A DNA stretch of 64,000 nt from Strongyloides papillosus (lineage: Eukaryota; Nematoda; Chromadorea; Rhabditida; Strongyloididae), in assembly GCA_005656395.1 (NCBI GenBank), contig SRSI01000050.1, positions 2,790,001 through 2,854,000 of the forward strand, in the 5' to 3' direction. Below, piece by piece: positions 1-64,000 of this stretch. Position 1 is the first letter of the stretch. Each line of letters opens with the position of its first letter. The position numbers and the translations under genes were made by a program. Below the pieces are notes generated by a model. The model saw only the letters and a list, made by a program, of their open reading frames with translations. It did not search any database and had not been told where the DNA came from.

Positions 1-851
1 CAAAAGTGGAACAATCAATAATATTGTATTGATCAAGAAATTCATTTTTTTCTTTGTAACAAATTGTTGTATTATACTTAGTAAATGTTCTACCCAATCT
101 GGAGCCCCATTTTGTAAGTTCAAAATACTTTTTTTCAAAAGGGCATTGCCATTTATTTTCTTTTAAGGAATAATGAATAAAATTTATTGACTTTTGAGGA
201 AACATTTTAATATCACTATTTTTAGCTCCTGCTTTTAGTAGTTTATTGGCAAAAGTTGACTTTCCTGTTCCTTTTCTCCGACAATCATAAGTGTGGTTTT
301 TTTAAGAGTTTCAATTCCTCTCCAATACGAAATTTTTGTATAAATGAGTGGATTAATATTTTTTTCAAAAAACATTGTCATGTCCAAAAGAATTTCAAAA
401 TATACTAGCATTTTAAGGTATAATGGATGATTTTTGGGGATGAAATCTTCAAATACTGGACAGAAAATGCCATATATTTCTGGAAATTTGTCTTTAAAAT
501 AGTTATGATAAATATGTCTAAATATGCATATTTATCATAATGTATCCCAACTGATTTGTTAAAAATTGGCTCAATGTCTTGTATTTCTGTTATCATTTCT
601 TTCGACTTATCATTGTTATTACTTTCACTATTCTAAAATTCTATATTTAAATTTTCATAATTAGTTACCAAGCTTACCTTGTTGTTGTTTCTACTTGTAT
701 TCATTATTGTTGATATTTTAACTTGTCGTTTTCTCTTTGGTGAATACGCTGTTGCAGAATATTCACTTTTATGTTCTGAAGTAAGATCATTCCCTCCATT
801 GAAGACCTTTTGTTTTGGTAGAGATGTGTTCCTTTTCTTTTGTATACACAT
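1..851 (-). pseudogene. Decayed P-loop NTPase gene, continues past window start
   Basis: Reading leftward, an open stretch starts with an ATG near 851 and runs in frame through a TAG at about 633 into a second open stretch ending at 405. The homologous reading then moves to another frame near 510, and again at about 275-285. There the frames restore a Walker A-like motif (GE-x-GTGKST) followed by NKLL. So at least one nonsense change and two frameshifts interrupt one ancestral protein. The P-loop suggests a nucleotide-binding ATPase or GTPase, but the family is not identifiable by eye. The protein would continue beyond base 1. Sequencing error at homopolymers could explain single shifts, but three lesions favour a pseudogene. 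Confidence 0.55.
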
Positions 852-1214
852 GTTACTAAATAGTTATTATCAAAATTTATTTTATAGTCTTTCTTTATGA
901 TTAAATTTTAATATTACAAACAATGAGATATCAAATTTATTAATAAATTTTTTTAAATATCCTAAAAATTGACATACAATTATCATTCTCATTTCGTTTT
1001 CAAAATAATATCATATTAATGTTTAAAAAAAGTTTAATTTCTTTTTTTGTTATGGACATTATCAATACAAAGAACCTGATTTAAACTTTTTTTGGAAATA
1101 TTTAAAATGATATTTATTCTAATTATTTACAATTATAATTTAGAAAAAATATAATGGATTTTGTGAATGTATTTAAAAAGTATGCGGAATTTTTAATTAA
1201 CAAAAACAAAAGGA

Positions 1215-1293
1215 CTTACGCCACTTACAGTTCCTAGGAGGTTTCTATCCAAATACTAAAACAGCTCACAGCTAATTCACTTTAGAGATCGGG
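1215..1293 (-). pseudogene. 5S rRNA relic (3' two-thirds)
   Basis: On the minus strand this segment aligns with the 5S genes at 12664 and 25571, matching from the 3' helix (GGCGTAAG) back through a degraded internal control region (TTGGATAGAAAC against TTGGATGGGAGAC). The match stops around 1293, so the 5' third of the gene is missing. It lies outside the large inverted repeat. It has many substitutions in positions needed for folding and TFIIIA binding, so it is unlikely to be active. Confidence 0.7.
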
Positions 1294-2036
1294 CAATTAG
1301 AAAAATAAACCGATTAGAGAATATAGTTATAAAACATAAAAACACAATGTTATTATTTGAAATGACATTTTTATATAGGATAGAAATGAAAAATCATAAA
1401 AAACAGTAAATATTTATTTATACAATTATTAACAATCTAAAAAAAATTCCCCATATCTTAAACAATTTAATGCAAATTATTAATTTTTCGTAAAAACTAA
1501 TTGTTATTATCTAATGAAAAACAAATTTGAGTAAATATTCTTTAATCTTGAATTGGCAATATTACACCAGTGGTGGGGCATTTATTTCAATATAATATTT
1601 ACATAAATTTCAACTTTGTTTATTACGTTCTCAATACTATTTTTTAATAATTTAAGTAAAAAAAAAGAGATTTTGTAGTTTAAATGATAGTGTCACTTGT
1701 TGTGGAGAAGTAGGACTTCCTCAGACGTCGGTTGAATTTTCGTGTTACTCCGGAGCTACCTGTTTTTTGCTTCCTAGGATATAAATATCAATAACAATAT
1801 AACACTTCACAGCTCTGAACATTAATAAACAATCAGATAAACATTAGTTGTCTTCAACAACATAATTAATCATTAATTAGACGATCAAAAACTTTTTATA
1901 AAAAACCAGTCAAAAGTACAAACAAATTATAAAATGATTAAAAAAATAAAGATAAAATGATTAAGCATGTGAAATATGGCTACCAATGTTTTTAGTTCCT
2001 TGACTGCGTCCTAAATTTACATAGGGAAACAACCAA

Positions 2037-2948
2037 TTAATAAGAACGCAAAAAACAGTATATCTTCAAAAGAATGATAAGCATTAAAGTCATTGTATAC
2101 GAAAAAGAGCCTAATTCCAAAAGACCAACCTTGAATAATCTAGAAAAAAAATTTTCACTATCGCCAGTGCCTCCAATACCACTATTGAAACCTATAGATC
2201 GTTTAATGGTAAATGATGAATTTGTGTTCCATATACACTCATTAACTTCAGCTTTACCAATGATGTCTAATCCATTTTTAGAATACCATCCATTGCCATC
2301 ACTTGTCTTTACCATTGCTCCGTAGAAGCAATCGCATTCAATGATTCCTTTATCCACAATAGGTAGGTTTATAATATCACATCTAACATAATAAATTTTT
2401 CCATCCTGAATATCTCCAATAAGTCCATCACTCGCAGTTACACGGCGGATGAATTTGAGCTTTTCTTCATATGTGCTGTTCCCTGAAGTAATGTTAGCCG
2501 CTTCATCCAAGAAATTGCTACATGCTGCGTCTCTGAAACTCTCCTCCAATGGAAACATATGGGCAGGTGCAGTTAGTATACTTTCAATTAAAAAGTAGAC
2601 ATCTCCCGTAAGGTATTCAGCTCTTGCTGGAAGACAAGGAGGTCTTATAGTATGAGATTCTGGTCCTCTTCTATAGATGATCTTGTTATCAACAGAAATA
2701 ATAAACTTCGGAGAAATGAATGCTCTGGTTAAAGGACTGTACGTACAGGTCTCCGTTGTAAAATTTGCGTTGATGTAATAAACGTTTGATTTAGCATAAA
2801 CTTCATGAGTAATTAAATCACAGATTACATTCATTGGGTAGAATGAAACGGATCTTCTGACTTTTGTGAAATCTGGACACTCAATGAGAGAATAAACGCT
2901 TGTGACAAAAAGAATAGATACTAAGACAATACAACTTATTGTTTTCAT
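2037..2948 (-). CDS. Secreted or single-pass membrane protein, unknown family
   Basis: This encodes 303 residues from the ATG at 2948. An upstream in-frame extension is ignored because an acceptor-like TTTCAG lies 4 nt before this ATG. Residues 1-20 form a signal peptide, the body holds about ten cysteines and several N-glycosylation sites, and a hydrophobic stretch near the C terminus could be a membrane anchor. I do not recognise the family. The right-arm paralogue at 35404 has a longer tail after the anchor. Here a one-base shift near 2065 moves the same tail out of frame, so the protein stops about 28 residues early. The outer position and diverged sequence show that the two copies are no longer homogenised. 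Confidence 0.75.
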   Translation of the reverse strand: MKTISCIVLVSILFVTSVYSLIECPDFTKVRRSVSFYPMNVICDLITHEVYAKSNVYYINANFTTETCTYSPLTRAFISPKFIISVDNKIIYRRGPESHTIRPPCLPARAEYLTGDVYFLIESILTAPAHMFPLEESFRDAACSNFLDEAANITSGNSTYEEKLKFIRRVTASDGLIGDIQDGKIYYVRCDIINLPIVDKGIIECDCFYGAMVKTSDGNGWYSKNGLDIIGKAEVNECIWNTNSSFTIKRSIGFNSGIGGTGDSENFFSRLFKVGLLELGSFSYTMTLMLIILLKIYCFLRSY

Positions 2949-3780
2949 AGTTCTGAAATATATTAAAATTAGTAATAAAAATTGAGATATTTTAACACAA
3001 ATTAAATCGGCGGTTTTAAATATAATAAAATTAGAAATAGCGATTTTAAACATTTCAAAATAAATTGAATTGGAGATTTAAAATATAAATGAGTTAGAAG
3101 TTAAATGAAAAGGGACTAAATGAAAATAGCGCGAAAGGTACTGAAGAAGAAAAAATGTGAGTTCAAAGTATAATGTCGATGTAATTTATAACAATGAGAA
3201 AAAGCACCTTCAATTATAAAATGATAAAAATGAAAGTATGCAAGTATTTATATACTTTCATTAATTTCTTTAACCGATAAAAAGACATGCTTTTTTTTTT
3301 ATTCTCTCATAATGAAATGTAAAGACTTTTTTGTTATTTGATAGATCTTTTCTATCAAAGAAAAATATCATCTTCCCATGATATAAATTATATGTTTTTT
3401 TCAAATTGTTCTAATACTTTAACATCCTTGTAAACCAATGATTTTCTTGATTGTAAGGTAATTAATCTTTGACTCTTTATTGGAAATGAGCTCCTTTAAT
3501 CATTGGAATAGTTTATTAATCTTTACGATTGGGATTTGACTTTTCACACAAATTTGAATGCAAAATAATGATGAAATTCCTTCGTTACACGATATTTCAT
3601 GTAATCATGAATAAAGTAGTCCATCAGAAATAAAATTTACTTATCAGTTAATTTACAAAAAAAACTATATTTTTAAACATTTTTTATTATTTTAAATATA
3701 AAAGAGAAGTAGAATAACATTTTTAAAATGAATTTGTTGTACATTTATTACATACAAAATCTCTTAATCATTTATTGTTT
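2949..3780. other. Intergenic, no gene seen
   Basis: This AT-rich stretch separates the secreted-protein gene from the decayed gene. A TATA-like segment near 3245-3255 (tatttatatactttc) is conserved in the right arm near 35100 and may belong to the secreted-protein promoter. Identity to the right arm is about 97% over a 140-base sample. Confidence 0.4.
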
Positions 3781-3799
3781 CACAATGTACTTATCATGT

Positions 3800-4611
3800 T
3801 GTCTTCAGAAGTTAATTTGTTGTTAGGTGTAGACAAAAACGTGTTAGTTTTCATGATGATCTAGAAGTAAGAAAATTCTAATTCAGAACACGCTCCAGTT
3901 AAAGTTAACAAGTCTGAGGAAAATGCAAATTAAGGTGTTGATAGAGTAAAAACAATCAATCTCACTGATCCTGTAATTAAAGTTCTAATAAAGTTAGCAA
4001 AAAGAATTCTCGGATTCGTAATACTTTTAAAAAATAATTTCATGATCCAGATCCTCATTCGTCTGAATTAGAAAGATATATAAGTAGATGGGTCCAAGTA
4101 TGAAAAAATTGTACACTTCATATCTGTCTTGCTCATAATAATCTAGAAAACCTACAAAAAAGTATGAGTTTTAAATTTATAAAGTTATTTATTATAATTC
4201 TTTTCCCAATTTCTCTTTATTATAGATTATTAATAATGACATTTATTGGTCGACTCCGGATCAAATAAAGTTACATATAAAATTAATTAACAAATTATCA
4301 TATTATGATACAATTCTAACATTTTAGAACTTTTGCTATTATTAATAAAACAAGGAAACGATAATACTACGTTGATTGAGAAAGTTACCACTAATGATGG
4401 AATGGATGATGGTTTTGGTGAAGAAAATGATTCAGTAGTTAAAATAGATGACAAAAATGTTATTAAAGAAATAATTAAGAATATGTGCAGACATGTTTAT
4501 GATTATGAAATGAATAACATTGGGAATGATATGTCTGACTAAATACAAGGACAATCTATATATGTTTTATCAGTGTCTTTATTGAATTTTGTACTTTTTT
4601 TATTTTTGTAA
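3800..4611 (+). pseudogene. Decayed gene with C-terminal hydrophobic tail, left copy
   Basis: Several protein-like stretches lie in sequence but in different frames. They include one with KRVSFHDD near 3826, one with HDPDPHSSELERY near 4041, a probable intron ending TATAG near 4225, and a 69-residue acidic stretch from 4333 to 4542. The last ends at a TAA where the right-arm copy has CAA. Beyond it the frame continues into a hydrophobic tail that stops near 4611. The family is unknown. Multiple stops and shifts mark a relic. It lies next to the phosphatase gene and is read in the opposite direction, tail to tail. Confidence 0.5.
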
Positions 4612-4836
4612 ATTTTATGTAAATATTCTACTTCTTTTTGATATCATATAATTTTTTAAAATACTCTTGATAACTTTTATGTTGTAATAAATGTTTGTAT
4701 AATTTTTTAATGAAAAATGCAATTGGAATCTTAATATACTAAAAAATGGACTTAAATTAATAATTTATTATATAAACAAACTTATATATGTCGTCTAATA
4801 TAAGTGATTTAATTTTACATGTGAATTCCATACAAT

Positions 4837-7800
4837 TTATTTTTTATTTTTATCTTCGATTTCTTTTTCCTTTTTAACGAGTTTTTCAGCCATGGTCATA
4901 AACTTTTCATAGGCTTCTGCGTCCATATCATTAATTTGTTTCTTGTAATGCTCAAAAACGACCATAAGAGCAAAGACAAATTGACTGTACTTCTGGACAG
5001 CAAGATACCTATGTTCCCTTAGACACTTCAATCTTGCGATCGGATCGAAAGTCGGGAAAACGTTGATAGTATCAATCAAATACATTATGAGTGCGAGGGT
5101 TCCGGTTCTTCCGATCCCTGCACTACAATGTATTCCTATATAATCACCAGTACGTAAACTGATGATTCTCTTATATAGAGAATAGATACTCATGTGTTCG
5201 GATGGGACACCTGAAAGAAAAGAATTAATAAAAGTATTGTTCATTATTTAAACTTACTCTTATCAGGCCATCCTTGATAGTGGAGAAGGGTGAATTTCAT
5301 TTCGGAATTATCTTTTTTATTCTTAAGGTTACATTCTGTTTCGGTGGTGAAGTCCTTATCCAACCCTTTGAAATTTAATTTTGAAACACGGAAATTTTTA
5401 GTTTCAAAAGATTGATCTTTTTCAGGGAAATAAGGGAGCCATTTTTTTCTTTCACCAGTAGCTTCTTCAGGCTTGACTAAGATAACAACAAGAGTTATTT
5501 TGTATCTTAGAATCATATCAAGCATATCGTCAATTGTCTCATCGAGTGGTGCCTAAAAAAGTAAGTTTTAATGATATTAATGTTAAAACCCTACCTGACA
5601 TAAAATCAATTTTCTAGTTATCTTGTTTTTTGTGGTATATTCAAACTTATTAGCATGAATAAAGCTTTCTGTGTCCCAGGCAGGTTTTCCATTAACAGTG
5701 ATCCCATTTGCATCAAGACATTGGATGTCACTGTAGCGGTATCTCTTCTTGTCTTTACCAGTTAGATAATTGTCGATTGCATCATAGTATCGCTTGCAGT
5801 AAAAAGGAAGTGCATTCTGGTCCATTCTTCCTAGAGTATAGAAGACAGATTTGTATTCGTACATCTTTCCTTCATCAACAATATTGACGAATTCTAGGAA
5901 CTTTTTTAATACTTCATCCATCTTGTCTCTTCGTTTTAAATAATCATAGAAGTAGCTGTCATAACTGGAGGTAAAATCAGTACGACGTTGTGAGAAGTCA
6001 ATAAGAATCCTGTTGTTGAAGAATGCTGTTACGAGAGCTTTAATCATGTAGGCAAACTCGTATGGCACCAAGTTTCCTCCGTACCGTCTGTCACGGATAC
6101 TCTTGATAACTGTCATGGGGCAATCAATGTCTCTATCAGATATCAATGCATCGTATATACATGCGAAATAGGTGAGCATGTATACACGGGCTCCAGTTCC
6201 TTGTGTTGAGTGAATAAGTATGTTCTTCTTAGGAGCATTTTTGATAATTTCCTTATATATATTAACAAATTGGAGATCCGACTGAGGTATCTCATTTCCT
6301 TTCCAATTAGAAACATGAAATATATCCAAATATTTTGATTCACTTCCTTTCCTTTCCAACATTATTTTGTATCCTGAGACAGAAAGAACATTGACTTTGA
6401 TCACATCCAAACAGGTAACAACAATGTCTTTGTATGTAGTTTTATCCTTTTTCCAATATAGATCTTTTAAAACCTCATCATTGTCTCCAGAGTTTTTGTC
6501 ATAGATTATGGTAATTATCGTGGCAATGTCCTCCTCATAAATCATCTGCCAGAAGGAAGATTGATTATCTTTTGTTGGACCCTAAAATGATAGAATTATA
6601 TTATTAGAATTTATAAACTTACATCAGAAAGGATATACTTTCTTTTTTCTGCATCAGTATAAATATAGTGAGCTTGAATTTTCCTGAACAAGTTTTTGTA
6701 GCAATCAACTAGCGTTTCATCAAAAAGATGACTAATGCCGATGTCGACTTCTTCACCTCCTTCCACTTTTTGGATAACTTTCCGATTTAGTACCTTATCA
6801 GATAAGTACTTTTTGTCCTTTATTATCTTACAGTAGTTATCAAAAGACTCGTTCGTCAGATTATCCCAGAAAACATAGACGTTGGGATATTTTCTCTTGT
6901 GTTTTAACATTATAAGGAACGGATTCAACCATTTTTTGTAAAGAATTACTACTGGAACAGCCAAGATAATTAAGATAAGAAGAATGACTCCAACAATTAA
7001 AGAGATGGCTTTGGTCTTTCCAACTTTATCCGAAAATTTTTGAAGCGCAGACTTTTGATTTTCCTCCGATTCTTCTTTTATCTTGTCTATTTGTTTCACA
7101 AATGTTTTTTCCATTGTAGCTAGTTCTAACATTTTAGTCTTGTTGTGTTGGGATGTTATGTTGTTTAATATTTGATCTGCTAGTCTTTGAGCATTCAAAG
7201 CAATCGTATCTTTGTTAACAAATTTTGTAGTTGTCGTGATACTTCCATCCAAAGTCTTGTATATACAACTTATTACTGTAGTGCCATTATTGCTTTCTAC
7301 AAAAGATATAGAGTTTTCTCCTTTAGAAAATTTTCCTCTTAAGCTATCAGTAGACTCTAGATCATTAACGTTTGCATGAGTTCCATTATATTCAACTTCT
7401 TTCAAGTAACCGACATTCAAATAAGTAGTGTCGCATTTTACTTTTATAGAAGTATCATTTGCAGAAATTTCTTCAGTCTTGTCCAACGTATAGTTTATAG
7501 GACCTGGCCCAAAGTAATATGTTTGAGATACGGTTTTGTTTCCTTGAGCAGTCCAACAATTATATACCAACTTCACTAAGTCGAATCCGTTTATAACAAA
7601 ACTTGAAGTTATTGTTATTGTAGAGCCTTTAATAACTTCAGTGCTATTTTTCATATATCTCATTCTTGATAAAGATATTTCTTCATAACGATAAAATTTT
7701 TCATCATTTCCTTTTTTAAGATTTATTCTAATCTTTTTTTTCTGTCCTTCTAAGCCATTAATGTCTATTTTCTTTACTTCACCAATAGAAGAATATTCAC

Positions 7801-8491
7801 TATAGTCAGGTAAATTAAAAATTGGACAACCCTTGACTCCCTTATATATAAAGCAAGGTTTTTTAATTGAGTCTTTATTATTTTCACTAGACTTTTTAAA
7901 ATAATAAAACATTTGATTTGCATATGGACTCTTGATATCTTTTGGATCAATTTTTACTGCTTTGTTATCTTCTTTATTCTTAGACACAATTAATACATCT
8001 TCAGATTCAGAAGAACAGTGAACGTGAGTTTTTGGGATTGAGTCGTCCATAATTGTTGTACCCACAGGGATTTCGTCAATTGCAGAATCATCCCATTTAA
8101 CATTAAAAATCCATTGTTTTAATATGATAGAATCCTCGCCAGTTTTGATTTGAACATTACCACAATTAATTTTTGTTTGATTGGTTGGTTGTCTTAACAA
8201 AGGTACCCATGCAAACAAGTTATTAGGATCACGAAATATCTCTTCTTCTTTAAAAATATCAAGATTGGGGGCAATCTCATATCCAGAAACATTATGTTTA
8301 TATTTATAATCGGGACATTTTACCATTACGACATCAGAATCAGTTATCACTTCTAATCCAAGAGGAAATGTTGTTTTGTTGATAGTCTCCGGAACGTTAG
8401 GAAAAAGATCCTTACGATGCAATCCTTCAAGCTGTATTAGAAATGGCATCATAGCCAAAGTAGCACCCAACCAATATAACTTTAAGAACAT
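4837..8491 (-). CDS. Receptor-type protein tyrosine phosphatase, tandem domains, left copy
   Basis: Four exons, 8491-6623, 6581-5595, 5552-5258 and 5210-4837, join in frame to 1,174 residues. The ATG at 8491 begins a signal peptide. The extracellular part of about 490 residues has many N-glycosylation sites and no domain I can name. One membrane helix lies near residues 495-520. The first phosphatase domain keeps the FWQM scaffold but has WKG instead of WPD (about 716) and HSTQGTGAR instead of HCX5R (about 747), so it should be catalytically dead. The second domain has WPD at about 1047 and HCSAGIGRTG, with Cys about 1079 and Arg about 1085, and should be active on phosphotyrosine at the inner membrane face. 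The ending is lysine/glutamate-rich. Introns are 42-47 bp. Substrate and ligand are unknown. Confidence 0.88.
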
Positions 8492-10890
8492 TGTAGGTAA
8501 TTCGTACAAAAAATCTACTCATTAAATCATATTTTTTTACATACGAAATTTGAATATAACAATAAATTATTTCAAATTTTCAGTTAAATTTTCGAAAATA
8601 TTAATATTGATAAAATTTTATTCAATTTTATATTCAAAAGTTTTTAATTAGAACCAACAATGTTAAAATAATGCATTAAAATGTAAAGAAAAGAAGAAAT
8701 GGAATTATAATTAAGGTGATTTATCGATGATTTGTTACATCTATAATATTCAAATTTTATCAACTCTAGAATTAGGGGTCTTTTACATTCTTCAATTTTG
8801 TATCAGATTTAAAAATTTGGTATATATTATTTTTGATATCTTGGAGGGCAATTTTTTAACGATTTTAATTTTAAAATAATGTTCGTAAATACCATTGATA
8901 TCATAAGATGATCATATATGGAAAAAAATCAGCTATTAATGGAATTGAACATCTCTAAACAAAATGAAACCCACGTTACTAACGCGATTTATTTGGAAAA
9001 CATAAAAATCAAACATTTTAAACTTTTTTTATTCTTGAGAAAATTCAACTTTATAAAAATTATCAATTTAACACAATTCAGTTTCTAATTTCCCGAAAGA
9101 GAACCTTAAAATTTTGAAGGTATTTTTTAATTCAAATTGTTATTGAAGATAAATATTCCAAAGCAACTAATATGATAAAATTATAGAGATAAAAGATAAA
9201 GTCTTGGATTTGTATGAGGATTATGGGCTGGGAATATCAAATTAAACATTTTGAGTTTCCCCATCAGAAACTAATAAAAGATTGCTTCTCGTAAAGATTG
9301 AAATAGATTTAGTAAACTTTCTTAAGAGATCAATTCCATTAATTGGTAAAACTGATAAAGCATAAAGTGTTTTTAAAATTCTATAGGAAGCTCTTTCTAC
9401 GAGATCAATAAATAAAAAGATGGTTAGAATAAATTTTGATCAACTTAAAATTGCAAAAAGTTTTAATAAGTTTTTTGATCGTAGTTATTTTTTAGTAGTT
9501 TGTTTGTTTTAACAAGCAGCAACTCGCTTCGCTCGTCGCTACTTGCCCGCAGGGCTTGTATTTTCTGAAAAATATTTAGAATTCTAGAAAAAATTAAAAA
9601 TCTTTTGTTTTATAATAGCATACTTGCAAGATTCCAAGAAATATTTTTGTATTTTAAAATATTAATAATTATTATTAAAATTTTATAGGTTTTTGAATGT
9701 TAAAAATTTACAAAACATATTTTATCAAAATTGTTTTATTACATATTCTCATGATTTTAAAATCATTTAAGATTCTAAGTTTGAATAATCTTTCTACAAA
9801 TTTTTAGTATAGAAAAAAAATTAAGAAAAATGTTTAAATTAAAATTCTAATTAATATGGGTGCTTTAAGTTATTAAATATGATAGAAATTTAAAATACAG
9901 ATTAGTTTTAAGTTTGGTTAACTTTTTAAAGAATTAGTAATATTTGAGGTTGATCATAAGTATTTCATAGTTATTTAACTTAAAATGATACAATTTTTGC
10001 GATTGTTATTTTATCATTTCGCATTTTGGTAACATAATAAAGAATACTTTTACATTTTTTATGTATAATTTTTGTTTTATATTTTTTAATAAAGAAACTT
10101 TTTAAAATGTGTTGTGAAAATTAAAATTTTGAATGTATTCAAAACGATAAAAAGATTCTTTTAAGTTAAAAAGATTAAAAATAAATCAAAACCATTACTC
10201 AGACACTTTTCGCATTGAATAAATTTATATAGACTTTAAAAGCTTAAAATATATTTACATCAATGTATTGGTGATTTTTTTAATAAAATATTGTAAAATT
10301 TACTTTCAAAATGTATTGGTGAACAATTCAAACTTAGAAATTAGGTTAATTTTTTTTGTGATTTTTACAAAGCAAAGCAAAACTTTTAGATATTTTTACA
10401 TTTTTTAAAAAAATAAGTGTGTGCATCACCATATCATAAATTTTAAACATTTTTTTTTAAAACTTATAATATGGATAACTATATTACAATAGTTTGAAAC
10501 GATTTAGTATAGATCATTTTAACATAAAAAGATTTGGAGTAAAAAATTTAATTTATTATAGGATTTAATGATATTTAATAAAAATTTCGTTAAGTTTCAA
10601 AAGGCCGAATATAATTTCTTTTTAAGTTTTTCACTATATCTTAATGATTGTCATATATTGCAGTGATTAAAAAAAATTTTAGTCGGCACAAAAATTATAT
10701 ATAATTAAATAAAAACCACTTTTTTCACCTATCCTATCTACTATATTCTTAGGAATATAAATTAATATTTGAAATTGTTTAAAACAATTGGTCCAATGAC
10801 TTTAATGAATTATTGTTTTTTACTTTCTTTAAAAAATCAGTTGTTTTTGTAATTTTTTATTTTGGGGAGATTACAAATTCTAGTATTATT
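8492..10890. other. Intergenic, upstream of phosphatase, no gene supported
   Basis: This very AT-rich sequence mirrors 27460-29857 almost exactly. One right-arm reading frame (28907-29107) is destroyed here by a single extra T, so neither copy supports a gene. The only striking element is the GC-rich mirror motif at 9513-9558. A promoter for the phosphatase must lie near 8500-8600, but no clear TATA box was found. Confidence 0.5.
9513..9558. repeat. GC-rich mirror-symmetric motif
   Basis: A short GC-rich island in otherwise very AT-rich DNA. It is bounded by CAAGC and GCTTG, which are reverse complements, and contains CTCGCTTCGCTC (9523-9534), which reads the same backwards on one strand. 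The right arm has the same motif at 28792-28837. Function unknown. It could be a transposon remnant or a structured DNA or RNA element. Confidence 0.6.
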
Positions 10891-10894
10891 CTTA

Positions 10895-12150
10895 CTGAAG
10901 TAGATGTATCTCAAGAGCAAAAATTCAAATGAAGCTAATATTTATTTTTTCTGTTCAACATATTTAAAATACATTTTCATTTTAACAAAAAATAGTGCAT
11001 ATAACCAAAACCATTTAAGAAGTAAACTTTTCCTCTGAGATATAGGGGAATTTTCGATGACTTACTATTTTCGGGATCGGACTTTTTTGGTAAATTTTAT
11101 AGTTTGCATGTAATAAGCATTAAAAATTACGTCTATATGTGAAATTTCGAATAAAAAAATCGGTATTGACGGAAAAATGGAAGTACCGAATTTCAGTATT
11201 TGGTACTTAATTAGATGTATCTCGACAACGGATAATGGAATTAAGACGATATATATGTCATTCGATAGAGTATTAAATTCCACATAAATTTTGTTAACAT
11301 TTCATATTGAAAAAGTTTCATCTTTGCATACTTTTTTCTTAAAATTTAAAAATTAGAAAAAAAAATTGACCAATTTGTTTTTTGACTAACTCAACAATGA
11401 AAAGAGTTAAATGAACGGTAAATATCTTAAAATATTCGCAACAAATTTCTCTAAGGGGGAAATTTAAGACATTCTGAAAAAATTGACGTATTGAAACTTT
11501 TTTCCTTTCTTGAAAGTAAAAAAAATCACTTTTTTAAAAAATTAAAAAATCACTTTTTTCTTTATATCTCGAGAACGGATAAGTGAATCAACATGATATA
11601 AATATCATTCGATAGAGAATTTAATTCTACATAAAAGTTGTAGAAACACTTTTCTTAAAAAGTTTCATCTTGACGTACTTTTTTTAAATAAATACAAAAA
11701 ATTTTTTTTCAAAAAATTTCTGCAACGGTTTTATGGTACTTAAAGTTTTTCGATTTTCTTGGGATTATACTCAAAATGTAAGTTAAAGAAAAACTTAGGA
11801 TAGTTTTTTTCTTTTTTTCGATTTCCTTCTCTGAATCCTGATATATCATTTTAAAATGTAAGAATTTAGGTTTTTTTCGGCCATTTTGGAAAAAATCCAA
11901 AATCTCGAGAATGAACTTGAAATTTTAACTTTTTTTATTTTAATATTATTAGTATCTAAAACTATATATACCAGTAAAATTTCAGATAAAACGAATAACT
12001 CTAAGGGGGTCAAGACTAACACAACAAAACACCTTTAAGTACCTGTATCTCAAGAACGGGACTTCAGATTAAAAAAATATTGCGTTTTTTGAAATCAGCA
12101 CATAAAGTTACGTATATTCAGTTATAAAAAAGTTTCAATATCGAAAAAAA
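10895..12150. repeat. Diverged tandem repeat array, unit about 340 bp, left copy
   Basis: A motif like TATCTCGAGAACGGATAA recurs near 10910, 11217, 11563, 11900 and 12043. It is often followed by a segment resembling ATCATTCGATAGAGAATTTAA and then by AAAAAGTTTCATCTT. Spacing is about 307, 346, 337 and 143 bp, so the units are degenerate and unevenly truncated. Short open frames here translate repeat sequence and are not considered genes. Confidence 0.6.
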
Positions 12151-12239
12151 ATTGATCTGCCTCGTTACTTCTCTAAATAAAGTGGGGATAATTTTCTCCG
12201 GTATCCTTATTAAAACATTGAACTATATTATTGTAAATA

Positions 12240-12420
12240 CAATTGCTGCGTATCAACTGACATAAAAATTGTAAGCGAATGAAATAACAGAAAAGTAGGT
12301 TGATATTAGGGTGAAATCGTCGGTTTACGAAACCCAATTTTGAGGTAAAATTGAATTCTGAAGTTAATTCTTCAGCTTTCAAAATTTTGGATTGGAGTCA
12401 GAAATCGCTCCTAATATTTC
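12240..12420. repeat. Dispersed repeat copy beside 5S gene
   Basis: This segment contains CTGACATAAAAATTGTAAGC, then CGGTTTACGAAACCCA, then GAATTCTGAAGTTAATTCTTCAGC. It aligns with 12900-13090 on the other side of the 5S gene, and its first half aligns with 15660-15770 inside the insertion element. The two flanking copies are in the same orientation, with the 5S gene between them. Confidence 0.55.
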
Positions 12421-12663
12421 GCATTTTTTCTCAATGGTATATTGATAAATGGTTCTTGTAAAGCATATATTTAGTTGTCTAATTGCACTTATGATATAAA
12501 ATTATACATAAAAGTGAATTAAAATAAAAATGATAACTGAAATTTTATATATTTTGTTATATCTCTCAGTGATTACTATGAATTTCTAATGAAGCAAATA
12601 AAACTATATGTATGAAAAAGTTGTGATTGTTATTTTACTATTACAAATAAGTTAAGAAAAAAG

Positions 12664-12780
12664 ACTTACGCCACTAACGGTTCCCAGGAGGTCTCCCATC
12701 CAAGTACTAAGATAGCTCGCAACTGATTCACTTCAGAGATCAGATGGGATCTGGTGCATTCAGTAGGATATGAGCGTAAG
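12664..12780 (-). rRNA. 5S ribosomal RNA, left copy
   Basis: About 117 nt of minus-strand sequence with the terminal helix CTTACGC/GCGTAAG. It has the conserved internal control region (AGTACTTGGATGGGAGAC) recognised by TFIIIA and RNA polymerase III, and a T-run just downstream as terminator. It appears identical to the right-arm gene at 25571. Exact ends are set from the closing helix and may be off by 1-2 nt. Confidence 0.9.
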
Positions 12781-12899
12781 ACGTTTAAAACCGTCTTCTA
12801 CATAATTATTAATAGTAATATTTAGTGATCAACTCTAGATCGAATAGGTAATATTTATGTCTTTATTCACTATATTTGTCTATACAGTGGCATTCAAAC

Positions 12900-13090
12900 T
12901 TTTGCAGCTCATAAACTGACATATGGATTGTTAACGAATAAAATTAAAAAAAAAGTGGACTGTTATTATTTGAAAGCTGTTTGTTTATAAGACTCCTTCT
13001 GAGGTAATTATTGAATTCTGAGGTCAATTCTTCAGCTTTAAAATTTTTTGAATGAATTTAAAAAAGCTTCTTAATTACCAAAAATTAGAT
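12900..13090. repeat. Dispersed repeat copy, second side of 5S gene
   Basis: This aligns with 12240-12420 through the CTGACATA start, the TTGAATTCTGAGGTCAATTC block and the CTTCAGCTTT block. It is more diverged than the first copy. Together the two copies bracket the 5S gene. Confidence 0.5.
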
Positions 13091-13565
13091 TTTCTTCTTT
13101 GAAATTGTTTATAATTCTCCTTTTGGCATTTTCAAGTTTATAACCATAGAAAATTACATGTGAATTGTCTATTTATTCAAACTGTCAATTTTTGAAATAA
13201 AAAATTCAAAAATAAAGTAATTTGTAATTTAAACATATATTCGAAATAATTTTCTTATAATGTACAAATTTTACAAGAATTGTAGTAAATTTCAATGCCT
13301 TTTGTCCATATATACCAAAAAATTCTTAATAAATCTTTTTATTTAAAATTCTTGATTTAACAACTATTTTCAATTTTTAATATTTTGAAGAACATTCATT
13401 TATTTTTAATTGATTTGACGGTAGATTCTCTTGCAACTAAACGATAAACAAATATTTTATCATTCTTTAACTTACAACATAAATACTATATGATAAATGA
13501 GATATTAAATAAAAAAAGTTAGAATATGTGTAAGAACGGAAAAAAGTCGGTATGCATGGGGGGTC

Positions 13566-13637
13566 GCGTTTATGGTGTAATGGTCAGCATGGCCGCCTTC
13601 CAAGCGGCCGATTCGGGTTCGATTCCCGATAAACGCA
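13566..13637 (+). tRNA. tRNA-Gly (TCC), left copy
   Basis: A 72-nt cloverleaf with acceptor GCGTTTA/TAAACGC, discriminator A, anticodon loop CTTCCAA (anticodon TCC) and T arm GGGTTCGATTCCC. A run of six T follows within 15 nt as the polymerase III terminator. No intron. The right arm has the same gene at 24714-24785. Confidence 0.95.
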
Positions 13638-14603
13638 TCTACAAACTTTTTTCAAATAAAATTATGTAGTTTCCTTATTAATTTATATTTATTTTATTGT
13701 TTTCATTATTATTAAGTCGTTTTTTTTGTAATTTTTCTGTACATTAATACGTTATTCTAAAAATAAATGGTTTTCTTTTAATTTCTTAGTATTTCTGTTT
13801 ATAAAATTTTTTTGTTTTATGATTTATAAGTACAAAATAACTGGCAATGTAATCATATTGCTTCAATCTACGAAGTTCTTAATAATAACAAAATCATGCA
13901 AGTTTATTTAATGTATTTTTTCATTCTAAAATATCTCTGCTCTTATAAAAATACTATTCTTGTATTTAAGAACTTTTTATTAGAAATAATGTCAGCTAAT
14001 AATTTTCATCTTCCAATGATTGATAAAAAAAGTTCTTTTTGTCGCTTTCTAGCTTCATGTAGCTTTTTCTAGTAAGAATTTGTAGTGAATTTGGAACTTT
14101 TAATTGACAGTAGAATAAAATGAGAGAAAGTTAATTGAAAGAATGTGTAATGTGTCAATTTTTTTTGAGATTCAAATGATGTAGAAATCTAAGTTTCATG
14201 TGGAAATCAGATTTATCATTATCAAAATAAAATGATCAATTAACTAAATTTACCAGCTCTAGTATAGAGTAGTAGAAACAGAATCAAAATGTCAATTGTA
14301 GCTGGCAATCTAATTTTTAATAATAGTAGATGTAAAAGCAATTTATTCGGGTTATATTTCCAATAAACAACAACTACAATCTTATTATTAAAGTAATTAT
14401 ATGGTTTTATTCGCCTATTGAAATTTACCGTTTTTTCATGAATTTTAATCGTTTGGGTACCAATGTTTTTTATATTTTTAATGATATTTATTGACAATAA
14501 TTATTATTTTTACTTTTTAAACGCTTGTGTATAAACATAATCGAAAAAAGTGCAAAAAAGCCCAAAAATGCGTGCTTGGAAATATCCCAAGGGTCCCCTG
14601 GTA
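13638..14603. other. Intergenic, no gene supported
   Basis: AT-rich sequence between tRNA-Gly and tRNA-Asp, shared with the right arm. An 85-codon open frame (14240-14497) is kept in both arms, but it lacks any recognisable feature. Conservation here simply follows the overall identity of the arms, so it is not evidence for coding. Confidence 0.4.
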
Positions 14604-15972
14604 TCTCTGGTAGTATAGTGGTGAGTATCGGTAGCACGTCAATCTTACAATGCGTTTTTTGCCAAAAATCACACAGTGATTTTTTACCATACTTCGTGTC
14701 AGGATTATGTTTTATTAAAATGAAACATTAATGTAAATTTCTTTCATTATAAACAAAAATAACATGATTTTTTAATATTTTTTTGATGATTTAACGTATT
14801 ACTTATGTTATTGTTGTTTTATTGGTAAATTAAATTCATATAGTAACATTTGGAATATAAAAGATATTTTATGTTATTTTGGTAATCTATGTATAAACTA
14901 ATAATTAAAATATAAAATACATTTCTATTAATTAATAAGTAAATTGTTTATATAATTTAATTTTTAAACATAAATATTGTATATTTTCTAAATTTGAAGT
15001 ATATATTTCCACTGTGCCATGAAAAACGTTAACCAAATTATTTTAAACTAAAAAATATGGTAATATTTGAAATAGAAATACATTTTTTTACTTTGTAAGG
15101 CGATTATTATTCAATTTAAACATTACAACAAAATTAATCTAAATTTCTACTATTCTGAAAATATAGGTTTTTTACTGCATCATAAATAATGTTAACAAAA
15201 GTAATGCCATAAATCTAAAAGATATTTTTTGATATTTTGCAAGATAGTTATTAATAAAATATAAATATCAAGTATATTTACTTTAGATTTTACCAATTTA
15301 AAGTACGGATTTTTACTACATCGTAATAATGATAACAAAATTATTATCCTTGTGAAATATATACTTTTTAAGACTGAAACACCAATTTAAAGGTTATAAA
15401 ATTCTAAGAGCAATTTCTTTGTTAATATGTGTAATGGATATGTTTGTATATTGGAAAAATAGAATACTCATATTAAATAAAAATATGTAATACTAATACA
15501 ATTATTATTGTTAAATACAATTTATTTGTGTTTTAAAAATTTTCTTTATACCAAATATGATAAAAATAATGTATATTTTCATAGGTTAACAATTTATCAC
15601 TTTATATTTCATTGGAAAAATGTAAATATTAATCATTATAAGATCACTTTCATTTTATTTAAAGTGACATAAAAATTATAAGTGAATGAAATGAAATAGG
15701 TGTGGGGTAGGTACTTTTACTATGTCGTTGGTTTACAAAACCCAGTTTCAGTTTTAGTTACTGAGGCTGGGGCAATTTGGTATTTTGTATAATGGTAGTA
15801 TATATATTATATATATTAGTATTATATAAAATCCTAGATTGCATTTTTTGACAAAAATCACACAATCCTCTAGATTGCGTTTTTTGACAAAAATTTTTGA
15901 AAGATTGACGTGTACCCGTGAGTATCCGCGCCTGTCACGTGCGAGACCGGGGTTCGATTCCCCGCCAGAGAG
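14604..15972 (+). pseudogene. tRNA-Asp (GTC) interrupted by a 1,288-bp insertion
   Basis: The 5' 26 nt (14604-14629) and the 3' part (from 15918) together hold a complete tRNA-Asp identical in arrangement to the intact right-arm gene at 23677-23748. The break lies in the D arm. The nine bases GTGAGTATC are present on both sides of the insertion and once in the intact gene. A polymerase III transcript from the split gene could not fold into tRNA, so this copy should be null. Confidence 0.95.
14630..15917. mobile_element. Non-autonomous transposon (MITE-like) in tRNA-Asp
   Basis: A 1,288-bp element flanked by a 9-bp direct target duplication (GTGAGTATC). Its 17-bp termini are inverted repeats matching at 14 of 17 positions: GGTAGCACGTCAATCTT at the left, and GGGTACACGTCAATCTT as the reverse complement of the right end. 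Just inside, a block like TGCGTTTTTTGCCAAAAATCACACA occurs once at the left end and twice at the right end in the same orientation. No transposase frame is present. A 9-bp duplication is typical of Mutator-like elements, which is suggestive only. It is absent from the right arm, so it inserted after the duplication or was lost there by conversion. Confidence 0.88.
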
Positions 15973-17824
15973 TCTTCTTTTACTTTGGGACCCCTAAAAA
16001 AAGTTTGGGACACTTTAAACCTCAATTTTTCAACTTTTTTTTTTGTACAAAATATATTCAAAAATAGCACTTTTTTTAGATTTTAGAAATGTTTTTCGTG
16101 TTTTTTAATGATATTTTACATATTTTGTATAAAATATATCGTATAAGATTCAAAAAAATACCAAAAAATATTATATACATTCATGGTAAAAATTTTAGTT
16201 TTTACTATAAAAGATAACAATTAAGATTATTCGTCTATCATTATATGTAATATTATTCCTTTAAAAAACATTTTAGGTATGTTAAAATTATTTTCAATCA
16301 TAAAATGTACCATAAACCCAATATTGATAATCACATGTTTAGGTTGCTCACCTTAAGTATCTTTATATAACTATGCTCTTCTTATTAAGTGAATTATTTA
16401 CACGTCACTATTAAATCTATAGAAACTTCCTTCAAAATTCTCATAAATCAAATTCTTAGTGATAATCTTTTTAAATTTCATAATAATTGTTATCAAAATT
16501 TATTACAATTATTATAATAGAAAAGAAATTCATTTTACTAATTTTATTATTTTAAAAATTATGAGCAAAAGGATAATTTGTTGAAATCACATAAATTTTG
16601 TATTTAACAATTATTATACAAAATAATTTTCAATTATATTCCATAAACTTCAACGATCAAGAACAACTGCTCACAACAAAAAAAACACTGATCTTTGTAA
16701 ATGAAATAAATTAGTTTCTTCTAATAAAATTTAATTTTTTTATGGATTATCTTTAGAATAGTGGAGGCATTAAAATTTTGAATTTTAATTGAAATCAATA
16801 TACTTAATATGCATATATATAAGTGTATATAATAGCTAATGATGTTTTTACTAAATTTAGCATATTTAAAAAAATTAGATTTTTTAAAGTTGGTGACACC
16901 TTTTTCTTTAACTCTTTAAAGCATTAAATATTGTAAAAATAAGTTTTTATATAAGAAAGGCATATTTAAATGAAAAATGAATTATTACTTAAAAATTTTT
17001 AAAATATTTTCGAATTCATTTTTTCAAACAAAAAAGAACTTTTAAAATTAAATTTTTTTTCTCAGAAAAATAAATGAAAATAGTGTCAATAAATTTTTAA
17101 TAAACTAAAGATTCGCTAGATAACTTTTGGTTAATTATTAAACTTGAAAAATTGTGTTAATGAATTAATTTCGCAGAATTTTTGTATCTAATTCCTATAT
17201 GGTGTGTCTAATGGCGGCAATGCCCAATAATAAGAATGGAATGCTTTAGCTTTATCAAAAAAATGATTGAAACCTTTCTTTGAAAAAATCATAAGAAATT
17301 GGTAATTAAAACTAGAATAAATTTTAGTATTTTTGTTAATATAATAAGGTATTTTGAAAAAAAAAGTTTTAAAAAAAATTCCAAAATCATAGTAGTATAA
17401 TAGCTTACTGCAAAAAAAGCAGTCTAGCTAAAAAATTGTTAAAAATTAAAAGGTGTCAACAACTCTGAAATTAAGCTTCATATTTATTTCTTTTACAACA
17501 TTCTTTTGTTTTTAATATATAATTGCATTTTATGAAGAATTGTCAAAATGTGTCCGATTTTTTTGCAAATGCTTTTAATATTAATTTTCTATTAAAAATC
17601 ACATAAAATATAATTTTTCGGATTTTGTTAAAATATCATTATTTGTTGCATTATAAATATGATAAAATAATTTTTTTATTTAAATTCTTCATGATCAAAG
17701 TATATTTTTAAATATTTTATGTAAAAAAGCCGAAAAAACATTTAATTCAATATTATATAATTTTTACATGTTTATTATACAATTCTTAAAAGCTTTTTTC
17801 TAATTATATATTCAATTTTAATAA
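15973..17824. other. Intergenic, no gene seen
   Basis: AT-rich sequence matching the right arm at about 21820-23676 with scattered differences. No coding or RNA gene was found. From about 17460 onward it also aligns with 19440-19797, the shared upstream region of the peptide genes, including a block with TTCATGATCAAAGTATATTT that may be regulatory. Confidence 0.45.
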
Positions 17825-17832
17825 TATATAAG
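17825..17832 (+). promoter_or_regulatory. TATA box of peptide gene A
   Basis: TATATAAG followed by AAACTTCCAATATC lies about 51 bp before the ATG. It is conserved in the same place before gene B (19798-19805) and gene C (minus strand, 21820-21813). Conservation among otherwise diverged copies supports a core promoter. Confidence 0.65.
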
Positions 17833-17875
17833 AAACTTCCAATATCTAAAATTATGACATTTACCTTCTTAAGAA

Positions 17876-18094
17876 ATGAAGATTATTTATCTTATTTTGA
17901 CTTTTGCTATTCTCTATATCAACACTGTTAAAGGCAATTGGGATCCTCGCATTATAACTATAGGAGATCATTGTGATAAACAAAAGTGCATATCTGCATG
18001 CGGTAATGATCCCGGTGCAGAATGTGTGTTTAATTGGGGTCATTTATTCTGGAAAGGAGGTAGATGTAAATGTGTTCTTCCTCCAAAACAGTGA
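17876..18094 (+). CDS. Secreted six-cysteine CS-alpha-beta-like peptide A
   Basis: 72 residues, single exon. Residues 1-20 form a signal peptide with likely cleavage after KG. The mature part has six cysteines at 33, 38, 42, 50, 64 and 66. This gives CxxxC early and CxC late, with a GRC before the last cysteine, the pattern of defensin and scorpion-toxin-like CS-alpha-beta folds. That fold is established for many invertebrate antimicrobial peptides and toxins; assigning it here is inference from spacing alone. It points toward the palindrome centre. The signal peptide is almost identical to those of genes B and C while the mature region differs strongly. Confidence 0.8.
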   Translation: MKIIYLILTFAILYINTVKGNWDPRIITIGDHCDKQKCISACGNDPGAECVFNWGHLFWKGGRCKCVLPPKQ

Positions 18095-18560
18095 TTAAAT
18101 TAACATTTATTTACTGTGACTACATTGTTTTGTGAACAGTAAGAAAGATATTTTTTAAAAAATTTTTACCAATGATACTATATGAATAACTTCACAAAAA
18201 CTTGAAAATAAAATGGAATCTAAAACATTAAGCGTTGCAACAATATCATGAAAAATGCTTATATATTATATGTTTGTTTTTTAATTTGATTTAAATGTAT
18301 ATTTGTTCAATTGTATCATATTCATTTTATCATTAAATACTTTATATTTATAAAACATAATTATTTAAAAAAAAACATAGGCTCTTTTGTAAGATTTATA
18401 ATTTATTGTATTCTAAAAGAAATTTTTACAATCAGTAATTTAACTCATATTTTTCATACAGAAATTTTAGTGATAATTTAAAGAATTTAATATTATTCGA
18501 AAATTCGGGTAAAAATTTCTTCCATAAGTTAATCAAGAGTTTTAAAAAATAATATTATTC

Positions 18561-19439
18561 ATAAAAACCCAATCTGACACGGTTTAAAATATTAATTAAA
18601 AATGGCATACAGTAAATATAGATATTATAATAACAATATGTACACATAAAAAAAAGAAACAAGTTCACGTAAAATGTAATAGATTTATATAATCTAATAA
18701 AATTTAAATTTTCTTGATTTTCGACTATTTTTATCACAATTATTTTATATAAAAAAATAATAAGCATCAATTAACGAATTATTAAAAAAGATTCTATTTT
18801 TCTAATATTTTACTCGCAACTTATAAGCTATTTTTTTCTTTACAAAAATATTTGAAAATATACGATCAAAATTTAATTTTTTATAAAATTATAGCCTTTT
18901 TTAAAGTTTGTTTTTTAAACATATCACAGTATATTTATTAGTACGTTTCAATAGTTTGAACATTATAAATTTTTTCTATGGAATTATCCTTATATGATGG
19001 GTCAACATATTATTATATTGTCTTTCAAGATCATCTTTATGGAAAAATTATAAAACATTATGCATTTGCATTCATTGCAAAAATAAAACTTTTAGATGTC
19101 TTAATTTAAAAAAAGAGTAAATGCTAGAATAATATTTTTTTAGTTAATAATACTCCGTGTGGTCAAATAATTATTTTTTTTGTTATTATTATTACTGTGA
19201 ATTTTTTTAACTCATAAATTGTCAATAAAATATTTTAAAGAATGATCTTTGTTAAAACGTTAACAAATTTATTTGAAAATGACATTCTATTAGTGTATTT
19301 CATAAAATATTATAAGAAACTAGACTCTAAGATCAGCAAATTATAATATAAAACACTAATATTAATAAAAGTTACATTAATTAAAAGTGTCGAAAATATA
19401 TACCTTTTTTAAAAAAACCGGGTAAAACTTACTCTCCAA
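18561..19439. other. Spacer sequence, nothing recognised
   Basis: Single-copy AT-rich DNA between peptide units A and B. No RNA gene or credible open frame was found. A 71-codon frame at 18555-18770 is low-complexity hydrophobic sequence on the minus strand. Confidence 0.4.
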
Positions 19440-20560
19440 TCCCATATTTGCTTCTCTTACAACATTCTATTGTCGTTTAATATATAATAATACATAATTG
19501 TATTTTATGAAGAATTATCAAAATATGTTTCTTTTTTTTTCAACTGCTTTTAGTATTAATTTTCTATTAGAAACCACATAAAATATAATTTTTAGATTTT
19601 ATTAAAATATCATTATTTGTTGCATTACAAATATGATAAAATAATTTTTTATTTAAATTCTTCATGATCAAAGTATATTTTTAAATATTTTATGTAAAAA
19701 AGCTGAGAAAATTTTCAATTCAATATTATATAATTTTTACATATTTTTAATACAATTCTAAGAAGCTTTTTTCTAATTATATATTCAATTTTAACAGTAT
19801 ATAAGAAACTTCCAATATCTAAAATTACGACGTTTGCCTTCTTAAGAAATGAAGATTATTTATTTTATTTTGACTTTTGCAATTCTTTATATCAACGTTG
19901 TTGAAGGTGAAAAAAATCCTCGTTATGTAATCACAGGTGGAGTTTGTAGTAAACAATCATGCATATTTACATGTGGTAATGATCCTGAAGCATATTGCAT
20001 GGACACATGGACACATGTGAATTTTGGGTATAGAAGTGTATGTGCATGTTCTACTCCCTGGAAATTGTGATCAAGTTAACATCTTTTACTGTGATTACAT
20101 TATTTTGTAAACAGGAGGAAAGATATTTTTTTAAAAATTTTTACCAATGATACTATATGAATAACTTCACAAAAACCTGAAAATAAAATGAATTTTAAAA
20201 CATTGAGTATTTCAACATTATCATAAAAAATGCTTATATATTATATATTTGTTCGTTTTATACTATTTTCATTTGTATTTTATCAATTGTATCATATTCA
20301 TTTTATCATTAAATACATTATATTTAGAAAACTTATTAGTAATTTTAAACTAGAGAACATCAACTATTTTATATGATTCATAATTTATGGAGTTTTAAAA
20401 GAAATTTTTACAATCAATTAATTAACTCATATTTTTCATACAAAAGTAAGTATAAAAAACTTTACTTGCTCATATTTAAAAGAATTTAATCATATCTGTA
20501 AAGTCGGATGTTAATTTTCTTTATAAGTTAATCACGGTGTAAATAAATTTTACTACTCAT
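19440..20560 (+). repeat. Direct duplication unit B in palindrome spacer
   Basis: Second copy of the peptide-gene unit, in the same orientation as unit A and lying between the two arms. It shares upstream blocks, the TATA box and 3' flank with unit A but has many substitutions and small indels. Confidence 0.75.
19849..20070 (+). CDS. Secreted six-cysteine CS-alpha-beta-like peptide B
   Basis: 73 residues with a signal peptide (1-20) differing from that of peptide A at only a few positions. Cysteines are at 33, 38, 42, 50, 65 and 67, keeping CxxxC and CxC with one extra residue in the last loop. The GxC preceding the final cysteine pair is lost (SVC), so its gamma-core differs from A and C. 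A TATA box lies at 19798-19805. Role as antimicrobial or other secreted effector is inferred from the cysteine pattern. Confidence 0.8.
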   Translation: MKIIYFILTFAILYINVVEGEKNPRYVITGGVCSKQSCIFTCGNDPEAYCMDTWTHVNFGYRSVCACSTPWKL

Positions 20561-21329
20561 AGAAACCAAATCTAACATAGAAAAAAGAATGTTTATTAAT
20601 TGTAATCTTTGATTTTTTACTAATCTTATTGTGTCATCGTCTTTATACTATATAAGTCTTATACCTTGTAATGTTATTTCATTGATTAACGAATAGTTTA
20701 CATTGTATAAGTAAGTTTTTAATATATCTATGTTTCTATTGTAATTGTAAAATTTAAGGTGGCTACTTATAGCTATTATACCTAGTAATAAACGCCAATC
20801 AAATATTGGATTTACACTTTTAATACTTTACTCAATTGATTGCATAAATTTTATTTATAATCCCATGTTTTTTAAAAATTGCTAAAAAGTCGATATTCTC
20901 TAAGTTAAAAATTATAAATAAATTTTATAGGAGCTGTAAGATGTCCTGAATAGAAAATAGAGTATAATAAAAATTCATCATAAATTTCGTTAGTTTATTG
21001 TAATCAACCCAAACTAATGTAATCAAATTTTATAACTGAGTGATATGGTACTAATAATTTTGTAAAATTTTAGGGGAAATTTTAATTAATATATATTAAT
21101 TGTATAAGCCAACACTATAATTACCGGAAGAATTATTTAAAGAGTAAAAAGTAAGTAGAAAGTTTTGTTATTAAAAGGTAATTATATTCTAGTTGGCCAA
21201 TTTTACTATTTTATATTGTAATTAGTGTTAGGTAGAAATAAAAGGGGTTGATCGAAGTTCCTTGTATCCAATATTCTTTTAAAAATTAATACTTAGGTAA
21301 TAAATATTTAAAAAATAAAATGAATATGA
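20561..21329. other. Spacer sequence, nothing recognised
   Basis: Single-copy AT-rich DNA between unit B and the right arm. No gene, RNA or repeat was recognised. Confidence 0.4.
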
Positions 21330-21541
21330 TACAATTAAAAAAGTGTAAATTCAAATAGTATGAAAAGAACAATCATCTAATATAAGAATTTTTCATGATA
21401 ATGTTGCAATGCTCACTATTTAGATTCCATTTTATTTTCAGGTTTTTGCATATTGTTCATGTAGTATTCTTTGGTAAAAATTTTAAAAATATCTTTCTTC
21501 TTGTCCACAGAACAATGTAATCATAGTAAAAAAATGTTAAT

Positions 21542-21769
21542 TTAATGACCATTTTGGGGAAGAGAACATTTACATACACCCTGTTTGTCAAAGAAAAAAA
21601 AATAAGTCCAATTCTCCACACATTCTGCGTCAGCATCATTGGAACATTTAGAAACGCATATTTCTTTATTGCAATGACCTTCTGTTCCTATAAAATGAGG
21701 TTCTCCTACAACTTCAACAGTGTTGATATAAAGAATAGCAAAAGTCAATATAAGATAAATAATCTTCAT
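21542..21769 (-). CDS. Secreted six-cysteine CS-alpha-beta-like peptide C
   Basis: 75 residues. The signal peptide core is identical to peptide A for the first 18 residues, then a few extra residues precede the mature part. Cysteines are at 33, 38, 42, 50, 65 and 67, with GVC before the last pair. It is the mirror-image counterpart of gene A, pointing toward the centre from the other side, yet its mature region is as different from A as B is. A TATA box lies at 21820-21813 on the minus strand. Confidence 0.8.
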   Translation of the reverse strand: MKIIYLILTFAILYINTVEVVGEPHFIGTEGHCNKEICVSKCSNDADAECVENWTYFFFFDKQGVCKCSLPQNGH

Positions 21770-23676
21770 TTCTTAAGAAGGCAAATGTCATAATTTTAGA
21801 TATTGGAAGTTTCTTATATACTGTTAAAAGTGAATGTGTAACTAGAAAAAAGCTTTTAATAATTGTATAATAAACATGTAAAAATTATATAAGATTGAAT
21901 TAAAAGTTTTTTCAGCTTTTTTACATAAAATATTTAAAAATATACTTTGATCATGAAGAATTTAAATAAAAAAATTATTTTATCATATTTATAATGCAAC
22001 AAATAATGATATTTTAACAAAATCCGAAAAATTATATTTTATGTGATTTTTAATAGAAAATTAATATTAAAAGCATTTGCAAAAAAATCGGACACATTTT
22101 GACAATTCTTCATAAAATGCAATTATATATTAAAAACAAAAGAATGTTGTAAAAGAAATAAATATGAAGCTTAATTTCAGAGTTGTTGACACCTTTTAAT
22201 TTTTAACAATTTTTTAGCTAGACTGCTTTTTTTGCAGTAAGCTATTATACTACTATGATTTTGGAATTTTTTTTAAAACTTTTTTTTTCAAAATACCTTA
22301 TTATATTAACAAAAATACTAAAATTTATTCTAGTTTTAATTACCAATTTCTTATGATTTTTTCAAAGAAAGGTTTCAATCATTTTTTTGATAAAGCTAAA
22401 GCATTCCATTCTTATTATTGGGCATTGCCGCCATTAGACACACCATATAGGAATTAGATACAAAAATTCTGCGAAATTAATTCATTAACACAATTTTTCA
22501 AGTTTAATAATTAACCAAAAGTTATCTAGCGAATCTTTAGTTTATTAAAAATTTATTGACACTATTTTCATTTATTTTTCTGAGAAAAAAAATTTAATTT
22601 TAAAAGTTCTTTTTTGTTTGAAAAAATGAATTCGAAAATATTTTAAAAATTTTTAAGTAATAATTCATTTTTCATTTAAATATGCCTTTCTTATATAAAA
22701 ACTTATTTTTACAATATTTAATGCTTTAAAGAGTTAAAGAAAAAGGTGTCACCAACTTTAAAAAATCTAATTTTTTTAAATATGCTAAATTTAGTAAAAA
22801 CATCATTAGCTATTATATACACTTATATATATGCATATTAAGTATATTGATTTCAATTAAAATTCAAAATTTTAATGCCTCCACTATTCTAAAGATAATC
22901 CATAAAAAAATTAAATTTTATTAGAAGAAACTAATTTATTTCATTTACAAAGATCAGTGTTTTTTTTGTTGTGAGTAGTTGTTCTTGATCGTTGAAGTTT
23001 ATTGAATATAATTAAAAATTATTTTGTATAATAATTGTTAAATACAAAATTTACGTGATTTCAACAAATTATCTTTTTGCTCATAATTTTTAAAATAATA
23101 AAATTATTAAAATGAATTTTTTTTCTGTTATAGTAATTTTAATTTTAAATTTTTATAACAATTATTATGAAATTTAAATAGATTATCACTAAGAATTTGA
23201 TTTATGAGAATTTTGAAGGAAGTTTCTATAGATTTAATAGTGACGTGTAAATAATCCACTTAATAAGAAGAGCATAGTTATATAAAGATACTTAAGGTGA
23301 GCAACCTAAACATGTGATTATCAATATTGAGTTTATGGTACATTTTATGATTGAAAATAATTTTAACATACCTAAAATGTTTTTTAAAGGAATAATATTA
23401 CATATAATGATAGACGAATAATCTTAATTGTTATCTTTTATAGTAAAAACTAAAATTTTTACCATGAATGTATATAATATTTTTTGGTATTTTTTTGAAT
23501 CTTATACGATATATTTTATACAAAATATGTAAAATATCATTAAAAAACACGAAAAACATTTCTAAAATCTAAAAAAAGTGTTATTTTTGACTATATTTTG
23601 TACAAAAAAAAAAGTTGAAAAAATGAGGTTTAAAGTGTCCCAAACTTTTTTTTAGGGGTCCCAAAGTAAAAGAAGA

Positions 23677-23748
23677 CTCTCTGGCGGGGAATCGAACCCC
23701 GGTCTCGCACGTGACAGGCGCGGATACTCACCACTATACTACCAGAGA
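23677..23748 (-). tRNA. tRNA-Asp (GTC), intact right copy
   Basis: A 72-nt cloverleaf with acceptor TCTCTGG/CCAGAGA, discriminator G, anticodon loop CTGTCAC (anticodon GTC) and T arm CGGGGTTCGATTCCCCG. The G at position 73 and GTC anticodon are standard tRNA-Asp identity elements. The matching gene in the left arm is disrupted, so this is the only functional Asp gene in the window. Confidence 0.95.
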
Positions 23749-24713
23749 TACCAGGGGACCCTTGGGATATTTCCAAGCACGCATTTTTGGGCTTTTTTGC
23801 ACTTTTTTCGATTATGTTTATACACAAGCGTTTAAAAAGTAAAAATAATAATTATTGTCAATAAATATCATTAAAAATATAAAAAACATTGGTACCCAAA
23901 CGATTAAAATTCATGAAAAAACGGTAAATTTCAATAGGCGAATAAAACCATATAATTACTTTAATAATAAGATTGTAGTTGTTGTTTATTTGAAATATAA
24001 CCCCAATAAATTGCTTTTACATCTACTATTATTAAAAATTAGATTGCCAGCTACAATTGACATTTTGATTCTGTTTCTACTACTCTATACTAGAGCTGGT
24101 AAATTTAGTTAATTGATCATTTTATTTTGATAATGATAAATCTGATTTCCACATGAAACTTAGATTTCTACATCATTTGAATCTCAAAAAAAATTGACAC
24201 ATTACACATTCTTTCAATTAACTTTCTCTCATTTTATTCTACTGTCAATTAAAAGTTCCAAATTCACTACAAATTCTTACTAGAAAAAGCTACATGAAGC
24301 TAGAAAGCGACAAAAAGAACTTTTTTTATCAATCATTGGAAGATGAAAATTATTAGCTGACATTATTTCTAATAAAAAGTTCTTAAATACAAGAATAGTA
24401 TTTTTATAAGAGCAGAGATATTTTAGAATGAAAAAATACATTAAATAAACTTGCATGATTTTGTTATTATTAAGAACTTCGTAGATTGAAGCAATATGAT
24501 TACATTGCCAGTTATTTTGTACTTATAAATCATAAAACAAAAAAATTTTATAAACAGAAATACTAAGAAATTAAAAGAAAACCATTTATTTTTAGAATAA
24601 CGTATTAATGTACAGAAAAATTACAAAAAAACGACTTAATAATAATGAAAACAATAAAATAAATATAAATTAATAAGGAAACTACATAATTTTATTTGAA
24701 AAAAGTTTGTAGA

Positions 24714-24785
24714 TGCGTTTATCGGGAATCGAACCCGAATCGGCCGCTTGGAAGGCGGCCATGCTGACCATTACACCATAAACGC
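24714..24785 (-). tRNA. tRNA-Gly (TCC), right copy
   Basis: Mirror copy of the gene at 13566-13637 with the same acceptor, anticodon TCC and T arm. A T-run follows downstream on the minus strand. Confidence 0.95.
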
Positions 24786-25570
24786 GACCCCCCATGCATA
24801 CCGACTTTTTTCCGTTCTTACACATATTCTAACTTTTTTTATTTAATATCTCATTTATCATATAGTATTTATGTTGTAAGTTAAAGAATGATAAAATATT
24901 TGTTTATCGTTTAGTTGCAAGAGAATCTACCGTCAAATCAATTAAAAATAAATGAATGTTCTTCAAAATATTAAAAATTGAAAATAGTTGTTAAATCAAG
25001 AATTTTAAATAAAAAGATTTATTAAGAATTTTTTGGTATATATGGACAAAAGGCATTGAAATTTACTACAATTCTTGTAAAATTTGTACATTATAAGAAA
25101 ATTATTTCGAATATATGTTTAAATTACAAATTACTTTATTTTTGAATTTTTTATTTCAAAAATTGACAGTTTGAATAAATAGACAATTCACATGTAATTT
25201 TCTATGGTTATAAACTTGAAAATGCCAAAAGGAGAATTATAAACAATTTCAAAGAAGAAAATCTAATTTTTGGTAATTAAGAAGCTTTTTTAAATTCATT
25301 CAAAAAATTTTAAAGCTGAAGAATTGACCTCAGAATTCAATAATTACCTCAGAAGGAGTCTTATAAACAAACAGCTTTCAAATAATAACAGTCCACTTTT
25401 TTTTTAATTTTATTCGTTAACAATCCATATGTCAGTTTATGAGCTGCAAAAGTTTGAATGCCACTGTATAGACAAATATAGTGAATAAAGACATAAATAT
25501 TACCTATTCGATCTAGAGTTGATCACTAAATATTACTATTAATAATTATGTAGAAGACGGTTTTAAACGT

Positions 25571-25687
25571 CTTACGCTCATATCCTACTGAATGCACCAG
25601 ATCCCATCTGATCTCTGAAGTGAATCAGTTGCGAGCTATCTTAGTACTTGGATGGGAGACCTCCTGGGAACCGTTAGTGGCGTAAGT
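25571..25687 (+). rRNA. 5S ribosomal RNA, right copy
   Basis: About 117 nt, apparently identical to the left-arm gene. The terminal helix (CTTACGC with GCGTAAG) closes the molecule, and the internal control region AGTACTTGGATGGGAGAC is intact. A run of six T follows within a few bases as terminator. Repeats matching 12240-12420 and 12900-13090 bracket this copy too. Confidence 0.9.
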
Positions 25688-26199
25688 CTTTTTTCTTAAC
25701 TTATTTGTAATAGTAAAATAACAATCACAACTTTTTCATACATATAGTTTTATTTGCTTCATTAGAAATTCATAGTAATCACTGAGAGATATAACAAAAT
25801 ATATAAAATTTCAGTTATCATTTTTATTTTAATTCACTTTTATGTATAATTTTATATCATAAGTGCAATTAGACAACTAAATATATGCTTTACAAGAACC
25901 ATTTATCAATATACCATTGAGAAAAAATGCGAAATATTAGGAGCGATTTCTGACTCCAATCCAAAATTTTGAAAGCTGAAGAATTAACTTCAGAATTCAA
26001 TTTTACCTCAAAATTGGGTTTCGTAAACCGACGATTTCACCCTAATATCAACCTACTTTTCTGTTATTTCATTCGCTTACAATTTTTATGTCAGTTGATA
26101 CGCAGCAATTGTATTTACAATAATATAGTTCAATGTTTTAATAAGGATACCGGAGAAAATTATCCCCACTTTATTTAGAGAAGTAACGAGGCAGATCAA

Positions 26200-27456
26200 T
26201 TTTTTTTCGATATTGAAACTTTTTTATAACTGAATATACGTAACTTTATGTGCTGATTTCAAAAAACGCAATATTTTTTTAATCTGAAGTCCCGTTCTTG
26301 AGATACAGGTACTTAAAGGTGTTTTGTTGTGTTAGTCTTGACCCCCTTAGAGTTATTCGTTTTATCTGAAATTTTACTGGTATATATAGTTTTAGATACT
26401 AATAATATTAAAATAAAAAAAGTTAAAATTTCAAGTTCATTCTCGAGATTTTGGATTTTTTCCAAAATGGCCGAAAAAAACCTAAATTCTTACATTTTAA
26501 AATGATATATCAGGATTCAGAGAAGGAAATCGAAAAAAAGAAAAAAACTATCCTAAGTTTTTCTTTAACTTACATTTTGAGTATAATCCCAAGAAAATCG
26601 AAAAACTTTAAGTACCATAAAACCGTTGCAGAAATTTTTTGAAAAAAAATTTTTTGTATTTATTTAAAAAAAGTACGTCAAGATGAAACTTTTTAAGAAA
26701 AGTGTTTCTACAACTTTTATGTAGAATTAAATTCTCTATCGAATGATATTTATATCATGTTGATTCACTTATCCGTTCTCGAGATATAAAGAAAAAAGTG
26801 ATTTTTTAATTTTTTAAAAAAGTGATTTTTTTTACTTTCAAGAAAGGAAAAAAGTTTCAATACGTCAATTTTTTCAGAATGTCTTAAATTTCCCCCTTAG
26901 AGAAATTTGTTGCGAATATTTTAAGATATTTACCGTTCATTTAACTCTTTTCATTGTTGAGTTAGTCAAAAAACAAATTGGTCAATTTTTTTTTCTAATT
27001 TTTAAATTTTAAGAAAAAAGTATGCAAAGATGAAACTTTTTCAATATGAAATGTTAACAAAATTTATGTGGAATTTAATACTCTATCGAATGACATATAT
27101 ATCGTCTTAATTCCATTATCCGTTGTCGAGATACATCTAATTAAGTACCAAATACTGAAATTCGGTACTTCCATTTTTCCGTCAATACCGATTTTTTTAT
27201 TCGAAATTTCACATATAGACGTAATTTTTAATGCTTATTACATGCAAACTATAAAATTTACCAAAAAAGTCCGATCCCGAAAATAGTAAGTCATCGAAAA
27301 TTCCCCTATATCTCAGAGGAAAAGTTTACTTCTTAAATGGTTTTGGTTATATGCACTATTTTTTGTTAAAATGAAAATGTATTTTAAATATGTTGAACAG
27401 AAAAAATAAATATTAGCTTCATTTGAATTTTTGCTCTTGAGATACATCTACTTCAG
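26200..27456. repeat. Diverged tandem repeat array, right copy
   Basis: Mirror of 10895-12150, with recurring CCGTTCTCGAGATAT-type motifs near 26288, 26450, 26775, 27125 and 27440. The short frames here that mirror those on the left are repeat sequence. Confidence 0.55.
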
Positions 27457-28791
27457 TAAGAATAATACTAGAATTTGTAATCTCCCCAAAATAAAAAATT
27501 ACAAAAACAACTGATTTTTTAAAGAAAGTAAAAACAATAATTCATTAAAGTCATTGGACCAATTGTTTTAAACAATTTCAAATATTAATTTATATTCCTA
27601 AGAATATAGTAGATAGGATAGGTGAAAAAAGTGGTTTTTATTTAATTATATATAATTTTTGTGCCGACTAAAATTTTTTTTAATCACTGCAATATATGAC
27701 AATCATTAAGATATAGTGAAAAACTTAAAAAGAAATTATATTCGGCCTTTTGAAACTTAACGAAATTTTTATTAAATATCATTAAATCCTATAATAAATT
27801 AAATTTTTTACTCCAAATCTTTTTATGTTAAAATGATCTATACTAAATCGTTTCAAACTATTGTAATATAGTTATCCATATTATAAGTTTTAAAAAAAAA
27901 TGTTTAAAATTTATGATATGGTGATGCACACACTTATTTTTTTAAAAAATGTAAAAATATCTAAAAGTTTTGCTTTGCTTTGTAAAAATCACAAAAAAAA
28001 TTAACCTAATTTCTAAGTTTGAATTGTTCACCAATACATTTTGAAAGTAAATTTTACAATATTTTATTAAAAAAATCACCAATACATTGATGTAAATATA
28101 TTTTAAGCTTTTAAAGTCTATATAAATTTATTCAATGCGAAAAGTGTCTGAGTAATGGTTTTGATTTATTTTTAATCTTTTTAACTTAAAAGAATCTTTT
28201 TATCGTTTTGAATACATTCAAAATTTTAATTTTCACAACACATTTTAAAAAGTTTCTTTATTAAAAAATATAAAACAAAAATTATACATAAAAAATGTAA
28301 AAGTATTCTTTATTATGTTACCAAAATGCGAAATGATAAAATAACAATCGCAAAAATTGTATCATTTTAAGTTAAATAACTATGAAATACTTATGATCAA
28401 CCTCAAATATTACTAATTCTTTAAAAAGTTAACCAAACTTAAAACTAATCTGTATTTTAAATTTCTATCATATTTAATAACTTAAAGCACCCATATTAAT
28501 TAGAATTTTAATTTAAACATTTTTCTTAATTTTTTTTCTATACTAAAAATTTGTAGAAAGATTATTCAAACTTAGAATCTTAAATGATTTTAAAATCATG
28601 AGAATATGTAATAAAACAATTTTGATAAAATATGTTTTGTAAATTTTTAACATTCAAAAACCTATAAAATTTTAATAATAATTATTAATATTTTAAAATA
28701 CAAAAATATTTCTTGGAATCTTGCAAGTATGCTATTATAAAACAAAAGATTTTTAATTTTTTCTAGAATTCTAAATATTTTTCAGAAAATA

Positions 28792-28837
28792 CAAGCCCTG
28801 CGGGCAAGTAGCGACGAGCGAAGCGAGTTGCTGCTTG
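28792..28837. repeat. GC-rich mirror-symmetric motif, right copy
   Basis: Mirror of 9513-9558 in the opposite orientation, with no visible difference. Confidence 0.6.
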
Positions 28838-29857
28838 TTAAAACAAACAAACTACTAAAAAATAACTACGATCAAAAAACTTATTAAAACTTTTTGCAAT
28901 TTTAAGTTGATCAAAATTTATTCTAACCATCTTTTATTTATTGATCTCGTAGAAAGAGCTTCCTATAGAATTTTAAAAACACTTTATGCTTTATCAGTTT
29001 TACCAATTAATGGAATTGATCTCTTAAGAAAGTTTACTAAATCTATTTCAATCTTTACGAGAAGCAATCTTTTATTAGTTTCTGATGGGGAAACTCAAAA
29101 TGTTTAATTTGATATTCCCAGCCCATAATCCTCATACAAATCCAAGACTTTATCTTTTATCTCTATAATTTTATCATATTAGTTGCTTTGGAATATTTAT
29201 CTTCAATAACAATTTGAATTAAAAAATACCTTCAAAATTTTAAGGTTCTCTTTCGGGAAATTAGAAACTGAATTGTGTTAAATTGATAATTTTTATAAAG
29301 TTGAATTTTCTCAAGAATAAAAAAAGTTTAAAATGTTTGATTTTTATGTTTTCCAAATAAATCGCGTTAGTAACGTGGGTTTCATTTTGTTTAGAGATGT
29401 TCAATTCCATTAATAGCTGATTTTTTTCCATATATGATCATCTTATGATATCAATGGTATTTACGAACATTATTTTAAAATTAAAATCGTTAAAAAATTG
29501 CCCTCCAAGATATCAAAAATAATATATACCAAATTTTTAAATCTGATACAAAATTGAAGAATGTAAAAGACCCCTAATTCTAGAGTTGATAAAATTTGAA
29601 TATTATAGATGTAACAAATCATCGATAAATCACCTTAATTATAATTCCATTTCTTCTTTTCTTTACATTTTAATGCATTATTTTAACATTGTTGGTTCTA
29701 ATTAAAAACTTTTGAATATAAAATTGAATAAAATTTTATCAATATTAATATTTTCGAAAATTTAACTGAAAATTTGAAATAATTTATTGTTATATTCAAA
29801 TTTCGTATGTAAAAAAATATGATTTAATGAGTAGATTTTTTGTACGAATTACCTACA

Positions 29858-32800
29858 ATGTTCTTAAAGTTATATTGGTTGGGTGCTACTTTGGCTATGA
29901 TGCCATTTCTAATACAGCTTGAAGGATTGCATCGTAAGGATCTTTTTCCTAACGTTCCGGAGACTATCAACAAAACAACATTTCCTCTTGGATTAGAAGT
30001 GATAACTGATTCTGATGTCGTAATGGTAAAATGTCCCGATTATAAATATAAACATAATGTTTCTGGATATGAGATTGCCCCCAATCTTGATATTTTTAAA
30101 GAAGAAGAGATATTTCGTGATCCTAATAACTTGTTTGCATGGGTACCTTTGTTAAGACAACCAACCAATCAAACAAAAATTAATTGTGGTAATGTTCAAA
30201 TCAAAACTGGCGAGGATTCTATCATATTAAAACAATGGATTTTTAATGTTAAATGGGATGATTCTGCAATTGACGAAATCCCTGTGGGTACAACAATTAT
30301 GGACGACTCAATCCCAAAAACTCACGTTCACTGTTCTTCTGAATCTGAAGATGTATTAATTGTGTCTAAGAATAAAGAAGATAACAAAGCAGTAAAAATT
30401 GATCCAAAAGATATCAAGAGTCCATATGCAAATCAAATGTTTTATTATTTTAAAAAGTCTAGTGAAAATAATAAAGACTCAATTAAAAAACCTTGCTTTA
30501 TATATAAGGGAGTCAAGGGTTGTCCAATTTTTAATTTACCTGACTATAGTGAATATTCTTCTATTGGTGAAGTAAAGAAAATAGACATTAATGGCTTAGA
30601 AGGACAGAAAAAAAAGATTAGAATAAATCTTAAAAAGGAAATGATGAAAAAATTTTATCGTTATGAAGAAATATCTTTATCAAGAATGAGATATATGAAA
30701 AATAGCACTGAAGTTATTAAAGGCTCTACAATAACAATAACTTCAAGTTTTGTTATAAACGGATTCGACTTAGTGAAGTTGGTATATAATTGTTGGACTG
30801 CTCAAGGAAACAAAACCGTATCTCAAACATATTACTTTGGGCCAGGTCCTATAAACTATACGTTGGACAAGACTGAAGAAATTTCTGCAAATGATACTTC
30901 TATAAAAGTAAAATGCGACACTACTTATTTGAATGTCGGTTACTTGAAAGAAGTTGAATATAATGGAACTCATGCAAACGTTAATGATCTAGAGTCTACT
31001 GATAGCTTAAGAGGAAAATTTTCTAAAGGAGAAAACTCTATATCTTTTGTAGAAAGCAATAATGGCACTACAGTAATAAGTTGTATATACAAGACTTTGG
31101 ATGGAAGTATCACGACAACTACAAAATTTGTTAACAAAGATACGATTGCTTTGAATGCTCAAAGACTAGCAGATCAAATATTAAACAACATAACATCCCA
31201 ACACAACAAGACTAAAATGTTAGAACTAGCTACAATGGAAAAAACATTTGTGAAACAAATAGACAAGATAAAAGAAGAATCGGAGGAAAATCAAAAGTCT
31301 GCGCTTCAAAAATTTTCGGATAAAGTTGGAAAGACCAAAGCCATCTCTTTAATTGTTGGAGTCATTCTTCTTATCTTAATTATCTTGGCTGTTCCAGTAG
31401 TAATTCTTTACAAAAAATGGTTGAATCCGTTCCTTATAATGTTAAAACACAAGAGAAAATATCCCAACGTCTATGTTTTCTGGGATAATCTGACGAACGA
31501 GTCTTTTGATAACTACTGTAAGATAATAAAGGACAAAAAGTACTTATCTGATAAGGTACTAAATCGGAAAGTTATCCAAAAAGTGGAAGGAGGTGAAGAA
31601 GTCGACATCGGCATTAGTCATCTTTTTGATGAAACGCTAGTTGATTGCTACAAAAACTTGTTCAGGAAAATTCAAGCTCACTATATTTATACTGATGCAG
31701 AAAAAAGAAAGTATATCCTTTCTGATGTAAGTTTATAAATTCTAATAATATAATTCTATCATTTTAGGGTCCAACAAAAGATAATCAATCTTCCTTCTGG
31801 CAGATGATTTATGAGGAGGACATTGCCACGATAATTACCATAATCTATGACAAAAACTCTGGAGACAATGATGAGGTTTTAAAAGATCTATATTGGAAAA
31901 AGGATAAAACTACATACAAAGACATTGTTGTTACCTGTTTGGATGTGATCAAAGTCAATGTTCTTTCTGTCTCAGGATACAAAATAATGTTGGAAAGGAA
32001 AGGAAGTGAATCAAAATATTTGGATATATTTCATGTTTCTAATTGGAAAGGAAATGAGATACCTCAGTCGGATCTCCAATTTGTTAATATATATAAGGAA
32101 ATTATCAAAAATGCTCCTAAGAAGAACATACTTATTCACTCAACACAAGGAACTGGAGCCCGTGTATACATGCTCACCTATTTCGCATGTATATACGATG
32201 CATTGATATCTGATAGAGACATTGATTGCCCCATGACAGTTATCAAGAGTATCCGTGACAGACGGTACGGAGGAAACTTGGTGCCATACGAGTTTGCCTA
32301 CATGATTAAAGCTCTCGTAACAGCATTCTTCAACAACAGGATTCTTATTGACTTCTCACAACGTCGTACTGATTTTACCTCCAGTTATGACAGCTACTTC
32401 TATGATTATTTAAAACGAAGAGACAAGATGGATGAAGTATTAAAAAAGTTCCTAGAATTCGTCAATATTGTTGATGAAGGAAAGATGTACGAATACAAAT
32501 CTGTCTTCTATACTCTAGGAAGAATGGACCAGAATGCACTTCCTTTTTACTGCAAGCGATACTATGATGCAATCGACAATTATCTAACTGGTAAAGACAA
32601 GAAGAGATACCGCTACAGTGACATCCAATGTCTTGATGCAAATGGGATCACTGTTAATGGAAAACCTGCCTGGGACACAGAAAGCTTTATTCATGCTAAT
32701 AAGTTTGAATATACCACAAAAAACAAGATAACTAGAAAATTGATTTTATGTCAGGTAGGGTTTTAACATTAATATCATTAAAACTTACTTTTTTAGGCAC

Positions 32801-33512
32801 CACTCGATGAGACAATTGACGATATGCTTGATATGATTCTAAGATACAAAATAACTCTTGTTGTTATCTTAGTCAAGCCTGAAGAAGCTACTGGTGAAAG
32901 AAAAAAATGGCTCCCTTATTTCCCTGAAAAAGATCAATCTTTTGAAACTAAAAATTTCCGTGTTTCAAAATTAAATTTCAAAGGGTTGGATAAGGACTTC
33001 ACCACCGAAACAGAATGTAACCTTAAGAATAAAAAAGATAATTCCGAAATGAAATTCACCCTTCTCCACTATCAAGGATGGCCTGATAAGAGTAAGTTTA
33101 AATAATGAACAATACTTTTATTAATTCTTTTCTTTCAGGTGTCCCATCCGAACACATGAGTATCTATTCTCTATATAAGAGAATCATCAGTTTACGTACT
33201 GGTGATTATATAGGAATACATTGTAGTGCAGGGATCGGAAGAACCGGAACCCTCGCACTCATAATGTATTTGATTGATACTATCAACGTTTTCCCGACTT
33301 TCGATCCGATCGCAAGATTGAAGTGTCTAAGGGAACATAGGTATCTTGCTGTCCAGAAGTACAGTCAATTTGTCTTTGCTCTTATGGTCGTTTTTGAGCA
33401 TTACAAGAAACAAATTAATGATATGGACGCAGAAGCCTATGAAAAGTTTATGACCATGGCTGAAAAACTCGTTAAAAAGGAAAAAGAAATCGAAGATAAA
33501 AATAAAAAATAA
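29858..33512 (+). CDS. Receptor-type protein tyrosine phosphatase, tandem domains, right copy
   Basis: Exons 29858-31726, 31768-32754, 32797-33091 and 33139-33512 join in frame to 1,174 residues. An in-frame TTG upstream is not used, because the ATG at 29858 directly starts the signal peptide. Architecture matches the left copy: glycosylated ectodomain, one membrane helix, a dead first phosphatase domain (WKG and HSTQGTGAR) and an intact second domain (WPD, HCSAGIGRTG). The one protein-level difference noticed is a four-residue patch near codon 260 (EMMK here, GNDE in the left copy). It is produced by a lost A and a gained A a few bases apart. It is transcribed outward, away from the palindrome centre. 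Confidence 0.88.
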
Positions 33513-33737
33513 ATTGTATGGAATTCACATGTAAAATTAAATCACTTATATTAGACGACATATATAAGTTTGTTTATATAATAAATTATTAATTTAAGTC
33601 CATTTTTTAGTATATTAAGATTCCAATTGCATTTTTCATTAAAAAATTATACAAACATTTATTACAACATAAAAGTTATCAAGAGTATTTTAAAAAATTA
33701 TATGATATCAAAAAGAAGTAGAATATTTACATAAAAT

Positions 33738-34560
33738 TTACAAAAATAAAAAAAGTACAAAATTCAATAAAGACACTGATAAAACATATATAGATTGTCC
33801 TTGTATTTGGTCAGACATATCATTCCTAATGTTATTCATTTCATAATCATAAACATCTCTGCACATATTCTTAATTATTTCTTTAATAACATTTTTGTCA
33901 TCTATTTTAACTACTGAATCATTTTCTTCACCAAAACCATCCTCCATTCCATCATTAGTGGTAACTTTCTCAATCAACGTAGTATTATCGTTTCCTTGTT
34001 TTATTAATAATAGCAAAAGTTCTAAAATGTTAGAATTGTATCATAATATGATAATTTGTTAATTAATTTTATATGTAACTTTATTTGATCCGGAATCGAC
34101 CATTGAATATCATTATTAATAATCTATAATAAAAAGAAATAGGAAAATAATTATAACAAAAAACTTTATAATTTTAAAAACTCATATTTTTTTGTAGATT
34201 TTCTAAATTATTATGAGCATGACAACTATGAAGTATACAAATTTTTAATACATGGTCCCATTTATTTATATATCTTTCTAATTCAGACAAATGAGGATCT
34301 GGATCATGAGATTATTTTTTTAAAGTATTACGAATCCAAGAATTGTTTTTGCTAACTTTATTAGAACTTTAATTACAGGATCAGTGAGATTGATTGTTTT
34401 TACTCTATCAACACCTTAATTTGCATTTTCCTCAGACTTATTAACTTTAATTGGAGCGTATTCTGAACTAGAATTTCCTTACTTCTAGATCATCATGAAA
34501 ACTAACACGTTTTTGTCTACACCTAACAACAAATTGACTTCTGAAGACAACATGATAAGT
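33738..34560 (-). pseudogene. Decayed gene with C-terminal hydrophobic tail, right copy
   Basis: Mirror of the relic at 3800-4611. The last open stretch (34016-33738) is 92 codons, because a glutamine codon stands where the left copy has TAA, so the hydrophobic tail stays in frame. Upstream stretches are still broken by stops and frame changes. Identity to the left copy is visibly lower than in the phosphatase gene. Confidence 0.5.
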
Positions 34561-35403
34561 ACACTGTGAAACAATAAATGATTAAGAGATTTTGTATGTA
34601 ATAAATATACAACAAATTCATTTTAAAAATGTTATTCTACTTCTCTTTTATATTTAAAATAATAAAAAATGTTTAAAAATAATGTTGTTTTTTTTGTAAA
34701 TTAACTGATAAGTAAATTTTATTTCTGATGGATTACTTTATTCATGATTACATGAAATATCGTGTAACGAAGGAATTTCATCATTATTTTGTATTCAAAT
34801 TTGTGTGAAAAAGTCAAATCCCAATCGTAAAGATTAATAAACTATTCCAATGATTAAAGGAGCTCATTTCCAATAAAGAGTCAAAGATTAATTACCTTAC
34901 AATCAAGAAAATCATTGGTTTACAAGGATGTTAAAGTATTAGAACAATTTGAAAAAAACATATAATTTACATCATGGGAAAGTGATATTTTTCTTTGACA
35001 GAAAAGATCTATCAAATAACAAAAAAGTCTTTACATTTCATTATGAGAGAATAAAAAAAAAAGCATGTCTTTTTATCGGTTAAAGAAATTAATGAAAGTA
35101 TATAAATACTTGCATACTTTCATTTTTATCATTTTATAATTGAAGGTGCTTTTTTCTCATTGTTATAAATTACATCGACATTATACTTTGAACTCACATT
35201 TTTTCTTCTTCAGTACCTTTCGCGCTATTTTCATTTAGTCCCTTTTCATTTAACTTCTAACTCATTTATATTTTAAATCTCCAATTTAATTTATGTTGAA
35301 TGTTTAAAATCTCTATTTCTAATTTTATTATATTTAAACCGCCGATTTAATTTGTGTTAAAATATCTGAATTTTTATTACTAATTTTAATATATTTCAGA
35401 GCT

Positions 35404-36389
35404 ATGAAAACAATAACTAATATTGTCTTAATGTCTATTCTTTTTGCTACAAGCATCTATTCTCTCATTAGATGTCCAGATTTCACAAAAGTCCGAGAAT
35501 CCATTCCATTCCAACCAATGAGTGTAATCTGTGATTTAATTGAACAAGAAAAATATGCTGAATCCTACGTCTATTACATCAACGCAAATTTTTCAACGGA
35601 GACCTGTACTTACAGTCCTTTAACCAGAGCATTCATTTCTCCGCAGGTCATTATTGCTGTTGATAACAAGACCATCTATAGAAGAGGACCAAAATCTCAT
35701 ACTATAAGACCTCCCTGTCTTCCAGTAAGAGCTGAATACCTTACGGGAGATGTCTATCTTTTAATTCAAAGTATACCGCATCCAACTGGTGATATGTTTA
35801 AATTGGAGGACAGTTTCAAGAATGCAACATGTGCCAAATTCTTGATGAAGTGGCTGACATTAGTTCTGGAAACAGCACATATGAAGAAAAGCTTAAATTC
35901 ATCCGCCGTGTTACTGCTTATGATGGACTTATAGGAGATATTCAAGATGGAAAAATTCATTATGTTAGATGTGATGTTTTTGACCAACCTATTGTGGATA
36001 AAGAAATCTTTGAATGCGATTGCTTCTATGGAGCATTGGTATACACAAGTGATCACAAAAGATGGTATTCTAAAAATGGATTGGACATTGATGATGCAAC
36101 TGAGGTAGATAAGTGTATATCATACACAAATTCACCAATTTACCTTAGACGATCTATTGGTTTCGATAATGGTAGTGGAGGCTTTGACGCTAATGGAACT
36201 TTTGTTTCTATAATTTTGAAGTATAGTTCCTCGATATTAAGCTTTATTCAGTCTGGAATAATTTTTTTTGCTTTCATTATTTTGATGACGTTTTGTTTTT
36301 GCTTCCTTAAGGATTGTTTGTATCCCAACAAAAATATGGAACGCAGTCAAGGAACTAGAAACATTGGTAGCCATGTTTCACATGCTTAA
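35404..36389 (+). pseudogene. Secreted/membrane protein gene with internal frameshift
   Basis: Paralogue of 2037-2948. The ATG follows a TTTCAG acceptor-like site by 4 nt. Residues 1-20 form a signal peptide. The frame matches the left protein until about 35843, where one G is missing relative to the left copy (TTGATGAAG against TTGGATGAAG). This frame then stops near 35934, while the homologous reading continues in the next frame to 36389. That second part includes a membrane helix and a polar tail of about 28 residues that the left protein has lost. It is either a recent pseudogene or an assembly error. Without the shift the two would be about 65-70% identical. Confidence 0.65.
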
Positions 36390-36624
36390 TCATTTTAACT
36401 TTATTTTTTAATTATTTTATAATTTGTTTGTACTTTTGACTGCTTTTTTATTAAAATTTTTGATTGTTTAATTAATGATTAATTTAGTTGTTAAGGACAA
36501 CAATGCTTTATCTGATTGTTTATTAATTTTCAGAACTGTAAAGTGTTTTATTTTTATTAATATTTTTCTCCTAGGAAGCGTAAACAGGTAGCTCCGGCGT
36601 AACACGGAAATTCCGCTGGCACCT

Positions 36625-36696
36625 GGGGATATAGCTCAGGGGTAGAGCGCTCCCTTAGCATGGGAGAGGGCTGGGGTTCGATTCCCCATATCTCCA
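36625..36696 (+). tRNA. tRNA-Ala (AGC)
   Basis: A 72-nt cloverleaf with acceptor GGGGATA/TATCTCC (one G-T pair), D arm AGCTCAGGGGTAGAGC, anticodon loop TTAGCAT (anticodon AGC), T arm GGGGTTCGATTCCCC and discriminator A. A T-run follows. It lies just outside the right arm and has no counterpart on the left. Confidence 0.95.
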
Positions 36697-37076
36697 ATAT
36701 CTTTTTGTTTTTTTCAACTAGAAATTGATAACAAATCAATTCTTATCAACATCTCGCTCTTTTTACTATTTTGTATACTTTTTTCGTACTCTACTATGCA
36801 CGGAAAAGTAGATTATCCTCTACATTATAAATATCTAATCAGACATTTTAATAACATTAATCTTAAGAATTTGACAATCACAATTTTTGCATAAAATTGC
36901 GGTTATCAATAAAATTTAAATATAAACATCAAAATTTTGAATTTTTCTGTAATATATTCTAAATAACAGAGCATAAAAGAATATTATTTTTGATAGAAAA
37001 AAATTCATATTGACATCAGTTTTCACTCTTTCTGCAGAAAAAGGAAAGAACAAAAGAAAGTTTGATACTTCAAGTA
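36697..37076. other. Intergenic, upstream of PPP phosphatase
   Basis: AT-rich sequence with no gene. A TTTCTGCAG acceptor-like site at about 37030-37038, some 40 nt before the ATG, could be a trans-splice or 5' UTR acceptor. Confidence 0.4.
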
Positions 37077-38921
37077 ATGAAGCGTAACAAAGGACTTAGT
37101 GGTGGTGGAAGAAAATTTCATGATAAAGCTCGGTCTCTACCTTCTCATAAAAATTGTAAAGATGCCAAACAAAAGGAGATTCATGTACCAAAATCTTCAG
37201 GAAGCAATCCAGGCAAAGACAGCAAGAAAAAAAGCTTCTCAAAAGAAATATTAAGAATGGAAGAGACTCAAAAAGAAGTTGAATCAATTTATCCAATAAA
37301 AAATGTCTCCCAAAGTCAATTGAAAAGATTATCAGAGTTTACAAAGAAATGTGGTGACTGTAAGGACGGTGATAAGTCACAAAATTATTACAAAACATTA
37401 CTTATATCATATCTTGATTTGATAATTGAGAATTATGATGGTGGGTGTTGTACATTTAATGCTTCAAAATTAGTTACATTACCAATCTTTAACGATGTAT
37501 GTCATAGAGTTTCGGAGATATTCTCATCTGAGTCAACATTATTAATGATAAACAGTGAAACAAAAAATGAAAACTTCTTGATTCTCTCAGATTTACATGG
37601 CTGTTTTGATGTCCTTGTTTATAATTTCAACTTTAATTATTGTATACCGAAAAATAAGGTAATTATTCTTGGAGATTATGTTGATAAGGGTCCTGATGAT
37701 GCTTTTATGTGTTTTTTGCTGTTCTTATTAAAAATATGTTGGCCTGATAAGATCTTTTTATTGAAAGGTAATCATGAAGTACGGGATATGAATAGGCAGA
37801 AGAAGTTTCCTAATAATTGTGGCAATTTACTTGGAGATCCAAACACATTTTATCTATACAATTTTGTTTTTGAAAGAATGCCATTAGCTGCAATATGGAA
37901 TAATACTGTTTACCTTGCTCATGGAGGGATTTCACAATGGATGAATGGTAGAGAGGATATTAACAGCATTAAAAGACCATTAAAGTTAAATAGGACACTT
38001 AAAACAAGACTCCTTATCACCGATATCCTATGGTCTGATCCATACAGGAAAACTTATAACAAAAAGGACAATTTCTCAAAGTTTTTTGCCCCCTCCAAGA
38101 GGGGTTGTGGGTATGCATACAGTAAGGAAGGCTTGGAAAATATTATGAAGTATATTAATGTATCAAAGATAATTCGTGGCCATCAAACATCTAATGAAGG
38201 ATTTGTTGAGGAATATAAAAACATTTGCTACACCGTTCATAGCAAACCAAGTTCCTGTACCACAACAGCCTATGGATCTGCCTGTCAATTATCATTAGAT
38301 GCCAACAATAATGCAGTAGTTAAACAATTAAAGTACAAACTTGACATGGATAAGAATGTTATCATAAAAGCACTTGAAAAATTTAAAAATCTATGGAAAA
38401 ACAGTAAAGTTTCACCGTATACATTTAAACAAAAATGTCCATACTGTCTAGATAAGGAGGAATACCATAATGAATTAGGGTGCCAAGAAAGAATCTTAGT
38501 AACACATGCTCAAATAATGATGTGGATGTCAAATTACAAAACATCTACAACGACCGAATTGATCTTAGGCTCAAAAGTGAATAAAAAACTTAAGAATCTC
38601 ACTAGATTATTATCAAGATTTCCTGTGTATTTGGATTTTTGTGTTTGGTCCAAGATTGGGACAAGTATAAGGCCAATAAACGTTATTGATGATAAAGAAA
38701 ACGAGCTAGTTGAAGCAATCTTGAAAAAAATTGAAAAACTGGAGGATAAAAGTATCATAAAAAGTAATCCAAAATTAACAGTTGATGTTTTACCATTTTT
38801 GTTATTGAATCAGAGTGAGATCCGGAAAAGAAAAAATTACAATTTCACATCAGATGATGAGGAGGATGACGAGGAGACATTTGACGAGAAGGATGATTCG
38901 GAGGAAGATGATGCTTCCTGA
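37077..38921 (+). CDS. Divergent PPP-family serine/threonine phosphatase
   Basis: 614 residues from the ATG at 37077, single exon. The catalytic core begins near residue 165 with metal-binding motifs in order: SDLHG (171-175), GDYVDKG (199-205), GNHE (231-234), an AHGG histidine and RGHQ. All six expected metal ligands appear present. Two normally invariant positions differ: GD becomes SD in the first motif and the Arg of GDYVDRG becomes Lys. The SAPNYC loop near the PP1 C-terminal groove is replaced by SKPSSC. A Lys-rich N-terminal extension of about 110 residues and an acidic C-terminal tail flank the core. This is likely a nematode-lineage PP1-like enzyme; activity is uncertain because of the substitutions. 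Confidence 0.85.
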   Translation: MKRNKGLSGGGRKFHDKARSLPSHKNCKDAKQKEIHVPKSSGSNPGKDSKKKSFSKEILRMEETQKEVESIYPIKNVSQSQLKRLSEFTKKCGDCKDGDKSQNYYKTLLISYLDLIIENYDGGCCTFNASKLVTLPIFNDVCHRVSEIFSSESTLLMINSETKNENFLILSDLHGCFDVLVYNFNFNYCIPKNKVIILGDYVDKGPDDAFMCFLLFLLKICWPDKIFLLKGNHEVRDMNRQKKFPNNCGNLLGDPNTFYLYNFVFERMPLAAIWNNTVYLAHGGISQWMNGREDINSIKRPLKLNRTLKTRLLITDILWSDPYRKTYNKKDNFSKFFAPSKRGCGYAYSKEGLENIMKYINVSKIIRGHQTSNEGFVEEYKNICYTVHSKPSSCTTTAYGSACQLSLDANNNAVVKQLKYKLDMDKNVIIKALEKFKNLWKNSKVSPYTFKQKCPYCLDKEEYHNELGCQERILVTHAQIMMWMSNYKTSTTTELILGSKVNKKLKNLTRLLSRFPVYLDFCVWSKIGTSIRPINVIDDKENELVEAILKKIEKLEDKSIIKSNPKLTVDVLPFLLLNQSEIRKRKNYNFTSDDEEDDEETFDEKDDSEEDDAS

Positions 38922-39504
38922 TGAAGGAGAGATATTTGTAAAATCAATAATAACCAATATAATTTTTATAATTTAAATTTCTAACACTTTAAAATGATAA
39001 GATATTGTAGTAAACAGTTTATTTTAATATAAACAATAAAATTTTATACGAAATAATGTGTAGATTATAGATAAATTAAACTTTTATGCGGTGATCAACT
39101 GATCAATGATAGAAATTAAAGGAATACTTGAAAGTTAATTACTTACCATTGATGTTACAAGGATACAAAGATGTTTTTATCACTTTGGCGTAAACAAATT
39201 ACTTTTGCTCGAAAAAAAAATTTACTTTGATACTATCTAGAAATTGTAATTTTATCGTTAATCAAAAATCAAAGGGAATTATAATTTTTGCACGAAAAAA
39301 AAAATTAAAACAATCTATTAAAATTTTTATAGTTAATTCGAAGTGTAAATATTATTTCACAAAGTAAAAGGATGTATAAAATATTGTGTAAAAGAAGTTG
39401 TGTAAAGTATATCCACGTAGACCTTGAAAAAAATAGTTTAATTAATGAAAAGGCATTCAAGAGAATATTAAACGAATCCAGTTTGTTAAGGTCGTTCAAA
39501 CATC
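38922..39504. other. Intergenic, collagen upstream region
   Basis: AT-rich sequence without genes. The proximal part leads into the collagen TATA box. A minus-strand frame of 64 codons (39305-39499) has no supporting feature. Confidence 0.4.
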
Positions 39505-39512
39505 TATAAAAG
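39505..39512 (+). promoter_or_regulatory. TATA box of collagen gene
   Basis: TATAAAAG lies 42 bp before the collagen ATG. Strong TATA boxes are common in nematode cuticle collagen genes. Confidence 0.7.
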
Positions 39513-39546
39513 GTAAGATGAAAATTAAATTTTTACCAAACTAAAA

Positions 39547-40437
39547 ATGTTTGACGCTAAGATAGCTGTTGGTATTGCTGCTGCATGTTCTACTGTTGCC
39601 ATATTGGCTACAATCACTACTATTCCATCCCTCTACAATGAAATCAACGAACTCCGTGATTTCGTTTCCGATGGAGTACAAATCTTCCGTGCCGAGACTG
39701 ACTCAGCTTGGACTGAATTAATGGACATCCAAATCACCGTTACCCCACCATCAAAACCAAGAGAGAATCCATTCAACAGCATCTTCCGTCAAAAACGTCA
39801 AGACTTCAAAGGACTCCCAGCCTGGTGCCAATGCGAACCAACCAAACCAACTTGCCCACCAGGACCTCCAGGACCACCAGGACCAGCCGGAGAAGATGGT
39901 GCTCCAGGAGCCCCAGGACCAAACGGAGAGGACAACACCTCAACATACGCCCCAATTGTCTGCCCAGAAGTTGCTAGAGATTGTGTCAAATGCCCACAAG
40001 GACCACCAGGACCAGCCGGACCAGATGGTGCCCCAGGACCAGCTGGACCAAACGGAAACCCAGGAGCCGCCGGAGCCCCAGGAAAAGACGGACAACCAGG
40101 AGCACCAGGACCACAAGGAGATGCCGGAGCACCAGGTGCCCCAGGACAAGATGGACAACCAGGAGCCCCAGGAGCCAACGGAAAGAGAGGTAAAGGAAAA
40201 CCAGGTCCAAAAGGTCCAGCCGGAGCTCCAGGAGCCCCAGGAAACAATGGAGCTGATGGACAACCAGGTGCCCCAGGACAAGACGGACCAGCTGGACCAG
40301 CAGGACCAGCCGGAAACCCAGGAGCCCCAGGATCTGACGGTCAACCAGGAGCACCAGGAGGTCCAGGAATCCCAGGATCTGACGCCGCCTACTGCCCATG
40401 TCCTCCACGTAGTGCTGTTTTCTTATCAAGACACTAA
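39547..40437 (+). CDS. Cuticle collagen
   Basis: 296 residues. An N-terminal hydrophobic segment (about 6-28) acts as signal or anchor within the nematode cuticle collagen N-terminal domain. A subtilisin-type processing site RQKR lies at 81-84. Then come a short cysteine-bounded Gly-X-Y block, a second cysteine cluster, and a long interrupted Gly-X-Y domain ending in CPCPPR and a short tail. It forms part of the extracellular cuticle after secretion and trimerisation. Codon use is strongly biased to GGA and CCA, as in highly expressed genes. Long antisense frames here are artefacts of the repeats. Confidence 0.95.
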
Positions 40438-40606
40438 AAAGTTTCTTTTTGATTTGATTAAACTCTACTTTAATCTACTTCTATCAAATAAAAACAAATT
40501 TCATTATTTAACTTCTTTTTTTTGAATTTTATCTTATTTAAATTTTTATCATTTATCAGAGGGGAAAAAATGACATTTAGACGATTTTTTACTATTATCA
40601 CTTAAG

Positions 40607-41844
40607 ATGAATGCAGCAGCAAATGCAAATATAGTGAAAGAACACATAACATATATCAATAATTATTTAAGAGACACCAATTTTAAATATGAGGATTTCT
40701 GTGTTAATAAAGACAGCGTAAGTTTAAAAATAAGACCATTAAATAATTCCGCTTTTATCTTCAGTGTACGTTTAGCAAATTAGTATTGCACATTTTTGAG
40801 AGGCTTACCATTGATACTGCAACACAAGACTTAATCTTTGTTAAAACTTCAAATGTACCTGTAGATACGTTAAAAGCAACCAAATGTTTTTATATAGTAA
40901 AGAAAGTTCAAGCGATATTGAAGACAGGCTTGAAATGTGACAATACACCATTAAGGAGAGTCAGAAATCCTGATATCTTTCTTGTAAAGCAAACATTGGC
41001 ATACTTGAAAAAACTCACTATTGTTAGAAAGGCTATCCAAGAAGAGGTAATTCAAAGAAATAGGGAAATTAAGGAGAGGAACGAAGCATGGAAAGCAATG
41101 AAAGAGGAGAAAAGAAAGTTAGAGAAGGAATCAAACGATAATAACTACGGATTCGGCTCATTAGGGCACGATAAACTGTTTAGCGTTTTAGAGGAAATCT
41201 CTAAAAAGACTGAAGAGAATGAGGAATTACAATGGAGAATGAAGGACTCAAAAACGAAATAGAGATTATTAATGACGGGCTGAGGGATGCAAAACAACGA
41301 GATAAAGTACTGGATAAAGATTATCAACACATAAAAGAAGGATCCTCAATTACAGAAAATAAACTGATAAATAGCAGCCATTCTCTTAAGAATGAATATA
41401 ATGTAAAAAAAGGCATATTAGCTTCTAAGGAAGAACAAAAAAAAGATGTCCAGACTAAGATGGAAAGGCTATTGAAAGATTCAAATGATTTAAAGAATAT
41501 TGAAAAGTTTATTGATGAAAAAATTGTTGATATAAAAGGATGCAATGAACCGTTAGAGAATCTTGATAGATCAATAAAGGAGGAGTGCGAAAATATTGAG
41601 GAGAACATATCAAGATTTATTTACTACAGAAAATAAGATATTAAATGGAATGAGTACAGTTGAATTAGGTGAGAGAGATCCTACTAATGTTATCAGAAAT
41701 CTCTACCTACCAATGATACGTGAACGTATTAAGGAAGTTACAAAAAAGCTAGATGACATAGTGGCAAATAAAGAAAAAATATTCAAAAACAATTATGATT
41801 TAAGACCAAAAAGACTTCCAAGATCAAGAAGACAAATTAATTAA
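40607..41844 (+). pseudogene. Coiled-coil protein gene with two frame breaks
   Basis: Exon 1 (40607-40717) and exon 2 from 40765 join in frame across a 47-bp intron. The N-terminal part, about 110 residues, looks globular. It is followed by long charged heptad-like coiled coil. The reading continues in a second frame from about 41232 to about 41636, and in a third from about 41600 to 41844, each time with similar coiled-coil character and no splice signals at the junctions. Two one-base errors or mutations would explain this. The globular-head-plus-coil layout resembles kinetochore Ndc80/Nuf2 proteins, but I see no diagnostic motif. It is either a recent pseudogene or sequence error in a real gene. 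Confidence 0.5.
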
Positions 41845-41869
41845 AATAATTTATATATTATTAATAATA

Positions 41870-42707
41870 CTAATTAAACTCCTTATCAAATAAAGTTTTA
41901 CTTCTACTTTCTCTGACTGATTTGCTTTCAAAATTTGGTGGAACAACTGGTCCCATACCATGTCCATAAGAGATAACCAATGGATCACTACCGACATTAA
42001 CACCACCAGAAAGTGGAAATCTAACACCAACACCTCCTGGAGCCAATGGTAATGGGAAATCAATTCCACCATCAAACATGTAATCATCACCCGGTTCGAC
42101 ATCAACACCGAATGCAGCATTATGGACAAATGGATTACATAGTGGAGGTTTGCAACGGAGGGGAACAAAATTACCAGGAAGTACTGATACAGGAATTGAT
42201 GGTAACTCTTCTCTAGCTTTATTAAAGTTAGGATCTTTTGCTAGCGTTTCAATAGTTTCAGGGGACAATTTGAAGATATTTGTTGGCCTACCAAGAGCAC
42301 CAAAACCGACTCTTGTATTTGGTCTTCCGGTTCTAACAGCACCTCTATAATCCCACATACCCCAACCGAGGATTGGGACATTTAAGTTACCATCAACAGT
42401 GACTCTCCTTCCTGGATTAATATCTAACCCATTGTTGAATGTCGAGGTAAATGGAAATATTGGAGAGAGTGATGAAGCATCTCTACCGGGGTATGGATTG
42501 TAGAATGGAGGTAAATTGTAGTCTTCTTCTCTTTTCTGGAATGGTGCTGGATTCGGCGGAAATGCTTGCCTTTTATATCTTATTATTCCCTGATATGACA
42601 AGCACTCTTGAACAAAAAAACATATTTATTATCATCTACAAACACTTACCATTAAACAACACCAAAAATAGATAAATATAATTACTATAATACTTATTAA
42701 ATATCAT
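41870..42707 (-). CDS. Secreted Pro/Gly-rich nematode protein, unknown function
   Basis: Two exons, about 42707-42650 and 42606-41870, are joined across a 43-bp intron to give about 264 residues. Exon 1 encodes a hydrophobic leader, and the signal peptide probably ends at the exon 2 start. A KR dipeptide follows, a possible processing site. The body is rich in Pro, Gly and Asn, with a CKPPLC motif and no recognised domain. Such composition suggests an extracellular structural or cuticle-associated protein, which is inference. Its 3' end lies only about 25 bp from the converging coiled-coil gene. Confidence 0.65.
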
Positions 42708-42990
42708 TTAAATTATTATAAAATCTTTTTAAGTAAAAGTTAATACTTATATAGTAATTAATTTCATTTAACAATTAATATATTTAGAAAAGGTTCTATA
42801 AAATAAAGACAACCTGATTAGTTTAACATATGACATCCTGTTCATTATTTGGATGAAAATCTAATAATAGTTATAAAATATGGAAAAAAGGATATTGATA
42901 TAGAAGATACACTTTAAATTAGAAAGTATTAATAAAATTTAATTGGAAAGTCAATTTTTATTATCAATAAATTAATAAAACGATATTATT

Positions 42991-44538
42991 TTACATGTTA
43001 CAGTTATCATAATTGATGGTAAAAAATGGAGGGTTGGCAGAGTAACAAAATACCTGATTACGATAATCTAACGGAAATAAAATACTTTGCCCCTTTATAT
43101 ACTTATAAAAATTCCAGTAATTAGCTGTGGGTTTTTCTTTGATATTTCCAAGTTCTTTCAAATCTTTGTAAACCGTTGGTGAGTTAACCCGTAAATTGTA
43201 ATGCAGCATCTTGGGATGGATATCATCAATCTCCTGATTATTATTATTCCCACTAAATAACTCATTCTCCTCATACTCACCGAATTCCCTTTGTAGCGCC
43301 TCCATCTCGCTCCATAATGTACCGAGTTTTCGAGAGTTGTGCTTATTAAATATTATATTGTATATAGTTCGTACTTGAAAGTCTATATGTTTAAAGGTCT
43401 CATCTTGGTCCTCAAGACCAATGAAAAACAATGAATTAGGATACTTGTAGTGGATTAAATTTAAGATTAAATGTTGCAATTCTCTCTTTTTGGCTGCGTA
43501 CTTGAAATATTCCTCCTCCTCCAGGTAAGGGTAATTTAATTGGTGACCTGTAGCGGAAATAATCGTATCTAACTCAATTCCGTCACAGTCTTCATTTTTT
43601 CTGAATAATTTCTTACCCTCAAAATATATCTTGTATTCTGTTGCCTGGATATTGACAAATTCATCCGGAAATGTATTCTTTTTGAAACTTCTATGTAGAT
43701 ATGTCACGTCAAAAAAGTATATTTTATTAGCAATTCCTAGTAATGATTGTGATATCGATAGTATCTTATTTATATCATTACCAATAATACCAATATTTTG
43801 ATTTTTATAGCTTTGTGGATCCTTGAAATCATTTGAATGTATTAAATTCCCTCTATATGAGGTTAATACCTTTGGAATAAATGGAGTATCTTTTCTTCCA
43901 GAACATACTAATAGTATATCATATTTCAAGGTAATGTTATCATTCCCATTATTTATTGTAACAATCCAGTTAGTGTCTTCTTTGACATATTGAGCTTTGA
44001 CAACTTTGTGATTAAACTAAAATGATAGATAGAGGATATAATTTAAATAGAATATTTTAAATACGTAATAATAACAATCAAAATTTAAAAATCATATAAA
44101 TATTTAAGTCAATGACATTTTATTATTTAAATGACATATAAATAATAAAAAAGTTTTATAACCCACCTTGATAAGTGACTGTACATCATTTGCATAATCT
44201 TCTAAATAATCTAATATATTCTGTTGTGTTGGAAAACAATTTTTAACTCTAGTAAATGGGTGAGATGTAAACTGGACGACAACTGTCGGCATCGGTGATA
44301 CCTCACCATCGAAGACGTAACATTTCTCATCGTCAAGTCTCCTACTATTAAATAATTTATCTTTTGCTTCATATAAATCAACATGACAATTAGGAGATTT
44401 AGAAAAATGTTTCAGTGCACATACACCTCTGGCACCCCCACCGATGATACATATTCTTTTTTTAACGACTTCCTCCTTATTAAGACAATCCTCCTCCTCA
44501 TCATTTATCTCTTTAACTTCACCATCATTATGAATCAT
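42991..44538 (-). CDS. Flavin-containing monooxygenase-like protein
   Basis: Two exons, 44538-44167 and 44016-42991, join in phase across a 150-bp intron to 465 residues. Near residue 25 a Rossmann fingerprint (IIGGGARG) should bind FAD. A segment YRGNLIHSNDF fits the FMO signature FxGxxxHxxxF/Y. A later ATG box, ISATGH, also fits the family. The second nucleotide site, expected as GxGxS/G, reads GNDIN and looks degenerate, so NADPH use is doubtful. Family members oxygenate N or S atoms in small molecules. The upstream gap is unusually long and may contain its promoter far away. Confidence 0.8.
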
Positions 44539-45933
44539 CTTCTAATCTACAAAAAGAAATATAAATTAATTTCCATTAAATTATTCCAAAAATTAAGAGA
44601 AGTAACAAAAACTATAAAATTTTTATGTAGCATCAAAATACGACTAAAAGAAGCAATTAATACATAAACGAAAACCTCCATTAAACAAGCAAACCAAAAA
44701 TATATAGAACCTTAAAATTTTATATCTCTATAAATAGTTTTCTAAAATATAGGAATAAAAAAATATTATGTTCAATTATGTTCCTCCCTACTTTCTAATG
44801 CATGAGTAAATTGAAACTTTACATTTTAAAATACAATTTCAGTGTAAAGTTTTTCATATACTTTGGTCTGTTTAAATTTATGAGAGAAAAAATATAATTT
44901 TTTTTCTGCTAAATAATTTATTAATGCTTATTCTTAAATACCTCATTTTCTCAAAATATAATATTTACACATTATTTTCAATGTTTCTTAACAATGAAAA
45001 ACCTTGAAAATAATAGGAATTTTTACTACCAAAATATTTCACTCCCTATCGACAAAAGTTGTTATATCATAACTTTGATATAAACATTTATATATTTATA
45101 TTATTATTAATAAACAAAAATAAGAATTCAAAACCACTACAATACAAATCTTAGTACCTAATCACTCAAAAACATTTAATATTACTATATATTGTTAATA
45201 ATAAAGTACTATAATAATAATTTATTACTTCTATTATTATTAAAACATCATCTTCTACAGGTGGTGGTGTAGTACATTTATAAATAAATTTAAATGCTAA
45301 TATGTTACATTAACAGCTGCGCATCAAAGGTGGTGAAGACCAATTAGATGCATTTTCAATAACTAACTAAATTATAATCTATGGTAATTTTCATAAGATG
45401 TGCTTTATATAAATATTTTCCCTCATTATAATAATTATTATTTTTATAAATACTTTTAATAAGAACATCACCATCTATATTTATCTCAATAACGATATTT
45501 TTGTTTAGATAAACAAACTAAAGTATTGTTAAAAAAAGTAATGTTGGCAGAGTAATGTATTTAATTTTTTCTAAATTAGCTATACTATTACTAATTAAAA
45601 TTCCCCAATAAATGCATTTACCCATTAATCAAATCAAAAAAAGTTATAAAAAAACACTCATTCTAAATTTTATAACATTTCTTTTTATAAAAATCATTTC
45701 ACTAATAATAGAAATTTCTCCCAACTGGATAATTAAAATAATAATGATACATATGTGACAAGTTACCTTTCTAACACTACAATTACTATCATATAAATAG
45801 ATATATTTTTTCTACTCCTATTTTGTATTGATAACATTATTCCATAGTACAATCCATAGAAATTTCTATCAATTTTTCACTTTCTTTTCTATTATTAATT
45901 TATCAACAAAGTATAATAAAATAAAAATGATTG

Positions 45934-45936
<3 letters not shown>

Positions 45937-45974
<38 letters not shown>
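45937..45974. repeat. (AT)19 microsatellite
   Basis: 38 bp of uninterrupted AT dinucleotide. Likely length-variable. Confidence 0.9.
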
Positions 45975-45977
<3 letters not shown>

Positions 45978-47904
45978 GAAAATTTGGTTTATCATTGTCA
46001 TTCTTAAAAATATTATGGATATAATTATGTAGAAATACATTGATGATTCATGTTTTGGTGCATAACTTTTCTCTATCAAAACATTTTAGGGTTACTTTAC
46101 TAGTTATATAGGATAATTTAATTCTTAAATAAGTGCCTTTCCCCATACTACAATATAAATAAAGACAATTGGTCTTTATTTAAAAAAAAATAAATTAAAC
46201 TAAAAATAATCTAAAGCATTCTTAATTTTCCTATCAATTATTATAAGCACTTCAGTTGACCTTTGTTTATATATTTTCTAAAAATATACCTCTTCCTCAT
46301 TTATGTAAACACATGTACTACATCTGTTTTAATATTTTTCCTTTAATTAACTCTAAAAAATTTAATTTTTATTTCCTGCAAAATACACAAAAAAAAATCT
46401 ATTATCTTATGAGTAAACAAAATTAATCACAAAAGTTACCAACTCATCTTTAGATAACCCTTCTACTAATTAGAAACAAAAATTTTATAATTTCACAGTA
46501 ATATATACATATTTGATTTAGAATATTAAAAAATTAATGTTACATTTTTATGTTCTCCCATTTAAAAATCAATTATTCACATATATATGCATTTATATTC
46601 TTTAAACAAGTGATTATATTATATAATAAAACATCTTATATTTGTCAAAGTAAAGAAATTTAAAAAAAAAATTTTTCTTTTATTTTTTTTATTTTCCTAA
46701 CCTATTGTTAAAATAAAATAATATATTAGATAAATAATTTTGTATTGTGTATTAATTTATCTTTTATATATCCATTTCTACTATTCTTTCTACTTACATT
46801 TGTTGGAGAGATAAAAAAAAGTCATTAAGGATGAGAGTTTATCTATTCTTTTTTATTATAAAAAAAGGATTCCTAAGAATTACTATAGTAAACGTGATTC
46901 GAAGATTACCCTAAACCTAAAACTTTTTATTTTTTAATGTTTTATCTTTAATTTTAATAACAATTTCTTATCATTTATTCATCCTACAAATACACCCAGG
47001 GTTTCCCTTTCCTTTATTTTTCTGTACACTTGTCAAACCACATCAATTTTAAAAATTTAACTTTAATTGATTATAAGGAACAAAACTATACATATAAATA
47101 TATTCAAATATATATTTAAATTTAACCCCCCTCTTTATAAAGAGTATATATGCTTAATATGATATATAGGGAGGAAGAATAAAATAAGCCACATATCATT
47201 AACATATACTATATAAATTTTAACATTATAATGGATAACAAAACATCTTTGGAGGAAGAAACAAGCTTATCATATATTCCTAAGATTTATATTTACAATC
47301 AAAAGATATTTGTTCTTAAACATCTATTTATCATTTATCTCTAACAAATCATTATTACAACTTTTTCATATGATAATATAACTATTTTATATTCTCCTTC
47401 CTGTTACCCTTATAATTTCTGTTGATTCTACTCTAATTAATTAATAAAATGACATTTAAAAAAAGAAAAACTTTTTTGGTGAATGGTAAACAAATATATA
47501 CGTATGACAATTATGGAATTTTAATGTAATTAAAATATACATAATTTAATTTGCATGTCATTAGATGCCCCTACAACTTTTGATATTAAATTTGAGTAAT
47601 CCTCCCTTAATATAACATTTAATTTCTCCCTTATCAACTATTCGTACTTTGTTTACTACCATTACCAGTAGTAAAAAAGCCACTATCTTCAAACTGATAA
47701 TGAATTTTAATTTTATAGAAAATACCAAATAATTTTTTATATCATATCACTTCAAAGTATAAATATATAAAAATTAACAAAAATTATCATGTGATAGTCG
47801 TCTAGTGTGAAAACTGATGGAAAGTAATCAAACGTCTAAATAGTAAAAATAAAAAACATACATAACTGTAGTGTAGATATCTTTAAAATACTACTTTCTT
47901 CAAT

Positions 47905-48060
47905 TTGAATGGAATGTTTGGCGGTGGGGAATCCTTTATCCGGTAGGACGGAATATAGAAACTTGGTGGATGCGTCAAGAAAGGTGTCTGATAAGCTATT
48001 AAAAGTATTTATCATGAGCGTTATCTCATATGTGTGTGTTTTGAACAACCAGGTACACAG
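47905..48060. other. Compositional island with open frames on both strands
   Basis: About 150 bp that is markedly richer in G and C than the surrounding several kilobases. Open frames run through it on both strands, and a GTACAC donor-like site follows at the right edge. It could be a lone exon of a long transcript, an RNA gene or an old insertion. No homology was recognised. Confidence 0.35.
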
Positions 48061-51000
48061 TACTCCAATTGTTGTTATTACATTCTCACCAAGATATTTA
48101 TGGTTTTTTTTTTTGTGAAAGATTATTAGTAAATCAGAAGGTTAGTTTTTTTACTGGCACCTACTCTTTTCTAAAAACCATCATATTCATTTATTTTCTC
48201 ACATTTTTTTCTCCCTATTTTTTTACTCTTAATTGTTTTATTTAATTTTTATCAGTATTAATTTCGGGTGATAAAGTTGCGAAATCATCATATTTACTTT
48301 ATTTTTTATCTGTCGTATAAAGTTTATATTTTTTTGTGTTTGGTAGGAGGTTGTTATGTCTCATCCTTCATAATTCCGTGGAACTTTTTTTGTCATTTAA
48401 GTTGTGAAAAGGGTTTAAATTATATTTATTATTATCTCTAATTTATTTATGTGTTTAAATTTCTAGTGTAATTTGAGATAACTAATATTTTTTTATATTT
48501 TTAAATCGATTTAAAAAAGAAGAAATTATTATTTTTCTGGACCAAAGATGTTGTATAGTTATATGTAAGATTTAACTATTTGTTTTTTAATGTTAAAAAC
48601 TTTTTTATCCCCTTCAATGATCATTAAAATTTTCTCTTCCTATTTATAACTGGTCCATTAATTTCCAAGTATATTATATCCACTTTTTTGATGGGATTAT
48701 TTGTTAAATCGCAGGAAGTAAAATATGTAGGGAAATAAAAACATCCATAAAATTATAGGAAACTTTAATGTTAAAAATTAATAATTCCTTTTCATTGGAG
48801 TTTTCGCCATCACTTAGTGATCATATTTATCAACTTTACGACATAATCCCATCTGACTACTGTTATTTTATTGTCATATTCTCGTTAGAAGTTACTTTAA
48901 TTGCTCGTCATTATCTCTTTTTTTTCTACTATAAATGTTTCTCCCCATTAACAACGACATCATTATAGTAGTAAACTTTTCATGCACTTTCCACATTCAT
49001 ATAAAGAACACCATGTGTTTCTCACTCTATTTTTTCTAATTCTACGTCTTTTTTCATTAAGAAATATGAGTTGCAATTTGAGGATATCTTACCTTTCTTT
49101 GATTCTGAAAAAAAGTATAATTTATGAAGACAGATTGATTTAAGATATGAAAGTTTTGTAAAAATAAAGTACATATAATTCTTCAATTTCTTTTAACTGA
49201 TACCAATTTTTCTTATAAATTTACTCTATCAATCTTTTTTCTTCCTTATTATTTGATTGAAAATATTTATCTTTCGCTATAATAATATATATTTAAGAGT
49301 TGGAAATGTACTATATTTTCTTAAGTTTGTTGTTTTTTTATATCCCATTATCAACACCACCTCCATTATTGAGAAGATAAAAAATATAAGAGTAATAATA
49401 CTTAACCTCTTGTACCAGATTATTATTGTATAAAAAATTATAATAATAATATTATATAAATATGAAAGAAGCCCATTGTTATCTAGGCTCTTTTTCCTTA
49501 TCATATAATAAGTATATGAAGGTAAATCAATCATACACATATGTTCAATTACATAATAAAGAAAAACTTTGAGATAATAGGTGTTTTTATATAATAATAT
49601 GAATATTGAATATATTTTTTTATCTGTATTCTATTAAATAGTAACTTTATATCGAGGCAAGTTTTTTATGCTATCATTTCCTTTATCATACGAATATATA
49701 TCACGTGTACTATTTTATTATTATTCATATCTATTGGAGAGTATGAGTTATTTGAGAACATAGATATATAAGGTCCCCAGGTAACAAAAATGTTTTGTGT
49801 GTATTTGTGGAAATATATTATGTTTCATAATAGGAGAACTGAATAGAGGTGGGTAGAGTGGTATGTCCTTATAAGTGTGCTATGTTTTCTTACCTGCACA
49901 TGACTTTTTATAGGGAATGAATATATATTTTCTTGCTATAATTAGTTGTAGAATTGTCGTATATTTACTTTGTTTTTATATATTAATGTAACTTTGACAC
50001 TTCCATAGATGGTATATAAATTTGAAAGCTTCTTAATATATGATAGATTATGAGGGATATTAAAACGTTTTCCTCTCTCTCTCTCTGTTATGATGAATTG
50101 TTAAGTATATTTTGGGTACATAAGATTATGATGTGCCGTGTATATTAGCTAAATTTTGGGGTACCTGCCATTGTAAAAATTATATGGTTTGCGCCTATGT
50201 ATATATTATATTTATTTATTTATTTAAATATTATTATTTTTGTTCAACGAATGATACTAAGAATGTCTCAGTGGATTATTTTGTATTATGGTAAAGATAT
50301 ATATATATACATGTTAGGATGGATGTTAGTATACTTAATGTTTTTTTCAAACATATTAGTCATGAATTTTAATGTATTTAAACAGTATAGTTTTATTTAC
50401 ATGTTAATTTTTAACCAAATTTGAAGTTTTTATATTTAGCTTCAAGTTGAAAAAAAGAGGATAATCTTTTTAGGAATGTGGGAAAAAAAGTTATCACTTG
50501 GTGCTTCAATTATATAAATGTACTAGTGGAAATTGTGTGTTTTGTGATTCCTTGGAGATAGTTGTTGTAACTCTATCAATCTTATTCTTTTTGTTATATT
50601 AAGTGGATAATGATAATAAGTTTTTTATAAATTCTTTTTTTACAAACTATTATAGATATTGTGTTCTTCTTCTAGTCTTGAATTTAAGATTTTGTTGTTT
50701 ATTCCATAAAATTACTTTTATTATTATATTTATAGATTTTGTTCATTGAATCAGATGATGTAAAATTATATACACATATGAATATATTACATATACATAA
50801 CGCCTAGTTTTTGATATATTTTTATTGTATTACACAATATAATACCCACATCAACTTTGAGTTTTGATATATAGTGCTTGAAGAAAAATAGGGAAAAGAA
50901 GGATTTTTAAAGATTTTTATGGCAATAGCCATTGAGAGTTAAGTGGAAAAGAAAAGATAGATGAATTTCTTTTTTAAAATGGTATAGATTGGTTATTTAT

Positions 51001-51377
51001 TATTTTGTACTTAACTTTTATCCTTTATATCGTTTATAATTTTCTTTTTATATCATATAATATGGTTGTATTATAATATTATAACTGTGTATTTTTTGAT
51101 ACTATTCTTAGGTAAAAAAGTACATGAAATTTAGGGCTACTTTATTATTACCTTTCTTCTATAGTTTTAGGAGAGTGTATTATATTGTATTCAATTATAC
51201 TCTTGAATAATATTTGTTTTATAAATTTTTATTATATGTATTTGTGTATTGTATTATTTCGGGAAAATTAAATTACAGTGTACACTTATTTTATGATAGT
51301 GTAGCCGATTATCAAGTTTCAAAAATATAATTATTTATTTTTACAGGTTATACACATATCATATCTAAAAACTGGGA

Positions 51378-53103
51378 ATGATTAACATTGAAGAATCATT
51401 CGAAAAGATTGACCTCAACTGTCCTATACCTGATGGTGATCATGATGATCATGGAAATTTTGTAATGATGGGGGATAATGAAGATTATGATGATGAGTTA
51501 AGTGATTGTGAGGATATAGCTGATATCTTTGGTGATGAGACATGTGACTTTACTAAGAAATATAATAGTATTAGGAATTCTTCAGTTAATCCAAATAAAC
51601 AAGTTTCTAATAACAATGGCTTCAGAAAAACTTCTGGGGAAGCTTTCATACAATTTGACTTGGATTCAATATCAAAACACAAACACAGGAAAACTAGAGA
51701 TCGTGCTGATCGAGCAACCGTCGAGCAGGTACTAGATCCCCGTACTCGTCTTATCATTTTCCGTCTCGTTCAACGTGGAGTCCTTGAGACCATTGAGGGA
51801 TGTATATCAACTGGTAAAGAAGCCAATGTATACCATGCTTTAGATGAAAATGATCAAAGTTTTGCCATAAAAATATACAAAACCGCTATATTGACTTTCA
51901 AAGACCGTGATCGTTATGTGTCAGGAGAATTTAGGTGAGTGATTATGCTCTCTTTTTTTGTTACCCTTGACAAGTACATTTGATAAATTATTAATAGTTA
52001 ACATATATATATCTATAGTCTCCTGTTAATGAACTAATTATTATATTATTAATCTTCTTTTTCTTCAGATACCGCCATGGTTATTGTAGGCATAATCCCC
52101 GAAAGATGGTCGCTACCTGGGCTGAAAAAGAGATGAGAAATTTAATGAGAATGCATCAAGCAGGAATGGCAGTTCCAAAACCATTACTACTAAAAGGTCA
52201 TGTATTAGTTATGGATTTTATTGGTACAGATGGTTGGCCGGCTCCATTATTAAAAAATGCTGAATTCAATGAGGAGGTAGCTAACAATTTGTATTTAGAT
52301 TGTATCAAATCTATGAGAACAATGTATAGAGAGTGTAGACTAGTTCATGCAGGTAATTTAATACTTTTTCTATTTATCAATGCTTATCTATATGATGTAA
52401 TAATCAACTTTTTTTTTCTTTAGATTTATCAGAATATAATATGCTTGTTCATGAGGAAAAATTATACATTATTGATGTATCACAAAGTGTTGAACATGAT
52501 CATCCACATTCTTTAGAATTTTTAAGATCAGATATTGCTAATGTAACGAATTTCTTTAGAGATCGTGGAGCTGCTGTTTTGAGTATGAAACAACTTTTTG
52601 AATTGATTGTTGACCCATCAGTTCAAAGTAATAGTGATGTTGAAAGAATCCTCCAGCAACGTAGTCATGAGAAGATTGAAGAAGATATTTTGTTCATGAA
52701 AGCATATATTCCTCATAAGTTAGATTCAATGGTTCATTATGAGCGTGACGATGAAATTGAGAGATCAGGAGCTGAAGTTAACAATCCTTTCCAAAAAGTT
52801 ATCAGTAAAGTGTTAATGGGAACAAAAGATGAAGAAAAAGAAGATGCTTTAGAAAATATTGTTGAAGAGGAGGAGGATGAAGAAGATGAGGAAGGATCTG
52901 ATGAATCTAGTCTCAATTCAGAAGATCGTAGACTCGAGGAACTAAAAGAGCACCGTAGGAAGTTACATTTTAGACCGAGAGATGAGGAATTAGATGCGAA
53001 AAGGGAACGTAAGAAAGCTGTCAAAGAAGAGAAGAGAGAAAAACGAAAAGAAAAGATACCTAAACATGTCAAGAAAAGACACAATAAGAAAGCTCATAAG
53101 TGA
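51378..53103 (+). CDS. riok-1: RIO1 atypical serine kinase
   Basis: Three exons (51378-51934, 52069-52352, 52424-53103) encode 506 residues. An acidic N-terminal region precedes the RIO domain. It carries the glycine-rich-loop equivalent STGKEANVY (144-152), a lysine in AIKIYK (about 165), the RIO1 signature around [13 protein letters not shown], catalytic HADLSEYN with Asp near 281, and metal-binding IIDVSQ with Asp near 298. The C terminus has an acidic run followed by a Lys/Arg-rich tail that may act in nuclear or ribosome targeting. RIO1 acts in late cytoplasmic maturation of the 40S ribosomal subunit. All catalytic residues are present. The gene symbol follows the C. elegans orthologue. 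Confidence 0.95.
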
Positions 53104-53491
53104 TTGTTAGTAGTTAATCTTTTTTTCTAACCATTCAAATCGACATGTTGTTATATTCTATTTTATCACATAGTTATTAATCCTTTTTTTTCTTGTTAAG
53201 TTTTATACATCATTGTATTCAATCTATTTGTTGCATATGATAGACATATATCATTGCTTTATTGTTGTTATGTCTTTTTATATAATGGTGAAAATTCATG
53301 AAAGATAATATTTCTTTTTTTGTTTCAATATATTTAAAATGTTTTTAAACATTTATATATCTATATTCATTTTTTATCATAATTATACTTTCTTTATCGT
53401 GTATATTAATATACATATTATGATTAAGAATTTAAAAAATATATAAATATCTAAATTTTCATTTTTTATAGAGTTTCTATTGTAAGAAAAA
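53104..53491. other. Intergenic, short
   Basis: AT-rich sequence between two genes on the same strand. It contains the kinase 3' end and the promoter or trans-splice region of the next gene. An acceptor-like TTTTTATAG ends at 53471, about 21 nt before the next ATG. Confidence 0.4.
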
Positions 53492-55483
53492 ATGGAACAT
53501 TCCGGGCCAATGTCTGCATCTACTTACGGTAAAAGAAATAACGCAGCTGAAGTTCTGAGGAGGAAACAGGCAGCAGAGAAGGAGCAAGAGATAAAGTAAG
53601 TGATTATACTATTTTTATAAATATAATCATTTATCTTTAGACTACAGCAAAAGTTAAGAGAAAAAGAAGAAAAATCAAGACGTGCTGCAGAGGCTAAGGA
53701 CCAGGAACTCCGAGAAAAAACCAGAAAGATCCATGAAAAAGAACTACTCCGCCAAAAGATGGTCCTGGATAGGAGAGCTGCACAACTTGAGCAGGATAGT
53801 AAAAAGAAGATGGAAATTCTAACTAAAGCACATGCAGCTACATCACGTCTAGTGTGTACAAAAACTGGTAATGGGTCACCTCAACAAAAAAAAGTATATG
53901 CATTTGGATCTAGTACTCCAAGAGATTTAGTATATCTGGAGAAATTATCACGTGAACAGAAAGTTTATAACAATAAACTTGTAGCTCCAGCATCTTCGAG
54001 TGGTAAATCAAGTCAAGGACAATCAACTACTCCAAGTCCAAATAAAATGCCTATAAGAAGTAATGTTGCTTTTGGTAGTAGTATGACTTCAAGTTTATAT
54101 GTGTCACCAAGTCAAAAAGTTTTACCTGTACAAAGATCTCCACTTAATCCAGTTCCGTTAAGGAAAGGACCATCATCAACTAATAATACACCAAATAGAA
54201 ATACCAATAACGTTCCTCCACCACCTCGTAGAAGTGTTCCAAGAGTTTCGAATTCTATGACACAATCGATGTATACGCCACGGACTTCTGTTGGTTTTAG
54301 AAGCAATACTACTCTTAAAGGTAATGGTACATTAAATGGACAACTGAAACCAAACCTTAATTCTACACAAGCAAGAAATGTCAACAAAGTTCCACTACCA
54401 CACCCACCAAAGAAAAACCAACAGATGAATGGCGATGTCAAAAAAGTTAAAAACCAAATGGTTAAGCCTAAGGATCATGATACTGTCACTACTACACAAG
54501 AAGATAAAGATCAAATACATCATAATGTTAGTGAAGAATTCCATAGTGTAGAAAGAAATATATCTCTTGAAAGCTTGCATTCTCACCATGAAGATGAAGT
54601 CACAGAAGTTATTAACGACGTAGTCTCTGCTCAAGTAAACTACTCCATCGAGATTACTCCTGAAATTACGACTAATAACAATGAAGAATTTACGAATGAT
54701 GTTGAAGTTAAAAGTGTTTCTCCAGCACCTGTACCAGAAACATTAAAGCTCCCAGAAAAATTACCTATTCTAGAGGATGAGAATTCACCTGAGCCAGTTA
54801 GTACCTTAGAAGAAAATAAATTTGATTCAGGAGTTGATAGTGAAACACCAAATGATGCTGATCAAATAGTACGTAACTCTATTGGTGTTAACTCATTAAC
54901 ATCAGCCTTAGCTCAAATGACAATACGTACTCCAGCATCGAAGAAGACTCCAGAGGAGGTCTCAACATTACCCCATTCAAGTAGTAGCTCATCATCCTCA
55001 AATGAAGATCTTGCCTCAATATACCAAATGAAGAGTGTACTAAAAGCACAAATTCAAAAGCAGAAGGACGAAAGAGAAAACCGTAGTGCACGTATTAAAG
55101 CATTACTTAGTAAAGTTCGAGGATCGGAGACTTCTGATCCACTAACGACTGGTACTACTACCTCTTTACATACATCAATTAGTCCAATATTAAATATTGA
55201 CAAAAAGGTAGATGATGATACAACAATAATTGGACCAACAACCTCTGATCTTGGAGTCTCAGTATCAACAGCAAAAACACTAGAGAAACTAAGGAGAAGA
55301 AAGGAAAAAAATTCAGAGATGGTATCTTCGACTACATCTACTCCCGTAGTTGAGAAAAGTATAGCTGAAGAGTTATCGTCTCTTGGTGTAAATTTACCAG
55401 GACAACCAACATATGATTATCCACCTGAAGATCCAAAAGTAAATGGTGGTACATTTACATCACAGACAGCAGCTTCTACATAG
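53492..55483 (+). CDS. Lys/Glu-rich microtubule-associated-like protein (MAP7/ensconsin type)
   Basis: Exons 53492-53595 and 53641-55483 join across a 45-bp intron to 648 residues. The first part (about 20-110) is a continuous charged helix rich in Arg, Lys, Glu and Gln. A conserved-looking YAFGSSTPR segment follows near 130, then Ser/Pro/Thr-rich low-complexity sequence, and a second charged helix near 420-450. This layout, a basic helical region followed by YAFGSSTPR-like sequence, suggests the MAP7/ensconsin family that binds microtubules and recruits kinesin-1, but the match is from memory of family character and not decisive. Similar charged-coil proteins cannot be excluded. The TAG stop overlaps a GTAAAA donor-like site, so an alternative 3' exon is possible. 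Confidence 0.55.
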
Positions 55484-56531
55484 GTAAAAAAGCGATATAG
55501 AATTTATAAGATATATATTATATATAGATTTTTAATGATCTACAAAGATAATGGTTAGTAGTGTAATATTATTTTCAAACATAAAAAGGAATTTTTTTTA
55601 TTTATTTTCACAGATGTTCTTCTTTCAACAAAATATTTCTACTTGTCTATTATTTTTTCTCTCTATCATCCTACTATATCATTAACATTGTATACATCAT
55701 TTTTTTTCCTTTAATATATTGTATCATCTCCAAGAATCTACTTTATTATACGAGCCTCTTTTTTAAATTTTAATCACTACAATATTGCATTATATTGTAA
55801 GAATGAGATTGAAAAGATACTACCGAGTCATAGGTATCCTTATCTTTTTTTAAATTTTTAATTGTATATATTATATATAATTTATTGTACACACAAATGA
55901 GTAAAACTAACGAACGAGAGTAAAAATAAATTGTTTTTAAAAAGTTTTTGTTTTTTTTAAAGTTTTTTTGTTGTTTGAGAAAATTAAGACGGAAGTTGGA
56001 AGTGAAATTTATTTTAATTAAATTAGAAAGGGTAAATTTTGTTGCTTTCTGGGTGGAGGAAGGAAATTAAATGGCTTCTGGAGAATGAAAAGCAACATCA
56101 AGTCATTCATGATACTTTATTGGTTTGGAGGGCATTTTTGGTGAAGAAAACTTTATTTTTAGAATAATTAAAGTATTAATAAAAAATATGGTAATGTCTC
56201 AACAAATCTTTTAATTTTTTTTTTATGAAAAGTATTCTTTTTGTGATAGAATCAAAGTAAAAAAAAATAGACAAAAATTTGAAAATATACTTTATTATTA
56301 ATAATGGTTCTGTAGAGATTTTATATATAGTCAAATTTTGATGATGGAAAAAGTATTATTGTTGTAATCTTCTTGATAATATATAATTTTGAAATTATTT
56401 ATTACGTCTGTTGTAAGAATGTGTGAAAAAAAGGAATTACATGATTTTGGAGACTTCGAGTCAGCTGGTGTAATCATACTAAATAAATAGAAAAATAGTG
56501 GGAAAATATTAATAAAATGATACTTCTTCTT
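55484..56531. other. Intergenic, no gene seen
   Basis: AT-rich sequence between the convergent MAP7-like gene and the small secreted peptide gene. The 3' UTRs of both probably lie here. Nothing else was recognised. Confidence 0.4.
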
Positions 56532-56759
56532 TCAATGGTAGGAAAATAAACTCCTAGCTACAACCACTTTAGGATGAATAAATCCAAAAGGTATTCTACT
56601 ATTGATAAGATTGGTTTTTTGATAGCCAAAATTACCGTCTCCTGGTTTAGGTACCAACCATGGATTCGTTCCAAATCTAAATCCAATAAATGGTGAGGCA
56701 TTCATAGATGCAAGGAATAATAGCATAAATAAAAATACAGAAAACTTCTTATCAATCAT
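56532..56759 (-). CDS. Small secreted peptide, unknown
   Basis: 75 residues starting with a clear signal peptide (about 1-21, ending near NAS). The mature part of about 54 residues is rich in Pro, Gly and Phe, with no cysteines. It contains a repeated FGF/FGT-like and IPFGF flavour but no clear dibasic neuropeptide processing sites. Single exon. It could be a cuticle or antimicrobial glycine-rich peptide; the function is not known. Confidence 0.6.
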   Translation of the reverse strand: MIDKKFSVFLFMLLFLASMNASPFIGFRFGTNPWLVPKPGDGNFGYQKTNLINSRIPFGFIHPKVVVARSLFSYH

Positions 56760-59589
56760 ATTATTATAGTAAAACTATATCAGTTGAATTTTCAGGAATT
56801 TATTTGATGTGTATGTCTAAATATAAAGAATATTTAAAGTGGGGGAAAAATTAATTTGGCTAATTATAAATATATCCTTAAATAAACATTTTAACTATTA
56901 CATATTAAGAAATAATAAAAATGGTGAGTAATAAGAATTTTAATTAAAAATATTAATGATAAAAGTAATGATGAAATTGAAATTTTATCACTACATTTAT
57001 ACATATATAATATATCATATCTCATGAAAACATCCTACGCTGGATGATTTTGTAGGGCCTAAAAAGAATATTTCCAAAAATTAGGGAATTTTTTCCAAAC
57101 TGAGATAATATTTTAAATATTTTAACAGTTTTATATATTAAAGAAAGCTAAAGTATTTATGACACCTAATTAAAGGAATTTGTCATTAGAGCATTAGTTG
57201 GGTGATGAGTTTAAATTAAAAAAGTAATCCCCATGTGTTTAAGATAGAGATGAATTATTAAATAATAGTATTTCAAATGTTTTTATATTATATAATTTTT
57301 ACCATTCGGCTTTTTTTTATTCTTAGGAAATTTAAGTAACAATGAAAAAAAAGTAAAATTATTTTGGCAAATGTAATTCGATTAAAAAATCTTTTATGTA
57401 CCTAATTTTTTGTTAAAAATATTTTTTATTTATAATGTTTGTTTACAATAACTTATTTTTTAACGGAAATGAAGAAAATATAATATAAGATTAGAAAAAA
57501 ATAATAATAACAATATATTTTAAGTAACTTTTCTTAAAAAATAACAAAGTAAAATTCAGATAACAGTTAAAACGAAAGATTAAAAATAGAAATGTTTTAT
57601 TTCAATATTGTTATTTTTTTTACTATTAAAACACAACTGGAGCAGGAAATAGAAAAATGAAGTTCATAATGCAATGAATAGGGTTTAATTAGGGAGATAA
57701 TTAAGACATATTTATATAGTAGTACCAATAAATAGGAAATGTCATTAAAATGTTAATTAATCAATTTCTTTAACAAATATACTGTAATCTTCTTATTACT
57801 ATTGCTCTAAAATAACATTTTATATATTCCATAATTATAAAAAGATTTAATTCAATTTCCGTGGTATTATAAAAATTAACAATGGAATTAAAGTACAAAG
57901 TCTATTAATATTAGATGTTATTAAAAAAAGTTACGTCAAATCATTTTTTCTTTAAGTACTAAATGAAAAAATATTAAAATAACTTTACAAATTGTTCAAA
58001 TTAACTTTTATTATTTGAGAATTTAATTTTCTCAAGATTATTTTACTTACGATGGTTGAGAACCAATAAAAGAAGAAGAATACAAGAATAAAAAAAAGAT
58101 TCTTCCCGAATTAAATAAAATGATAAAAATATTATTTCTAAGAAGATTACCTCCTTATGAAGAAACAAATTTATCACTTAAAATAGAATCGCAGTTTAAT
58201 TTTTGATTTCTTTTATGAGAAAATAATCTATATTCAAATGACATCTTATAAACATTTTAAGATTCATATATTTGATAATAAAAGTACACATTTAATAAAA
58301 GGTATAAATAAAATTGAAGATCCTTTTAGCATAAAAATAACAAAAGATTTGTCTTCTTAAAATAGGTGAACTAAATTTAGAAATATCTTTCTTCATCATG
58401 TGCTTGAATTAAGTAGAAGTATTAGAAAATTGCCAAAGTTTATTTTTTTTTTGCTATTAGAAGGTAATAATGGTTCAAAATCTTAATGTATAACTTTTAA
58501 ATAAGCTATTATTATTATTATCAAAAATGCGTAAATAATGTAACTACATGTTTTTTAATATTCACAACAACATTTGAATGTTTTCTTAGCAGTAAAAGAG
58601 GAATTTCTAATAACTTTTAATTAAATACCGTCTTAATTAGCTATTAAAGTATGTTTTAAAGCTAATAAAGTTGGTTTTATATTCTCCAAAAAAATGTTAG
58701 TTCACAAATCTTAAACTATTCCATAATTATATATCTTCTATTATATTACTAATCATTGGTTCTTGAATTAAAGATAGAAAGTTTATCATAAGTACGATTC
58801 CTGCATGCTATACTCAACGTATCTAAAAATACTCAATTAACCTTGTATCCTTCCAATAAAAACACCAGAGATGCAAAGATGAAAGTAATCCACATGAATC
58901 TAAAGAAAAACTTATCAATGAAAGTAGATTAAAGATACTTAATACAGATCGTCGTATGAGTATATTTTACAATACTCTTTCATGACCACATCCAATGGAG
59001 ATAGTATTGGATCATTGAAAATCCATGAATTTATAATGTTTTTGATTCTTTTGAAGAAACTGTTGAAGATTCTAGAAGCATCTAAATTCTAGTTTGGAGG
59101 CTTTCATTTCAAATAACTAAATAAAGCATTTAGTTTCCCAGAATGGTTATTTTTACAACGTATAGTGGTAAATAGCGATATTCTGAAGTAGTTTGTAGCA
59201 TTTGAAGGATTTTTCTATGCGTCATTCATTTTTTTACTCATATTTCGGGTAAATGTTTTATTTATTAAGCTGTAATGGTTAATTAAGTAAGTAATTGATA
59301 ATATAATCGACGTTTCATAATCATTTGACACAGTTGTGACAACTATATTGACGCAAAAAGCGAAAAGATTTGAATACACTCAACTAAAGCAAAATAATTA
59401 ATAGCAGTTGTTTGTACTAAAGATTACAGATAGGCTAATTATTTAATGTAAAAAATTTTCTTTAAATTGCCAAATTGTTAAAAACTTTTATTAAATACAA
59501 TGAATATATACACATATATACAACAAAATATATTAAATTCATATATATGATAAATACACTAATTACATATATTATACATAGTAAATACA
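56760..59589. other. Intergenic, no gene supported
   Basis: 2.8 kb of AT-rich sequence. A slightly less AT-rich part at about 58840-59230 contains protein-like fragments broken by stops and might be a decayed gene from the neighbouring F-box cluster, but it could not be aligned convincingly. Confidence 0.4.
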
Positions 59590-60322
59590 TCAAAAAAATA
59601 TAAAAAAAAATTTTAAACTAGAGTCGTTGTAATAGGAACCCCTATACCAAAATTGCTTATCGTACTCCAACATAGGATTTTCAGTAAGAAGATCCGATCC
59701 AATGCAACTTTTTTCCCAACTGAAAGTGGTCCGTCTTTTCCAAAAAGTCTCGATGTTTGAAGAGATTCTGTCTAAGAAGATTATCATCAGAAAGAACTGC
59801 AAATTCTCTACTGCAACTGACTACAGTAGAAAGATATATCATAAGGCTTTTTGTATTTGGTAATCTATAGGCAAAATTAAATATAGAAATATCTCTGCCA
59901 AGGGGATTTCTATAACCTATGGATATGCGTTCTCTGTCCGAGAGATTTCCAAGACGAAACTTCTTGATCCCTGTAAAATCTTTGCCTTTTAAAAAGATTT
60001 CATACTCATTGTCATCATTCGATCCAATCTTAAAATAAATTTTCTATTCATTTCTTAAAATTAAAAATAAACTTACATGATGTGGAACTATATGTCCCTC
60101 AATAATTTCAAAGTACATTGAACCGTAGTTTGCTCCAAATCTTTTACTTTCAACACAGGGAATTTTTTCATATTCTACTCTTGGTCCGTGCAATTTTTCT
60201 ATATATTTTACGACCGTAAAATAGAGATTTTTACAGGCCAGCTTAAGGTTGTTTAAATCTCTCCAATGTAATTTTTTTAAAATTTGGAGCCTGAATGCAT
60301 CTGGAAAATTAACGAAATCCAT
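59590..60322 (-). pseudogene. F-box protein gene, frameshifted and truncated
   Basis: Exon 1 (60322-60077) encodes an N-terminal F-box: FPDAFRLQILKKL, then LKLACKNLYF. A 48-bp intron leads to exon 2 from 60028. The frame follows the two intact neighbours until about 59700, where it shifts. The conserved DLLTENPMLEY block is then read in another frame, and the protein ends soon after at 59590, missing about 110 C-terminal residues present in the other copies. F-box proteins link substrates to SCF ubiquitin ligases. This copy is probably non-functional. Confidence 0.65.
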
Positions 60323-60479
60323 ATTTGGTTTCTGAAAAGACATAAACAATTATTAGTGCGCTTTTTTTTTTAAATTTATTTTTTACTAAAATCAAAAAAA
60401 GATTACAGTAAAAAAATGGGATGACTCTAAAAAGACACCAAAGTAAAATCGTTACAAGAAAAAAAACAGGTTCATCGAA

Positions 60480-60660
60480 ATAACTTTAATATCATCATTC
60501 TTCTATCAATAAGATATGGTCTAAATAACATAACAATAACTCCTTGGATATTCTTAAGAGTAGAAAGCCCTTGAAAAAGTTGAAAGTTACCAAAATCATT
60601 AATAATCGTAGTTTTGAGTACTCTATCAATGTTTTCCTAAGGTCACATCTGGAGATTTCC
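60480..60660 (-). pseudogene. Relic segment of the F-box tandem unit
   Basis: This aligns with 62070-62250 and 63640-63830 by shared blocks such as AATATTTTTTCCAATAGA, TTGGAAATTTTGAC and CACATCTGGAGATTTCCAAT. Each lies upstream of an F-box gene. On the minus strand they read as broken protein-like sequence, probably the decayed 3' end of an older copy carried along in each duplication unit. Confidence 0.45.
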
Positions 60661-60904
60661 AATACTTCGTAAACAAAAGTAGTTGAATTATAAGGATATT
60701 ACCACTAAATAAGTTAACATAAATACAATATGCAATCTTTCAATTTTTTGTACATTACTTTTACCTTAAATTACAGCAATAAAAATACAAATATTAAATA
60801 TTATTTTAATCTAGGAACTATTGAAAAAAAAGAGAAATAAAATTGATATACTATTTTATTAAACTTAAAAAATATATTACAATCTACAGACAAAATTAAA
60901 TTTG

Positions 60905-61922
60905 TTACCTTAAACAAATTTCAATATGTTTTACAGATTCATCATAATATACCATATTCGTGTGGTTATAACCACACTTTGAACATCTCATGAAAACCAG
61001 ATCGTCATCTAATCCAAAATCAACATCTTCCACTGAACCATTGTTAAGTCTTATTTTTTCATACAAGTCTCTGTAAAAGTCTTCTCCTAGTACAGCAGGT
61101 CCACCATTCCAATGGATGTGAAAACTAAATCTTCCAATATCGCATCTTTTCTTTAAATCAAAAAAGCCAATTTTGAATAGCTGATGAATAATTTGAATGT
61201 AGATGGGCTCAGAAGTATCACCTAAAGTAGTTTCATATTCCAACATTGGATCACCAGTTAGAATATCCATCATAATTTTCTTTATAAATAATTGTGATCT
61301 ACCTCTCTCAAAAAGACCCATTTTCTTAAAAGATTCCTTCTTAAGAAGAACACCATTATATGGTATTCTAAATTCTTTGGTGTTCGAAATAGTAATTTCA
61401 AGAAGTTCCGATGTTGTATCTGACAAAGAGATTAGAGAAAAATATTCACAATGACCTCCACGCAAAATGTCGTAGGTATTCGTTACACATATTATTTCAC
61501 CATTTGTGATGTTTTCAAAAACAAGATTTTTGATTTGCGTGAAATCTTTATCCTTTAGAAAATCTTCATACTCACGGTCATTACTAAATTCAACCTTAAA
61601 ATAACTTTTTTATTCTTTTCTTTCTTAAAGTTAGAAATAAACTTACATGATGTGGAACCATATGTCCCTCAGTAATTTCAAAGTACATTGAACTATAGTC
61701 AGCTCCAAATATTTTATTTTCATCATAAAAAATTTTTAAATGTTCTACTCTTGGTCTGTCCAATTTTTCTATATTTTTTACAATCGTTAAGTAGAACTTT
61801 CTGCAGACAAGCTTAAAATTATTTAAATCCTTCCAACGTAATTTTTTTAAAATTGGAAGCATAAGTTCATCCGGTAGAGACAAGAGACTCATTGTAGGGT
61901 CATTCATTTTAGGGCCATCCAT
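60905..61922 (-). CDS. F-box protein, intact
   Basis: Exons 61922-61647 and 61594-60905 (52-bp intron) give 321 residues. The F-box lies at about 14-50 (LPDELMLPILKKLRWKDL, then LVCRKFYLTI). The long second part is shared with the neighbouring copies: a KKESFKKMGLFE block, a MDILTGDPMLEYE block and a C-terminal CxxC-containing segment (CSKCGYNH). The family is likely a lineage-specific F-box expansion acting as an SCF substrate receptor; the target is unknown. A minus-strand TTATAAACCTACA leader precedes the ATG. Confidence 0.8.
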
Positions 61923-62069
61923 TGTAGGTTTATAAAATCAAAAACACTATTACGTTTGCTTAAATTTACTACGATATAAAAAACTACAATAAAAGAAATG
62001 AAAGAATTGTGAAATTTTTAAATAAAATCGCTAGGAGGAAAAAAAACAAACTGATTGGTATCGTTTGAT

Positions 62070-62250
62070 ATCATTCATTTCTTTCAAGATATTGTCTAAC
62101 CAACATAATAATGACACTCTGAATATTTTTTCCAATAGAAATTCTTGGAAAAATTAAAGGTTGTTAATATCCTTAGTAATTGGAAATTTGACTACCATAG
62201 TAATTTATCTCTAAGTCATGTCTGGAGGTTTCCAATGCTTAATAATAGTT
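62070..62250 (-). pseudogene. Relic segment of the F-box tandem unit, second copy
   Basis: Matches the segments at 60480-60660 and 63640-63830. Stops in all frames prevent a coding assignment. Confidence 0.45.
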
Positions 62251-62483
62251 GATAAAAGTAGTTAAATTATGGAAATATTATCAATAAGTAAATTAGTATT
62301 AACAATAACATATTATTTTTCCATTTATTGTATGATATTCTATGTTTCTAATTATTGCAGTAAAAATACGGATATAAAATTTTATTTTAGTATCAAAAAT
62401 AATAAAAAGAAAGGAAATAACATTGATCTATTAATTATTAAACTTATAAAAACATTAAATATCCATTGGCAAAATTTATTTTG

Positions 62484-63489
62484 TTAAAACGACTGAATAC
62501 AGAGCTGTTTACAATTTCTTTTATATAATATAGAATTCTCGTGTTCGACTCCACACTTTGTACATTTAATAGAAGACTTTATCGAATACAGATTACGATT
62601 ACTTCCTTCGACTAAATTATTGTTGAACTTTATTTTATCAAAAAACTTCCTGTAAAACTTCCGCCCAAAATCACCAAATTTAACAACCTCGAGGAAAAGT
62701 AATTTAAACCGCTTACGGCCACATGTACTCTCAGGATTAAAAAATCCATGTTTAAATAGATAATTCATTATTTGAATATCAAGTGGCTCAAGAGTATTAG
62801 CAGAAACATTCTCGTATTCTAACATGGGATTTCCAGTAAGGAGATCCATTGCAATTTTCCTCCCAACTGAATGGGACCCATCTTCTTCAAAGAGTCCCAA
62901 TTTTCTAAGAGATTCTTTTTTAAGAAAATGTCCATCATAAAGTATTCCAACCTTTTTACTGCTCTTAATTCCAATATAAAGACGCATCTTGCGGGATCTT
63001 CCATTTGGTAATCTAGTGGAAAAATTATACTTAGAAAAGTCTCCGCCAGAGTTACTTTCATATTGTATGGATATGTATTCTCCATTCGACCCATTTCTAA
63101 GACAGAGCTCTTTGATTTCCGTAAAATCTAAAATTTTTAAAAAATTTTCATACTCATCATCACCATTAAACAAAATCTTAAAATAAATTTTCTATTCATT
63201 TATTTGTAAAAGTTGAAAATAAACTTACATGTTTTAAAGATCCTCTTCCTCCTACATTTCCAGTGAGCATTAAGCGATATAAAACGCTGGATATTTTAGA
63301 TCCATCATAACCAATTGTCATAGAATATGCTTTTGGTCTGTCCAAAGTTTGAATATTTTTTGCAATTGTCAAATAAAAATCCCTACAGACAAGTTTAAGA
63401 TCCTTCAAAGTTTCCCAATCCAATTTTTTTAAAATTTGAAGCTTGAAATTTTCAGGTAAGGATACAAAATCTATTGTAGACTTATCCAT
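62484..63489 (-). CDS. F-box protein, intact, third tandem copy
   Basis: Exons 63489-63229 and 63176-62484 (52-bp intron) give 317 residues. The F-box is near the N terminus (LPENFKLQILKKLDWETL, then LVCRDFYLTI). The C-terminal part keeps KKESLRKLGLFE, MDLLTGNPMLEYE and a CTKCGVEHE segment. An acceptor-like TTTATAG lies 7 nt before the ATG. It differs from the middle copy throughout, so the duplication is old. Copies start at 60322, 61922 and 63489, a spacing of about 1.6 kb. Confidence 0.8.
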
Positions 63490-63639
63490 TGTAACTCTAT
63501 AAAATAAAGTAGACAAATATTAATAAGTTTTCATAAATTTATTGCAAGTATAAAAACAACAACAAAAGAAATGAAACAATTTAGAGATAAAATCGCTACA
63601 AAAAGCAAAAAAAAATTTACTGTAATCACTCTAAATACC

Positions 63640-64000
63640 ATTAATTCTCTTGAAGATGTTGTCAATCAAACATAACAACGACACTTTGGATATTTTTCCA
63701 ATAGAGATTTTTGGGAAAAAAAATTGAAGGTTCACCAATATCATTACTAATTGGAATTTTGACAATTCTATTAGTGTTATCTTGAAGTCACACCTGAAGA
63801 TTTTTAATGTTTCTACAGGTATCGTAGTTATCCTCACAATAAACATGTAAAACTAATTCATATTCATCATCCTTCATTATTTTATAAAGATCAGGATTTT
63901 TAATGGATTTTGAAGTGTGAGTTCAGATAAAATCTTCAATTTTTTTCTCGTCACCATTTTACAACATCAACTCTTGTCTTTTTTTGCTCGGCAAGCCATA
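63640..64000 (-). pseudogene. Relic of a further F-box-cluster gene, runs off window
   Basis: The minus strand holds protein-like stretches (for example KSIKNPDLYKIMKDDEYEL) separated by stops, and its left part is the third copy of the segment at 60480 and 62070. It is probably the degraded 3' end of another member of the array that continues beyond the window. Confidence 0.4.

Follow-up and report, generated by a model that had tools for sequence, protein, structure and literature searches.

Introduction

Large palindromes with arms kept alike by gene conversion are best known on sex chromosomes, and their usual rationale is a lack of recombination. In Caenorhabditis, smaller inverted repeats of paralogous gene pairs are also maintained (Zhao et al. 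2007, PMC1803023). Strongyloides, another nematode genus, has parthenogenetic parasitic females (PMC10676810). At the level of titles and the openings of abstracts, no report of palindromes in Strongyloides was found; the string "palindrom" has no occurrence in PMC10676810, and where it stands in PMC9071541, twice, the text deals with arrays of transgenes and with a motif for DNA elimination. Here we describe a palindrome in a 64,000-nucleotide stretch of S. papillosus DNA (contig SRSI01000050.1, positions 2,790,001 to 2,854,000), called the window; positions without a contig label are those of the window.

Results

Architecture of the palindrome

Comparison of the window with itself revealed two inverted, collinear blocks, 1734-14629 against 36613-23723 (97.9% identity, 12,906 columns) and 15918-18345 against 23731-21300 (94.2%, 2,441 columns). 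The inverted, gene-bearing arms share about 15.3 kb, and the several-kb arms around a short spacer have the form of a large gene-conversion palindrome. The sequence contains a genuine palindrome, and the original prediction of a giant gene-bearing inverted repeat was borne out, with coordinates correct to one base (Table 1). In 164 kb of contig C1, the window among them, and in 100 kb of contig C34, the inverted matches of at least 250 bp were this palindrome's alone.

Table 1. Features of the palindrome and its immediate surroundings, in window positions.
Feature	Position	Strand	Description	Basis
Arm A	1734-18345	+	16,612 bp, including 1,297 bp of one-arm transposon insertion and duplicated target	blastn self-comparison, arm alignment
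Outer edge, arm A	1734-2946	strandless	74-86% to arm B, not homogenised	arm alignment
Secreted or membrane-anchored protein gene, arm A	2040-3077	-	346-codon open frame	
Homogenised core, arm A	4541-14620	strandless	arm B counterpart about 33,808-23,732	arm alignment, exact-run list
Receptor-type tyrosine phosphatase gene, arm A	4840-8518	-	DUF7585-DUF7584-DUF7583 ectodomain and two PTP domains	
Dispersed repeat	9510-12190	strandless	about 2.7 kb; in both arms and more than 20 other places, whole or partial	
5S rRNA, arm A	12663-12781	-		
tRNA-Gly (TCC), arm A	13566-13637	+		
tRNA-Asp, arm A	14604-15972	+	interrupted by transposon	empty-site test with ARAGORN
Transposon	14630-15917	+	1.29 kb, arm A only; terminal inverted repeats; 9-bp target-site duplication (14621-14629 = 15918-15926)	
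Second homogenised tract	16670-17730	strandless	1,061-bp exact run, stops upstream of peptide gene	
Six-cysteine secreted peptide gene, arm A copy	17876-18091	+		
Spacer	18346-21299	strandless	2,954 bp; contains third peptide gene copy, in direct repeat	self-comparison, arm alignment
Six-cysteine secreted peptide gene, spacer copy	19849-20067	+		
Arm B	21300-36613	-	15,314 bp	blastn self-comparison, arm alignment
Six-cysteine secreted peptide gene, arm B copy	21545-21769	-		
tRNA-Asp (GTC), arm B	23677-23748	-	intact	
tRNA-Gly (TCC), arm B	24714-24785	-		
5S rRNA, arm B	25570-25688	+		
Receptor-type tyrosine phosphatase gene, mirror copy, arm B	29831-33509	+	differs from arm A in a single 11-bp patch only	
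Secreted or membrane-anchored protein gene, mirror copy, arm B	35338-36386	+	similarity over two overlapping frames (35338-35931, 35802-36386)	
tRNA-Ala (AGC)	36624-36697	+	10 bp beyond arm B outer end	

The predicted mirroring of gene order held for the 5S rRNA and tRNA-Gly genes, and failed for tRNA-Asp, which is intact in arm B only. The outer secreted-protein gene, for which no Pfam family exceeded its cut-off, was present in both arms as predicted, as a single frame in arm A and as two frames in arm B, where the copy looks frameshifted. The arm A phosphatase gene was assigned a pair of introns, each about 41-42 bp long and bounded by GT and AG as judged by eye, and a third junction was left unplaced; the 11-bp patch between the two phosphatase copies is read as a pair of compensating single-base shifts. 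ARAGORN found no tRNA-Ala gene beside arm A.

The element interrupting the arm A tRNA-Asp gene belongs to a family that inserts into tRNA genes of many types (11 of 13 sites read). Its target duplication was 9 bp at 11 of the 13 sites, 8 bp at one and absent at one, and its terminal inverted repeats were recognised by eye. The element seems to lack a transposase, since the longest stop-to-stop frame listed wholly within it has 64 codons. One site (L041/L042) was rejected as a tRNA gene and presumably resembles 7SL RNA; an Rfam search of the separate flanks gave a single match, which was below threshold and belonged to another site.

Stepped identity between the arms

Alignment of the arms showed that identity is not uniform. 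The outer 1.2 kb and the inner 0.4 kb are only 74-86% identical, whereas six exact runs, each 259-3161 bp long, account for 10,052 of the 10,080 bp of the core, although assembly or polishing could have inflated this identity. The core is interrupted by three single-base gaps, the 11-bp patch and two mismatches, and is flanked by stretches of intermediate identity (92-99% at 2947-4441 and 95-99% at 15941-16687). When the 437 differing columns were placed at random over 15,346 columns 2000 times, no exact run exceeded 533 bp; the longest observed run, 3161 bp, is therefore not due to chance.

Trees of single blocks gave conflicting histories. In the peptide gene body, arms A and B were rejected as sisters (p-AU 0.0017), and arm A grouped with C1:3760673 (support 100/98.8). 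Directly upstream of that gene A and B are identical, the rest of the upstream tree being mostly without resolution, so the history of an arm changes from one block to the next. Identity thus arranged in tracts with abrupt borders, far above the diverged ends and with conflicting trees, is characteristic of a large gene-conversion palindrome. Gene conversion between the arms is supported by the stepped identity, the shuffle test and the trees.

Mirrored relatives in the genome

The 47 scored matches included four mirrored 5S pairs, and mirrored relatives of the 5S-tRNA locus lie on contigs C4, C67 and C37. The survey from tRNA positions scored 63 of 3467 candidates and hence gives no genome-wide count. 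On C37 the coordinates mirror exactly, and C4 and C67 show a stepped profile like that of the window. The C4 arms differ by one mismatch in 18 windows of 250 bp, and beside the spacer fall to 80-96% at a pair of glycosyltransferase family 10 genes. Those of C67 are identical farther out, and in the gene body their sisterhood is rejected (p-AU 2.5e-48).

In the homogenised blocks, identity was 97.7-100% within a palindrome as against about 69-90% between the window and C4 or C67 (76-90% for C67; 82% for C4 in the 5S block). Such an excess of identity within a locus over that between related loci is the mark of maintained inverted repeats of the Caenorhabditis type. In the outer-edge and peptide-body blocks, within-palindrome identity was 79-82%.

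A further contig, C23, is 91-99% identical to C67 over several kb, in one orientation among the matches listed. It was considered as a non-mirrored relative of C67 and set aside; C23, C37 and C67 are either alleles or separate loci, and because they may be alleles, we do not treat the C67 and C37 structures as palindromes in their own right. Contigs C22 and C47 were considered as one palindrome split in two, which was not concluded; C47 ends within the locus and C22 continues past it. As a source of the arms, C34 was rejected: among the regions compared, it matches the outer secreted-protein gene only (76-77%), and its 100 kb contains direct repeats only.

Peptide genes and copies outside the mirror

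The six-cysteine peptide had one UniRef match (77%, S. venezuelensis), whose source name is "Toxin". No Pfam family scored above its cut-off, no NCBIfam family was found up to an E-value of 1, and a search of solved structures gave no credible match; we take the six-cysteine pattern to resemble that of cysteine-stabilised alpha-beta peptides. Positive selection on the mature peptide is not claimed, because dN/dS ranged from 0.35 to 3.0 across 21 pairs.

Copies of the arm genes also occur away from the mirror. The expectation that there is no third near-identical copy was refuted: 4541-7700 has a copy at C1:3873463-3876620, 97% identical, about 1.05 Mb away and in direct orientation, within a phosphatase relative (C1:3873272-3878400) that is 92% identical over 5.1 kb and 97% over 3.2 kb of that. 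The peptide copies match C1:3759116-3761488 at 85% over 2.4 kb, and peptide copies agree at 97-99% among C1, C37 and one arm of C67. Near-identity of this kind shows that exchange or recent duplication occurs without mirror geometry.

Discussion

These data are best explained, with a probability of roughly 0.83, by an old inverted duplication homogenised by arm-to-arm gene conversion. A probably autosomal locus, with genes for 5S rRNA, tRNA-Gly, tRNA-Asp, a receptor tyrosine phosphatase and small secreted peptides, would have been duplicated in inverted orientation long ago. The inverted geometry would allow the arms to pair and one to overwrite the other by gene conversion, and the latest conversion may have spanned most of the arm. 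The homogenised tracts end short of the outer secreted-protein gene and close to where the inner peptide gene begins, so that these two genes would diverge and the phosphatase, 5S rRNA and tRNA genes would evolve in concert. The relatives on C4, C67 and C37 may derive from an ancestral palindrome copied across the genome and homogenised within each copy. The mirrored form would need no special function; geometry alone could yield concerted evolution.

The 10-kb core, uniformly near-identical, fits one large recent event as well as it fits repeated conversion. Just such a core would be left by a segmental duplication, inverted and of recent date, or by one long copying event, if it landed in a cluster of older paralogues and was not maintained afterwards, and the C1 relatives of phosphatase and peptide indicate that segments do move or exchange between distant sites. 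We nevertheless consider a single event unlikely, as the intermediate stretches beside the core suggest more than one event and the same state in the diverged C4 and C67 would be left unexplained.

Also unlikely is a reading in which S. papillosus has autosomal palindromes as a dispersed family, centred on RNA polymerase III genes and descended from one ancestral palindrome, and in which the mirror arm serves to repair the breaks made by a transposon that inserts into tRNA genes. If so, the palindrome itself would supply the template for repairing its 5S and tRNA genes, and the innermost genes, for peptides or enzymes, would escape conversion and diversify.

Large inverted repeats are classic sites of misassembly. 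The near-identity of the arms over 10 kb could reflect a head-to-head join, from two haplotypes or from a fold-back read, in which both arms represent a single locus, and the end of C47 inside a relative of the locus suggests that such loci may trouble assembly. Two haplotypes, however, would not combine 10-kb near-identity with 74-86% at both ends. Further differences between the arms are the copy in the spacer, the transposon present in one arm only and the change of frame in one arm only. Their flanks also differ, and among the matches scored neither has a second full copy: the left has no other match above 444 bp, and the right has a phosphatase part with a 72% relative and a collagen part with 84-91% relatives. 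The flanking phosphatase occupies 37014-38918. Given the stepped identity, the one-arm insertion, the flanks and the similar palindromes on three further contigs, a false join is improbable.

The form (arms above 10 kb, small spacer, near-identical arms) is shared with sex-chromosome palindromes like those of mammals or willow, which would tie the locus to sex-linked genes or dosage, and S. papillosus males do arise by elimination of a region corresponding to the S. ratti X (PMC10676810). This speculative link was not supported and is very improbable, as no sex-related gene was recognised in the arms and, of the S. ratti relatives of the one gene compared, beside arm B, the best two lie on an autosome-sized contig of 16.76 Mb and the third on an 11.69-Mb contig, both larger than what are taken to be the X scaffolds in that paper.

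With arm-to-arm gene conversion as the preferred reading, the locus would be a palindrome of 15-kb arms, probably autosomal, whose host alternates between parthenogenetic and sexual reproduction and whose genome also contains diverged relatives of the same tract structure. Comparison within one genome could then address what sets the borders of conversion and which genes lie beyond its reach.

Among known systems, Dada DNA transposons target tRNA and snRNA genes (PMC3706591), and the 1.29-kb element likewise lies in tRNA genes. In the families described in part of that paper, they make 6-7 bp target duplications, lack terminal inverted repeats and use one target gene per family; the element found here, in contrast, makes mostly 9-bp duplications, has terminal inverted repeats and enters many tRNA types. 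A Dada identity for the tRNA-Asp insert was rejected on duplication length and terminal repeats.

Genic palindromes in Adineta vaga and Folsomia candida have, as here, been proposed as a route for gene conversion (PMC7953838). That survey of parthenogenetic animals is based on gene order, and Strongyloides is absent from the examined portion of its table; unlike those parthenogens, Strongyloides also has a sexual generation. Human and primate X and Y palindromes likewise have large gene-bearing arms and arm-to-arm gene conversion. They are sex-linked, whereas this one is probably autosomal, and their arm identity is given as above 99% (PMC8981503), compared with 74-86% at the arm ends here.

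The closest likeness in a nematode is to Caenorhabditis (PMC1803023), with gene-bearing mirrored arms, identity that is high inside a locus, low from one related locus to another and broken off within genes, and a mirrored pair duplicated as a unit. The original prediction that such a structure would be unusual in a nematode therefore stands only in part, since smaller maintained repeats exist in Caenorhabditis and the architecture recurs in this genome. The Caenorhabditis structure has been shown across species, and the present one between loci of one genome only. Unlike the Caenorhabditis repeats, as described in part of that paper, the S. papillosus palindrome carries 5S and tRNA genes and a one-arm transposon insertion, and it is larger: the F44E5.4 locus has an arm of 2,207 bp and a spacer of 126 bp, compared with 15 kb and 3 kb here.

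Layout and gene content of the palindrome

Self-comparison of the window yielded two inverted arms and a spacer, bearing out the palindrome of the original prediction. Each arm carries genes for a receptor tyrosine phosphatase, 5S rRNA, tRNA-Gly, tRNA-Asp and a small secreted peptide, together with a dispersed repeat of 2.7 kb; the spacer has the peptide gene in a third copy. The mirrored gene order that had been proposed holds with two corrections: the tRNA-Asp of arm A is interrupted by a 1.29-kb transposon flanked by a 9-bp target duplication, that of arm B being intact, and the secreted-protein gene at the outer end looks frameshifted in arm B. Judged by what we take to be the PTP catalytic motif, the phosphatase appears to have lost this motif from its first PTP domain and retained it in the second; the opposite order is the usual one. 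A 5S rRNA fragment (1194-1292, about 83% identical) lies immediately outside arm A, and direct repeats of a tandem family, in pieces 0.4-3.8 kb long that are 65-81% alike, occupy 59657-63812 and continue to C1:2859672.

Coordinates of the palindromes and transposon copies (genome of 58.2 Mb in 79 contigs, named C plus a number; the window is C1:2790001-2854000, and positions without a contig are those of the window)
Feature	Position	Basis
Arm A	1734-18345	self-comparison
Spacer	18346-21299	self-comparison
Arm B	21300-36613	self-comparison
Tyrosine phosphatase	4840-8518; 29831-33509	
Mirrored 5S pair	window (palindrome arms)	
Mirrored 5S pair	C4:420246/432130	
Mirrored 5S pair	C67:17329/35920	
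Mirrored 5S pair	C37:415503/430940	
C4 arms	419506-425497; 427009-432988	
Transposon copies	14630-15917; C29:628916; C58:69249; C14:87243; C10:878790; C3:2518862; C1:1762016; C17:54201; C42:55433; C67:19672; C67:32433	

Identity and history of the arms

Identity between the arms, measured per 250-column window, was 74-86% over the outer 1.2 kb and 92-99% at 2947-4441. Windows starting from 4691 to the transposon insert at 14621 had zero mismatches, except one with eight and one with two. Further inward, identity was 95-99% (15941-16687), 100% (16687-17687), 93% in the adjoining window and 75-76% in the final 0.4 kb next to the spacer. The eight mismatches all fall at 7702-7712, where the reading frames of the arms differ, probably through two compensating single-base shifts. 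Eight exact runs of at least 200 bp, 11,363 bp in total, are common to the arms; the longest was 3161, compared with a maximum of 533 over 2000 shuffles (437 differing columns in 15,346).

Trees set the arms (A and B) beside relatives from C1:3.75 Mb, C67, C37 and C23. Ten rows covered 17478-17720, upstream of the peptide gene; there the sequences of A and B were the same and other forks were mostly weak. For the gene body (17860-18340; again 10 rows), A was sister to C1:3760673 (support 100/98.8) and the spacer copy to C1:3748954 (99/97); A and B as one clade were rejected (p-AU 0.0017), as were the two C67 arms as sisters (p-AU 2.5e-48). Adjacent blocks of one arm thus differ in their history, a pattern that gene conversion produces. 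Together with the steps in identity between core and ends, these conflicting trees support the suggestion of gene conversion between the arms, and the structure as a gene-conversion palindrome.

Related palindromes and copying elsewhere

Four mirrored 5S pairs (opposite strands, within 20 kb) were found among the 47 genes scored of 505 candidates genome-wide. The C4 arms, each with tRNA-Gly and tRNA-Asp, flank a 1.5-kb spacer and are 97.5% identical over the fetched extent, with ten mismatches in the first window, one across the next 18 (419756-424255), and identities of 96, 87, 80, 93 and 90.5% beyond, at a glycosyltransferase family 10 gene pair. On C67, 15001-19600 matches 33767-38366 inverted at 100%, falling inward to 97-100% and then to 72-86% within the peptide gene. 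The C37 tRNA-Asp block is mirrored base-exactly (418482-419200 and 428274-428992). The left arm of C37 is broken at two points, by about 6 and 0.9 kb, where the right arm is continuous; the outermost 0.4 kb of the right arm is found 26 kb further out. C37 and C67 are 98-99% alike over most of the length compared and may therefore be alleles or recent copies. Pieces matched between the window and C4 are 69-85% identical, and blocks compared with C67 76-90%; the window spacer (18682-18878) and its C4 counterpart share a single 199-bp match, 72% identical, a hint of a shared centre. Elsewhere, C24:4752-44500 holds eight tandem units, each about 5.5 kb long and carrying two 5S rRNA genes, and the dense direct repeats at C34:140003-192731, which are 65-82% alike, probably form a tandem gene family.

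A false join in the assembly is very improbable as the origin of the window palindrome. The palindrome was read from assembled sequence, and an assembler could overstate core identity, but the arm ends have diverged, the transposon is in one arm only, the flanks differ (with a second full copy of neither among the matches scored), and related palindromes occur at other loci.

Exchange or recent copying is not confined to arm-arm pairs, since peptide copies on C1:3.75 Mb, C37 and one C67 arm are 97-99% alike and a direct-orientation copy of 4541-7700 lies at C1:3873463-3876620 (97%). The latter is a copy of the arm phosphatase gene (97% over 3.2 kb); many other relatives of this gene, less similar, are found on C1 as well as on other contigs. 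At C1:3748349-3762031, about 0.92 Mb from the palindrome and 85% like it over 2.4 kb, copies of the peptide gene cluster in both orientations; one is 99% like the C37 copy.

Chromosomal location

A link to sex chromosomes, also raised in the original prediction, was not supported. The right-flank phosphatase matches a Strongyloides papillosus protein at a reported 100% identity across 97% of the query, with one differing residue seen by eye, which identifies the source organism as S. papillosus or a very near relative. Its two best S. ratti relatives (70% and 63%) are on an autosome-sized contig of 16,759,152 bp and the third (57%) on a contig of 11,693,564 bp. Published S. ratti scaffolds measure 17.7, 12.1, 9.2 and 4.7 Mb, and X is split in two (PMC10676810); we take the two smaller scaffolds to be X. 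This one flanking gene, thin evidence, points to an autosomal location.

A transposon in tRNA genes

The 1.29-kb family has terminal inverted repeats; 17 copies span the whole query, and flanks were read for the 13 best-scoring. Eleven of these 13 lie inside tRNA genes (three Asp, two Thr, Asn, Ser, Phe, Pro, Ile and one with its anticodon left open by ARAGORN), and 12 show target duplication, of 9 bp at eleven sites and of 8 bp, as cut, at another; the remaining site has none. The three tRNA-Asp insertions, in window arm A and both C67 arms, are separate events because their target duplications all differ. The family, found within many types of tRNA gene, falls outside the definition of Dada transposons.

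Proposed mechanism and comparison with known palindromes

The likeliest mechanism is recombination between the two arms that either involves no crossover or ends in one that only inverts the intervening segment, with tracts of about 1 to 10 kb being copied. Genes beneath the tracts (phosphatase, 5S, tRNAs) remain alike, and those at both arm ends do not. At the inner end, the peptides retain the signal part and six cysteines and differ in the remainder of the mature part (58% protein identity between A and B). The tract borders may be set by selection or by geometry only. Gene-conversion palindromes are a known kind of structure, of which this is a large and informative example with relatives within the same genome.
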